64,000 nt of DNA, taken from NCBI RefSeq assembly GCF_032854445.1, contig NC_088301.1, positions 35,761,187 through 35,825,186 of the forward strand, in the 5' to 3' direction. The position numbers and the translations under genes are program-made. This document shows positions 1-64,000 of the stretch, piece by piece. Position 1 is the stretch's first letter. Each line of letters starts with the position of its first letter. This DNA is from Liolophura sinensis. Lineage: Eukaryota; Mollusca; Polyplacophora; Chitonida; Chitonidae. Below the pieces are notes generated by a model. The model made no database searches, had not been told where the DNA came from, and saw only the letters and a list, made by a program, of their open reading frames with translations.

Positions 1-665
1 AAGCTGTTTACAATTTCCTGGACTTTGACACTGACCGCCCACCATTCTCAGTGTACGACGTGAAGAGCTGTTACGCAGAGGAGAACCGACTGAAAATCAA
101 AATGAGATTCCCAGGTAAGCTAAATACTTAGTTTTAGTTCCAGATGTGGTCCACAGTAATGTGTTTTTTGTTTTTTTTTTCAAAATATATGTCAGAAAAA
201 TAAACAAAAGGGTATAAAATATTATATGACGTCATGGGCGCTTCAGAACTTGTCCAGGTCACAGTGATAATGCACAAGAATGAATTGTGATACCTGCAGT
301 TACTAGTTTGTGTAGATAGTATGATTATAGACTCAAAATGATGCGATTTCAAGAGACAAAGAGCGTTTGCTGGTTTATCTGTCTTCCCAGCCGTGAAGGA
401 AAGTTAACACCTGTTATTTGTATATTTATATCGATTTTGAGTAAATGCCTTTCATTATCAGTGCAACTGGTCTGAAAGTATTTGTTTTTTACTTTTAAAG
501 TGTCATACTCGATCGAGGCGGCTGAAGTTCTCCGCCTGGAGTCACAAATACAGCTAGCTGAGGTCATGCAGATCTCCCCAATCCGGCTTCAAGACGTGGT
601 ACTGGATTATGACAATGCTGACATGTATGTCACTGTGACGATACTTGGCCCTCCTCCACCAGGCG
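1..665 (+). CDS. Gene A exons 1-2: end of first LolA-like region
   Basis: Exon 1-114 enters mid-exon and reads AVYNFLDFDTDRP, matching gene B at 20728-20851 (ATYNFFDFDEEHP). Exon 501-665 matches the ISPIRxQ exon of the other copies and ends with the same proline-glycine stretch before a phase-1 donor. Together they are the last two exons of the LolA-like region of module 1. The intron 115-500 shows no other feature. Confidence 0.8.
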
Positions 666-3600
666 GTAAGGCTATTTAGCTACTTGATAGTTAACACTAG
701 TTGATAGTTAACACAATATTCAATGCTAATTAATAGACATATCAGGTTTCGGAGATACGACAACAAAGTGACTGATTGGTCAATGCATTTGGAGAAATTA
801 CTGCTTTTGCGAATGATGCACTAAACAATTTCAAATTAATTAAAGTAATTAATAGGCTTTTGCCCCATTCTCTAACTAATTTCAGTAGGCCTCTCTGCAT
901 TCAACGCTGTGTCAGTATCTATATTTAACATATTTATATACACTGTGATACAGAATGTGTCCCAATAAGATTTTTCCACCGGTTTTGTCGTCAGCGGAAT
1001 TCACGTTTATTCCAAAGAAGGAGATTGTGAAGGAAGATGACAAAACAATACCGGATGTGACAGATCCCAACCAGTGTGCCCAATACTGTGTGGAGGAGAC
1101 GGACTTCACATGCAAGAGTTATGACCTATGTAAATCTGATAAGTCTTGCAGGCTTAGCAAAGCTCACATTGATGACGGCAAGGCAGTTTTGGTGGATAGC
1201 AAGTGTAATCACTTTTCAAGTAAGTGAAAGAATGTGTGGTGATTATGATTGAAAATGTTCATTATTTGTTTGTGTGAAGGTGTCAACAAACTAGGGCGCA
1301 TCCTAATGATGGCCTCGAAAGAATTACACTCAAATTAACCGAAACAATGTTAAAATAAATAAAACACAATATTTCAGGACAAGAGGCTAACCCACAAGTT
1401 GTAAGCGTCTAATCATAAACATGTATGTTTAATGTTTTTTTCTCTTTTCTGAAAAAAATATTCCATCGAGGTTAAAAAATCCATGATCATCTTAAGTGAA
1501 GGGCGCTGGTGAATACATAATATATGTCTCACATTTTTTTCTCGTTTCTTTTACATAGTTTTGGTGCTTCAGCCCAGTGAATACTATGTAAATAAGGTTT
1601 ACTGGCAAAACAAAAGCTGCTGTCATTTCTCTGCTAATTACTTGCACAGGAACGGTAGACGGATCGTACAGTCCACAGACACCTTTACTGGACGCCTATG
1701 GGGTATTAAGTCAGGCGGTGTACAATCGGGAATACACTATGGAAGTGCCACTCATAGAGAATGGACAAGTGAGTGAATTTTCACTGTCTTATCTGATGTA
1801 TTATATAAGCTATTATGCATCGAGCTACATGAACACCTGGAAATTCCCAGTCACGACTTGATTCTTAGGCTGAAGCTACGGAAATACGCTTCCTTATACT
1901 AGTACTCCATATACCAAGAAAAGAAAATTTTCAGTTTTAACATGCCTTTATTCCAACTGTTATCACTGTATTTGAACAGCAGTTTCTTTCAGGTGTAGAG
2001 ATGCATAAGGTATAATAAAAATAAAAACTTATCCTTCTCAATTTTTACATCGTTGCATTCCTTCTACGGTTTCAGACTGTTCCCATTCAAGCTGTTGAGG
2101 TACAAATTGTGTATGGTGAGTACCGCTAATAGTAAGCACAGGTAGGTAAGATAACTCCGGACACTTGCCATTATTCTAAAATTGTTAGTTCCTTAACTCT
2201 TGATATTGCTAGTTCCTTGATATAAACATAATGCTAAATAATATTACAGAAGTACAAACCGTATTGAAATTTCTGTGTGAGTTTGAGTATCAAGATTTGA
2301 TAATATTTCAAATCTTCTATTTTGTCATGGTTATAGGGGAAAACATTTTGATCTCCTTTCAGTCTGTAGGATCTTGCAAATAGTTATCTGGTTCAAGTAA
2401 ACCACAAATTTATGCTACAGGTCATTTATTCAAGAGTGATGTCCCCTCTATTACTGGCCAGTATTTCTACCGGCAGGAAATTGCCATACCTCAGGTGAAT
2501 TTGGTGGAACAAGCCAATGTAAGTACCAACACAGATATTTGTTAACATGAAGGGACAAAGCGCTAACTGCTAACTAGGACTGCATAAATAGCCGCAGTTG
2601 CCAACTGACATGAATAACGACACGAATAACGAGGCTTAATCAGCAGTTCCCTTCCCTCATGTACTTGACAGCCTTCGATAAGCCATATATTCTGTATTTC
2701 GTAAAAGATAAACTAAAGAAATAATTAATCAGATCTGAGTATAATTTCATAATACTATATGATGACCTTTCGACTGCATGATATGTATACGTTTTCAAAA
2801 AATACTTATTTATAAGGTTGATAATGACTGTTTCAAAACCATGATTTCACGGTGAAAAAAATGCGGGTTAACTGGTGACATTTGAGCAGAGCCATTGACA
2901 GTGCATTGGCTCTATAAACACATCTAAGCCTATGTGATTAAAGTTTATTCTTTTTTCTGGTTAACAGGTGTGGTATGATTCGGCCTATAAACTGGTCCGA
3001 TTCGATAAGAGAGAAACCACAGCTAAGCCTCCATTCTATAGTACAAATCCAATGTCCTTCATTCATGATTTCAATACAGGTATGTTTGGCGAATTTCTGT
3101 AAAATTCAAATTACCAGTTCCAAAACCAGTCTAAGCTCGCCATGCTTGTCTTGTGCGTTTGTAACTGTTGCCAGTTTAATCGACGTTGTAATTCTACTAT
3201 AATAAAAGTTGCCCTGGTTGCATCATTCAGCTGTAGCTATGGCCCCGGTTAACCGATTGAATAGATCACGGGATTTAAGTTAAGATGTTTGCATGATACC
3301 TGGCCTGGTTGGTGGCCGAGTCTGAGCACACAGCTTTCCTCCATCTATAAATCATGTATGTGAATCGTTAACGCTTAATGAAATAAATAAATAAATAAAT
3401 ACTATAAAAGGGAGAAATATGCTAACTATATTCTCCATTCGGCTTCTGTTGGTATTTGGTTGACGTATAAAATTGCTGATAATGTTTTATGGGATTACAG
3501 GCATCCAGTACAGCATTGACAAACTGTTAGGCAACTGTTCAATGTCAGCCATACAGAATGATACTTTTGACACGGCGGCAAATCTCTCACTCAAACTCAG

Positions 3601-6600
3601 AGACGGATCTTTTGTATCAAGGATGAAAAATCCGCTGGAACTCTTTTACTTGGATAGCAGTTACAAACCAGCTGGCCAGGTAATCTAGGTGCCTTATGTT
3701 AAGGTTTATTATGAATGGTAACCCTTCATTTCGTGTCTGACCTAATTGTAATATTTACAGCTGGTTTTATTGTTGTTGTCGTGTTTTTACTTTGGTGTGG
3801 AGATTTTTATCCTGCACGTCTGATACATTATATAAATCTAGTAACATTTTTATGACCAAGTTGTTATAGTTTTAAAACATATAGTATTTCCGGACATACA
3901 CTTACAGCTTAACCAATGATTTTATTGCGAATGGTTATATTAAATTCAAGTATGGACAATTTCTATAAATTTTTGTGATTTTCTTAATTTCATTGTTTCA
4001 GAGAGATTTATTTTTACGTGTTTGACACAAATGTCTACAATTCAATAACTATGGTTTTGTTACCAACAAAAAAAAATTATGCACATAACGGCTTGATGAT
4101 AATAATTTGTTGCCGTTTCATATATGTTTCAGCGAACGGTTCGTGGTGTACTTTGTGACGTGTTCGAGGCTACGAGGACAGATTTCCGGTTACCTGGCAT
4201 TGACATGCAGCTTAACACTACATTTCAATACTTCTTTTTGGCAGTATGTATATATGTAATACTTTTAAACTATAATCATGACGTCTGACTATAGTTTCTA
4301 TAGCTTCCGCTTTCGACAGGGAATAAATGAATCTCTAATTCTTTATTTGTGAAAAATCTCCTTAAACGTGTATGCCAGTGTTCAAATCTACATTTTCTAT
4401 TTGTTTCAAAATGTCAGTGGCTTTCTAACAATTTGATTTCATTTCTAAGCAAAACGATTATCATAACTTTTAAAGAAAAAACATATGTGCTATCTGTAGG
4501 ATAATTGGGATTTAAGTTAATAATTGGAATATTTTAATGGGAAGTGGGAGTTGATGAAAGAACGATTACAACCAATTCCCCGTGCAATGCTGCAGGATGT
4601 GAATAAATGTCGTCTGTTGTAGGATAGCTGGTCTGAATTATCGGATTCTACTAGGTCATCTGATCAAGACGTTCCAATACGGTTGGATATTGTATCTCCC
4701 TCCGTAAGTTAGAACATTTCGTTACATTTTGCAACGATATTCTCCACAAAGCAATTCTGTGGATTCTGATTGGATTCAGGCACGCGATGGAACAATCTGC
4801 AACTGTACAAATCACTGTGAGAACTCTTTTTCCTGTATTTAATGGTCATTGTGAGGTCTTTTTACTCATTCACTTTTGTTTGTTTTTTTATTTTAATGCA
4901 CAGCTACCTATATGTGTGAATGTATTTTGTAGGTTGGATTCCTGGCAACTTACAGCTTCTTCGACTTTGATGAACAGCACCCAGACTTGAAAAACTTTGA
5001 TGTTGGCGCATGTTACAATGATGATAAAAAAATTCGATTTCAAGTACAGTTCAACAGTAAGTTGATTCATAACTGGACAACTGTTGGCTGTGTGGTAAAT
5101 GGCACATGACTTGTAATCGACTTCAGTTCACTACAGAAACACGTGTGTAAAAATACCGCTGGTACCATATATACTACTAAATATAATTCCTAAATCATGG
5201 CTCCGCTTCTAACATAATCATAGGGTGTTTCATTTGAAAATGTTGATGAGGTATTTTTCAGGTTATATTTCAAGACTGAAACCTGATCAATTTCACATAT
5301 CGGTTTTGCAGTGTATGGTCAAGATGATTTATTTCTGCAGTACGCTTATAATAATACTTTAAATTAGACCACGGTCAAAATATTAACCATATCTTTTCGA
5401 TATTCGCTAATGAAAGAATTAAAAACTACATAGAAATTTTCTTAATGAATACCATTTCGTCCTTTAAATCGTATAAGAGGAATCAATAACATTTTGAATT
5501 TATGATCAGGCCGCGTTTCCTGCCCACAGATACCTACCACCCGTACCTGGACAGCACTCGGGCATACTTTGAGATGGCAGTTCGCTTGACTATGGCTTCT
5601 GACCTAGAAATTACCACACTGAGAATACAGGACAGCCGTATTGACTATGACGAGAAGAGCGTTTACTACACGGCTACTCTCCTGGACCGAGCCCCTCCAT
5701 CTGGTAGATAACACATGCAAAAAACTAAAATCAAATTTTTAGTATCCTAGGACACACCACTGGGCTGAAATCAGAGCTAAATGTTTTTTTAATACTTTGG
5801 ACAAACAGAAGTAATCTTGAGCTTTTGTTGGTCGTATTCATGTTTTTATAGAAATTGTTTGATTTGTCATGAACAGAAACAGCTTGAAGGTGCATTTGAA
5901 AAATCAGTCGTCATGATCTCAGGTCTTTATTATCATAAGAATTGCCTGCAATGGCCATTGATTATTTATTATTATATATTATAGGTACCAGACAAACATT
6001 TTCACCCTAAGTGTAGTGCTCTGCTATTCCAGCCGTTACAGTTTCTTGTTTGTGATGGTTGTAGCTCAATACGTGTTAACTGCTGGAACGCGCAGTCAGT
6101 TCAAGGATGACAAACAGGTGAAAGGCGTTACCAATCCAGATCAGTGCGCTGTATATTGTTCCCAGGAGAGTACTTTCCCGTGCAACAGTTTTGACTGGTG
6201 TCCCAACACACAAACCTGTGCTCTCAGCAAGCGGCATGTAAGCGAAGGACAACTACAAGAAGAAAAGGCATGCCTTCATTTCTCCCGTGAGTAATCAAGG
6301 GTTCCCATTTGCATTGGGCAATGACAAATTAATTTCATGGTGGTTGATGACTGAACAGGCTAAAGTTAGGGCCGACCTGCACACGTTGGCGGTTTCTTAT
6401 AATGTGGGCTAACATGAATGATCGTAACATAAGACTATTTTTTGTATTCTTTAAGGTGATGTAAATGCTCCGACTAAAGTTGAGATAGAACTTTCCGAAT
6501 CTTGGGACGCATTGAGAGATATTGTATATAAAGCCGCCTTCACCGTCAAAATCCCATATGGCAATAAGGTTTGTGGACATAATAACGAGTGCAATGAAAT

Positions 6601-9600
6601 CATACATATTTAGTTTATTTTTCTTCAGTCGGCTCAGTCTATTCTTAAATTGCACGCAGACAGCCAGAGACTCTGCGAAAGTACAGTGTCAATAAAGAGA
6701 TACAAATTTGAAAATTTAGATGTACAGAAAAAGGTAACCATTAGTCCGTGAAAGTGTATTAGGTTCCCGACGTGCAAATTTCCATAATAAAGTCATATAC
6801 ATGCATGTTTCAATAAAACTTTAAAATAAACTATGCATGGCAATAATATAATTATAATATAATTTTCATCGAGATGAATGATTGTTAGACTCAAACATCT
6901 GTTTTCATGTATACGAAAGTGTTCATCAGCGTACAGTATCCCCTATTTCGTGTTTTCGTCCTAGCTTTACCCTTTCACGGCTGTTTCCATCAAAGATATC
7001 CTTTTCACGGATGGTCCAGCAGTACTCCAAGAAGGTAAACAAAAACTTCATACCGGGTTACGTTCTAGTCGGAAAAAGTTTATACGTATGCGAAAACCGT
7101 TTATCCCTTACCTTGAGAACTACATATAGAGAAGAGACGATTAATGTCACTGAAATAAAGTGACGCTCTATTTCTGCTTCCGCTTGCACAAAGCAATCGT
7201 TGGCTAACTTGATTGTAACTACCAAGGTGACACATGTTAAAAGCATATGTTGCCATGGTAGTTAACGTCAATTTAGGATATGGTTGCTTTATCCCATTGT
7301 TCGAGAACGAGAGCACGGCGAATGTCTTTAGTACTACGAGGAAGACGCAGTTTAGATACGACTCAAATAATGCGTTGGAGGCACTGACAAGCCCCAAGAA
7401 AGAAATTAGATTTTTATCCTAAAATGTAACAGTTACGTTCATGAAGGATCGAATGTAAAGTAACATTTTCATGCTTGACCCGTTTTCATTTGCTAGAAAA
7501 TAACATCAAGAAGTTCAAAGTGCAGAGCACGAACACTGCCATCAAAGTCCCAAAGACCCGCCTGCCCAAGCTGTCTGTAGACGACTGTGCCACAGCCTGT
7601 ATCGCTGAGGAGACCTTTAGTTGTGAAGGGTTTGACTACTGCTTCAGTGACGGAGATTGCTTTCTAACCGATAGGCACCCAGACTCTGTTCCGGCCAACT
7701 CTACTACCCTCACATCTTTGTGTGATCTTTACGCACGTAGGTATTCTGAGAGTAGAGTGAAAATAATAACAAAACGCCTTTTTCACCAATCTGGTGATCA
7801 AACGTGATTTAGAGATAGGTCTACATTATCTTAATTATCGTCTAAATTGGGGACTGAGGTTGTTTATCTGGACTGTTCTCTATTTAACGGCGTTAATTAA
7901 TCAGAACACAAGGAAATTTATTATGGACGACACACTTTTTCATTTAATATCACCAGATGCTTCGATGCTCATCTAAAGAAGTGCATAACCCTTATGTATT
8001 TCCTGAAGTTTTATATGCAATCAAAGGAAGGTTTTCATAACATTTCGTAAGAATTTCAATGAGCAGTGAGACTTAACATAGGTAAACTTAGGTAAACTGA
8101 CAAGAAGAGGATTTCAACGATAAGGTGTAACTATTTTCCGACTATCACACAGTCGTCGCTGCTTTGTCTTTACTCTCCATGCCGCAGTTTTTTGTATTGT
8201 ATACCTGCACACGCCACCATGTTCCCCAACATTTGGTCGCTTTGCATGTAAGTTAGGTAAGTTTTTTGGAGTCTAGATGCGAAGCGGACAGTCCCATGAG
8301 GACATTTCTGAGGTGGTGAAAATTGTCACCGATTTACTGATGAAGTTCCAGTTGTGTACCGCAGCAGTAAGTTTCAGCATCTCTGTAAGGTTTTATTCTA
8401 TTTGGATATCGTTATTTTGAAGCAAAATACTTAATGCATAAAATACGTGAGATACTTTACAATAAAATTATAGTTTTGTTTCTTTACACTCTTTAGCTAC
8501 AAACCACTACACTGCTCTGATATACAGAAATTAGGTTCAGTATTACAGGTTTGCTCTCGCCGGAATCAGAAGAAATTCATTTCATCCACTACGTTACAGC
8601 ACATTCATCTGCACTCCATAAATGTAGGTCCTAATAATTCAACAATGACATCGTTTAAAACCTAATGTTTTGCAGACGATAGTAACAAATCTGTTGGACC
8701 CACCGTTTAACACCACTATTAGCTGTGTCTCAATTTCACTGAACAATGCCTCAATACCAAAACCTCGCCGCTTTAAACCCATGAGTTCTACTTCTTAAAC
8801 GTGATGAAAACACAACACTGGAGTATTTCTAATATCACTGCAGTTTTTATCTTATTCTGTTTATGTTGCTCTTTTTTAAATATTTACTTGAACTGTTCGA
8901 ATAAAAACCTAAGGTAAACTGACAAGAACTCGGTCACGTGTGATTGTTTGCCAACTACCTCTGAGACAACTTGTAATTATTTTAAAGGAAACTACGTAGA
9001 TGACTTTACAGTGACGCCAGGCAACACGGTACTCCAGACGGGCGCCAAAACGGTAACATCTGTGTCTACACCTAACGATTGTGCCCGATTGTGTGAACGA
9101 GAAACCGGATTTGTGTGCAAGTCGTTCGACTTCTGTGGCCAGCTGCAGCGCTGTGTTCTTGGAAAGAAGCATGTGTTTGATATTCCAGTCAGCGACGTAG
9201 AGGTCAATCCACAGTGCAGTCATTATTCCCGTGCGTTGTAAACTATCTTATGTTTTACGTTAATGATGGCATTTCGTTTCATTTCGTACCTGTATCATGG
9301 ATAATTTTTCCATGGACTGAGACAAATTGCAATATGTATTAATAGGCTCTGTTTAAAATGACCTTACGTTTCAGGACGCTACGTGGACGATTTTAAACTC
9401 TCCTTGGGGAAGATGATAGTCTTCAAAGATAACTACATCATTAATGGCGTGAGTGGTGAGGAGTGCGCAAAACTGTGTGTAGAGGAAGAAAGTTTCAGCT
9501 GCAAGAGTTTTGACTTTTGTGCCAATACAACCCAATGTAGGCTGAGTTCGGCTAACCTTGATGGAATTGGACAGGTTACCATCCAAGACAGCGCATATTG

Positions 9601-11997
9601 CAACCATTATACCCGTACGTAAAATATGTATATATATGTAGAACATGATTATATGTATTATTATATAACATCAGGTCTGTTACTATCAATCACTGTATAG
9701 GTATTCCGATGGGTACAAATTGTGTCCCCTCCGCAGTCCTTTTGGCAGACCTACACCTGTTCTCATATTAATACGACTACATGTAGAAACTATTAAGGGT
9801 TACTCCTCACCAGCCCAGATCTTCCTCATTCACTAAACGGTGTATCGATTATCTGCTGGTTTTAAACAAAGGCTGGGAAAGATATTTACCCATCTTCGCA
9901 GGAACCACGTACTCTCCATATGGTATATCTTATCTGGACCTATATTTGTAGAAAGACCGAAACGGTTTCCTCTCTCGCAGGCTTTACGACAAGACGGATA
10001 GTTTCACTTTTGACATCGTAAATTATCCTTACTTGGACAGCAATATACCAAAGGGTCCTGCACATGGCGTTTACATATCTCGCATTGTAACATTTCTTAG
10101 ACCCTGTGTGTTGTGTGACGATATCATTCAACGTCACGAGTTACTACTGAAAAAACTAGTGTGTCAAGGTAATTATATCAAACGTCTTAACTCCAAGTTT
10201 CTTAAGTTTACAATGAGTATAATTCTCTTGAAAGTTACTATGGCCAGAGCGTCCAAAATCTCTGGTGCTCTGCTTCACATGACTGAGGTAAATTGGCAGG
10301 AGGCCGTATTTCACCGGTTACATGTGACCATTTGACACCGTCGCCGCTGCTCTGGTCTTACTCTCTATGTTGTATGTCTCTAATTCAGCTTAATCCGGGC
10401 TAGGGCCTGTATATTCAGCATCACTGAAAACTGTTCACTGCTTCTGTTTGCATGATTCCTCTCACTTTCGAACTTGATATACCTTCTTAGTTCTTTGGTG
10501 GTTTGTGTTATGTGTCGTTGTGGCAATTGGCCTTGAGATTATTGACCGGAAATATCCACACTAGTTAACAGCTGGAGTACGAATGCTTTTTTAGAGGCAT
10601 AAATGCAAAGATACAGATTGCCTTGACAATCCGGGTTTATTTTCAAATAATCGCTGATGTATCAATAAGCTAGTTACATATTAAGATTTCTTAAAGTGCA
10701 AGATTATGTGCATATAAAGCTAGTTTACTTTATCTTAAAATGAAAAGTAGTGGGTATGAATTGACCGGTAGATTTATTTAACGCCCATGATACCATGATT
10801 ATACTGCACCATTGCACTTCCTATTTCTACATCCCGCCATAGCCACATTATTCAAACAAGTGAGTATCAATACATTGATGCGTATCATGAAGGCCTTATA
10901 TTAAGAGTTGCTTTGTTTTCTCTTTCTAGGGCAGTACTTCCCAAACGGTACCAAATACAACTCCAAACCTCACAAACAATACAATCCACCCAATAATAAG
11001 GAACCCACTGGATATTCAGCAGGTTTGTTTTGATATAGATGAAAAAATGGTCCAAAGTTGAATTGAATCCTGCATGTATTGCACGTTAGTATAGATCACA
11101 TGGGTACGCTACAGAGAATAACGCTAGCAAGATTTTGGCGTTGACTAAGGGCGCTGATTTTCACTGGTACTTGTGCTGTCAATTTTCAAAATTAAATCCT
11201 TAGAATATTACCAACATTTCAAAAATAACCCTTTATAAAACTGTTACCATGTTGAGTCAGCTAGGTCTATATTTACTATGGTGAATTACGCCAGGCGATC
11301 GCTTTATAAAACAGGTTCCTTATTTATGTCGCTCCAAACGTTAGGTGTGGCCGTTCAGCAAGAACGTTTATCTCCAACATGTCTTTATTTCAGCACAGAA
11401 ATTTTTTCATGACGAATGTTCAGGGAAGTGAAGACATTGCATGTCGTTGTCACCATTGTAGATGGGGTTGTAATCAAGTAGTAAAGAACTTTACCCCAAG
11501 TAAAAAGGAACTTCTAAAACATCTGCCTGACATGCACATGTGTCTATTAAATAATGAAATAACTGGACTGGATAATTGATAAAGATTGAAGCTTTCCTCT
11601 GTGAGTACTGGTGATGGATCAAAATTAATATTGTATATGTATATATATTATATATGTTTGAAAGTCACTTGAATTTAATCGATGGCTTCTAAGTAATCTG
11701 TTGAGGCTATCTTCAAATGAATAACGTCCAATATAGTTTCAAGCAATATGATTTTACATTGAACTAGTTTATACATTGTGAGGAACTTCCTGTTAAATAT
11801 ATTGTTGAAATCTGAAAGTTTTGCTTATATCTACTTTCATTGTATTTACAGGTACGTTGGCTGGTGTGTCGATAGGCATGGCAGCTCTGGGAGCCATTAT
11901 AGCTTTGGTCATATTTGCCATTTTCCAGAAGAAAAGGCATTCCACGTCGGACTCATTTACGCCCACTGTCAACTTTACCAGACATATCGACGAATAA
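1..11997 (+). CDS. Gene A: two-module LolA-like/PAN transmembrane protein (5' partial)
   Basis: Twenty exons inside the window join into one open frame of about 968 residues ending at TAA 11995-11997; the 5' end lies before position 1. Order: end of a LolA-like region (1-114, 501-665), PAN domain (995-1219), spacer (1650-1768, 2076-2115), a second LolA-like region without its N-terminal half (2421-5703), PAN1 (6065-6286), spacer (6456-6568, 6965-7034), PAN2 (7497-7736), PAN3 (8988-9230), PAN4 (9375-9614), juxtamembrane exon (10930-11022), and membrane helix plus tail (11852-11997). Every junction keeps phase, including 2115/2421, where the two modules meet. Boundaries come from alignment to genes B-D plus GT/AG sites. 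The product is a predicted type I surface protein of unknown ligand. Alternatively, 1-2115 could be the remnant of a separate upstream gene. Other introns show nothing I can name. Confidence 0.78.
995..1219 (+). CDS. Gene A exon 3: PAN/apple domain of module 1
   Basis: This single phase 1-1 exon of 225 nt has the family cysteine pattern: NQCAQYC, FTCKSYDLC, CRLSK and a closing CNHFS. It is equivalent to PAN1 of the other genes (222 nt). PAN/apple domains are disulfide-rich extracellular folds that bind protein or carbohydrate; no ligand can be inferred here. Confidence 0.85.
1650..2115 (+). CDS. Gene A exons 4-5: spacer pair of module 1
   Basis: Exon 1650-1768 (119 nt) ends VPLIENGQ, matching VPLGNGQ at the end of gene B exon 22531-22646. 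Exon 2076-2115 is only 40 nt (TVPIQAVEVQIVYG), against 70-79 nt in the other spacers, and ends in phase 1. In every other module a PAN2 exon follows. Here the next exon instead returns to the LolA-like region. Confidence 0.7.
2421..5703 (+). CDS. Gene A exons 6-12: second, N-truncated LolA-like region
   Basis: Exons are 2421-2518, 2968-3079, 3501-3679, 4133-4243, 4623-4703, 4933-5056 and 5530-5703. They match exons 7-13 of gene B in order, and all but the first match in length. The first is 98 nt and starts in phase 1, whereas its counterparts are 123 nt and start in phase 0 with a GVVCPGR-type motif that is absent here. Recognisable blocks are GQYFYRQE, VWYDSAYKLVRFD, LGNCS, FFDFDEQHPDLKNFD and ISPIR-like TTLRIQ. 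The 5530 start uses the acceptor after CCCACAG because it alone keeps the frame; a nearby AG at 5508-5509 does not. Confidence 0.8.
6065..6286 (+). CDS. Gene A exon 13: PAN1 domain
   Basis: A 222-nt phase 1-1 exon with six cysteines in the order DQCAVYC, FPCNSFDWC, TCALSK and CLHFS. Length and phase equal PAN1 of genes B, C and D. Confidence 0.87.
6456..7034 (+). CDS. Gene A exons 14-15: spacer pair
   Basis: Exon 6456-6568 reads SWDALRDIVYKAAFTVKIPYGNK, shown here only by its ends SWDALRDIVYK and IPYGNK, and matches ALKDVVYR and VPLGNGQ in gene B. Exon 6965-7034 (70 nt) reads FTAVSIKDILFTDG and is the counterpart of FRAVSVRENIIRG in gene B. The module has no cysteines and no domain I recognise. 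Confidence 0.75.
7497..7736 (+). CDS. Gene A exon 16: PAN2 domain
   Basis: A 240-nt phase 1-1 exon opening ENNIKKFKVQ and containing DDCATAC, FSCEGFDYC, GDCFLTDRHP and a final LCDLYAR. All six cysteines are present, unlike PAN2 of genes B and C. Confidence 0.87.
7737..8987 (+). other. Gene A intron with a local repeat
   Basis: This intron between PAN2 and PAN3 has no coding exon I can support. The 15-16-base string GGTAAACTGACAAGAA occurs at 8091 and again near 8913, about 822 bases apart, with weaker similarity continuing for some 50 bases. A stretch near 8145-8180 resembles 10330-10365 in the retroelement remnant of the next large intron, so part of this intron may be decayed mobile DNA. 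Confidence 0.4.
8988..9230 (+). CDS. Gene A exon 17: PAN3 domain
   Basis: A 243-nt phase 1-1 exon, the same length as PAN3 in B, C and D. It reads NYVDDFTV, then NDCARLC, FVCKSFDFC, RCVLGKKH, FDIP and finally QCSHYSR. Confidence 0.88.
9375..9614 (+). CDS. Gene A exon 18: PAN4 domain
   Basis: A 240-nt phase 1-1 exon reading RYVDDFKLSLGK, EECAKLC, FSCKSFDFC, QCRLSS, GQVTIQDSAYCNHYTR. It matches PAN4 of genes B-D (237 nt), including the YCNHY ending. Confidence 0.88.
9685..10560 (+). mobile_element. Reverse-transcriptase retroelement remnant
   Basis: Around 9700 the plus strand reads GIPMGTNC, then LLADLHLFSY, later RCIDYLLVLN, ISYLDLYL, LYDKTDSFTF, SNIPKGPAHGVYISR and LLKKLVCQG. These are the conserved blocks of a reverse-transcriptase family common in marine invertebrate genomes. 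Several stops interrupt it, so it is a decayed copy. 9996-10275 matches 63554-63811, and 10437-10555 matches the reverse strand at 61533-61418, so three partial copies of one element lie in the window. The exact clade is uncertain; Penelope-related is possible. It sits in gene A's intron between PAN4 and the juxtamembrane exon. Confidence 0.7.
10930..11022 (+). CDS. Gene A exon 19: juxtamembrane exon
   Basis: A 93-nt phase 1-1 exon reading QYFPNGTKYNSK and then a proline- and asparagine-rich linker. It is the counterpart of the 81-nt QYYDDGSKVTAYS exon in gene B. It probably forms the stalk between PAN4 and the membrane. Confidence 0.75.
11852..11997 (+). CDS. Gene A exon 20: transmembrane helix and tail
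   Basis: The exon begins GTLAGVSIGMAAL and continues through a hydrophobic helix ending LVIFAIF. A basic stop-transfer QKKRH follows, then a tail ending FTRHIDE and TAA at 11995-11997. The tail is about 24 residues and shows no ITAM, ITIM or kinase motif. Confidence 0.85.
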
Positions 11998-12394
11998 ATC
12001 AAAAGCTACGAATTTATTCGATTTTCTAAGTAATGTGTGCCCTGTCTGCGCTCTCCATAATCCGAATTGTGTCTTTTTCACGAATTCAACAGAAACAGGG
12101 ATAAATCTCTAAATTATATTTTCTAGATACCTGTCTTTCATTAAGTTTTAGCACATAGTGTGTTTATACAAAGCGAGTGTAAACTTAGTGATAAATAAGA
12201 AAGAATCAGAAAATGTCTTTTAAAGGAAAGATGGATATCTCTTTCATGACTTATCTGAAGAATCTTCTACGGCAGAGCGCGGCCTATTGATATTCAGACA
12301 AGTTTTTAACATCCCAGACTATCTTAAGGATCTGTTGATGGTGTTTCCACGAATGTAAGCTATTGCTTTAGTCTTTGCTACCAAATATATGTAT

Positions 12395-12410
12395 AATAAA
12401 ATTGAATAAA
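12395..12410 (+). terminator. Polyadenylation signals of gene A
   Basis: Two AATAAA hexamers, at 12395-12400 and 12405-12410, lie about 400 bases after gene A's stop codon. No other signal this good is seen before gene B, so this probably marks the 3' end of the transcript. Confidence 0.6.
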
Positions 12411-13284
12411 AATGATAATCACAACTTATGTTGCGGATATTGTTTAAGTTCTTAGCTGTTTCTTTACGTTATCACTAAGGCAATTCTTAAAATTTATCTG
12501 CATTCCTTTATTTTGCATGTGGGGAAAGATAGTAAAAAATACACATATACGATCTCCCGGAAGTTGACTTTCATCCATGATGCATATCAAAGGAATATTA
12601 CCATTCCAGGAAAGCTCCTTTGGTTGCTCTATCTGTCAAAAGATAATCGTTATGCAGTCAGCGAAAACGGATGCTCAGAATTACTGCAATCAGGTTCTTG
12701 TAGAGGAACTTAATCACTACAACAACTGCAAGAACATCAATGTATTCTGTAACGATCTATACCCCGGAGGGACTATTTTAAAAACATCAGTTCTTTCTCA
12801 AACAGAGGAGCATATCCGTACCTTTCCGTCACTAGATTCCTAAAATACATAAATCCCCATAAATATATCGCTTTATTGCGGGCTCGAGAAGCTGCACCAC
12901 CAAACTTGTATCTACTCTCTTAGCGAAGGCACTACAAGCAGTACAATCATTTTAGACAGGGCAAATTGTGCAACGGAAAAAAATCTGGCGTTAGCTGTAT
13001 GTTGACCCTTGAACAACTAGAAGCTCTAATACACGTACTGTATAAGTATATGTCCATTCTCTGTATTACTATTCCTCACACACATTTAATAGATAAAAGT
13101 TCATCACGAATGCTTGTATGCTAACGTTGGAAAACATCAAACCTATTTATTCCGGTGACATAGGGGGATCGAAACCACACAAACACAAGGTATCTTTAGC
13201 CTTGAATTATCTAAATTAGTGTAGTCCCCCGTTGAAAATATTTCATATCTATCTTGCTGTGTAAATGTCATTCCTCGACAAGGT

Positions 13285-13430
13285 ACCATAGCTGGTTAGT
13301 ACGCCAGCACCGCGCAATGATCCGGGAGTCTCATACCAATGCGGGCGCTTGGAAGGTCTTGCAGCAACCTACGGATGGTCGTAGGTTTCCCCCGGGCTTA
13401 TACGCTATGTATAAGTAATCACTGTACAGC
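13285..13430 (+). repeat. SINE fragment, plus orientation
   Basis: Shares with the full copy at 36064-36305 the promoter-like head (GCTGGTTAGTACGCCAGCAC here), the TCTCATACCAATGC stretch and the GTAGGTTTCCCCCGGGCT block, ending in a degraded GTATAAGT segment. Confidence 0.65.
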
Positions 13431-13608
13431 TAAGCATTAAATCATTATTGTGTAATACGCATTTTATTTTAAAACCCTGGATACTGCACTCCCATGTGTT
13501 CTTAGAAATATACACTCGGCAAATTTGATCGAATGAACGCTTCTGGAAAAAACTGAAGCACTCACAGAGAGATAACCCTCGTCAATCTCCCTGGCTCATG
13601 CAGATATA

Positions 13609-13807
13609 TTTATTTTTTTATTTATTTGATTGATGTTTACGCTGTAGTCAAGAAATATTCCACTTATCACTCACCGGAGAAACCGGGCAGAGCCTGGGAG
13701 AAACCCACAAACATCCGCAGGTTGCTGACAGACCTTCCGACGCACAACCGGAGAGAAAGCCATCACCGTGCCCCATTAGCACGCCAATCACTCGGCCACG
13801 CAGGCCC
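13609..13807 (-). repeat. SINE copy, reverse orientation
   Basis: On the plus strand it starts with the A/T tail ATTTATTTGATTGATGTTTAC. The AAATATTCCACTTAT block and the GAAACCGGGCAGAGCCTGGG block follow, ending near the tRNA-like CTCGGCCACGCAGGCC. This is the reverse complement of the 36064-36305 element. Confidence 0.75.
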
Positions 13808-14686
13808 TTCTCATGCAAATATGCATATTCCGTTCTTTAATTTATCTATCATTGATCAGGTCCTGAAACCTATATAGGTTGTATATGATGGGCCTTTGGC
13901 CCCTGTTTTCAATGGAAAACTGAAACGAAATAAGACAATTTAAATAAGAAATATTTCGTAATCTTCATTGAGCCTGCTTCATGTAAGACATTTATGACTA
14001 ATCCTGTAACTATTTTACTCATTATTATATCCATCGAAAATAGATAGGCCTGCATGGTAGATTTTCTGGTTGTTGATTTTTTAAGGACATTTCGATTTCA
14101 TCTCCGCGTAAGCGCGGATTTTTTACTGACACACAGCTAAGTGACCTAATAATTTGAAGTCGCATATGGCGTGTGCACATATACGAAGCCAAACAAACAT
14201 GGATCTGTACAACAGTACATCCGAATCCTTGTACAATGCACATGCATAGAATGTTTACATATAGTATGTATGACACGTCCCTGCACCAACCATAATGTTT
14301 ATCAGATTAGAAAAGATTAAAGTTCTCCGTCGGGTCCTCTCCACGACCTATATATATATATCTCTGCTGTACATTTTATCACGCCATCCTCTTTTTAAGT
14401 TGAATATTTGAAAACAATTTGTGACTTCACAACTGGCACATTTAGATGGCACTATTTAGAACAAGTAAAATGGAAAACAGTCGAAAAACTACATTTTAGG
14501 CTGAGGGGGTAGCCTGGCAAAATAGAGGACATTTGACATTGACACGCTCGACACTAAGAGACCAGAGATATTCCAAGAGAAGCGAATACAGCCGAGGAGT
14601 TTAAACACCATCTTAAGGTGACAAATTAGAACTGATGGTGAGCATACATCTCACGTGACTTCACGAAAACGGTCTCACATACCAAG

Positions 14687-15154
14687 ATGGCGGTAAGTCA
14701 AAGTGCATTCATAGATGATATATGTTGTCGTGTCCAACGATGGTCGAAAGTAGATCTATAGATGCATAATGTAATGAACTGTTAGAATACAGATATTATA
14801 ATGATCAACTCCCGATATGAGGAAATAGTATTTATACGACACCATCATCTCATGGGTAAATGGCAAGAATGCATCAAACTATACAGTGGTTGTGAATTTG
14901 CGTTAGTCCCCAATACATGAATGTTTACATTATTCCTTAACATAGAAGTCATAACATTTTCGTTTTAAATCATTTCCTGTCAATGTATTTCCTCTTCATC
15001 TAATACAACTTTGACTTTGGTGAGTGTAAACTTTATTTTCGCCTTTAGAGGGTTTGGTTTGTCGTTACTGTCACCATAGGGATCATATCGTTGTGTCAGG
15101 GCCAAAACCTGAAGGATCCATACTGTACAGTCTCAAAAGGCACACCAACAACGA
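14687..15154 (+). CDS. Gene B exons 1-2: start codon and signal peptide
   Basis: Exon 1 is 14687-14692 (ATG GCG) and exon 2 is 15049-15154, ending in phase 1. Together they read MARVWFVVTVTIGIISLCQG, then QNLKDPYCTV. The hydrophobic core and likely cleavage after CQG fit a secretory signal. Exon 2 parallels gene C exon 2, which has the same NPYC motif after its signal. Confidence 0.75.
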
Positions 15155-18100
15155 GTAAGTGTATAACCAAATAATATTATTCAATTTATACATCTCACCA
15201 GCAGATGATATTTTAGCGTCTTTTATGCTGCTTTGTATGTTAACAGTTTATTGATTTAACACTGAAAATTATCAACGTTGCTGCTGTTGTTGGACATTTC
15301 AGAACTCTGGATTTTGGGGTTTTCAGATTAATGCTTATCATTTTACACATGTCAAAGGGAGTAAACCATGCACTGCTATCATAAACCGATTGTGCATCTT
15401 TATAAACCTCACCAAGCATGCACATTATTATTGTGTTGTAGAGTATTATCACTATACGCAAAGATGAAGTATAGTAACATTTTATGGTTTACGTCAGCAA
15501 TCCTAATTGTAAGAAGGATAAACTGCACAGTTCCAGTCTGTGAACAAAGGAGATCCCATTAGGGCCTTTTGCTGTGCTACTGATTGTGCCAATTTCTATC
15601 AATATTTGGAAAAAAATAATCCATTCAGTTTGCTTTTTTCAGACACAGGTCCATCATTACCAACTTTATTGGATACATTTCAAACTCAGATCGAGGCAAA
15701 TTTCGTTGGAAAGTATGACAACTACTCAATAGATATTGAAGAGTACTTTGACGACGAGGGAAACCAAGGAGCCCTCAGAATGGTCGAAGATGGTACACAA
15801 CTGTACGCGATCTACAGCTATGAGACAAATGAATTCTTCTCTGGAACGTCAGGTGAGAACACGTCAGTGAGCGTCGCTGGGCGTTAGAAACTTTTATCAC
15901 CAATTACAAGTAATAACTTACAGAATTTTGTACTTTAATACCTATAACTCCATCATTATAGGCTCGAATGTTCGTATTCCCTCTTTTTAATGTTGTCTTT
16001 TGGAATACATCAGTATTCAGCTTGCAACAAACTGTGTGTCAGCTTGTATACTTGTATTATGTTATTGCCTTAACGGTATTAGCTTTCCTAGATAGAATAT
16101 TTAGTTTTATCTAACTGGAGGTGTTAATACTTTTGGAGGGTTTTTCAGGCAGTAGTTGGATTTCTAGACACATTTAACTAAATCTGAATCAACAAGATAA
16201 CTTTACATTACTCAGTTAGCCCCGGTTAATGTATGCAATCCCAAGCATTATGTACGAATTCAATATTTATATGAAGAACCCTAAATTCCAAAACAGCCAA
16301 TTTAGATGTGATATTCTTCTGTACAGACATTCTATGAGACATTCATTTAACGATTTAAAATTGATAATTTTAAAAGTTTGATGATATTTTAAAGTTATTT
16401 CAAAGTTATTTAGTAGTGGTTGATATATTACATGGAAGAGTTGAAATGTAACCATTTCTTCACATTCAACGAACTTGACCATTTTATTCCACAGATTCGG
16501 ATTGTACTACAACAAATTTGTCTGCAACTGCGAACAATATTTTGTTGGGATACTCAGTGGTAAATGGAACTTCTCATATTTTTACCACAAGTGGAGCTCT
16601 CAGGTTCGGTAAACAATTTGGTGAGGTAAGCTTCTTTATCTAATACCCGAAAATTATGTAAACAATATCTAGAATCTAAACAGAACAACTCGAAGTATAG
16701 TAAGTCAATAAGTCAGTAAGTCAGTACGGCTAATTACCTTAAGCGTTTATGAGATTATACTGTATTCAAACAGAAGGTTCACTAAATGTATAATTTGATT
16801 TATAAATGTATAATAATAGTTCTTAAAGCTGTCTGGAAAAGTTTAGAATTTATTAAAACAGAATAGAATACATTTGAGAATAGAATAACATATGTCCTCA
16901 CCGAATGTTCAATCTTTGAATATAATAATATGTCTTCAAAGGCTATGCTTCATTCAAATGTATATTGCCACATGTGTTTCAGAAATACATGGGAACTGAT
17001 CAAGTACGGGGTATCAATGTCGACCGTTGGCAGAGCTGTGTCTATTGGAAGAGCTATAACGCTTATTTTACCGTTGACTACTATTTTACAAGTAAGACAA
17101 AATACTCACAAGAATGTGATATGATTTTTTTGTCGCTTACCAGAAAACTGTACGCATGCATACCTAACGTTTTAGTCATGTGTCACAGCGTGGGTTAAGA
17201 AGGTAAATGTAACCAGATATCAGTTTCATTCAGAAGTTATACCAGATTGATTTGTCACTTTTAGATACATGTGTTTAACCTGTTGCATTTTCAGCCAAGA
17301 ACTGGACATCAGGAATAGCGTATTTACAAACCCCTGTTCGCGCCTGGGTCCAAGGCGTCGGTAGAGGAGACGACGGTTCTTTGAAAATGTTTAACCATTA
17401 TTATGACTTTTTCTCGTTCCGGCCATCTATATTGGATATGTCAGTCTTTGAGGTTGGTGTCTTCACTTCCATACATGCAACGTTTAATATACAGAGTATA
17501 TAAAATATAAAAACCGTACATTTATGTAAAACCATTAATTATTTTGACAATTCTAAAGGCTACAGACTTTGCGGAAATTTGTATAAGGCACTCTTAATTT
17601 TCTGGATTCTGGACTAGAAATTACCGAATGTGTTTTTTTTTTGTCTGCAGTCTTAATTTTTTGAAACCTTATTTATCTTGTTTGCAAATACAATAGTTAG
17701 TGACATTCGCTAGTTGCCCTTTGATACATCCAGACCCCTAAAGGCGTGGTTTGCCCGGGACGTATTCAAACCAAGAGCGTGCCCAAACTTGCTGGACAGT
17801 ACTACTATCGCCAACAGATCATTATCCCATCGCTCAACATCGTTCAACATGCTGATGTAAGTATGGTGTTATTTTTCAGGCGGAATAATTGGTAAGTCAT
17901 CTACACGAATAAACTGATCGACTTTCGAAGTAATTTCATTAAGGATATGGAGAATATTCAAAATAAATACATCAATATGCAGTCAAGCAAATATCATGCC
18001 GTTTAGTAAATTGTGGATATTACTTTCAAAGCTCTACAAAGTTTTTAACACTGATAACTATTCGCACATTTGTTGGTTTTATTTTCTATTAAACAAAGAT

Positions 18101-21100
18101 AACCTCAGTTACCAAGTGGTAATTGGCTCCAAATATGATAGATATACCGAGGCATTGAAACCTCTCAGAGCCGTCGTTGTTATACTCGACAGCGTGAATA
18201 CCTTTAAGGGAGAGATACCATTTTCCTTAACACAATCACATGGAACTTCTATTATTAATATATTGTTTCATCCAGTTTTCGTAGAAGTAAATGATGAACA
18301 CGTTGGTCTTTTCAGGTATGGTTCGACTCGTCCTACAACTTGGTACGTTACGATTATCGTCTATTAGAGCCCGTGGCGCCGTACTACGATACAAATCCAT
18401 TCTCAGAAATCCATGACTACAATTCAGGTATGTCCTTATGAAATACCTTGTTTAAGATTTTGTTTTCTATTTAATAATATGTTCGCTGTTATTTATGGCA
18501 TTTCCTATATCACTTTGTTTATAAACTATGTGCAGACCTCTACAATACAAATGTCACTGTTTCTCATAACATTGGTAAAGCCCTCAAATAGATTGAAAGG
18601 TGTGTGAAAGATACAATTAATTTACAGTAATCCAGTCATACACTAAAGCATTGATTATTTTTATAAATTCCAGGGGTGGCCTATGTAATCGATCGGGTAT
18701 TGGGCAACTGTACTGTACGGCCGGTCGAAAACAGCTCTTTCGACGTTTCACTTAATTACACACAGACAATAGCAAATGGCCAGTATTTTGATCAAATGAA
18801 GACGTCGTTGGGATTGTTTTACCTGGATGATACTTATTCATATGAAGGCCAGGTGATGTTCGTTGTAAAAATCCACAGTTATGAATATATTTGAGCATTT
18901 TATGAAGTATGTGAGATTAAATGCGAGTAATGACTGTCCTGGACTGCTCGGTTGATGTCTAAGATTCCTAACAATATCGTAACCTGTAACGTCATGTCAT
19001 GTTTTTCTTACTTGATGCAAACATTTTTCTAGATTTCTGATCTATGAATGCATTCGACGAATGACCCTTGCAGAGAACGATTTTAAGGAAGAACATTAAG
19101 GGGAAGTCATTGATGCCCACTGGGCGCCAATACACCCCAAAAGAATTCGGTGTTTCGCAAGTATTTTATTCCGTTGAGACAAAAAAAAATATATTTTCCT
19201 TGACGGTGCATGTGTTTGGATCTTCTGACATATCTTTCATTCAAATTTTTCGTGTTTTTCCAGAAGGTCAGTATATAAACCCTCCACCACAATACATACT
19301 CGCAAAGATATGCGAATATTTCATTTCTAAAAATCTCAACCGGACAATACTTTACTATTTTTGACTAAGTTTTACTATTTGAAAAAGACCCTGAAATACA
19401 TAGAGCAGGCATGTGCCTTGCAGCCAAAGTTTGTCATAAAGAAGTCATAATGAAGACTAGAGCGTCTTTCAGACAATGTTGACATCAATGACAATGTAAA
19501 CGATCATCCATTAACTGTGAACGAAAAATTTTAAAATGTTCGTACTGAAGTTAAATTTAATATCTTTAACAGAGAGTTATCAGTGGAATGGCGTGTGACG
19601 TGTTCATATCCAAAAGAACAGATTACACACTGGGTGGAATTGTTGGGCAAATAAACTCAACATTTGAATATTACTTTTTATCGGTAAGTCTTTTGAAGAT
19701 AACTTGATTCCACCTCTTGAAGCCTTTGCGAAAAGAAGAAACGTGTATGAGGCAAAAGTCCATTTTGAAAGCATGCATACTTATGTTGGATAGTGTTTCC
19801 TTGATTAAGTCTAATATCTCTGTTCTCTAACTACACGTACCACGATAATATTGAAGGATAGATCAAAATTGTCTTTCACACAGAACAGAACTATCATCTT
19901 TAATTATATGGCTACATGTAATCGCTAATCATTACCTCAGCACACAACTTGGTTAGGTCGGAAACCTGGAATAAACACTCTACTACCCTATCACAAGACA
20001 TAGGAAGTTTCAATATGAAAGTAATTCTAGTGACTTCACAGTGAACATATTTTCTGGTTGACCATTTCAGCTTCTTTGTAATTGTGTCAGCTTACTAATG
20101 AAATGCGTTTACTGCTGAAAAACGTCGGGTTACTTTTCCATTTCTCTGCAGTCAGACTGGACGGAGATAGCTAATCCGGGAGTGTCTGAAGATACAACTG
20201 TTCCTGTCCGTCTGGAAATTACCATCGATGACGTAAGCTTAAGCGATAATTGTCACTGAATAGCATAATTAGACCTTTCCGAACCGTCAATCAAGAACAC
20301 GCATTTGATTTATCATAATCAATAATGTTGCATGTAAGTCAACAGGATATCCCACAAATTGGTTACAAATTTTCAATTGTTTCTATGACGTCATAATCAA
20401 TGGCTTTCACCGGGAATGGAATGGACAGTAACATTGTCACGACAAGGGGTTGTGGGACATCGGATGTGGTGGATCCATTGATAAGTTTTTTGATGTGACA
20501 TACACATTATATATTGTTGTGTACAAGTATAAAGGCATTCAACAGCTGCATGAAACTTTGAACAAAAAATATACAGTTTCTTTTATTAATAGAACGTTTT
20601 GTAACTGAAAAAAATAGCTGAACAAATGAACAGCTTCTATTATTGTAACTTTCGACTAGGAATATACCTTTTTTGTTATTAATTATTAACTCCCGTATCA
20701 ACAACTGCCTGTGTGCTTTTTCAACAGATTGGGTACACAGCTACCTACAACTTTTTTGATTTCGATGAAGAACATCCCAGTATGGACAATTTTGACATTA
20801 CGCCATGCTATGACGACGACAAGATGATTGATTTCCAACTAATGTTTAGGGGTAGGTTACGACTACAGAACTTTACACTCTCGACCTTGTTTTACTCCTA
20901 TAATCCTGACAAAAAGCTAGTTTTACGAATTTATTTTTATTTGTTTTTTATTATCAATATTTATTGGATTGGCTTTATCATCGTAATTATTCTCTTGATG
21001 GGATTTATGGGTGAAGAGAGATTCTTAACAATACAAAAGATTTTTAACAATATAGCTGCAGTCGAACAAGCAAGACCTGGATTCCAACACTCTATCTCAC

Positions 21101-23102
21101 TGATCAACCTTGGGTAATCGTACTTGCGACAAGGATATTTATGGTACAGTCGGCTAGCGGGAGCCCATAGAAATTAGGTACTGAACTGTTAGAAACTGTA
21201 AGTGCATATCTTTATCATCTTTCAGCTAAATACTATCCCGTTGTTGACAAGTATAAAAAGTTCTTCGAGCTGTCATCAAGATTGAAGATTTCTGAGCTAA
21301 CCAAGATATCTCCCATACGAGTCCAGCGATCTCTCATCAAATACGAACCTAATAGAGTTTACTATCTCGCGTCTCTATTAGACAGCCCGCCACCGTCAGG
21401 TAAGAACCGAATCATATCTACCACTAAATCTTCCTGTGATCAACAGTACAGTAAACTTGCTCCTTATCATTTTTAGCGAGTGAATACAGATATGCGATAA
21501 ACGTTTGTTTTGCTGATATAAAAATGTTATTAAATTTTCTGATGCATTCCTGCTGATGATAAATCTGTCATTATATCATCAGTTTATTATCAGCTCGTAA
21601 GGGGTCGCTGAAATAAAGCAAAAGCCTGTTGATACTTAATCTACGCATTTTTATAGTGTTCTCAAGCAAATTTTCAACATGATGAGACGTTACAGACATT
21701 CACACACTAATCGTTAACCATAATAGACATTCCGGATCCATATTCACACACAGCAAACTTGACTGATCTTGAAAGTAATGTTCCTGTAGTTTGCTTAAAA
21801 TGTTAGGGGCTGGTGGCCGTCTTAGATAATTATTACATATTATTCTCCGTTTATTAATGTTTTCTCACATAATTTCATGTTTCAGCGCAGTTTCACAAAT
21901 ATCCCAAGGTTGTGTTAGAGAACAGGAACGACGAGCAGATTCCCAACGAGGGCAATCCGGATAACTGCGCGTACTACTGTTTAGCGGAGAAAAGCTTCAA
22001 CTGTATGAGTTTTGATGTCTGCCCGTCAAAGAACTTATGCTACCTCAGCAAAAGCACGGCGGATGATGGCCAGCTTGTGGACAATGACAAGTGTAGCCAT
22101 TACTCACGTGAGCTATGATGTCTCTCTTAGTGGCATTTTTTGCAACTAATATGTAGGTCTTTCTAATGGTATTATCTTAGACTGTGACTTTTTCAATGTG
22201 GAAATGGTATAAAAAAAAAAAGTTTTTTGGTTCTTCGATTTGACAATGACCGTCTACAGGAATTGTATTGGGATGTGCCTCGCACTGATATTTTAATGCA
22301 GTTGCAAGACTGATAACGTGACATTTAGGTCCGAGAACATGCCAGTTATCGCTCTGCTGACAATTTTACATACTGATTAAGGAGTGAACGGCTTACATTC
22401 ATATTTTATAATCCTATAATTTTATAATAAAAAGTATCGCAAAAAATGAGTTGCTGAGAATGACTGGATGATTCTCACTTCACGTACAACAGGTCATATA
22501 TAATAACAATGGTTTTTGTCATTTCTTCAGGAAACATACAAACGAATACATTTATGGAACAGGCGTCGGATGAAGCATTTGCCGCTTTAAAGGATGTTGT
22601 TTATCGAAACCTCTTTTTTTTTGATGTTCCTCTGGGTAACGGACAGGTAAAATGATCGTGCTAGGAAGTGATGCATACTGAATTATCAGCAATATCACAA
22701 CTAATAATTGAATTCTTAGTTTCATCTACAGCTATCCGTAAATTAGTATGTCTTAACTGAATAGCGCGTTTTCTTAGAGGTTGCAACTCGCTGTTGTGTG
22801 GGTTATTTGATGTTATTATCAACTTATTTATCATTGATGTGCCAAAAAGTGTGAAAGTTGTCATAGAGAAACCAAAGCACTTGCACAGATGTCTCCACAC
22901 AGTTGATTTGCTATTTACCAAGCATGTGTTAATTTATATGGTAAGGTATAAACAATCCAAACTTTTCTGTCCTTTTTTTCATTTCAGAAGAAGACATTTA
23001 GAGCAGTTTCAGTCAGAGAAAACATCATTCGAGGTGACACTGGCACCGCTCCAACTCTTTCTGGAGGTGAGCTGCTCATTCGTTTGCTACTTGTGCAATA
23101 TG

Positions 23103-23187
<85 letters not shown>

Positions 23188-26100
23188 GGTTAGGTATTGT
23201 CAATTTAAGAAATAAATCGTAGTTTGCCATGTTCACCCAGATAATGCACACCAGACGGGCGCAGGCCTCCAGAGTTCTCAAACAGTGGATAAATCTCGTC
23301 TGCAGTGCACTGTCTGGGTGATTTGATCATGGCAAAGTACGTTTTATTTTTATTCTAACATACCATTATGAAAGAATGGGACCATTATGGGGAGGGGGAG
23401 GGGGTAACACCGAAACAACCGCTCTCTCCATGCCATTGGAATGGTTGGGAAATAATTCTTCCAGTCAGAGCGAGGCACGTGACAGTTACTGACCAATAAA
23501 TGCATATTTCCCACCAGCCTCTCTCCATGTCAGTTCGAGCTCTAAATTCGAACATAACAGTTTTGCGACGACAGAGGAATTATGATTTTAAGAAATTGAA
23601 GTCAATTTGATAAAAGAAAACTCTCAGAAGTGAACGACTTATTTTGTGGAGAAACTTATAGATTCAGTTGAATCTTATGTGGAAGGTGCTCCCTGATATG
23701 GTAGCGGTGCGAGAGTTTGATGACCATGTGGAGCCGATTTCGGCAGATTCAGGCCTACATGCAACTTCTTTAACTTGGGTCATACTCTGTGTCTGGGTGA
23801 CGGTAGCTATGAAGCCAAACGCGCTGACACAAGCCGCAGAGGCATGCGACTACTGGGAGAAAACAACGGTTGGGTGTAAATCACTGCTCAAAGAGCGACG
23901 TTGTTCTTCAGACGGCCTCTACTGTATGAACTCATGAGGCTGGATTCGTTCCGGTGCCAGTTACTGACATTATCGCATGAATTTCAACACCAGCGTGGCT
24001 CAGAACAGTGGTTGTAGTGTCGCGGAGACGGTGGCTTGTGCACCATTGACTCAGTCGTGCATCACGGGACATGTCTGCCATCATCAAGCATAAGCTTTTC
24101 ACTCCCATCGGTTGATAGTAATTTCAGCAATCCGCCGCTTTTGGAGGCTTTACTTAGTAAGAGGACGTTGAGACGCATCGACGTTGCCTAATTTGCGCTT
24201 ATCCAGATATAGTACCTAGATGCTTAATATTTCATGCCACCTCTGTATATCTCATACACGTGATAGGAGCCTATTGGCCTCATGATGTCGGTGATGATTA
24301 ATAATTCACCTTTAATCTTAACTGCCTGAACAGTTAGATGTAAATTCATTTTGCCTTTGTCCTTTGTCCTTGGAAAAATGTGAACTGTTAAATTTTGATA
24401 AAAAAAAATAGACGTTCTGACAGCATAACTCAGCCTCCCTATTTTACTAGCGAAATGTAACCACCCCAGCGTCCATGACGAGGACGGCAACGGTGGATAT
24501 ATTATCAATTTGAGCACACTTCGCTCACCATTTCCTTTCGTGTTAAGGTTTTTGGAGGTATGTTAGAATATTTCTCTACAGCCAAAGAATTTGTGTATGT
24601 TTTATATTTTATATAGCAACAATTATTTTCATTTTCAATACATCTGGAAGAAACCATCAGCAGTGGAGACATTATTTAATAGAAATATAACATCTACATA
24701 ACTTAAAATTTAAATTCTGCTTCAGCGGATTTCATGAAGCAGTTTACAGCCATAAGAAACAAAAGAATAACTTACAACAACGACAACAAACTTACTCAGC
24801 TTGCCGTAGATGACTGTGCCACTGCATGTGTTGACGAAGATTTGTTTTTCTGTGAATCCTTTGAGTACAACGTAGCGAATGGAGATTGCTTCTTGTCCAA
24901 GATCAATCCATCGGAACATCCAGACTATCTCGTAGATGCGCAGAACGTGGATCTGTACGGAAGTAAGTTACATAACGCAATGTGTTTAGTGTGCTTTGAT
25001 CCACTGAGCGGATGAAATTTTTTAACACAAATTTTATTTGTTAAATGACATGTCGAGTAATATCGCTCTGTCTTATAGGTTATATTAATGGTTTATGTTT
25101 GGCTTAAGGTATAGACTTATTGTATTGTCGTAAATATTCTTTTAAGCATGTATAGCTGGCAAATTACCCGAGTTATCTCGGCGTATAGTCCCATTGATTT
25201 GTTTTATTTGTTTCAGGGAGTTATTTATATAAGTTCAGCAAAAGCCCAGGTGAGGTCATGCTCTCACAGTCCAATCTCATTTACCAGAACATCTTCGAAG
25301 CCAATCAGTGTGCCAAGCTTTGTGTGGGGCTTCAGGAGTTCTCCTGTAAATCCTTTGAATTTTGCGAAGATATAAAGGGATGTGTTTTAGGACAAACGCA
25401 CAAACTTGATATCCCCGAGACACTGATTAAATCGGAACCAAATTGTGATCATTATTCAAGTAAGTGGTTTTACTTCTCCAATATGTAAGTTATTTGAAGA
25501 ATTGAATACACTGATCAGTATTACCCCGTACGCTATTATAAACCGCCAAGGAAAAAAAATATTTACAATGATTGTCAGTTTTGAACACATAGACATGAGG
25601 CTCGATTATATAGTCGTCGTTAAAAGGTAGATAGGCTATGCATGTATACCATCATGAAATGACAAAATCTATTTTCTGATTCGAAATATATATTTTTTTC
25701 AGGTATATTATTGTTCTTTAGTAACAAAACTGTAATCTTTCTTCTAATGTACTTTGGCAAGGTAAGGGGAAAGGACACTGAAGTTCCCTTGAGCAGTTCA
25801 CCAAGATCTGAAATCACCTGATAAAATAATTGTATAAAGTAACTATTTTTTCACCTTCCAATCTTTTGCAGGAAACTACATGGATGATTTTAAGTTACTT
25901 AAGGGTAGAGTAATCGCGCTGACAAACAACCAAATCGTTGAAGGCGTGTCGCTGGTCAGGTGTGCGAAGATCTGCGCAGAGCAGGGAAACGATTGCCTAG
26001 GTTTTGATTATTGTGGCAATGACACTATGTGTCGTATTACATCTGACAGCGTCAAAAACACCGGTACCGTAACGGTCGAAACAAGTGCCTACTGTAACCA

Positions 26101-27410
26101 TTATTCTAGTAAGTGCAAAGTCATGGTATTTAGGTTACAAGTGACTAAACTGCATTATGAAAGTTGAACATCCCTAACCGAATAAGCTAAGTAAAAGAAG
26201 CAACACTATATATGAACACTGTACATATTTCCCTGTGCTTATAATTACCTCCGTTTTGTCATTTCTAAAAGTACGTTCTCTGTTTCTATGTTGAAAGTAA
26301 CTTCTTTTACTTAGTTTTGTTTGGGAGACCTATGCTTATTATGTACTAGGGTGATTGTTTGTCAGACATTTCGATTTGGTAGATGCTTGTTTGGTTTTAG
26401 AGATGCTCATTTGGATTTGGTGATGGTTATTTGATGCTCGATTTTGTTTTAAAGATGAGCTTGGGGTGTTCAAAATCCGAAACACCCCTGTTTCCTTGAA
26501 AGTTCCATATTAATTAACTGGTGATCAGTTCAGTGTTGAATTTGTTTAAGGTGCTATATGTAGGTGGCAACCAGTGAAAAGGACGCTAATTGCATGTCCA
26601 ATGTTTCCTGCATCAGTATAACCGATTTCCAGATAATCCGGACAATAAGTCGATCTCTCCTGACATTCATAATAGTTAAAAAGAATTATTATTATTATTG
26701 CATGGAAATTCAGAAATCACAGTTGTTGAACAGATCTTTGATTGTTCGTTAATGTGATAATGACTCCAAGTTTTGATGACTAATTCCGTATAATTTACAT
26801 AGGACAGTACTATGATGACGGATCGAAGGTGACCGCCTATTCGGTTAAAAACGCCCAAAATCCGAATCTGAAGTATTCACCTGGTATGATAATTTTTACA
26901 GTTTGTCTTCACGAAATTCTGTAATACTAATGTAGACCTTAGAGGACTTTCCTCTCGTACATTCACATCAATTTGGTATTACTTCAAGCTGTTTTTTTTT
27001 TAGTTATTGTAATTGTTATAACCGAAACAACTAAAAGTAGTTTATTTTTTCACAAACCAAACTATGAAACCACAGATAAGTTAAATTGAATCAAAATTCA
27101 AAACAGTTTGTGTATTTCTGCATTTGTGAAACCCGCCAAAATTAACACTATTGAAGTAGCTGCATTATGGAAAAAATGATTATTGCAAGGTTCTCTTTTT
27201 TTTCATATTCACTTTCACGATCCTACACGTTGCTTGTTGGAAAGAAAACATTCGTTTTTATTATGGTTTTTTACAGGATCAATGGCGGGATTAGCTATAG
27301 CAATGCTAATCATTGGAATTCTTTTGGCCGTCGGAGTTTCATTTGGGATGTCAAAATACAAGGGCACCACGAGTTGGAATCCTGCCACGAAGCTTGAAAA
27401 TTTGGGATAA
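14687..27410 (+). CDS. Gene B: LolA-like/PAN type I membrane protein
   Basis: Twenty-one exons join to 2973 nt, giving 990 residues. The ATG at 14687 lies in a two-codon first exon with a good initiation context (CCAAGATGG); the signal peptide follows in exon 2. Approximate residues: signal 1-21, LolA-like region 38-541, PAN1 542-615, spacer 616-680, PAN2 681-759, PAN3 760-840, PAN4 841-919, juxtamembrane 920-946, transmembrane about 949-970, tail to 990. The order predicts an extracellular lipid- or ligand-binding region followed by four disulfide-rich modules on a single-pass anchor. The LolA link rests on remembered family features (HHYYDFF-like and GVVCPGR motifs), so it is moderate; the PAN domains are clear. 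Most introns hold nothing nameable except the one at 23067-24725. Confidence 0.88.
15643..21399 (+). CDS. Gene B exons 3-13: LolA-like extracellular region
   Basis: Exons are 15643-15852, 16495-16625, 16983-17091, 17295-17452, 17734-17856, 18316-18427, 18674-18852, 19573-19683, 20152-20232, 20728-20851 and 21226-21399. Conserved blocks in order are GPSLPTLLDTFQ, YAIYSYETNEFF, GALRFGKQFGE, VRAWVQGVG, FNHYYDFFSF, GVVCPGR, GQYYYRQQ, VWFDSSYNLVRYD, LGNCT, FYLDDTYSYEGQ, FEYYFLS, SDWTEI, FFDFDEEHP and ISPIRVQ. Bacterial LolA is a lipid-binding barrel; for these animal proteins lipid binding is only an inference. Several N-glycosylation sites are visible. Confidence 0.85.
21886..22107 (+). CDS. Gene B exon 14: PAN1 domain
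   Basis: A 222-nt phase 1-1 exon reading AQFHKYPK, DNCAYYC, FNCMSFDVC, LCYLSKST and KCSHYSR. It has six cysteines and closely resembles PAN1 of genes C and D. Confidence 0.9.
22531..23066 (+). CDS. Gene B exons 15-16: spacer pair
   Basis: Exon 22531-22646 (116 nt) contains AFAALKDVVYRNLFFF and ends VPLGNGQ. Exon 22988-23066 (79 nt) reads FRAVSVRENIIRG and ends APTLSG. The same 116/79-nt pair occurs in gene C. No cysteines; domain unknown. Confidence 0.85.
23067..24725 (+). other. Gene B intron: (TA)n tract, hairpin and unexplained open stretch
   Basis: This long intron before PAN2 holds a (TA)n tract at 23105-23182. Imperfect inverted arms lie at 23223-23240 and 23314-23336, both built on TTTGCCATG and CACCCAG. 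An 89-codon open frame runs at 23668-23937, with a hydrophobic LTWVILCVWVTVAM segment and four cysteines after it. An exon-like piece at about 24446-24547 is flanked by TTTACTAG and GTATGT and reads EDGNGGYIINLSTLRSPF. None matches the host gene or a family I can name. Confidence 0.4.
23105..23182. repeat. (TA)n microsatellite
   Basis: About 39 uninterrupted TA units within gene B's intron, ending before TACATCAGG. Such tracts vary in length between individuals and are prone to assembly error. Confidence 0.95.
24726..24962 (+). CDS. Gene B exon 17: PAN2 domain lacking two cysteines
   Basis: A 237-nt phase 1-1 exon reading ADFMKQFTAIRN, DDCATAC, FFCESFEYN, GDCFLSK and NVDLYG. The fourth cysteine (EYC in genes A-like and D) is asparagine and the sixth (NCDLY) is valine, leaving the four core cysteines. 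Gene C lacks the same two. Confidence 0.88.
25217..25459 (+). CDS. Gene B exon 18: PAN3 domain
   Basis: A 243-nt phase 1-1 exon with NQCAKLC, FSCKSFEFC, GCVLGQTHKLDIP and NCDHYSS, all six cysteines present. The TH-x-LDIP stretch is shared with PAN3 of C and, as THFMDIP, with D. Confidence 0.9.
25872..26108 (+). CDS. Gene B exon 19: PAN4 domain
   Basis: A 237-nt phase 1-1 exon reading NYMDDFKLLKGR, RCAKIC, NDCLGFDYCGNDTMCRITSD, SVKNTG and YCNHYSS. The GFDYCGNDT block is nearly identical in C and D, making PAN4 one of the best conserved modules of the family. Confidence 0.92.
26803..27410 (+). CDS. Gene B exons 20-21: juxtamembrane, transmembrane helix and tail
   Basis: Exon 26803-26883 (81 nt) reads QYYDDGSKVTAYSVKN. 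Exon 27277-27410 carries the helix MAGLAIAMLIIGILLAVGV, then KYKG and a tail ending KLENLG with TAA at 27408-27410. The membrane-proximal lysines fit a type I stop-transfer. Confidence 0.88.
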
Positions 27411-29029
27411 CCAAGGACATTTTCTCTCTCTCCCATGACGTGGCCTACGTGAAGATGTTGTTTTTTGTTTTGAAATGTTTTCGCGTACAGAGAGGGGCTT
27501 TCATATTGAATGAGAAAATCTTAATATGTGAACGACACTTTTAGGCAACAGTGGTCTCAATTCAGTCTGCTTCTTCCAATATTACGTGATGTGACATAAT
27601 ACGTCCTGATCCAACAAAAACGATGTGGTATTTTGTCTTTGTGATTATCCGGAAATGACACAGGGCTACGTATCCTGGTTGCTCTTCTGTGTATGACGAA
27701 ATGTTGACATTAAATATAGTTATCACTCAATAATTGAATCTGGCTAAACGTCCGAGTAACTGCTTGTAATGTCCAGTATCTCTCTTATCATCTACTTTCT
27801 TCTAAGCTGTACAGCATGGCAGCAGGGCTTTATCTCTTTTCCTACTTAGTGATTTTCGTGCCCTGTATTTCATCCAAGTTTGAGAAAACCTATATGAATA
27901 TGGGAAGATGTGCAAAATCGTAGTTAAGCAATGTAATGTATCTTATGATGTGTATGTGTTTTTTGGCGAAGTAAGAAACATTTGTTGAATTTGAATCTAG
28001 TCTACTTAGGTGTAAATTTGCGCTATAGGATAGAACTGATTTTAAGCCCAGTTAGGAGAACAGATATTAAAACTGCTTTTGAAAGAAAAACGTGAAGAAA
28101 GTTGGAAAATGATGTTCAGTCTTTCCTTGTTATTTCATTTTGTTGAAATATAGTTTCCATTTCTCACCTCGAAGGTTTCCCGATGGTACATCAGGACACA
28201 GAAAACATAATGGAGTTTCTTTATTTTGCAATGGCGAATTTGTTCCAAGTTGACTTGACTGTTGTTCTCTTACAATGAATAAGTATTATGATACCAGTTT
28301 GCCACAAAACGACTTCGCAATCACAGGAATGAACAACAGACTACATAGCTTGGGTTCGAATAACAGAAATGGAACTACATTTGATGAGATATTCTGATTA
28401 GAATTGTTTCATAAGCTTTCATCGCTTGCCAAGAAAAATTTTGGATTCGAAATTTTTGTAAGCAAACATGGCCCATCAGATTAACAATTTGGTCACAGTT
28501 TCATCTGTTGGGATGTGAAGTTGAACAATTTCTTATATAGATTAAATATGCGAAAAGGTAGTATTTTGAGTAGTTGGATTTCCTTCTGTGATGCCATCGG
28601 TATAACTACTGAAGTTAATCATCTTATTGCACAAGGGATATTGTATTTTTAAGAGTTAACCTATCCGTAATTACGTAACATGACCAGTAACAAGTGAATT
28701 CATACAAGATTATACAGTGCACGATATAAATCAAAATTATGGTCGTGTTCAACTTTGTGCTTGATGAAAACCAAATGTAGCTTGTGGGAAGATACTCTAC
28801 CTGCCCGTGTATGTGAGAGACCTGCAGAAAATAAAGGCGCGTCCGAGATGACATATCAATCTATATTCGCCACGTCTTCACATTGGCCATGCTCTGTATA
28901 CATCCAAACATTCAACACACGGCACTATACGGTTACTGGTAGGTACTTGGTCTATTACAGTATTTTTGTGGTATTGTACAGTAACTGAGCAGTTCTGTGA
29001 GATAACAGAACATTGCTTTTCTTCTCTTG

Positions 29030-29870
29030 TGCAGGTACTTAAAGTACAGAGCATTTGCTGTGCAATGCGGTATTCTTGTGCAGGTATTGTAAAGTACAGA
29101 GCAATTGTTGTGCAGTACCGTATTCTTGTGCAGGTACTATAAAGTCAGAACTGTTGCTGTGCAGTACGGCATTCTCATGCAAGTTCTGTAAAGTACAGAG
29201 CAGTTGCTGTGTAGTACGATATGGACAGGTACTGTAAAATGCATAGCATTTGCTGTGCAGTCCAGCATTGTTGTGAAAGTATTGTAAAGTACAGAACAGT
29301 TGTTGTGCAGTGCGGCATTTTTGTGCAGGTACTGTAAAGTCAGAACAGTTGCTGTGCAGTACAGCATACTTGTGCAAGTACTGTAAAGTACAGAGCAGTT
29401 GCTGTGCAGTACGGCATTCTTGAGCAGGTACTGTAAAGTCAGAACAGTTGTTGTGCAGTACGGCATTCTTGTGCAGGTACTGTAAATTACAGAGCAGTTG
29501 CTGTGAAATACGGTGTTCTTGTGCAGGTACTGTAAATTACAGAGCAGTTGCTGTGCAATACGGCATCCTTGTGCAGGTACTGTAAATTACAGAGCAGTTG
29601 CTGTGAAGTACCGTATTCTTGCGCAGGTACTGTAAAGTCAGAACAGTTGCTGTGCAATACGGTATCCTTGTGCTAGTACTGTAAAGTACAGAGCAGTTGC
29701 TGTGCAATACGGTATTCTTGTGCAGGTACTGTAAATAAAAGAGCAGTTGCTGTGCAGTACCTTGTTCTTGTGCAGGTACTGTAAAGTAAGAACAGTTGCT
29801 GTGCAACAAGGTATTCTTGTGCAGGAATTGTAAGTAAAGAACAATTGGTGCGCAGTGCGGTATTCTTGAT
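29030..29870. repeat. Minisatellite, about 17 units of about 50 bp
   Basis: The unit reads roughly TTCTTGTGCAGGTACTGTAA, then AGTACAGAGCAGTTGCTGTG, then CAGTACGGTA, and repeats every 49-50 bases with scattered substitutions. Degraded similarity extends back to about 28975. Each unit carries TTGTGCAGGTACTGTAA, which contains both an acceptor-like CAG and a donor-like GTA, and the small palindrome GTACTGTAAAGTAC. Confidence 0.95.
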
Positions 29871-30924
29871 GGCTGCAGTATACTGATTCATAGCATTGCC
29901 ACACTCTACTAAGCAACTGCCATTAATGAACAAGTAAGGAAACGTTTAGATTTAAGACGCTTCTATGCTGAAGTCTTTACGTTAAAATCCAAAACCAATA
30001 GGGTAAAACATTGTGGAAGAATGATTTTAAAGTTCATAAATTTAGGCCACGATAATGATTCGTCACACGAACTAAGAAGATATAAGTTTAGCACTACAGC
30101 TCGTTGATATTTATACCTTTGCACAGGTTGCTGTGAACTTTTTGTACTAAAAGAAATGAACGAATGTGAAACTGACACGTTAATACACACGTTAAGCCTT
30201 TGTACTCCCTTACGATAATTATTTCAATGATCTGTTGAAAAAAGCACCGGTCTGCTGATTGCGTGACAAAATATTTGGAGGGGCAAAATAGGGCTATTAA
30301 CTGTAACTATTGTTTATAGAATTTACCAAAATGAACACCTGTCACTTTATCAAGTCATAGTCATTACAGTCCTTGAATTGTAACATATGTGGCGGAATTT
30401 TCTGTTGTCAGGTCTGTTCATATGGAAAACCACAGAGACCCACGTGACCCATAGATATGTGCACACATCACATTTGTTGTGTGTAAATGGTTAACAAATG
30501 TTGGTCTTTCTAAATGGCCACACAAGCGTCGTCCACCGATTATTATCACCGGTGGTATTTACAAAATTCCTCGCCCACGGCAGGATTTGAATATATCGTT
30601 TGTACAAGTCATTGAAAAGCAGAAACATTTAACCACTAAAGGCCATCATACGCTCCCAAGAATGCCTGGAGAAGCTGAAAATCAACACCGTTCCTCTAAG
30701 AATTGTAAGAAATACATAGCGTATAAGAAAACACGTTAAAAGAACAAAAACAAAGAATTCAGAGGTTTGTAATAATTTTGCTAAGACAAACTCATTGTTC
30801 CGGTCATATAATTTGTGGTCAGAAAAGAAGAGTACAATATTGCAGTCATGTAATTTTTCTATTAAATCTTCGATTGGTGTTTAACGCTGTATTCCTCATG
30901 ACGTTTTTAGTTATATAACATTAG

Positions 30925-31090
30925 TCTGTGAGTTCAACTCCAGCTCTGGCTGGCTTTCTCATAGGAAAATGAGGATAATCGTGGGTTTCCCCCGGGCTCT
31001 GCCCGGTTTCCTCCCACCATAAAACTGCCCGTCGTTTAAGTAAAAAATTCTTGAGTATTGGCGTAAAACACAAAATATATAAATAAATAT
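30925..31090 (+). repeat. SINE fragment, plus orientation
   Basis: Contains GGGTTTCCCCCGGGCTCTGC, CGGTTTCCTCCCACCATAA, TTCTTGAGTATTGGCGTAAA and an AT-rich AAATAAAT tail, in the order of the full copy at 36064-36305. The tRNA-like head is missing or degraded. Confidence 0.8.
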
Positions 31091-32381
31091 TTTTAAATAA
31101 AATAAAAGTGTTGCCCTTCACTACATGTAGGTTTACTGTCAAACTTTCTTAAGTGTGACTTAAACATTTGCAAGGTTTATTGGCTGAAGACATGTGGTCC
31201 TTAACGAACCGTAAATTGTTAAAACAATTTCAAAGACTTCAACTTCACTGATCCTTAATAATATATCGACGCGTACGTATGACCAGCAATGCAAAAGCAT
31301 CCCCAAAATATAATACTGGGACGTGAAAATGGCTTTAAACTGCAGTTTTCGTAAAGCCCTAGCGATCAGTCAGGAAATTAAGTAGCTTCTGTGGTGACGT
31401 CATCAGTGATAGTAGTCAAAACAATTTTGTTGGGAGGACAGCCAGACTTCGGGGAGCTAAGCTTCAACGATGATTAAACTGAAACAACTTTGTTGGGAAG
31501 GTTGCCTGAATTGGAGACGCTAAGCCTGTCCAGCTTTCCCAGTATGTTTATCGATGACGCGATTCCAGAATATTTTCGAACGTTGTCGGAAAATAAGCAT
31601 AAAATTTTCTTATATTTTTCTTAATATCTTCATTTTCCTTAAAACTTTATTCTTTGTTTTATAATACCTTTTCCTTTAAATCACTTGGTGATGGCAGGCT
31701 TCCGATCCAAGATTAGAGATTACTATACATATAGTGGTTTACTACAGTGATAGATCAACAGATAGACTTAAAGAAAAGTATGCAGTACGTAGGCCTATAA
31801 TTGTTGCTCTTTCATCCCACATTTCTTTCTGCGTTTTACATTATAGGTGTATCATGTGTATATATACACAGCATCATGAATACACCAGAACCACTCTGTG
31901 TCTTATTACAGAGACAGCGATAAAGGCCGAAAAACTTTGCCTTTCTCTGCATGTGAGGTTAGTATTAATGATAGGGTTCGAATACATATGTCAACTTGTA
32001 AAAAGACAATAATGTTAGGTGAGGAGTCAATCTCCTGCCTATGAACAAAAAGTCAAATGCACTGATCAACACATTATCCGTTGTCTTTAGAGGTGTGTTT
32101 AGCTTACTACACATGTATACCGATGTAATCCCCACCCCTCGACATAGAGGCTATATATTGAGCTGGTGTGTGTCACGCCGATATGTGTATCTAGAACTAG
32201 AAACAATTTAATGTACAAAGATAAAGACCGGCAGACCAAAGTGCTAGGATGCGCCTGTACCGGCTCAACCAGATCAAGATAATTGAATTTGCTATCTTAG
32301 CGGCCGATATCTGGTCCGTGTACATGTATGCTGTGCTGCTGAATGTAACGAGATTGCGGTAAACTCATACAAAATAACACC

Positions 32382-33015
32382 ATGTCCCCGACATTTGCTG
32401 CCATGGTGAAGGTAGGTCATATAAATTCGCTATTTGCACAGTACTTAATACTTCAGTTTTACAACTTGTAGTTTATGATAACAGTTTACATCACTTTTTT
32501 GTTGCCTGATTCTATGCTTTGTGCCACTGTTCTTCTTTTTGTTAAATGTAATCAAATTGCTAAAAAGACACATCACATAATTTGCTGTGCTAGCGTTATT
32601 CTCTTTGGCACCGTCTTGCTCTATAAACCCCTGGACGGGCTAAATGTATACAGAGAGATACTGAACAATACGCATAGCGGTAGCAATCAACATAGCCTAC
32701 GGCTAATTTGTAGAACGGGGCCAAAATGTAGGCATCAAAACACAAAACACTGAATGCATGCAATTTATGACGAACACATCAAAACAAAAGCATTCTCATC
32801 CAAATGTATATGATAACCCTTGCCTTAAGGGCAAAAAACATGTTCCTAAAACCATACGAATACACTTTCCTGTTACAGTATCTTTTTCATGTAATTATAT
32901 CATAAGATTTCGTTGCAGATGATGTTGAGATGGTGCATTGCCGCGCTTCTTGTTTGCAATGGTTGGGCGGAACTGAAAAACCCCTATTGTGTACCTACCC
33001 AACCAGGAACAGTGG
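32382..33015 (+). CDS. Gene C exons 1-2: start codon and signal peptide
   Basis: Exon 1 is 32382-32411 and exon 2 is 32919-33015 (phase 1 end). From the first ATG it reads MSPTFAAMVKMMLRW, then CIAALLVCNGWA and ELKNPYC. A second in-frame ATG at 32403 has a better context (GCCATGG) and gives a more typical signal starting MVKMMLRW, so the true start is uncertain. Confidence 0.72.
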
Positions 33016-36000
33016 GTAAGTCGTACCACTAAATATTGTCTTAAGTCTGTGCTTATAAATATTTGAGATTAACAAATACGATTGTCATCATCCAGCTGTT
33101 CACGTGTGCACATATACTTCTGCTTGGTATCCATTTTACTATATTAATGCATTTGTAAGTTTGCCATCAAATGTATTTGTAATTTGTGGCTAAAATGGAG
33201 GCAAAGTCGGAATTTAGATTATACATACATATTCATTTTGATTTCACTGATCTGTAGATAAAGCGGTGAATGAAGCTGTTTAACAGTTATGTTCCATTGA
33301 CGGGGATGCAGAACATTGCACTAACCGAGCCAGACAGGTGTTCATGTCAAATTAACATCTGTTGACGATATAGGCCGACAAAGAAGGCATTTTTTCACTT
33401 TTAATTTACAGATCGAAAAACCTTTCTATTTAGAGTTCAGTTTAGATATTCTGAAGAACATGCTGCACAAGTTAATGTTGTTTAGTGCATATTTTACCGA
33501 ATGACGTATAACTGATAGGTTTAAACAGGTCTAAATGTTCTAAATGTTCCAATGTCTGAATATTCTTCAGTAACTTACCAAAGATCGATGATTTACGCAG
33601 GTCGCAAGCAACAATCAATCAGACAGTCAGTTCTAATGACGATACAATATTCTGTAGAACCATATACTGCCGGTGAGAATGGCGCTAATCAACAAGTAAT
33701 CAGTCAATCAGTTCTAATTAGGAAACAATGTTGCATAAAACCATATACTGCTGGTGATTCCTTTCAGTAAGTCTATTTGTAAAATCTTTCCCAGATGGCT
33801 CCTTACAACCGCGATAACGGGTATATGTACGTATCTGAACTCACGACAGGCATGTGTGTATGTTTCTTTCAGGGGGTACCGGCCCTTCACTGCCCTCTCT
33901 CCCCAACACCTTTCAAACAATAGTGGAGGCAAATTTCATCAACACACAAGTTTCGATGGACGTTAAAGAATACTTTGATGCCACGGCTAACAGGGGTGCT
34001 TATGTCCTGAAGACTGGTGGCTCAGAGATATTCATGGTGTATAGTTACGATACCAACGAGCTCTTCCAAGGTTCACGGGTATGGCAATAAAAACCGATCT
34101 GTATCGATGATTAGTGTTTTTACAACAGTTAGTGCGTAAGACAATAATCTGAAAGCAGGCCTCCAGTTGGTCTCAGTGAAGACATCTAACAAGGACTCTA
34201 ACGGTTAAAGTGTACTCCAAGAAATTTTAGCGTAACACGCCTTTCAGTTTAATTCTTGTTTGCCCTACAATCTGAAACACAAGATTTGAAATATAGACAT
34301 TAGCAAAATTTAAAGTTAGCTAATTGCCATCTGTGATCAGAAATGCCCCTGAGGCAGTGGACTTTCCTGTTATCAATAAATTGCCCAAATTTGGGATTTA
34401 TCATTGCAAGAATTATGATTATTGCTTTAGCCTATTATTTAAGAAGTAGTACCATGTTAGGAAAAGTTCTGAATGATCATGAAATAACTGATGTTATTTA
34501 TTTCAGATACTATGATATGCAAGACAACAAATTTGACTGGCAACGCAGACAAGTTTGTCTTCGGCGAAACGGACATTGACGGCGCTCCCCACATCTTCAC
34601 TAGCAACGGAGCAATGCGATTTGGTAGCAAGTTTGGAGAGGTGAAAAAAACGTAATATATATATAGCTTACAAACATAGATCAAACTGGTTATCAACGTC
34701 TTCCGGTTATATGCTGGAGCCTTATGTATTCTACTCCTGTATAAACCAAGATCCTGCTTTTTTATTAGGCATCCCAGAGGCTTGGTCCCTTTCATTGTTT
34801 TCATGTGATTGTTGATGAAATTTCGATGATAACACAGCATTTTGTGTATGTATAGACCAGTGAATTCAAATGAACTGCAATTAACATCACCTCCTATCTT
34901 TGCCAAATTCAGGTTAAGCCATGGTGCTAGGGAATGTCAATTGCTACTTCTTATGAGTTTACAGGAAAAGGTGAACAAATCGGACAAAACGCTGACACCT
35001 TGCAAAAAAAACAGTGACATTTCTTAGAGCCAACTATTGTTGTAATCCATCATGCGACCCTTTTTAAGTAGTTACCTCCAGGCAGAAAGGTGGAAACGCC
35101 ATGTTTATCCAGTTACCCGTTTTATAAAATTGTCGCGACGTCAAGCCCTTTCATTGTGGTGATCACTTCATAATATGTTGCGCCAGGCCCCAGGTCACCA
35201 ATAGCGTATCTTCTGTTTGGAATTGTGATGAAGGACTCATTTTGCATGTGGGTTTCTCTTTTTTATTCAGAAATACATTGGCCAAGACCAAATTCGTGGA
35301 ATAAACGTTGACCACTGGCAAGCGTGTATCTACTGGGAATCGATAAAGGCTTACTTTACCGTTGATTATTACTTCACAAGTAAATGGATAGTTTGTACAA
35401 AAGCATTAACAATGAAGAAATAAACTTTCAAAGGGTTCAGTAAAACATATCGAAATATACATTTAGATATTAGCATGATTTTATTAAATTGTTTAATTTT
35501 TTTAAAACGTGTTTATTATTTCCTTTATGAAAGACTTCATTCAGCATAAATTGAAGGAAGAAATTAAGGCCAGAATGTCCTGTTTCAGTCTGAGTGCACT
35601 TTTGAATGGCACTTATATCGTTGATAAGTATACCAAGGAATAACTTGGAATCCTCTGTCTGGTAGTCTTATTATTATAACAAAGTACCTCTTTATATGAA
35701 CCAAAGTAAATGCCTTTTCCATGATAAATTACACAAGGAAATTGCATATGATTCATTTGCGTTGTTTTTGGTGTTATTACAGTGAAAAACTGGACCGCCC
35801 CAATTCACCAGTCCCAGATTCCTGTGAGAGCCTGGGTACAGGGTGTTGGTATTGATGTCGATGGGCATTTACACGCTTTCAACCACTACTATGACTATTT
35901 TGCCTTCGCCCCGGGCATTTCTGATCCCACCGTGTTTGAGGTAAGACAAATTCGGTCGGTCTAAAATAGAAGTTTGATCTAAATGATAATCATTACAAAA

Positions 36001-39000
36001 TCATAGATCATTTAGCAAGTACTTACATTATAATAAGGGGGTAATAATGTTGATAATTGACATGGGGGGCTCCGTGGCCGAAGGAGTTAGCACGACAGCA
36101 CGGCGCAATGGGGTCGCTGTGAGTTTCAGCTCATGCTGGCTTCGTCTCCGACCTTACCTGGAAAGATCTGGCGGCATTCTGCGGATGGACGTGGATTTCC
36201 TCCTGGTTTTGCCCGGTTTTCTCCAAGCATAATGCTGGCCGCATTGGTCGTATAAGTGAAATATTCTTGAGTACGACGTAAAACACCAATCAAACAAATA
36301 AATAATCGACATGAAAAGATATCATTATACATTAATGTCTTTATCTTGCATGAAATGGGTGAGTTTAACCATGTATATGTTTAATGCCGTGTTACACGAC
36401 AAGTTGTGCAATGTGTAAGTAGCTGTAAGGTAAATCTGACATAATTCGCATGTTTAGTCTTTTTCTTGACATACTCTTTGCTTCATATTATACATTGTCC
36501 ATACATACAGTTTGCTTCGTATGTTAAAGTTGAAATCTCATAATTTGTTCCCAATTTTCATTAAGACTCCAAAAGGTATTGTGTGTCCAGACCGCATTGT
36601 TACTATGGACGTACCCAAGCTGACAGGGCAATACTCGTACAGAGAGGAAATCATCTTCCCCAGCGACGCAGTCCTTCAAACGGCAGACGTAAGACTGCAT
36701 TGCTCTCATCATGAATTATAGTTGTTGTTGAGTGGAATGATGGTTTGTAGTCGAAATAATAGTACCGCAGTAGCATTCTCAGGTACACACATATCTTTAC
36801 AACGCATTTATTAACGGATTCTCCATCTTGACGTTAAAATAAAGGTTCATTCATTACCGGTAACTCAGATACTTTAACATATCTTCGTCAGGAAGTCATG
36901 GCTTCGAATTGATCTAATCGTATTTCATTAAATATTATATTTGCCGTTGTGTATGCACCCAGTAAAATTCAGCGCTAAGTTTCGTTTTCACACATCACTT
37001 GTAGGTGTGGTATGATTCTAACTACAAGCTCGTCCGGTATGACTACAGAACTGAGGAACCTATGTCGCCATTTTACACTACAAACCCACTTTCGGAAATA
37101 CACGATTACAATACAGGTAAAGATTTACCCCGTTATATAACAACACTACTACGACTGACTTTACTTGTATAGAAAGGCGCAACATCGTACTCCATTTACC
37201 GTCTGATAGCAATTTATAAAGTAGAATCTGACAATGATAATAAGAAAAACTAAGAACAATAAAAAAAATCCCAGAACAATGTTCTCAAAAATAAGCTACT
37301 GATAGCAGTTTAGCAGGAAGTCACAAGAAAAGCAGCATTGTAATTGATGAAGTATAATATCTGAAGTCATGTTCTGAAATTTTAGGTGTTTCCTACGCCA
37401 TCGACAAGGTACAAGGCAACTGCACCATGACTCCTCTGGAAAACAACAGCTTTGATGTTTCCTTGAATTACTCACAGACTAACCATGGTCAGTATGTGGA
37501 ACAAATGCGTTCATCTCTCGGCCTCTTCTACTTGGATGACAACTATTCCTACGAGGGGCAGGTAATTTTGAGAATTTTGTGTTTCATTTCTTTTCATTTG
37601 TATATTCATTCACGTTAAATAAGTGTGTTCTTATGACACAGATAAGTAGGACAAAATCAGTATGGTATTTAACGTTCCCAAGGTTTTTATGCACACGTAT
37701 TTTATTCCGTTCAACTCTGATATCTTATATTACTTTTTCATAATAGTTTGGCATTAAAACTTTTGAATTTATCGGAACCATTGAGCTACCTTTCCTGATT
37801 TTAAAATACGGATTCTTATTCATTCTTTACATATCTCTTGTTTTTATGAACAAAAATGAAAATCTCACATTTACAAGAGAAACGGTGTTTTTTTCCGGTT
37901 GGATTATTTCAGTGTAAAATTTAATCTTCAGAGAACAATAGCTGGCATTGTGTGTGACGTCTTCATTTCTAGACGAACCGACTTTATTCCTGATCCCAGT
38001 TTTGGAATAGTCAACTCAACATTTGAATATTACTTCTTGGCGGTAAGGTAACACATTTGCTAATATATTTGTGACAAGCCAATAGACATCATTTGATCTT
38101 TCCCTACCGTTGAATCGTGTTAACGCTAAGGTTTATCTGATTGCCATCCCATATATAGTGCCTTATGGTGTACATGCATGTTAACACATACATGACAAAT
38201 TGTTTTCCGACCGATTAGTTCCTCAGTGTTTTAATACACGTAACTCGTCCAAGTCTGCTTCTCTTAGTATAAAGTTGTGCTTTTACATGCATTTGACTTT
38301 CTTGTCTCTGTAGGAGGATTGGAGTGAAATTGCTCAAACAGGACTGGATGAGGGAACAAGGATTCCCATTCGACTGGAAGTCAATACATTTGACGTATGT
38401 TTATCAGTGGAATTGATTAAGTACATGTTCTCTAAAATCATTTTCTTGTGCGTTCGTTTAAAATCTAAATCCGATTTAGGCCTATATCACTTACAAAAGT
38501 GTACCCACTGAATTCTTTTATCGGCTACCAGTTATCTGATGTACATCATCCTTCTAACTCTGTGTTGAGGACTATCGATAAAGCAATGTATCACTGTCAT
38601 CAAGATACCTTGGTCCTTTTAGGGTCACATGTTCTACATTTCTGCATGCACCTGAAGTACCGATGAGAATTTCTGACGTGTACATTGTCTTCAAAAGCAT
38701 GACTTCAGTAATATGTAATAATTATTTTAGCTATATTATTTCTAACTTTATGTCAGACCTTAATCGTTACAATGCCTTAATCATTGCTTTTGCCCCCAAA
38801 AATTTTAAAAATGTAAAATCACGCCAAATGGGGCTTTGAGTAACTACAGGATTAGTGGATTGATTTTGGAATAAAAAGACGGGTGGTGAATAGGGACGTA
38901 AATACCAGAAAAGACACAGTCCATTTGTAACGATCTTTCTGCGGTATATGAAAACGTATCTCATCTTTTATGTTTGGGCCATGATGTCAGCAATTAATAA

Positions 39001-42000
39001 TGGCATTTCTGTTATATTAGGACGGATATTACGCTGTCTACAACTTCTTTGACTTTGATCAAGAGCATCCAGACTTGAATAATTTTGACATCACCCCGTG
39101 TTTTAACCAAGATCAGCGAATTGACATGCAAATCACATTTCCAGGTTTGTGTCATATCGGCATTCTGTTCAGTTTATGTCATACAGATACACATATTTGT
39201 GTTTTCCTTTTTTTAAACAAATGCATTCGTGTTTATTCTAAGTTCATGTACTACGATTCTTATAATGTGATTTCCATTTAGTAACAAACGTATCCTTATT
39301 TAACCATGTGTGTTTCAAATTGTTTATCTCTCTTTATTTATTGGTGGTGCAAGTGGGTTTATCAGGCCTTTGAGACAGACAAATTGACACATTTAGTCTT
39401 AAACATGAGTGAGAAGATAGATGTCAGAAACATGATGATCAAATGATTTATCAAATGACGTGTGTATTCTTACTTTTGACTTTCTGCTTTATCAGGTGAT
39501 TTTGTTGACGACGTGGAGGACCATCTAAAGTATTTCGAACTGGACACACGCTTGAAAATTGCTGAGCTAGCCAACATATCCCCAATACGTGTACAGCATT
39601 CGTCAGTCAAATACAATTATGGGACTATATTTTACAGAGCAAGTATGTTGGAGACCGCACCCCCTACAGGTAAGACGTGTTTGTCATGCGCACATATGGC
39701 CTTTTACGGATTACAGATTTGTGATTTGAAATATTCAGTGTTTTCGTGCCAATGCCCCTTAATCATGTGCCATATTTTTACCTATCAAGCTTGTGGAAAC
39801 CAGTCTATATGTGCACCAAATACATTTTAGCCGTACTAAAGGCGTGACATCAGTTGTCTGTCTTGAGCTCTGGTGAGCTCATCGTGGCGAGGTCAGTTCC
39901 TGATTTTTCCCTCCACTAATTGTCCAGCAACCCGAAAGGTAGTATGACTAGATACAGTGGTAGGGTACGCGACGCCAAGAGGACGTTTTGCTCGTGAGTG
40001 TTTGTATGCCACACGTAGGAAAGTTCTTCAGTAATTTGCCAAAGTCTTATTCCTGACACTCCGGTTTCCAGACTTCATAAACCTTAACTGCTATCCAAAT
40101 AAATCAACGATCTGAAAATTCCCTTCGTATGCTTATTCTTTCCCTTTTTTCTTTCAGCAAAGTTCCACAAATACTCTGGACAAGTGTTAGAATACAACAA
40201 CGACAAGACACTTACTGACGTAGCCACGGAAGACGATTGTTCGTACCTGTGTTTGAGTGAAACGTCCTTCAACTGTCTTAGCTTTGACCTATGCCCGCAG
40301 AAGAGGATCTGTTACCTGAGTAAACTGGCTACAGAAGACGGTACATTGGTTGGCAACGACGTGTGTAGTCATTATTCAAGTAAGGGAATACAATATATAA
40401 ATACATTTAATAGACAAGTTAATAAATTAGTTTTTATACAAAGGTGAGCAGATACGGGTATGAATTGGTTTCTCAAGCTTGGTTGAAGACAACACAACAA
40501 AAAAAACTCTGTACATAATTGTTAATTTACAAGCTTTCCACACTAACATGTCACCAAATTTCTATCATATCTAAATACATGCGATCCCTCCATCAAGCTC
40601 ACATCTGAAACGGAATCAAATGGAATTCCTCCTTTTCCCGATATTCTCATCACTAACAGCAATTTCACCATGACAACAACTATCTACAGAAAACCTACCA
40701 ATACTGGATTGTATACCAGAACCCTGATGAATAGAGCCTGGCACCTCAGCAGCTCATATGGATTATTCCATTGTGAGGTACAACACATTAATGCTACCTT
40801 AATACGAATCCTATACACTACCGACATTACTGATCGAACTGTGCCACATTCGTGAACAAGGGACTCAAACCGAAACATGATATATTAAAATATTTCGAAA
40901 CAAATCTATAAGGTTGCCCTATCTTGAACCTATTACAAATCAAATTCGCGGTGATATAATTTTTTTAACAAATCCATTTCCTGTGTAAATATTGTTTTAA
41001 TTACTAAAAACAAATGTGTCTTTTTTCCCTTACAAGGACAAGGCAGATTGTGAACTGAAAAACATAGATGTACATAAAATATGTTGTGGTGAATGCTCTG
41101 CTAGCTATGTGGACAACACATACAGACACACCCAGGATAGATTACTTGAACATGACATTAGTATAGCTCCCATCACAAATTTCCTGCTGTTGGTGGCCAT
41201 CGTCTCAAAATAGGTCACAGTCCTTTCAATCCTATACATAAAATTCTTGCGAAAACATAGCCTCAAACACGCACGTTCGTGTGACCCACGTTGCATCACC
41301 TGTCAGGTATCATGAGTAGAGCGCGCGCTGCACCTGTGTGACTCGCGTCAATCAAGTGTCGTCTGGAAAAATTGTCTGGCTACAATGTCAGAGAAACCCT
41401 TCTGCCAGATAGGCACAAGTTTTGCTGAATCAAGATGGTTTTCTCTGCGGCAGACAAGGAATTGGCCACCTTTTCAAGTAAAACAAGGTAGAACATCATT
41501 TTGAACATGTCCGGAATATGCTTTTTTGGACTCTATTTTGATTTTGGTCCCATGAACAGAAATCTTAAAGGATGAAATTGAAATTTGGTTTGTATACTTA
41601 GGACATAATGGCTTTTGAGTGTGTAAATTTTTAGAAGCTGACGTAAGAGGGTTTCGGAAATATTGAGTGTCGAAGTTCGGCCCATTTTTTTTATGCCCAC
41701 CCGACATACCCTCACTATGTTTACAGCCATTCATAGCATGCAGTTGTCACTTCCGTAATGATGGAATGATGGAAGGTTGTTTTTAACAAACATATGACGT
41801 TACTAAAAACTCTAAAAGTATCAAGTTTCTTTCAATCTGTGTTAGACTAAGGCCTTGTCTCAGGGGCATATTTGAAACGAGGCATATTGTCTCGTTTGGC
41901 ATATTTATTCAAGTATTAATGTGGTAAACAAGAAAACCTTTGCCAATTCGGCTTATACGGTATTGCGTGCGAAAAGGTACCACGTGTGTAATTGTGCGAA

Positions 42001-45000
42001 GATTTTATATTGTTCGCCCAAATATAGTCAGTCTGATGTGTAATTCTGTCTTATAGGTTATAAAAAAGGCACTTTGGTCCTTCATTCAACATGACTACTT
42101 CATTTCATTTAAACTTTGTATTATAATACTTTTTCTTGCAACAGGAAATGTTCGTGCCAGTTATATAAACGAAGTATCCCTGTCTAACGCCTACCTTCTT
42201 CTCAAAGACAATGTCTATCGAGATATGTTGACCATTATTCTGTCGTTAGGGAGCGGAGAGGTATGTTACCTAGTTATGTGACTGTTAACCAGCGTACATT
42301 AAGTTTTCTTTGCAAAGTCGAATAAAAATACCCAAAGTATTTTCTTCCCAAAACATATATAATGCCTGCCACTTTCATTTTCTCATTGTTTTCCCAAGTG
42401 ACGTTGGTGGTTATACAATGTAATAATACTGTAGCATGGCCGTTTGATCCGGTCATATTTCTTTTGCCTTTAGTCGCCATCTCTTAGAGTTGACCTTTTT
42501 TAGAGTTGATTATTTTATTCCTTGATTAGGTATTCCTAGCGGCACCATAAACAGTGACAGTTTTCATTGTAAGACAGGTTGCTGTCTAACTGATCAAGTT
42601 TGTGATTCTTTTTACTCTTCAGTCCCAAACGTACGTGGCAAACAGCATACGAGAGGACATCACTTTGCCTGATAATATAAACACACGACAACTTACTGGG
42701 AGTGAGTTTTACAAAAGACCATATTGAAAAATAAACCCGCAAATAAACCAGTGCATTATCAAGCATACCTTAAGCAGATTATAGCTCCTAGCACCATAGC
42801 TTAAGCAGAATTATGTAAAAAGAAAAGACTGCAGTGATGTTAAGTGCAGTTTATTAAACGTCACTGGCATGTGCGTTATATTTGGATTAATCGAAGCTAT
42901 CAGTGATGCATTTGCTAATTTATACGCATTGGTGTATATTATGTACTTATCTCTTACAAGTTCTTTTTCTTTTTTTTTTTGTTTTAAAGTTTTGGCTCTC
43001 TCTTCGGTTTTTGCAGATGATAATATAAAGCAGTTTTTCCCACTTCGCAACTTCTTGTTTCTTGGGAATGCCGACAACGTTTTAACACAGGTGTCCGTGG
43101 ATGACTGCGCCACCGCCTGTGTAGACGAGGACCTGTTCGTCTGCCAGGCCTTCGAGTACAACTTTAACAACGCCCGTTGCGAGCTGTCCTCACGCCATCC
43201 CTCACAAAGTACACGTCTTGTAAAAAGAGCTCAACAAATGGATCTGTATATAAGTGCGTTTTGTTGTTGATCCACAAATATTGCGTAACGCTTTTAATCT
43301 GATACCACAATTTCAAACTTTTTAATTTCATTAATCATAATTGATAAAATGGTGTCGCGCTCACGGATTACCTTTTCCTTAATAAAGATTTATGTTTCCA
43401 GAATGATTATAGTTAAACATTCGTAAAATTGGACATGTCAATTCAAGTATATCCCAATTTCAAACATGATGCAGACAGTGCTGTCTGGAGGACACTAGGA
43501 ACTAATTCTGTATTTTAAAGATGAAGCGAGTGGGTATCGTTGATGTACGGACATGGTAACAGTAAACATTCTGATGCAGTGACTATGAATACTATACCAA
43601 TTCCTCTCACCTTAAGCCCGCCGTTCTATTACTTCCAGGAACGTACATGCACAAGTTCACCAAGGTACCGGGCACTGTAATGCTGGGACAGTCTGACATG
43701 GTATACCAGAAAGTGGTCTATTCCACCCAGTGTGCCAAGCTGTGTGTGGACTTACACGAATTTCCATGTAAATCATTCGACTATTGTCCGGACGAACAGG
43801 CCTGTATTCTGGGGCGTACTCACATGCTGGATATACCCGAAGAGAACAAACAAGCTGACCCAGGATGCGATCACTACTCAAGTAAAATATTTTTTTCCAT
43901 CAAAACACTTAACATCTGACATAGTTCTTTTACTTTTAAGTTGATCAATAAGGTTTTAGGCGTTTCTGTGAGTCTAGTGCATGGACCTTTGTTGACTCCA
44001 CTGCTCATACAACATACGCTCCAGTACAGATTACCGATATTTCTCAAGTGCTGCTCTTCAATTTTCGGAAATACTATCTAGGCAGAGGCAATAAATTCGA
44101 AACTGTGAACTGCTAGGGAGATTGCAATCATTTGAGAATTTTTTAAGAATCATTACCTATGCTAAGACAGTTCGGCCGCCATGTTCGTGTGGCATTTTCC
44201 ATAACCTTGTTCTGCAAATAGCTGACCTGTTGCAAAAACGATGCTTCCATGATTTAAAGTAAAAGAAAGGTAAAATATGAAGTAAGGTTGATCATATAGA
44301 CAACTGAAAACTATGCGTAAAAATATTTTCTATTGATTTTTTTTCAGTTTGAAGGGTGTTGAAAGGCATTCAAACATTTGAATAGTAAGGTGGGCTTTGT
44401 GAGCCATATTGACGGTACCTAGGAACTCTGACGTAACATCACTTTTTTTTTGCCTAATGTTCACCAGAAGGAAGGAATTCTTGGGAAAATTATTTCAGTA
44501 ATTATTTACCCATAGGTAAAAAGAGGTATTCCAACATTCGGTGTTGTGATTCAAGTTGGAAAAAACTTTATGTGACGTTAAAGTTCCTAAACTCTGAGAG
44601 TATGGTCCATAAAGCCCACCTTAGAATTCAAATGTTTGATCACCTTTAACTCTCAGCAAATATCTAAAGAAATAAATGAAAGCATATTTATGCACAGTCT
44701 TAAGTGGTTTATTTAGTGATGCCTACTTCGAGTTTTAGAGGTCTTTACCTTTAACGAAAGATTTGTCAACAGCCAGTTAGAAAGTTACCTCAGCAGCCAT
44801 GTGTATTTTACCTCATATGTTAACTGGGCGAAGCGTCTGGATTAGTGTTTCTACACGCAGCCCATATCATGATACCCATGCTGATAGCCTGTATTGGGCT
44901 TTCAGTCGAAACAGTTGGCGTGGGCATTAAATCATTTTCTTTAAATGAATAATTGATGGAAAATAAGTAAGAAGAAGAAAAACAATTAACACTACGTGTA

Positions 45001-47431
45001 TATCAAAACTACCTTTATATATCTGTTTGGATGTTTGACGAAATTAAATGAAGGACAATGTTTGGATTCTGTGGTGGGCTATTTTGGCCAACTATAGGTG
45101 TCAGTTATGACATAACATCATTGCTTTCATCCCAAATGCCGTATTTATCTTTGGAATAGCTCTTTTGTGCATAAGAAGGCATTACACTAGTAAACGCACC
45201 ATGATTTAATTTAAATCAAATTAATTAATTAACAAAAATATAAACTCACATCACTGTCAGTCAGTGTTATTTCCAGGTATTAACTACGTTTCATTCCATT
45301 AAAAACTCCCAAAAAATAACTGAAGTATAGTTTTATTTTTTAACACAGATGTATTCTTGGCTGGAGTAGGATTAAGGCTGTTTACAAATATTTTACTTGT
45401 AGTGTTAATACTTGCAGTTGGAGGGAAACTGTCGCGAATAAATCTTTTTGGTAATTTCTGTTTAACTGGAATAAGGGTTTTTCATCTCAACAGCTAGCTT
45501 GCAATGGAGTATGAAATATATTTGCGTGGTAATCGCTTTTGTTGTTTCAGTGTTCTTTATGATCATCAATGTACAAAGCAGTTATATGACAAGACATGCT
45601 TGTTGACATGTGCATGTTTTTCTGTCAGTCTTAACCTAAGATGTTTCCATGTATATTTCTATCTGACTTAACCTAAGATGTTTCCATGTATTTTTCTATC
45701 TGTCTTAACCTAAGATGTTTCCATGTATTGCTATTTCAACAGGGAATTACTTCGATGATTTCAAGTTTATGTCGGGTAAGGAAGTTGCTCTGAAAAACAA
45801 CATGATTGTTGAGGGCGTGACACTGGCAGAGTGTTCAAAGCTGTGTGGCGACCAGGGCGATTCCTGTATGGGCTTTGACTTCTGTGGCAACGATACCATC
45901 TGCCGAATTACTTCGGACAGCGTCAAGAATGTGGGACAGGTCACAATATTGGATTCATCATATTGCGACCATTACGCCAGTAAGAACCTTATAACATTGA
46001 TTCGGCAACATATCTGTATCACAGATGATGCTAATAGCCTAATATATTCTCAGTCTCTCTACTGTGGTCAGAGATCAAAGATGTGTAACTTACATGTTTA
46101 ATATTTAATAATATACCGTTTAATTTATCATACAAGTGTGTTTTAACGCACCAAAGCACAAATTGCTTATTCCACAGTATTATTCCAAAGTAACTCCACC
46201 AAAATTTCAACATTTTAGCATGTCATTTTCAAGAACAACCTCCAATATTTCGTTAAAACGACATCGGCCTAAACTTGAAATATTTCTGTAAATGTCATAA
46301 ATCTAATAGTGAATAACAATTATATGAAGACGTCGCCATTTCTTAGAATCACTCTTTTGCTATACAGTCGGGAACCAGTCAGTGGAAGTTCAGCACCTTT
46401 AATTCATATATACATGTATAACATCTGAAAGCCCATTTCTACTGTGCAAGATTTTGTCTGGTTCTTGAATTCAATGTTGTCTTACCTTTTCATAGTTTCA
46501 CGAAGGTGCTATTCACACAATTTACAATACTAGTGTTTCATTCCAGGACAATACTACACTGATGGATCTAAGGTTACGGCCTACTCGGTTAAAAATTCGC
46601 AAGATTCCAATTTAAAATATTCCGCCGGTAAGTCAGTTTTACCTTAGCGTTTATATACATGTGTTTGATAGAATATTAGACACGAGTCTCAGCACTAGAT
46701 CATATTTTTAGTGCCTTGAACTCTATTAATGAAACAGATCGCCATGGTATAAGTGAAAAAATTTGAGTGTAACATTAATAAACAATCAAACCACTAAATA
46801 AATATGGTCAGCATATAGCGGTTAAACATTAACCGAGAAGTTAAAAGGATACTTTCCATTTCATAACATTGAAAAGGAGAAGGGCAAACCTCTAAACAGA
46901 CCGTCTGTCACACTGTGATTACAGAAATGCAGCACCGGGGAAACAAAGAAGACAAAGAAGTCTAAATGTATCATTTCCTTATTTCTGGCGAGACAAATAA
47001 TGTATAATCTATCATCAACTTTATTTGTATATCAATAAATAGGGCATCATTTCTTCTGCATGGCATTCCAATAAGGTACCGCCATGAAAAGGTTGACATC
47101 GGAATCAGTCTGCACTATAGTTAAAAGACTGTTACCTAAGCAAATAATTACCTTAGATATGTCATAGATTGGTACACTATTTCAGAAGTTTGTGTATACC
47201 GTTTTCCTTTTTGATTTAAAGACTAGCCGTTGTTTTTTCCACCGTCTTACTGTCTTACTGTAAGAAAAATTAATAATTTTTGTAATATCGTCTCCCTTTT
47301 ACCCTTTTCTTGTAGGAGCCATGACTGGTTTGGCGTTTGGTGTCCTCATTTTCGGTTGTCTGATAACACTGGCGGCCGCTATTGCTTTTAGGAAATTCAA
47401 AGCTCCCGCTCCATCCCCAACAGAGAAATAA
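32382..47431 (+). CDS. Gene C: LolA-like/PAN type I membrane protein
   Basis: Twenty-one exons join to 2958 nt, giving 985 residues, stop TAA 47429-47431. Exon order, phase and nearly all lengths equal gene B. Approximate residues: signal about 8-27, LolA-like region 43-542, PAN1 543-616, spacer 617-681, PAN2 682-760, PAN3 761-841, PAN4 842-920, juxtamembrane 921-947, transmembrane about 949-972, tail to 985. The introns hold more mobile DNA than gene B's: a SINE (36064), a Penelope-like remnant (40573), a foldback element (44305) and a triplicated acceptor-side repeat (45630). No stop or frameshift is seen in any exon. Confidence 0.88.
33612..33757 (+). repeat. Tandem duplication, 81-bp period
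   Basis: Two diverged copies lie in gene C's second intron. GTTCTAAT recurs at 33630 and 33711, and ACCATATACTGC at 33659 and 33740, both 81 bases apart. Confidence 0.7.
33873..39669 (+). CDS. Gene C exons 3-13: LolA-like extracellular region
   Basis: Exons are 33873-34070, 34507-34640, 35271-35379, 35783-35940, 36566-36688, 37005-37116, 37386-37561, 37932-38042, 38314-38394, 39021-39144 and 39496-39669. Blocks in order are GPSLPSLPNTFQ, MVYSYDTNELF, GAMRFGSKFGE, VRAWVQGVG, FNHYYDYFAF, GIVCPDR, GQYSYREE, VWYDSNYKLVRYD, QGNCT, FYLDDNYSYEGQ, FEYYFLA, EDWSEI, FFDFDQEHPDLNNFD and ISPIRVQ. It is closest to gene B throughout. Confidence 0.86.
36064..36305 (+). repeat. SINE, near full length
   Basis: The head GGCTCCGTGGCCGAAGGAGT looks tRNA-derived, with a box-A-like TGGCCGAAGGAG and a degenerate box-B-like GAGTTTCAGCTC. 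A conserved body follows (TTTGCCCGGTTTTCTCC, AAATATTCTTGAGTACGACG), then a tail CAAACAAATAAATAA. It is the best copy of the SINE family in this window and lies in a gene C intron. Confidence 0.85.
40158..40379 (+). CDS. Gene C exon 14: PAN1 domain
   Basis: A 222-nt phase 1-1 exon reading AKFHKYSG, DDCSYLC, FNCLSFDLC, ICYLSKLA and VCSHYSS, with six cysteines as in gene B PAN1. Confidence 0.9.
40573..41215 (+). mobile_element. Penelope-like retroelement remnant with GIY-YIG-like segment
   Basis: The plus strand reads PSIKLTSETESNGIPPFPD, ILITNSNFTMTTTIYRKPTN and TGLYTRTLMNRAWHLSSSYG, the reverse-transcriptase C-terminal blocks of Penelope-like elements. At about 41064-41150 a different frame reads ICCGECSASYVDNTYRHTQD and RLLEHD, which fits the GIY-YIG endonuclease that follows the reverse transcriptase in these elements. 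Frameshifts between the pieces show it is decayed. It lies in gene C's intron between PAN1 and the spacer. Confidence 0.75.
42145..42701 (+). CDS. Gene C exons 15-16: spacer pair
   Basis: Exon 42145-42260 (116 nt) contains AYLLLKDNVYRDM and ends LGSGE. Exon 42623-42701 (79 nt) reads TYVANSIREDITL. Lengths and phases equal gene B's pair although the sequence has drifted more than the PAN exons. Confidence 0.83.
42785..42869 (+). repeat. Dispersed repeat copy 1
   Basis: CTAGCACCATAGCTTAAGCA, GAATTATGTAAAA, TGCAGTGATGTTAAGTGCAG and TTTATTAAACGTCACTGG match 51444-51520 in gene D's last intron, in the same orientation. The two introns are not homologous, so this is a dispersed element rather than shared ancestry. 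Confidence 0.7.
43017..43253 (+). CDS. Gene C exon 17: PAN2 domain lacking two cysteines
   Basis: A 237-nt phase 1-1 exon reading NDNIKQFFPLRN, DDCATAC, FVCQAFEYN, ARCELSSRHP and QMDLYI. As in gene B, the fourth and sixth cysteines are gone (asparagine and methionine), while both are kept in A and D. Confidence 0.87.
43639..43881 (+). CDS. Gene C exon 18: PAN3 domain
   Basis: A 243-nt phase 1-1 exon with TYMHKFTKVPGTVML, TQCAKLC, FPCKSFDYC, ACILGRTHMLDIP and GCDHYSS; six cysteines. Confidence 0.9.
44305..44705. mobile_element. Foldback (MITE-like) element
   Basis: Long imperfect inverted arms: the left arm contains CAAACATTTGAATAGTAAGG and TGGGCTTTGTG (44370-44400), the right arm CATAAAGCCCACCTTAGAAT and TCAAATGTTTG (44610-44640). 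Pairing extends outward to ATGCGTAAAAAT at the left edge and ATTTATGCACAGT at the right. No coding sequence lies between. It fits a non-autonomous DNA transposon or foldback element; target-site duplication was not resolved. Confidence 0.7.
45630..45733 (+). repeat. Three 37-bp tandem units just before a splice acceptor
   Basis: CTTAACCTAAGATGTTTCCA starts at 45630, 45667 and 45704, each followed by a T-rich stretch. The third unit runs into the AG acceptor of the PAN4 exon (45741-45742). The CTTAAC core resembles a branch-point sequence and the T-rich part a polypyrimidine tract. Confidence 0.92.
45743..45979 (+). CDS. Gene C exon 19: PAN4 domain
   Basis: A 237-nt phase 1-1 exon with NYFDDFKFMSGK, AECSKLC, DSCMGFDFCGNDTICRITSD, SVKNVGQVT and YCDHYAS; six cysteines, very close to PAN4 of B and D. 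Confidence 0.92.
46547..47431 (+). CDS. Gene C exons 20-21: juxtamembrane, transmembrane helix and tail
   Basis: Exon 46547-46627 (81 nt) reads QYYTDGSKVTAYSVKN, nearly identical to gene B. Exon 47316-47431 carries MTGLAFGVLIFGCLITLAAA, then RKFK and a 13-residue proline-rich tail ending PSPTEK. The tail shares nothing with that of gene B. Confidence 0.88.
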
Positions 47432-49283
47432 ACGAACATATTAATTTATAGCAATCTTTTGATTTTCTCTTACTTCAACTTTGTTGCAAGTGTATGTGTT
47501 AGGATCTTGTTGGAGGCGGTATCTAAGGATTTCATTTGAATAGATGATTCTTCAGTATTGTGGCACAGGCGACATGAAGAGACCTGATGCCTTGTTTGTG
47601 TACTTAGATGCAGATCTTATGCTGGTATGCATGGTGACCATTGGGAACAGAAGACTTGCCTGTAGAGATTGCCTTGAAGAACTGCTTCAATCAGTATTTT
47701 AGTTTTGGAATCTATTCTGGGTCTAGTCATCCGATGAATAGAAATCTGCTAAAACAATGAAGAAGAAATCTTATGATTGTGAGAATTAATTTCACCTCTT
47801 GTCACCTTGTACTTAAATGTTTAAAAGTGGCGTTTTTGTAACAGCTTGCCAGATGTCTGCTAAATGAATTTTGGCAAGCTTATGAACGTCGAAGACTACA
47901 ATGTACGATCTAGTCTTCTACAATACTACATTCAAAACATTTATGTTTTCAAAACTTCATAGGCATTTTTCCAGATAACCATGAGTCCATGCACAAGTAG
48001 TAATCCGCACATCTTTATGAACTATCTCACTTATTTTACTGCTTTTCTGTGGTTATAAAATAACAAGCTGCAGAGTGATATGAATGATTAAATGAAATGA
48101 TTACACTTTGGTATAGACTGTGTGCGTACTTTTTTAAATTAAAGACTTATTATGTCATCAGTGTTTGGTTGCAGTTAGTGTGTTTCTTTGAATTGGAGAA
48201 AGGATAAATGACTGAATGGCGAAAAGATTTACTGTTTTATGGGTTTACAAATTCAACATTAATAGTTACATTTAATCCAGCATTACGCTCAAATTTTAGG
48301 AGCGCAGTGAAATTGCCATAGTGATAATTAAGCTGTTTGCTCAGAATTATATGATGTGTGATCTGCTGTATCTTTGATGTGGAACACGTTTAAGCAGACA
48401 GATGAACCTTGGAACTTAAATCCCATGGAGATAATCCGTCTAAATATGACGAAATATAAACTCGGAAAGACACGTAAAACACGAAGCCATCACTCAGGCA
48501 ACATTACAACATATTAATGCAGGTGTTAAAGGTGTTGTGACAGTGGTTGATGTTTTTGGCTACACTAGTGCGGGGCCCATTTGAGAAGTCACCATTGCCT
48601 AATTTGCAGGCGCAACTTTTCGATATTGGTACTCAACACTGTAAACACCCAACAAGTATGAAGTCAATCGGATGAGCGGGAGAGGATGAAATGAAAGGAC
48701 TGGCATATACAGATTGTGAAAGATATAGACGTACAGAGATCCATTCCTTTATAGTTAGAAAAGGAGTTCCTAGTGAAATATATCAGATTTGTATGTGGCG
48801 TACAGTCTGTAATGGCCATAATATAAATAGAAAAGAACACAATTATACAACCAATACCTTAAATGAAAGAGCTATACTTAAGCTTAAATAAAATATCTCA
48901 ATTTTCTGTTAGTAGTAGTTGTTATTTGAGTATGTTAAGTTATTATGTTATGGCACCTACCAGCTGCACATCCGATAATGAAGCCGATAATGAAGTGCCA
49001 GTTGTCCAGTTGATGACCTTTTGTCTCTCAAAATACTGGTTGAAAATATTATCTCGGCTTCCACGTAGGTGGACTTATTTGGTCTGCTTACTAAAATCTC
49101 ACCACACTGGCCAAAACAATACGAATAGCCCTGGTATGCCTTTGGGTTCCAAAGGGTGTTTGTCTTCATGAAGATGTGATATGAATGAGATTTGATGTTA
49201 AACCTGAGCAATATCTCCTAACCGGTGTGCATCAAGAAGAGAGGTCATAGACTTCACTCATGGAAATGACAAGCCGGGAATAA

Positions 49284-49312
49284 CTTTACTAGGGACCATT
49301 TCCCTAGTAAAG
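49284..49312. repeat. Perfect 12-bp inverted repeat, 5-base loop
   Basis: CTTTACTAGGGA and TCCCTAGTAAAG flank CCATT. It lies between the two convergent genes, close to where gene D's transcript should end. Confidence 0.9.
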
Positions 49313-49779
49313 ATGGGGTGTAACAGGATATACAAAAAGCTGTACCCTATCATCACCAAAATCAAACTATTTTATCTTCGAGGTATAGGTCGCTCTTTTT
49401 ATTTCACCATGACAATGTATTTATCTTGGGCATGTATTCGGTAGATTAGCTTATTTTTTTCTTTTCTGCGAAGTAATAGTTACAATTATTAAGTTATCTA
49501 ACAGTCCCTTGAAAAGAAAATTCCAGGAAAAATAGTGCCATTGTAACTATTTTCAGGAGATAGTATCTCTTGGTGAAGACATCACATTTATTAATGCCGG
49601 CACCACAGACATTTAATAAGTTAGTCCAAACATGTCTGTATAAGGTTAGTCTTTTGGATATACATAAAATATTTGCAGCTAATATATTTAGCACAATCTC
49701 TCCTCCCACCACAAAGAATGCAGGAGTAGTGAAGCATAAGTTTAGAAAACATGACAAGATTTAGAACAATATATACACG

Positions 49780-49785
49780 TTTATT
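49780..49785 (-). terminator. Polyadenylation signal of gene D
   Basis: TTTATT on the plus strand reads AATAAA on the minus strand, about 770 bases beyond gene D's stop codon. Confidence 0.5.
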
Positions 49786-50555
49786 CTGAAAATATACAAA
49801 TCACATTCGATTCCTTTTTCAGATTTTCGCACAAAGAGCATACAAAGTACTTTCGGAATTACATGATGTACATGTAAAAAGGATCGTCGAGTAAGCAAAC
49901 ATTGGACTTCGTCAGGCTACACTTTGAACAAGGTAATATACCCGAATTTTACAGAAATATGAACATAGTCTTCTTTCTCGCTATTCTCACTAAGCCTTTT
50001 GCTCTTGAAGAAGTAAACTCAATGCCTTACCTTGTATACTCATATACAGTTTAATCTTCAACTTTCAAAAAACTCATGCGCGAGTGGATAATCCATCATT
50101 TGGGGCGTTGAAGGTTGCTGCCATGTTTTCCACTCATACTTATGAAGCTTCAGTTTAACTCACTCTTATCTATTAAAAGTTCAATAGTCAGCTTTTCATT
50201 TTTTGATTTCTAAAAAGGAACAAAGTAAAAATTATCCTACCCGGCGCAATGATATACATGGTTCTACCTGTCTGCCTTTCTTCGTTTGACATAGGGTATA
50301 TGGTTACTTCAGAAAAGAAAAGACAGAAATGTTTCAGAGGGTTATGGGAATTTCATTGGTCCAAAGATCTAATCACCACTTCACTTAATATAGCCAAATT
50401 TTTCTCTTTAGGTGAAATATCTTCTCTTTGAAGACTTTGAACAGGCATTGTTTTCATTACTCAGAATCCGCACATAGTTTGATGGAATGCTTATTTTTGG
50501 ATAAAACCCCAGTTAATAATTTGCATCTATGGAAAGGCTTCACTAAATAAACGAA

Positions 50556-51723
50556 TTAACTTTGCTCTAAAGTGTCCATTGTAACAAAATTCTGTTTCAT
50601 CAAATCCAGGCTTTGACCTCTGTAAAACTTCATAAAGCCAATATATCCAGCCACTGTCAGCAGTATTCCCATGAGAAACATAATCACACCTAGAGCAGCA
50701 GCAGAACCTACAAAAGGAACACTTGAATGCATAAGTCATCGACGCGATTTCTGTATTCTTAACATTGAGAATTAAATTTACATTAAGATTATATATTTTT
50801 TTCGAATAACACAGAATATGACCATTGAGAAAACCGTATGGAACTCGCTGGACACCAGTGCATATAAACAGCTGGTGGTGAAAAATTCCCATTATGAAGC
50901 CGGATAAGCACATACGAAAGCTGAAATGAGAGGTTAGAGAGGATAATATCTTTATTCATACGGCCTTCTCAATGGTGGTCAGAATAAAAAGGTTCGATTT
51001 GGCAAGAGATTTTTTGATACTTGTAAATCGGTATAGCAATTTATAGATTAAATTGCTATATCCAATCTAACAAAGGATCATCATCTCAGATAACAGAGAC
51101 ATTTAGCTAGAAGCTGCAAGTTTAACAAGTTCAATTTGTAACGTTTACCTTCAAACTTCTAACTAAAGTCTCTATTAAAAAAAAACACTCAAATGGTTTC
51201 AAGGTTCCACTATTTCAATATCATGCATCCAATTTTCCACCACAATGAAGTACTTATATAATATAATTAAGACGTACAGCATCGAGAGTAAGACCAGAGC
51301 AGAGACTATTGTGTGATAGATGGCAAATGATCACACGTAACCGATCACACACGAAATGCAGCCTCTTATCAATTTACCTCAATCAGGGTTTTATTCTAAC
51401 TGTTTATTGTAAATGTAAATGCATAAATGCAATTCACACGCCCCCTAGCATCATGGCTTAAGCAGAATTAGGTAAAACAAATGCAGTGATGTTCACTGTA
51501 ATTTATTACACTTCACTGGTCTAGAATTACTCAAAAAGTCAATACATGCACCTTATCCAGCACTACATATGCACTATTAACATCACTTTTGCCAGATTTA
51601 TAATGAGTATCTTCGAGACCATATTTACTCTTTATGCCTTACCGTTCCCATAGATAAGACTTGAATCTTTCTGGTTCTTGACTGAAAACGAAGTGACCGA
51701 TGATCCATCAGAATAATATTGTC
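50556..51723 (-). CDS. Gene D last two exons: juxtamembrane, transmembrane helix and tail
   Basis: Exon 51723-51643 (81 nt) reads QYYSDGSSVTSFSVKN. Exon 50707-50556 carries AAALGVIMFLMGILLTVAGY, then a 28-residue tail from FMKFYRG to DTLEQS. The intron between them contains the dispersed repeat at 51444-51520. Confidence 0.87.
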
Positions 51724-54700
51724 CTGAAAACAACAAGGATACACGACACATCAAATGATTGAACAGTCCTGAAATTCTACCTACGAACAGTGATCAGAAA
51801 AGGAGTCTAAGGTTTTCTGTTGAACAATGTGATTCCTTATATGCAAGAGTCACCATTAAAGTAGTTTAATCAGACCTGAGTTTCAGTCTATCGATTTGGT
51901 GGAGCAGTACAGAATATTACGGTTTTGTGAGCAGTTAACTGAATTAAAGCCTGGCTGAAATAAAGGTGTCAAGCGAACATGTTTTGCCCGATTTGTGTTA
52001 GACAGACGGTTAGACACCAATTGCAGTTGCTGCTTTGCTTAACCTCACTCTTCTGACTTGAAGTTTCGATGTATAGTTTTTCTCATAGAAATTAGGACGG
52101 GGTTATAACGAGTTCGTGAGAGCTCTAACAACAGATCGCAGACGGAGAACCCCTTACATATTAGTTATGTCGACAGACGAAATTGGACAGTACAGAAACA
52201 AAAACCATTGTAGCTGTGTGAGAACGTTCTTTTTAAGCACGAAGACAAACATTTTCTTTAAGAAGACAGAAAAATAAAACTTCCACACAAGGTCTACTCA
52301 CTGGAATAGTGATTGCAAAAGGCGTTGCTCTCCAATGTGACCTGTCCTACGTTCTTGACACTGTCTGACGTCAGACGGCAGTATGTGTCATTCCCACAGT
52401 AGTCAAACCCCAAACAGCCGGTTCCTTGCTCAGCGCAAATTTTGGCGCACTCGCCCACGGTTACTCCCTCTATTATCTGGTTATTGGTAAGTGCAAGTTG
52501 CCGACCTTTGATAAACTTGAAATCGTCGATATAATTTCCTGTAAATATGATAACAGGATCAACAATCAACATCACTGGAAGCGGCAAGAGTTCGGTTTCG
52601 ATGAAATGTTTCGTCTCTTAATTCCGCGCTAAAATCATCTCTGCTCGACCCCCTCGTTACTGAGGGACCTCTGCTACTGATGTGATATTATCTCTACCCT
52701 GAGCACAAATTCATTAGTATTCCATAAACTCCAATCTACTCAGATACGCAGATTACAATAACATAATGATCGAGATATTTAGTTTTGGGAAATAGGTAAA
52801 ATTAGTTATGCCTGTTGAAAAGATTTGTTAGGAACTGTTCTAATGTCAATCTTAGTATTGAAAGCTTTCCTTTAGAATGTAAAGATGCTTACAATTTCAA
52901 TCAAATTCATGTCATAATTGAGTTTAATATTAGGAATCTCCAGATGATAGTCTAAACTGCTAAAAACACTAACTATAGCATAGGAATAATTATGACTTTA
53001 TCACTTGTCTGAAAATGCATCTTGTTAACGACAAGCAATAAAAAGAACTGTTTTTAAATACAGCTGATTATGTTCAGCTATAAGTCTGTTTGGAGTTAAA
53101 AATCCTTCGTTATAAAATAATCTTACTTTTCAAGACTCGCTTAAATACTTGCCAGTACTCATCTTTCTGGCATACTACTTACTGGTGTAATGATCGCACA
53201 GAGGTTCAGCTTTAATATCACTCCGTGGGATATCCATAAAATGTGTTGGGCTCAGTGCACATGTGGAGATATCGTCACAGTATTGGAATGACTTGCAGGT
53301 AAACTTGTGGAGATCGGAGCACAGTTTAGCACACATTTCTGCGCCCACAATCTTCTGATAAATAACCTGCCCTCTTTCCAAGATGACTGTTCCAGGGGTT
53401 TTTGTGTACTTCGAGGAGTAATTCCCTGTAATGGTGTAGAAATAATAGATTACAGGTCATATAACTGTTCCGGAAAATTAAGTAGAAAGGCGATTCGACG
53501 ACTTCGTGAAGCTCTACTGAAGAATATTATTTAATTATTTAATTAAAAGAATAATTTATTAATTAATCATAATTTATTTATTTATCTGATTGACGTTTAA
53601 CGAGACTCAAGAATTTTTCACTTGTACGATGAACGTCAGTTTTATGGTTGAACGAAACCGCTGTGGCCGGAATAAAATTCTGGCTTTTGGCAATGAAAAG
53701 TTTATAGTTTACAATATATATCCGTCCACTGAGACGATATTATGAGAAAACATGATTCCTTGTGATCCATTAAATGCCAAACCAACGGTAAGAACGGGAG
53801 GAAACTCAACATCCAAGACAAAAGAAAAGCGTCTATATGAATGGAAACTTTATCCTTCATAAAAAGTGGTAAAATTGACGTCTGAGAATCTATCTACGTA
53901 TTAACTTTTATTGTCTCACAGGGATTAACTCACTGCTGTAGAGATCACAGTTGTTGGAATCGATAATCATCGAAGGAACTTCTCCAGGATGGCGTTTGCT
54001 AAGGTGACAGTCTCCTGTGTTGAAGCAGTATTCAAACGACTGACAGAAAAAGACGTCCTCGTCAACACATGCGGCTGCACAGTCATCAACAGTCACTCCT
54101 GGTAAGAGGTCTTCATTATTTCCGCGCAAGGCCTTATTGCGCACGGACGTAAACTGGCTTAACTTGGCACCTGTAGCGAAATCGTAAAAATTTGTAATGA
54201 GATATACACCTATATACAGGTTTTATATTTGTTCATATTTCATCGAATGTGTACGATCCATCCACTGAGAATGTAACTTTCGTTAGCCTTATCATTTATA
54301 ATGATTTAATAAAAATCTACAATTATATTCTATGTGAGAAAGGCAATACCGGAGGTTAGCACAAATTCAAATGAATCTTTGCTGTTATTTTATATGTAGA
54401 ATAGCCCAAATAATTACTTTCGCACAATATTAGCCTCGTCTTTGCATAGAGATAAGTCGGGTCGCATTGTAACTTTTACAATCTTTAGAATCATTTTTAC
54501 AATAGAAATGGTACAAATACAAGACTGATATTATTGCAATATAGGCAATAACTTAAGCTATTCTTGTAAATACCGAAAATTTAATTTGATTATCAATTGG
54601 ATGAATTTTTTCCCAAAAATCTACGTTATATCATCGTCAAAGTTGGAACGTCATCAAACGGACTAGTGTTGAACTAAGGCTTTAATAAATATCTCATATA

Positions 54701-57700
54701 GACAGTTTTAGCCACATACCTGACGACAATGTTGGTGCCTCCGTGATGTCTCGAACAATGTTATTCCGTATGCTAATTGCTCTGTAGTTTTTCATCTGCA
54801 AAGATAGCAATCAATTTCTAATGTCTTACCAGATTATCTAAAGCCAATTGTAGGACGACATCACATGAAGAGTTTTTCGACAATATCTTATAACTGTATA
54901 GCATTTAAACAAAGGAGAATGCACAAATAACATTTAGCATGGAATTTTTTCACTTCCCGATTTCAAAATAAATATCAACCTAGCTGTGTAATTTATTACA
55001 TTTATCCAATTTCTATCGTGTGAAAGATGCTATTAGAAATTATAAAACATGTCTTGCTAAGTTGCTAATGAAAAAAAATCTAACCTTTCCTGCTGGCAAT
55101 GGAATCTGGACAGTAACCATGTTCTTGTAAATAAGTGTCTTTAAAATGCTGTAGGCCGTTGATGCTTGCGCTCCAATGATAGTCTGATTGACAATATTCC
55201 CTATGCATAAATTATAAAATGATGACGGCGTATTACAATTAGGTTTGGCTTGGCAACATATATCAGGTTAATGGTATATTCATTTCTACGTTTGCTTTAC
55301 AAGGATTAATAGATCAATACACTACAGGTGACTTGGATCTCCCTGGAATGTGCCTTTCACCCTCTGCACTTCTGTCGTTCTTCTGATCCAACATGGCCGC
55401 GAGTTCAAGTCATCTATATATGATTACCAGCGTTTTTTCTGTCACCTTCTATAGAGCAATTAGACAAATGGCTTGGTCTCTGTTTCTGGCCAGATGACCT
55501 TTTCCATTCTGATGGAAACTTTAGTTCTCGTTTTCAGCTTCATAAGACAATTCGGGCAATTCTCTTAAACGCTCTGGTAGCAAGACTGAAAAGCTTATGC
55601 TATATGGTAATATAATATGACTTACGCGAATAGTGACTGCATTGAGAGTTGTCTAACAGTACTCCGTCATCCACCGTTGATTTACTCAAAAAACACATGT
55701 TCTTTCGTGGGCAAATATCGAAGCTGTTGCACACAAATGATGTTTCGGTGATACATAGATTAGCACACATGTTGGGATCTCCTTCATCAGGAACGCTTTT
55801 GTCGTTGTTGTTAGCAAGCACCTTACCGTTGTATTTATGGAACTGGGCTGAAAATTTATAGAGAAAATTTGAAACAGTTCGATCTCAGTTGATAGGTTGC
55901 TTCAGATTTCGAGTATTCTAAATTATAAACATTGTAATAGCATCACATTGCAATGCTTATGGATGAACGAATACAGTGAATGTGTTATAATGATGGAAAC
56001 TGCAATGACATATAGAAGATGAAAATAGCAATAGCATCACAGTGTAATGATTTTGGATGTACAAATTGCAGTACGACGGACAGACTGGACGTTTGTCATC
56101 CCACAAATTACACCTACCTGTCATTGGGGGTCGATCCAAGAGGGTCATTTCCAAATAGAAACTCCATGTGTTATAGTGAAACGATGACCTCTGCAGTCGA
56201 ATTGGGGATATACCGGCGTACTTGGCCAGTCCCAAACGAGCTTCGAGTTCAAAATATTTCCTGTTTTGATCGACTAGTGGAATAAACCGCCCTGTAAGAT
56301 GGGTAAAATAAGTATATATTACTTATTAATATATTCGTTATGTCATCATCAAAATTATCGGAAGTCGACTTTTTCAAGAGGACCTGTGTATTCCAGGATC
56401 TTGGTTTCATGTAACAGTTATTTTGCGCAAACATGCATCTTTGTGACAATGGATTGAACATGTTACAACAGACAAACCTGTATGATATCATATTGAGTAG
56501 TAAGAGTCTTACCACTGAAGTGCACCTGGAAATCGGTCATTTCGTCTTCAGAGAAACATTGTGTGATGTCAAAGTTTGTCAAATCCGGGTGTTCTTCGTT
56601 GAAATCGTAAAAATTATAAATTGACTGAAAACCGATCTGTTAAATAGAAAAAATAAACTGATTTCATTCTATCTGCCAATAAATTCACATCCTCAACGCT
56701 AACGATAAGTTCCTGATGAATTTTCACAACGTCAACTATATCAAGTTGTTATAACAGGTTATATAAGATCCTTGAATACTTCGGAAAAGGTTGCATCTTG
56801 TCGCAACTCAAACTAATTGATACATTTACTCAACAGCTGACCTGCTGATTGACTCATGTATCCTCTTTAAATGATACTTGGTTCACTTACCGTTAGGACT
56901 TTCAGTGTTTTGGGGTATTTTGCGAGCCCTGATTAGAAACAATATTTCAGACTTATGACGACCACCAACATCAGACCTGTGTCTTGTCTCAATGTACATG
57001 GTGTCTGTATAGGGTTGGCATTTGTAGACATTCTTCATTAGAATTCCGGATTTTGGATTAAATGCAAACAGGAAATAAAAGTATTCTTTGTCATATTCTG
57101 AAGCTGGTGTATTCTATAACCTAGACCATCACGTAATAAATCAAGCAACAAATGACATACATCTTCCGCACTCAAGATTAACCGGACGGGATATGCAGAA
57201 GCTGCGGAGATTCCGTCGTTGGTTTCCTCAGTCCAGTCCGTCTGCAAGGAGAGATAGTGGTGTAAAAACAAATGCGCTGTTGCTGACAAAAATGTGTGAG
57301 AGTGTCATTTTAGCAATAACAAGAATTGGTCAGGTATTTTGAAATACAAAAGCACACGTTTATTTTTTTATTGACGTAAACAATTACAGAGGATATCGGA
57401 ATCGCTCGCTGAAGAATTATGGTGATAAAAAGCAACATCGACAAAGTGTTATATAATGAGTCAGTGCCATTTTCTGTACCATTGAGTTAATATAAAATAT
57501 TGCTTGTTTGCTTGAGACACGCAGGGAATTTTTCCAGGGAAATCTGTCAAAACAACAATAATTGTAGTGTACAGCCTCGTTTAAAACAGCGGCACTTCCT
57601 AACTGAGCTAAAGACATTAATCAACAAAAATCATTCTGTAAAGAGTATATATTGGACTTGGTAGCTTGCAAACTTTTTTTGTTGTTTGTTGTACTGTGGA

Positions 57701-60700
57701 CATGCCAAGAACCTTGTTGAAATTTCGCATGCTATAATGAGTGAGGAAACCTAACGGTGAAAGAGAATTAACGGATGAATACTTAACCTTACCGAGAGAA
57801 AGTAGAACTCAAATATCGTTCTGTACGGGCCAGTGGTTCCCGGCACGACGAAATCAGTTCTGTTTGATACATACAAATCACAAAGTTTGTCCTCAATAGT
57901 CCTCTGCAAAATTAAATGTTCTTGGTTAGAATACCACATGAGGGACAATAAGATTTTTATTTAGACTCACTCGTCCTGGACACAAAATCTAGAAAGCCAT
58001 CATACGATTACATGTTAAACCCTCCCTCTAGATGTAACCTAGCTTTGAACTGAAATTTTCTCTATTAATCCTACATTTTCAACGCGCTTTAGTCTACAGA
58101 TTCGATAATCTTGATAATATAAATGGGAAAGAGACAATCTCTAAAACCGTGATCACATTGCAAACCCCATGAATTACCGGCTTTCTACATAGTATTTCTA
58201 TATGTATAAGTATAACGTGTTGAATTCAAAGATCAGTCCTTTGTCATGCATGCATAAATGCAGATAAAATAAAATCTCACGGACAAAAGTATATTTAACA
58301 GGCGTTTACAGGCTTTCAGTTTTTTTTAACTTTCATGTTTTCTACTTTGGCTAAGTTCTTCTGATCGGAGGGTGTCGTCTTTAATGTATTCTTAGAACAC
58401 TGGTGTGAGATAGACAAGGAAGGAATCCAATCGTCGCCTACCTGGCCTACATAGTCGTAGCTGTCATCCAGAAAGAACATCTCCTGTGGATTCTTAATAC
58501 GAACTGCATATCTGGGATCTGAAGCCGCGCTGGGTGACTTTCCGGTCTTCTTCTCCGTTACGTCAAACGCTGTAGCTTCAATTGGAACAATGGAGCAGTT
58601 TCCTAGCAGTTGATCAGTGACATACGCCACGCCTAAAAGAATAAAAAAAAAGATCCTAAAGTATACTTTGACTATATAGTCAAATGGATCGCCTAGAATC
58701 AAAAGCATGGCAAAAACAGTAGGAATTCTCTGAACCTTAAAACTGAGAACAAAAATGAACAGTATATTTTCGGCAGGCCTTTGTTGCCGACTCCTTATCG
58801 CCAAATCGCAAAGGCCAACATAAAGCTTTCTTTATGTTGAAGTTAAATAGTATTTATCAGTCGTTTTTCAAACGACTGTTCTATGTGTTCATATTCAATT
58901 TACATATAAAATATTCCGAGCAAATACTCACAAAACTAACCTGTGTTAAAGTCATGAATTTCCGAGAGTGGGTTCGTGGTCCAAAATGGCGCCTTGGGCT
59001 GGCTGTTTCTGTAATCCCACCGTACCAATTTATATTCTGAGTCGTACCAAACCTTCAATATATTATAGGAGTACAAAATCATCAATTTTTCTTGGGGAAC
59101 TGCTTGTAGCTCGAAAAACTTTACACCTAAATAATTAAGCTTAAAGGTTAAAACTAAAAATTATAAATGTTTACATGAAAGTAAGAGGAGCACCTGCTTG
59201 TGGCAGGTCAGAAAAAATTATTCAATGAATAGCAATTAAACAATGATGGTCCTAAATCTTTACTAAGGCGAAATTATGGTTCATGTACACGTGAAAAATG
59301 TTTGAGGAACATCAGCATTCGAATGGTCCAAAGGCTATTCCTCTATATTGTGTTTAATAACTATAGGTTTCTTTACGCCCTTCGTTGACTTATTAAGACA
59401 AGGCATGAGCCTATATATATATATATACACGTTACCATAAATAGATAAAGCCCTGAACAGTTTGCTCGGACAACAGTTTACTAAAGGTACTTTTTTACGA
59501 ACACTTACATCTGCTCCCATCACTAGGTTGCCATCAGGTACAACAATCTGTTGTCGGTAGAAAAATTGACCCTTGAGTGTTGGTAAAGGTCGTGTTTTAT
59601 TTCTTCCCGGGCAGATAACACCTGGAGGAGTCTGCAAATAAGTGCTAGTTTACCTTAGTTTTGAACCGTTATACTCTGTTTAGAATTCTGTAATAAACAA
59701 TTTCGTTTATGTGATTAAGGTCCATCCATTATATGTAGAATGTTCATTCAGTCACTGTCCTATTACGTATATTTCAAGCGAACTTAATAGAGAACTGTAT
59801 CTCCTAATAATTTAAAATTGCATGTATACCTGTACATGTTGGGGTGGCGAAATTCATAACTTTAGCAGTATAATTCAGAGCTCTAAGTATAATTTTCAAC
59901 CCACATTCACAGAAGTGTGTTTTCAGATCAGGCCCGTATGCAAAAAAATGCCATGTTAAAAAACAGCAGGGGCTTTATCATATTAAGCATTGTTTAATGC
60001 ACATTAAATATTCTCCCACGATATGATGGTCACGCTCGTCATCATACCTCGTATTTGTCGGTGTCGTCATGTGTAGAACCGTGGTCAGGGCGGTAGTGAT
60101 AGAAATCATAAACGTGATGGAAGTTTTTAGAGCTGCCGTCATCACCCACTGAGACGCCCTGTACGTCAGCTCGCACTGGAATTTGATCTTCGTTTGACGC
60201 TGTTGACCAATTCATGGCTGTAATCAAGAAAACAGCGCTGTTAACCCCCCTAGACGGTACACATGCCAACTACTCCCAATATTCAGGCATGCATGTATTT
60301 ATAGTTTAGTTTGATTTGCCATTCGTTCTCACTTTACTTATTTGATTGGTGTTTTACACCATACACAAGAATATTCCACTTACATGACTGCGGCCACATT
60401 ATGATGGGAGGAAACCAGACCGAGCCCGGGGAACCTACGACCGACCGCAGGTTGCTAGAAAACCTTCACACGTACGGCTAGAGAGGGAGCCAGCATGAGC
60501 TGAACTTACAGCGACCCCAATGGGCTTCTGCATTACTACGCCGCGCTGGCATGCTAACCCTCTCTACCACGGAGGCCACCGTTCTCATTTTAAGACACAG
60601 CCCTCTCTGCCCCATGTAAGTGATACAATTCTAGTCACCTTCTGTATTTTCCATGAAGGAGGGTTTGAAATTGGTAAACGCCTGTCTAAAGACAACACAT

Positions 60701-63268
60701 GCTACTCACGTATAACCCATCGTGCACCAGAAGAGTCCACTTCCACAATGCTTTAGGAATGAATATATAGATTCAGGTATAATTTCACTTCACGCTGTAG
60801 CATTTTTCCATAAAAGAGTTACAAGAAATTTATTTTCTTATTTATTTTTTGTGAAAGTGAACACTAGCTAGGACAGACAAAAAATGAAACTGGTATCAAG
60901 GGTTGACCCAGCTGTTTTTCTGTATGTCATTATGAAGGCACATAAGTTACCTGTGAAAAAATAATCCACTGTGAACGTACTCTTCTTCTCTGGCCAGTTA
61001 AGACAAGCCTGCCAGTGGTCAACGGGAACCCCTCGCACATAGGTCGAGCCTAAGTATTTCTGCAAGGAACTTATTTTGATCACATACCCATCACCTAATA
61101 CCGATAAATTTAATTCATTTATTTATGTACCAGTATTCATTGTTGTTTTACATGTACTCAAGAACATTCCACTTACATACGGCAGCGGCCAGTGTTATGG
61201 TGGAAGGAAACCGGGCACCGACAAATTGAAAAAATTGAACGATAATTAAAATCCTGTAATAATTTTGTGAAACTTAGCGTTTACTTTATTCTGTAAAGAT
61301 ATCCTCTGCATGTACGTCAGGTAGCTTCATAACGTTGGGTCATTTACTGATAGTGGGGATTTTTGTGAAAGTGGAATGCGTCGAAACAGACAATGGAATA
61401 GCAGCCGTCAACCGATAAGGACGTTCCAGGCCAATAATCGCAAGGCCAAAACGCAAAACGACGTATAACACAAACCACCAAAGAACTAAGAGAGTAGTAC
61501 GAAAATAGGACGGAATCATGCAAAGAGAAGCAGTTTGGAATGATGTTGGAAGACGCAAAATATGTTTTAGGCGACTGAGTAAAATCAGTGTTCAAATCGT
61601 GTATATATTAGTTGTCGATAACAAAATATGTATCTCAGTTGCGCTTTGATTGCAACTGTTCATATATCCAACGTGGCGATCTAATTCAACCTGATGAACA
61701 GTTTCCCCACACAGACAATACTTTGGCCATGAAGTACATGAACTGAGAACTTTCTTTTTTCCTGTACAGAACTGTCCACTAATTATACTAATGATCCATA
61801 CATACTCTTAATACATTTGCATCCATTGCTAATTTGATTTCTTAGATGTTACAGGTCAAAACTTACCCGCTTTTATGTTATTCAAACATGACATCCAAAT
61901 GATCTAATCATTATATACATCATCGTCTATTTGTGAAGTCATATACATTAAATTTACAAAATAGAGACCTTCGTTATGTACCACTGAAGCTTTTTTCTAG
62001 AACAGATCAGAATACTACTGTAACTTGGATTCCCTTTACAGCCGTCAACTGTATTTGGTCAGATGTATACATCCAGTTTTAAATATACAACAGAACAGAC
62101 CAAGATACCGTTGTTTATGAGATATAAATCAGATATTTGTATTCAACTTAAGAAAAAGCTTATAAAGCTTTTAAAACACAGCTTATACCTCAAAATCAAT
62201 ATGAACAAGTTGGAGATCTTGTTTTGGAAACAGCGATGATATTCAAACACTATTATACTTCAAAAGGGCATATATAGCATGGATAAGATATTTTATAATG
62301 CCTGTTAGATGTCCAGACACTAAACCCTGTTAATGTTTCTAATCTACTTACCTCGCCAAACGTCTTTCCAAATCTGAACGCCCCAGCGGAATTGTACACG
62401 TGAACCCGTCCATTAGAAACTGTATCCCCAAATAGGAATCTGTTGTCATCCGTGGATAGCTGAGTAACAACACAATCCTTCAGATCTAAGAAAGGACAAA
62501 TGACACAAGTCAGAATGCTTTATACATTTATCTCACCCTTTTCCAAGAAATGCCCTGATTTTTGTTGTCTTTAAATAAAACTTTCGCTGTTTCGAGTTTC
62601 ATCGAGGTATCCACATTCTTTTGGTGGTAGAAACTTCCATATCCATAATAAGTGCAGATTTTGATTCCTGTGTCAGTTACACACAGAGGGAGAAAGAGAA
62701 AAATCATTTAATCGCAAAAGAATACATAGAGGATTAATTTCACTGGATAAGCTGTCCTTGCATCCACATCTGACAAATCAAATCCATAATCTGACAATTC
62801 AATTTTGAATTCGAACTTCAGAGGAACTGATTATATGGCGAATCAGGAAGGCGATGTAAAATGTTATAGGCTCTGCCATCTCATTCAGCCAATACATCAC
62901 GGTCGACCCTACTTTCAGATGGATACATGTATTTGCATCTAGGTGTTTTCAAATGGTGCCGTGTACACCCCACCCCACCCACCCACCCAACTGCTCATCA
63001 AACCACCGGCCCCCACCACCCAATCTATCTACAATTTCATGCAGCATATTATACCCTTGATGTTTACCTGTGATTGTAAAAAGCTCGTTGGTTCCGTAAC
63101 TGTAGACCAGCGTCACCGTTTGGTCTGCGTAGTTCAGGGTAATGGCTGCTTTGTTTAAATAGCTATCGTAGTACTCGGATGAATCCAAGGTGTATCCCTG
63201 CTCGATCATATTCGCCTCCACATGAACATGATAGTCCTGTGGGAACTGCGGCAGCGGTGGTGCTTTAC
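50556..63268 (-). CDS. Gene D: LolA-like/PAN type I membrane protein (signal exon not found)
   Basis: Nineteen exons on the reverse strand join to an open frame of about 963 residues ending at the stop 50558-50556. They correspond one for one to exons 3-21 of gene B, with identical lengths for PAN1-4 (222, 237, 243, 237 nt). The first exon seen (63268-63068) starts in phase 1 after an AG acceptor, so the signal-peptide exons should lie at higher coordinates; none was found up to 64000, where retroelement sequence fills the intron. D is more diverged than B is from C, keeps all PAN2 cysteines and is inverted relative to the other three genes. Confidence 0.85.
51444..51520 (+). repeat. Dispersed repeat copy 2
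   Basis: CCTAGCATCATGGCTTAAGC, AGAATTAGGTAAAA and TGCAGTGATGTTCACTG match 42785-42869 in gene C, although here the surrounding gene runs on the other strand. Confidence 0.7.
52302..52538 (-). CDS. Gene D: PAN4 domain
   Basis: A 237-nt phase 1-1 exon reading NYIDDFKFIKGR, ECAKIC, TGCLGFDYCGNDTYCRLTSD, SVKNVGQVT and FCNHYSS; six cysteines, highly similar to PAN4 of B and C. Confidence 0.92.
53183..53425 (-). CDS. Gene D: PAN3 domain
   Basis: A 243-nt phase 1-1 exon with NYSSKYTKTPGTVIL, EMCAKLC, FTCKSFQYC, TCALSPTHFMDIP and LCDHYTS; six cysteines. Confidence 0.9.
53573..53660 (-). repeat. SINE fragment, reverse orientation
   Basis: ATTTATTTATCTGATTGACG, AGACTCAAGAATTTTTCACT and TGTACGA match the tail and 3' body of the SINE at 36064-36305 in reverse. 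The head is missing. Confidence 0.6.
53934..54170 (-). CDS. Gene D: PAN2 domain
   Basis: A 237-nt phase 1-1 exon with AKLSQFTSVRNKAL, DDCAAAC, FFCQSFEYC, GDCHLSKRHPGE and NNCDLYSS. It keeps the fourth and sixth cysteines that B and C have lost. Confidence 0.9.
54720..55200 (-). CDS. Gene D: spacer pair
   Basis: Exon 55200-55085 (116 nt) contains AYSILKTLIYKNM and ends IPLPAGK. Exon 54795-54720 (76 nt) reads MKNYRAISIRNNIVRD and ends APTLSS. It matches the gene B pair in order and phase. Confidence 0.85.
55626..55847 (-). CDS. Gene D: PAN1 domain
   Basis: A 222-nt phase 1-1 exon reading AQFHKYNGKVLANNND, NMCANLC, FVCNSFDIC, MCFLSKST and QCSHYSR; six cysteines. Confidence 0.9.
56118..63268 (-). 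CDS. Gene D: LolA-like extracellular region
   Basis: Exons, 5' to 3' on the minus strand, are 63268-63068, 62485-62352, 61059-60951, 60217-60048, 59631-59509, 59052-58941, 58632-58442, 57903-57793, 57241-57161, 56636-56513 and 56291-56118. Blocks are KAPPLPQFPQDYH, LVYSYGTNELF, GAFRFGKTFGE, VRADVQGVSVGDDG, NFHHVYDFYHY, GVICPGR, GQFFYRQQ, VWYDSEYKLVRWD, LLGNCS, FFLDDSYDYVGQ, FEFYFLS, TDWTEE, FYDFNEEHPDLTNFD and ISPIRLQ. The LGNCS exon is 191 nt against 176-179 elsewhere, from a short insertion rich in lysine and serine. Confidence 0.84.
60338..60578 (-). repeat. SINE, near full length, reverse orientation
   Basis: Starts on the plus strand with TTATTTGATTGGTGTTTTAC. The body ATATTCCACTTACATGACTG, then AGGAAACCAGACCGAGCCCG and GGTTGCTAGAAAACCTTC, follows, ending in the tRNA-like TCTCTACCACGGAGGCC. 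It is the reverse complement of the 36064-36305 family. Confidence 0.82.
61114..61222 (-). repeat. SINE fragment, reverse orientation
   Basis: CATTTATTTATGTACCAG, ACTCAAGAACATTCCACTTA, CGGCAGCGGCCAGTGTTATG and GAAACCGGGCACCG match the 3' half of the SINE family; the head is absent. Confidence 0.72.
61418..61689 (-). mobile_element. Retroelement 3' fragment, reverse orientation
   Basis: The reverse strand of 61533-61418 matches 10437-10555 (shared TTAGTTCTTTGGTGGTTTGT). The reverse strand of 61689-61569 matches 63871-64000 (shared AGTTGCGCTTTGATTGCAAC). It therefore bridges the two other partial copies and belongs to the same element. It lies in a gene D intron. Confidence 0.7.
62935..63067 (+). 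other. C-rich stretch beside a gene D exon
   Basis: A pyrimidine-rich run (CACCCCACCCCACCCACCCA) lies just downstream of the 63268-63068 exon as gene D reads. On the minus strand it is a G-rich run close to the donor site, which could form a G-quadruplex in the pre-mRNA; this is inference. Confidence 0.4.
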
Positions 63269-63435
63269 CTTGAATACAAAATAACAAAAAGGACATCTGT
63301 ACTTTTCCCCTTTTTGCAGTCACAAGGAAAAAATGGAATTACTAAGATGACAGTTCTACTGTCACTAAGCTGTGGATTTTTTTGTTCTTCGATGTTATGT
63401 ACATTTACGACGAAGGCATGCTTGGCATACGTTAA

Positions 63436-63473
63436 ATCGTTCAGCCTCTCTTTATGTTGAGAGGCTGAACGAT
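63436..63473. repeat. Perfect 15-bp inverted repeat, 8-base loop
   Basis: ATCGTTCAGCCTCTC and GAGAGGCTGAACGAT flank TTTATGTT. Perfect arms in otherwise drifting intron sequence suggest a recent small inversion or duplication, or a structured element end. Confidence 0.9.
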
Positions 63474-63553
63474 GCTCGTTGTTCTTGTCCGTGTAAATGC
63501 TCGTTCAACTCCACTATTATTTTAGTCGATCATGTGTGTTAATTATACCAAGC

Positions 63554-64000
63554 GATAGTTTCACTTTTGAAATTGTAAATCATCCTTACTTGGACAGCAA
63601 TATACCGAATATACTCGCAATGTAGCATGTTTTCGATCCTTTGTGTTGTGTGACGATTTCAGCCAACGTCAAAAGTTATTACTACAAAAACTAATGTGTC
63701 AAGGCTATTCCGTCAAACGCTTTCATTCCAAGTTTCTTCAGTCATACAGTGGGTATAGTTTTCTTATGAGTTAATATGAACTGAGCGTCGAGAATCTCTG
63801 GTGCTCTGCTTTATGATTGTATCTAATAACATGTGGATAGGGGCTGTATGATCCGTCATCATCCATCATATTGAATTAGATCGCCACATTGGATATATGA
63901 ACAGTTGCAATCAAAGCGCAACTAAGGTACATATACTATTATCGGCTACTTATATACCAGCATGGTACATTGTTTTAATACTGATTTTAGTCATTCGCCT
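63554..64000 (+). mobile_element. Retroelement remnant, continuing past the window end
   Basis: 63554-63811 matches 9996-10275. It reads SDSFTFEIVNHPYLDSNIP and, after a frameshift, VLCDDFSQRQKLLLQKLMCQ, the C-terminal end of the same reverse transcriptase. 63871-64000 matches the reverse strand at 61689-61569. The copy is broken by frameshifts. Confidence 0.7.

Follow-up and report, generated by a model that had tools for sequence, protein, structure and literature searches.

Candidate surface glycoproteins with paired LolA/EPDR-like domains and PAN modules encoded by a chiton gene cluster

PAN/apple domains are found in plasma kallikrein, factor XI, HGF and the apicomplexan adhesins. The PAN_1 domain and its cysteines are common to these proteins and to the proteins analysed here; however, the latter show no kringle or protease match, and their PAN domains are joined to LolA-like domains. 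Ependymin-related (EPDR) proteins, which include EPDR1 and the fish ependymins, are secreted; their fold resembles that of LolA and VioE and encloses a hydrophobic pocket (PMC6363788, PMC6608618, PMC6280359). The MERP, fish and plant EPDR clades are nearly all single-domain without extensions, and eukaryotic LolA/EPDR proteins are described mostly as single secreted domains or cathepsin fusions (PMC6363788). The EPDR tree holds 229 domains from 196 proteins, and some multi-domain EPDR proteins are therefore already known (PMC6363788). In the 26/29 kDa peptidase, an N-terminal LolA/EPDR domain is combined with a cathepsin (PMC10380794).

We analysed a 64-kb stretch of the genome of the chiton Liolophura japonica (the window), which holds four neighbouring paralogues, A, B, C and D, as originally observed. 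The encoded proteins are probably type I surface glycoproteins in which paired LolA/EPDR clams are combined with a PAN array, the PAN exons having been shuffled onto a PAN-free ancestor. As proposed for the cluster, the 26/29 kDa peptidase combines a LolA/EPDR domain with a second, different extracellular domain, which is a papain-like peptidase where the cluster proteins carry PAN; a Pfam scan of five protein pieces of the window gave no Peptidase_C1 match. The four-Cys profile 1 order and the D...R spacing of EPDR were found in the second cluster domain (D2), whereas the membrane anchor, the PAN modules, the longer Cys3-Cys4 spacing and a Pfam score under the cut-off distinguish the cluster proteins from EPDR.

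Exon chains of the cluster and the repeated block of gene A

Comparison of the window with itself showed repeated exons, with E-values to about 1e-41 among the matches listed. In the protein, the exon order is signal-like exon, D1 (E1-E4), D2 (E5-E10), E11, PAN1, E13 and E14, followed by PAN2, PAN3, PAN4, a stalk exon and a transmembrane/tail exon. Window coordinates are given below, negative numbers lying upstream of the window.

Gene A, + strand: E0-E9, -5250 to -356 (upstream of the window)
Gene A, + strand: first E10, -9 to 114; first E11, 501-665; first PAN1, 995-1219
Gene A, + strand: second D2, 2421..5056 (E5b 2421-2518, then 2968-3079, 3501-3679, 4133-4243, 4623-4703, 4933-5056)
Gene A, + strand: second E11, 5530..5703
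Gene A, + strand: second PAN1, 6065..6286
Gene A, + strand: E13, 6456-6568; E14, 6965-7034 (together the second half of the alpha/beta module)
Gene A, + strand: PAN2, 7497-7736; PAN3, 8988-9230; PAN4, 9375-9614
Gene A, + strand: stalk exon, 10930-11022; transmembrane/tail exon with stop, 11852-11997
Gene B, + strand: signal-peptide-like exon, no ATG, 15049..15154
Gene B, + strand: D1 domain (E1-E4), 15649..17452
Gene B, + strand: D2 domain (E5-E10), 17734..20851
Gene B, + strand: E11, 21226-21399; PAN1, 21886-22107; E13, 22531-22646; E14, 22988-23066
Gene B, + strand: PAN2, 24726-24962; PAN3, 25217-25459; PAN4, 25872-26108
Gene B, + strand: stalk, 26803-26883; transmembrane/tail exon, 27277-27410
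Gene C, + strand: signal-peptide-like exon with ATG, 32922..33015
Gene C, + strand: D1, E1 33873-34070, E2 34507-34640, E3 35271-35379, E4 35783-35940
Gene C, + strand: D2 (E5-E10), 36566..39144, with E9 at 38314-38394
Gene C, + strand: E11, 39496-39669; PAN1, 40158-40379; E13, 42145-42260; E14, 42623-42701
Gene C, + strand: PAN2, 43017-43253; PAN3, 43639-43881; PAN4, 45743-45979
Gene C, + strand: stalk, 46547-46627; transmembrane/tail exon, 47316-47431
Gene D, - strand: signal-like exon, no in-frame ATG, 64424-64319 (beyond the window end at 64000)
Gene D, - strand: D1, 60048..63268 (E1 63268-63068, then 62485-62352, 61059-60951, 60217-60048)
Gene D, - strand: D2 (E5-E10), 56513..59631
Gene D, - strand: E11, 56291-56118; PAN1, 55847-55626; E13, 55200-55085; E14, 54795-54720
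Gene D, - strand: PAN2, 54170-53934; PAN3, 53425-53183; PAN4, 52538-52302
Gene D, - strand: stalk, 51723-51643; transmembrane/tail exon, 50707-50556

Splice-site choice led to a single exon chain, whose phases agree between B, C and D. The initial annotation described four paralogues with matching exon order, phase and length. This held for the phases of B, C and D, whose 18 shared core exons (E1-E18) have identical phases, but not for A, in which a block is repeated; length was equal in 13/18 of the shared exons, the other five differing by multiples of 3. GT-AG borders were present at 82/82 introns in the final models of all four genes. A profile-based spliced aligner recovered the E1-E14 junctions of B with a profile that itself includes B, and those of C with a profile built from B and D alone. 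The E1 donor of C at 34070 has a low score (-3.75) and is the sole in-frame GT-AG option. The reading of the genes as open from start to stop applies to C (32922-47431, 974 aa), which is open from its ATG, while B (950 aa) and D (963 aa) are open from E1 to the stop, with no in-frame ATG in their signal-like exons; the start codon of B presumably lies in an exon further upstream. The Pfam scans, alignments of D1 and of D2, aligner runs on B and the relatives, gene A junctions, tree, synonymous-site comparison, hydrophobicity analysis and Cys counts used a 977-aa version of C, which differs from the final model at the end of E1 and by one shifted residue in E9. One hydrophobic 19-residue segment was observed in each protein, close to the C terminus, in agreement with the single-pass anchor predicted earlier. 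Judged from hydrophobicity, the proteins would carry a signal peptide and a membrane anchor and would be located at the cell surface.

Gene A had been read as a four-PAN paralogue that matches the others. The obtained model instead begins 5.25 kb upstream of the window, at -5250, and its chain runs through E1-E12, a second E5-E12 and then the tail, giving 1358 aa without a stop and five PANs. The upstream start, the doubled E5-E12 and the fifth PAN also rule out that A simply repeats the layout of the other three genes. The E5b acceptor (2421) is in a phase compatible with the PAN1 donor at 1219, and the second D2 has lost the Cys/Arg motif with which E5 normally opens. An unlikely alternative is that A represents two genes or a broken pair, namely a truncated 5' copy (E0-PAN1) followed by a 3' copy without signal peptide and D1. 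This would agree with the weak score of acceptor 2421 (1.5, against 5.0 for donor 1219) and with the second D2 being less similar to the first D2 of A (41% identity) than to those of B and C (47%). Unspliced read-through of donor 1219 also hits a stop two codons on, which makes a short secreted A product possible. However, a single 1358-codon frame extends from the signal peptide to the stop with all junctions GT-AG, only 2421 among the acceptors listed can be joined to the PAN1 donor with the frame kept open, and the residues upstream of 2421 lack the Cys and Arg kept in the nine other D2 domains. We favour one gene A that would later have gained a second D2-E11-PAN1 block, joined via an acceptor whose phase is shifted but still compatible.

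PAN modules and relatives without a PAN match

The PAN domains of all four proteins were upheld by PAN_1 (PF00024) matches well above the Pfam gathering cut-off of 21.4 bits: B, C and D scored 93-99 bits, and the two halves of A reached 52 and 75 bits. All 17 PAN exons of the cluster are phase 1-1, and PAN1-PAN4 group mostly by position. In the genome, at least 64 PAN matches at E <= 0.001 were listed with 150 of 176 candidates scored, 12 of them in the window. E13-E14 was considered as a divergent PAN and ruled out, given that E13 runs on from E11 within one exon in three relatives.

These relatives belong to six tandem-LolA genes located elsewhere in the genome (C2 at 4.53 and 4.55 Mb; C6 at 20.76, 20.81, 80.34 and 80.35 Mb), five of which were analysed, the gene at C6 20.76 Mb being left out. 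A search profile built from the window PANs, which regains 17/17 window PAN exons, gave no match in 3885 open reading frames of at least 25 codons from the genome pieces L001-L018, at E <= 1 and at E <= 10, and PAN exons in the tandem-LolA loci analysed were rejected accordingly. The closest PAN match lies more than 1 Mb away from the relatives, among the matches listed (150 of 176 candidates scored). D1, D2 and exons E11 and E13 of the alpha/beta module (E13 in three of the five) are found as in the cluster, with most D1/D2 intron phases in common, and in three relatives the module is unbroken where the cluster genes carry PAN1. In contrast to the cluster, the E2-E3 intron is absent or shifted, and the module has an extra phase-0 intron. 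In one relative, C6a, a transmembrane-like exon follows the D1-D2-module core, and the putative anchor of the relatives is drawn from this one gene. E14 was not reliably found in the relatives, the C6a candidate lying beyond the transmembrane-like exon and a restricted rerun yielding none.

In the tree, the four genes of the cluster fall apart from the five relatives with a support of 99/98; its root is a midpoint, and PAN gain over loss is therefore not proven. The PAN modules, as phase 1-1 exons, were probably shuffled into an older PAN-free tandem-LolA membrane protein. This addition probably preceded the cluster duplication, with the block repeat of A occurring afterwards.

The tandem domains and their putative LolA/EPDR fold

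The LolA-like region of 500 residues, previously annotated as a single unit, consists of two homologous tandem domains, D1 and D2, and part of the alpha/beta module. The alignment of D1 with D2 by hhalign (93%, E 2.9e-7) scored 51.9, the maximum of 100 column shuffles being 21.5. Among ten D2 domains, five from the cluster and five from the relatives, Cys 91 and 229 are present in 10/10 and Cys 7 in 9/10. Cys 7, 91, 146 and 229 are all present in D2 of A, B, C and D; the first is missing from the second D2 of A and the third from C2a, C6b1 and C6b2. The Cys order of D2 fits EPDR profile 1 (PMC6280359) as an order alone, the last spacing being 83 here and 38 in EPDR. D45...R52 is invariant in 10/10 D2 domains, with a spacing of 7 as in EPDR1 D70...R77, an equivalence drawn from spacing and order. 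Together with the sub-threshold Ependymin matches described below, these features lend the LolA-like assignment indirect support. D1 has just two invariant Cys.

Of the Pfam profiles, PAN_1 exceeded its cut-off, while on the LolA/EPDR side five of the ten D2 domains matched Ependymin (PF00811) at E <= 1, all below threshold; the lowest E-value was 0.0081, and the scores were 13.6-19.1 bits where printed against a cut-off of 32.3. Ependymin matches that do exceed the cut-off belong to other, partly modelled loci of the genome (C4, C6). An NCBIfam search, work on the first exons of the EPDR genes, an Rfam search at gathering threshold and a tRNA scan of the mitochondrial piece gave no lead.

The architecture could be right and D1/D2 nevertheless another Cys-containing domain, in a plain adhesion or matrix protein that binds through PAN. 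We regard this as rather improbable, although several results point towards it. No EPDR/LolA profile scored over its cut-off in the window proteins, and D1 had no recurring family match. BRICHOS, sub-threshold in 2/10 D2 domains, scored like Ependymin on the same stretch of B. PDB profile searches matched no EPDR/LolA structure, a single-sequence search missing even solved PAN structures. Against a two-sequence partial EPDR profile from the same genome, D2 scored 16.4 and D1 18.4, the best of 100 shuffles being 26.5 and 20.1, respectively. On the other hand, the EPDR Cys order and the D...R pair occur in ten D2 domains although cluster and relatives are only 24-35% identical, and Ependymin is the commonest sub-threshold family (3/5 cluster domains, 5/10 in all).

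Age of the copies and proposed role

D2 identity among A-D is 41-64%, D1 identity to B is 43-57%, and synonymous sites are saturated (pS 0.85-0.89, pN 0.28-0.36). By these divergences the cluster copies are old, and the diversifying family suggested earlier is not borne out. Divergent surface proteins in a tandem cluster would suit a recognition system, immune or self/non-self, that diversifies under positive selection on the surface of PAN or of the pocket. Given the small number of copies, their age, their similar structure and the saturated synonymous sites, we consider this very unlikely.

From the N to the C terminus, the proposed protein would comprise a signal peptide, two LolA/EPDR beta-clam domains, an alpha/beta module split by PAN1, then PAN2-PAN4, a stalk, one transmembrane helix and a short tail. 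The LolA fold is a beta-clam of 11 strands, and each clam is expected to hold a hydrophobic ligand pocket. In our working model, the paired clams would capture or present a hydrophobic ligand, such as a lipid or a carotenoid, and the PAN array would engage a glycan or protein partner. Open-access literature searches gave no report of EPDR/LolA combined with PAN, in keeping with the uncommon architecture noted initially. More tentatively, the cluster might represent an undescribed class of animal receptors, with an anchored LolA/ependymin clam pair and an exon-shuffled PAN array, A being a three-clam, five-PAN form.

If true, a membrane-anchored tandem LolA/EPDR protein with PAN modules would widen the known architectures. 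As the genome still contains relatives without a PAN match, the sequence of steps, from the core through the PAN exons and the cluster duplication to the repeat in A, is testable. The cluster proteins are also specific candidates for binding hydrophobic ligands on the surface of chiton cells.

Exon chains of the four-gene cluster

A six-frame self-comparison of the window recovered one exon series repeated four times, which upheld the four-gene cluster proposed in the initial annotation; the cluster is real and well ordered, with an uncommon architecture, and is not an artefact. By choice of donors and acceptors, genes B (+), C (+) and D (-) could each be read as a single chain with identical phases.

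Exon phases in genes B, C and D (x/y: bases ahead of the first/behind the last full codon of the exon)
E1-E4, first putative LolA/EPDR (ependymin-related) domain, D1: E1 2/1, E2 2/0, E3 0/1, E4 2/0
E5-E10, second putative domain, D2: E5 0/0, E6 0/1, E7 2/0, E8 0/0, E9 0/0, E10 0/1
E11-E14, alpha/beta module with the first PAN exon between: E11 2/1, PAN1 (E12) 2/1, E13 2/0, E14 0/1
3' end: PAN2-PAN4 2/1, stalk 2/1, then the transmembrane exon

Exon length was identical in these three genes for 13 of the 18 common exons, the other five differing by multiples of 3. The matching order, phase and length claimed for the whole cluster therefore held for B, C and D and failed for gene A, which carries a second E5-E12. 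Across the four gene models, all introns were GT-AG (82/82, with E1 of gene C ending at 34070 and its E9 at 38314-38394), and the E1 donor of gene C was weak (score -3.75). The frame open from start to stop was borne out in gene C (974 aa, ATG to stop), while genes B and D were open from E1 to the stop only (950 and 963 aa); their signal-like exons, spotted via a common 'PYC' motif, contained no in-frame ATG, and both models therefore lack a start exon. A spliced aligner recovered the E1-E14 junctions of gene B from a profile that itself includes B, and those of gene C when the profile comprised only B and D, with the outer ends off by a few bases.

Several repeats were also observed. In a minisatellite at 29025-29868, between B and C, a 50-base unit recurs about 17 times and longer periods of 99 and 149 are superimposed; a perfect (TA)39 lies at 23105-23182 in the E14-PAN2 interval of gene B. 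Pairs of similar stretches in or beside genes A and D (9991-10206 with 63548-63741; 61604-61699 with 63861-63956) are possibly short mobile elements.

Identity of the paired N-terminal domains

D1 and D2 are homologous to each other (hhalign 93%, E 2.9e-7), their score of 51.9 far exceeding the highest of 100 column-shuffled comparisons (21.5). Among Pfam families, Ependymin alone recurred in D2 with any frequency, always below the cut-off (E 0.0051 in whole gene C, 0.0015 in a piece of gene A); it was found at E <= 1 in five of the ten D2 domains (best 0.0081). BRICHOS scored, also below threshold, in two of the ten, overlapping the Ependymin stretch in gene B, and no Pfam match recurred among the four D1 members.

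EPDR structures are described as having a LolA/VioE fold with a hydrophobic pocket and as binding hydrophobic molecules (PMC6363788, PMC6608618), and the four cysteines of EPDR 'profile 1' probably pair as 1-3 and 2-4 (PMC6280359). D2 has four cysteines in the same order (positions 7, 91, 146 and 229); the spacings of 84 and 55 resemble the 71 and 54 of the EPDR alignment, whereas the last is longer in D2 (83 vs 38). In addition, D45...R52, invariant in all ten D2 domains, is spaced as D70...R77 of EPDR1.

No EPDR or LolA profile exceeded its cut-off for D1 or D2, and PDB searches returned no EPDR/LolA match; the latter carries little weight, since no solved PAN structure was retrieved with the PAN half of gene B either. 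D1 and D2 scored no better than shuffles against partial sequences of two EPDR genes from the genome under study. Elsewhere in it, Ependymin matches exceeded the Pfam cut-off on contig C4 (11.54 Mb) and contig C6 (19.68-19.70 Mb), in genes read in part. The LolA-like N-terminal region claimed earlier is favoured by the recurrence of Ependymin, the cysteine order and the D...R spacing, and has neither a profile match above the cut-off nor a PDB match; on sequence grounds, we consider D1 and D2 to be quite probably of the LolA/EPDR type.

PAN array, predicted membrane anchor and gene A

Each of the 17 PAN exons (gene A has five; B, C and D have four apiece) is phase 1-1, and a profile built from those same exons recovered every one. 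Pfam PAN_1 matched four stretches in every one of B, C and D, plus two and three in two pieces of gene A, confirming PAN domains in all four genes. In the PAN tree, PAN2, PAN3 and PAN4 each clustered by position (supports 99/98, 89/85 and 95/96), and PAN1 of B, C and D grouped together (98/96) with both PAN1 of gene A unplaced; this grouping suggests that the array probably predates the gene duplications. One 19-residue segment per protein, near the C terminus, exceeded the hydrophobicity threshold, in agreement with the proposed single-pass anchor; this C-terminal transmembrane anchor is predicted from hydrophobicity alone. By eye, the helix and strand content of E11 and E13-E14 in the four genes resembles a small alpha/beta module split by PAN1, for which no Pfam family was found.

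Layout of gene A
-5250 (+): start, in the piece upstream of the window
1219 (+): end of the first chain, which runs through PAN1
2421-6286 (+): second E5-E12, in place of E13 after the first PAN1
6456-7034 (+): E13-E14, then PAN2-4, stalk and transmembrane exon

The join at 1219 needs an acceptor of a phase different from that of the normal E5. A compatible but weak acceptor (score 1.5) lies at 2421 and was also chosen by the D2 profile aligned to the region, in which a 13-base leading exon is an artefact; the residues upstream of 2421 are lost from the second D2, including a Cys and an Arg kept by the nine other D2 domains. The 28 exons of gene A read as one frame of 1358 aa with no stop. Read-through past the 1219 donor would reach a stop two codons on; less probably, gene A is two separate genes. 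In the second D2, identity is 41% to the first D2 of gene A and 47% to those of B and C, and it may therefore have arisen when neighbouring paralogues fused, not by a recent internal duplication.

Tandem-LolA relatives and the combined architecture

The searched genome (609 Mb, 632 contigs), in which the window spans C7:35761187-35825186, contains at least six more tandem-LolA genes, at C2 4.53/4.55 Mb, C6 20.76/20.81 Mb and C6 80.34/80.35 Mb, of which all but the C6 20.76 Mb gene were modelled. These five share D1-D2 with the cluster, with most phases identical and the E2-E3 intron absent or shifted; the alpha/beta module is present only in part, reaching E13 in three of five, and E14 is unreliable. 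The window-PAN profile found no PAN among the 3885 ORFs of the 18 fetched pieces (L001-L018), even at E <= 10. In three relatives (C6a, C6b1 and C2b), a single exon bridges the site where the cluster genes hold PAN1, and C6a has a transmembrane-like exon downstream. In the midpoint-rooted tree, the four cluster genes and the relatives fell on either side of one split (99/98), and B and C were sisters (97/96). A gain of PAN in the cluster would be the economical reading, short of proof because of the midpoint root.

Two of the tandem-LolA genes (C6:20763388-20764908 and 20804572-20806093) lie 41 kb apart, with 43 and 44% match to the query, and are perhaps a recent duplication. At C6:80.337-80.355 Mb, two closely adjoining tandem-LolA units may belong to a single gene in which a block is repeated, as in gene A. 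Elsewhere, seven COX1 matches on contig C99 are spaced by about 15.5 kb, as in a head-to-tail mitochondrial concatemer, and contig C632 has one further match. A mitochondrial piece (L019) is readable in the invertebrate code; its genes look like nad3, nad2, cox1 and cox2, in this sequence, an order found in molluscs.

No report of a LolA-like or ependymin domain joined to a PAN/apple domain was found in the open-access literature searched, including the titles and first lines of abstracts that were listed, which agrees with the uncommon architecture noted initially, and neither PAN, tandem, transmembrane nor apple occurs as a word in the main text of PMC6363788. The EPDR tree in that source comprises 229 domains taken from 196 proteins; multi-domain EPDR proteins were thus already known. 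The known EPDR fusion is the 26/29 kDa peptidase (PMC10380794), and PMC10470211 describes a carotenoid-binding EPDR. The cluster is therefore a combination of known modules, undescribed as far as found, and not a wholly new kind of system. With confidence restrained by the unreliable E14 of the relatives, we lean towards a membrane-anchored surface protein with paired LolA/EPDR-type domains and a PAN array added by exon shuffling, whose function, judged from sequence, would rest on a pair of pockets for hydrophobic ligands alongside the PAN modules.
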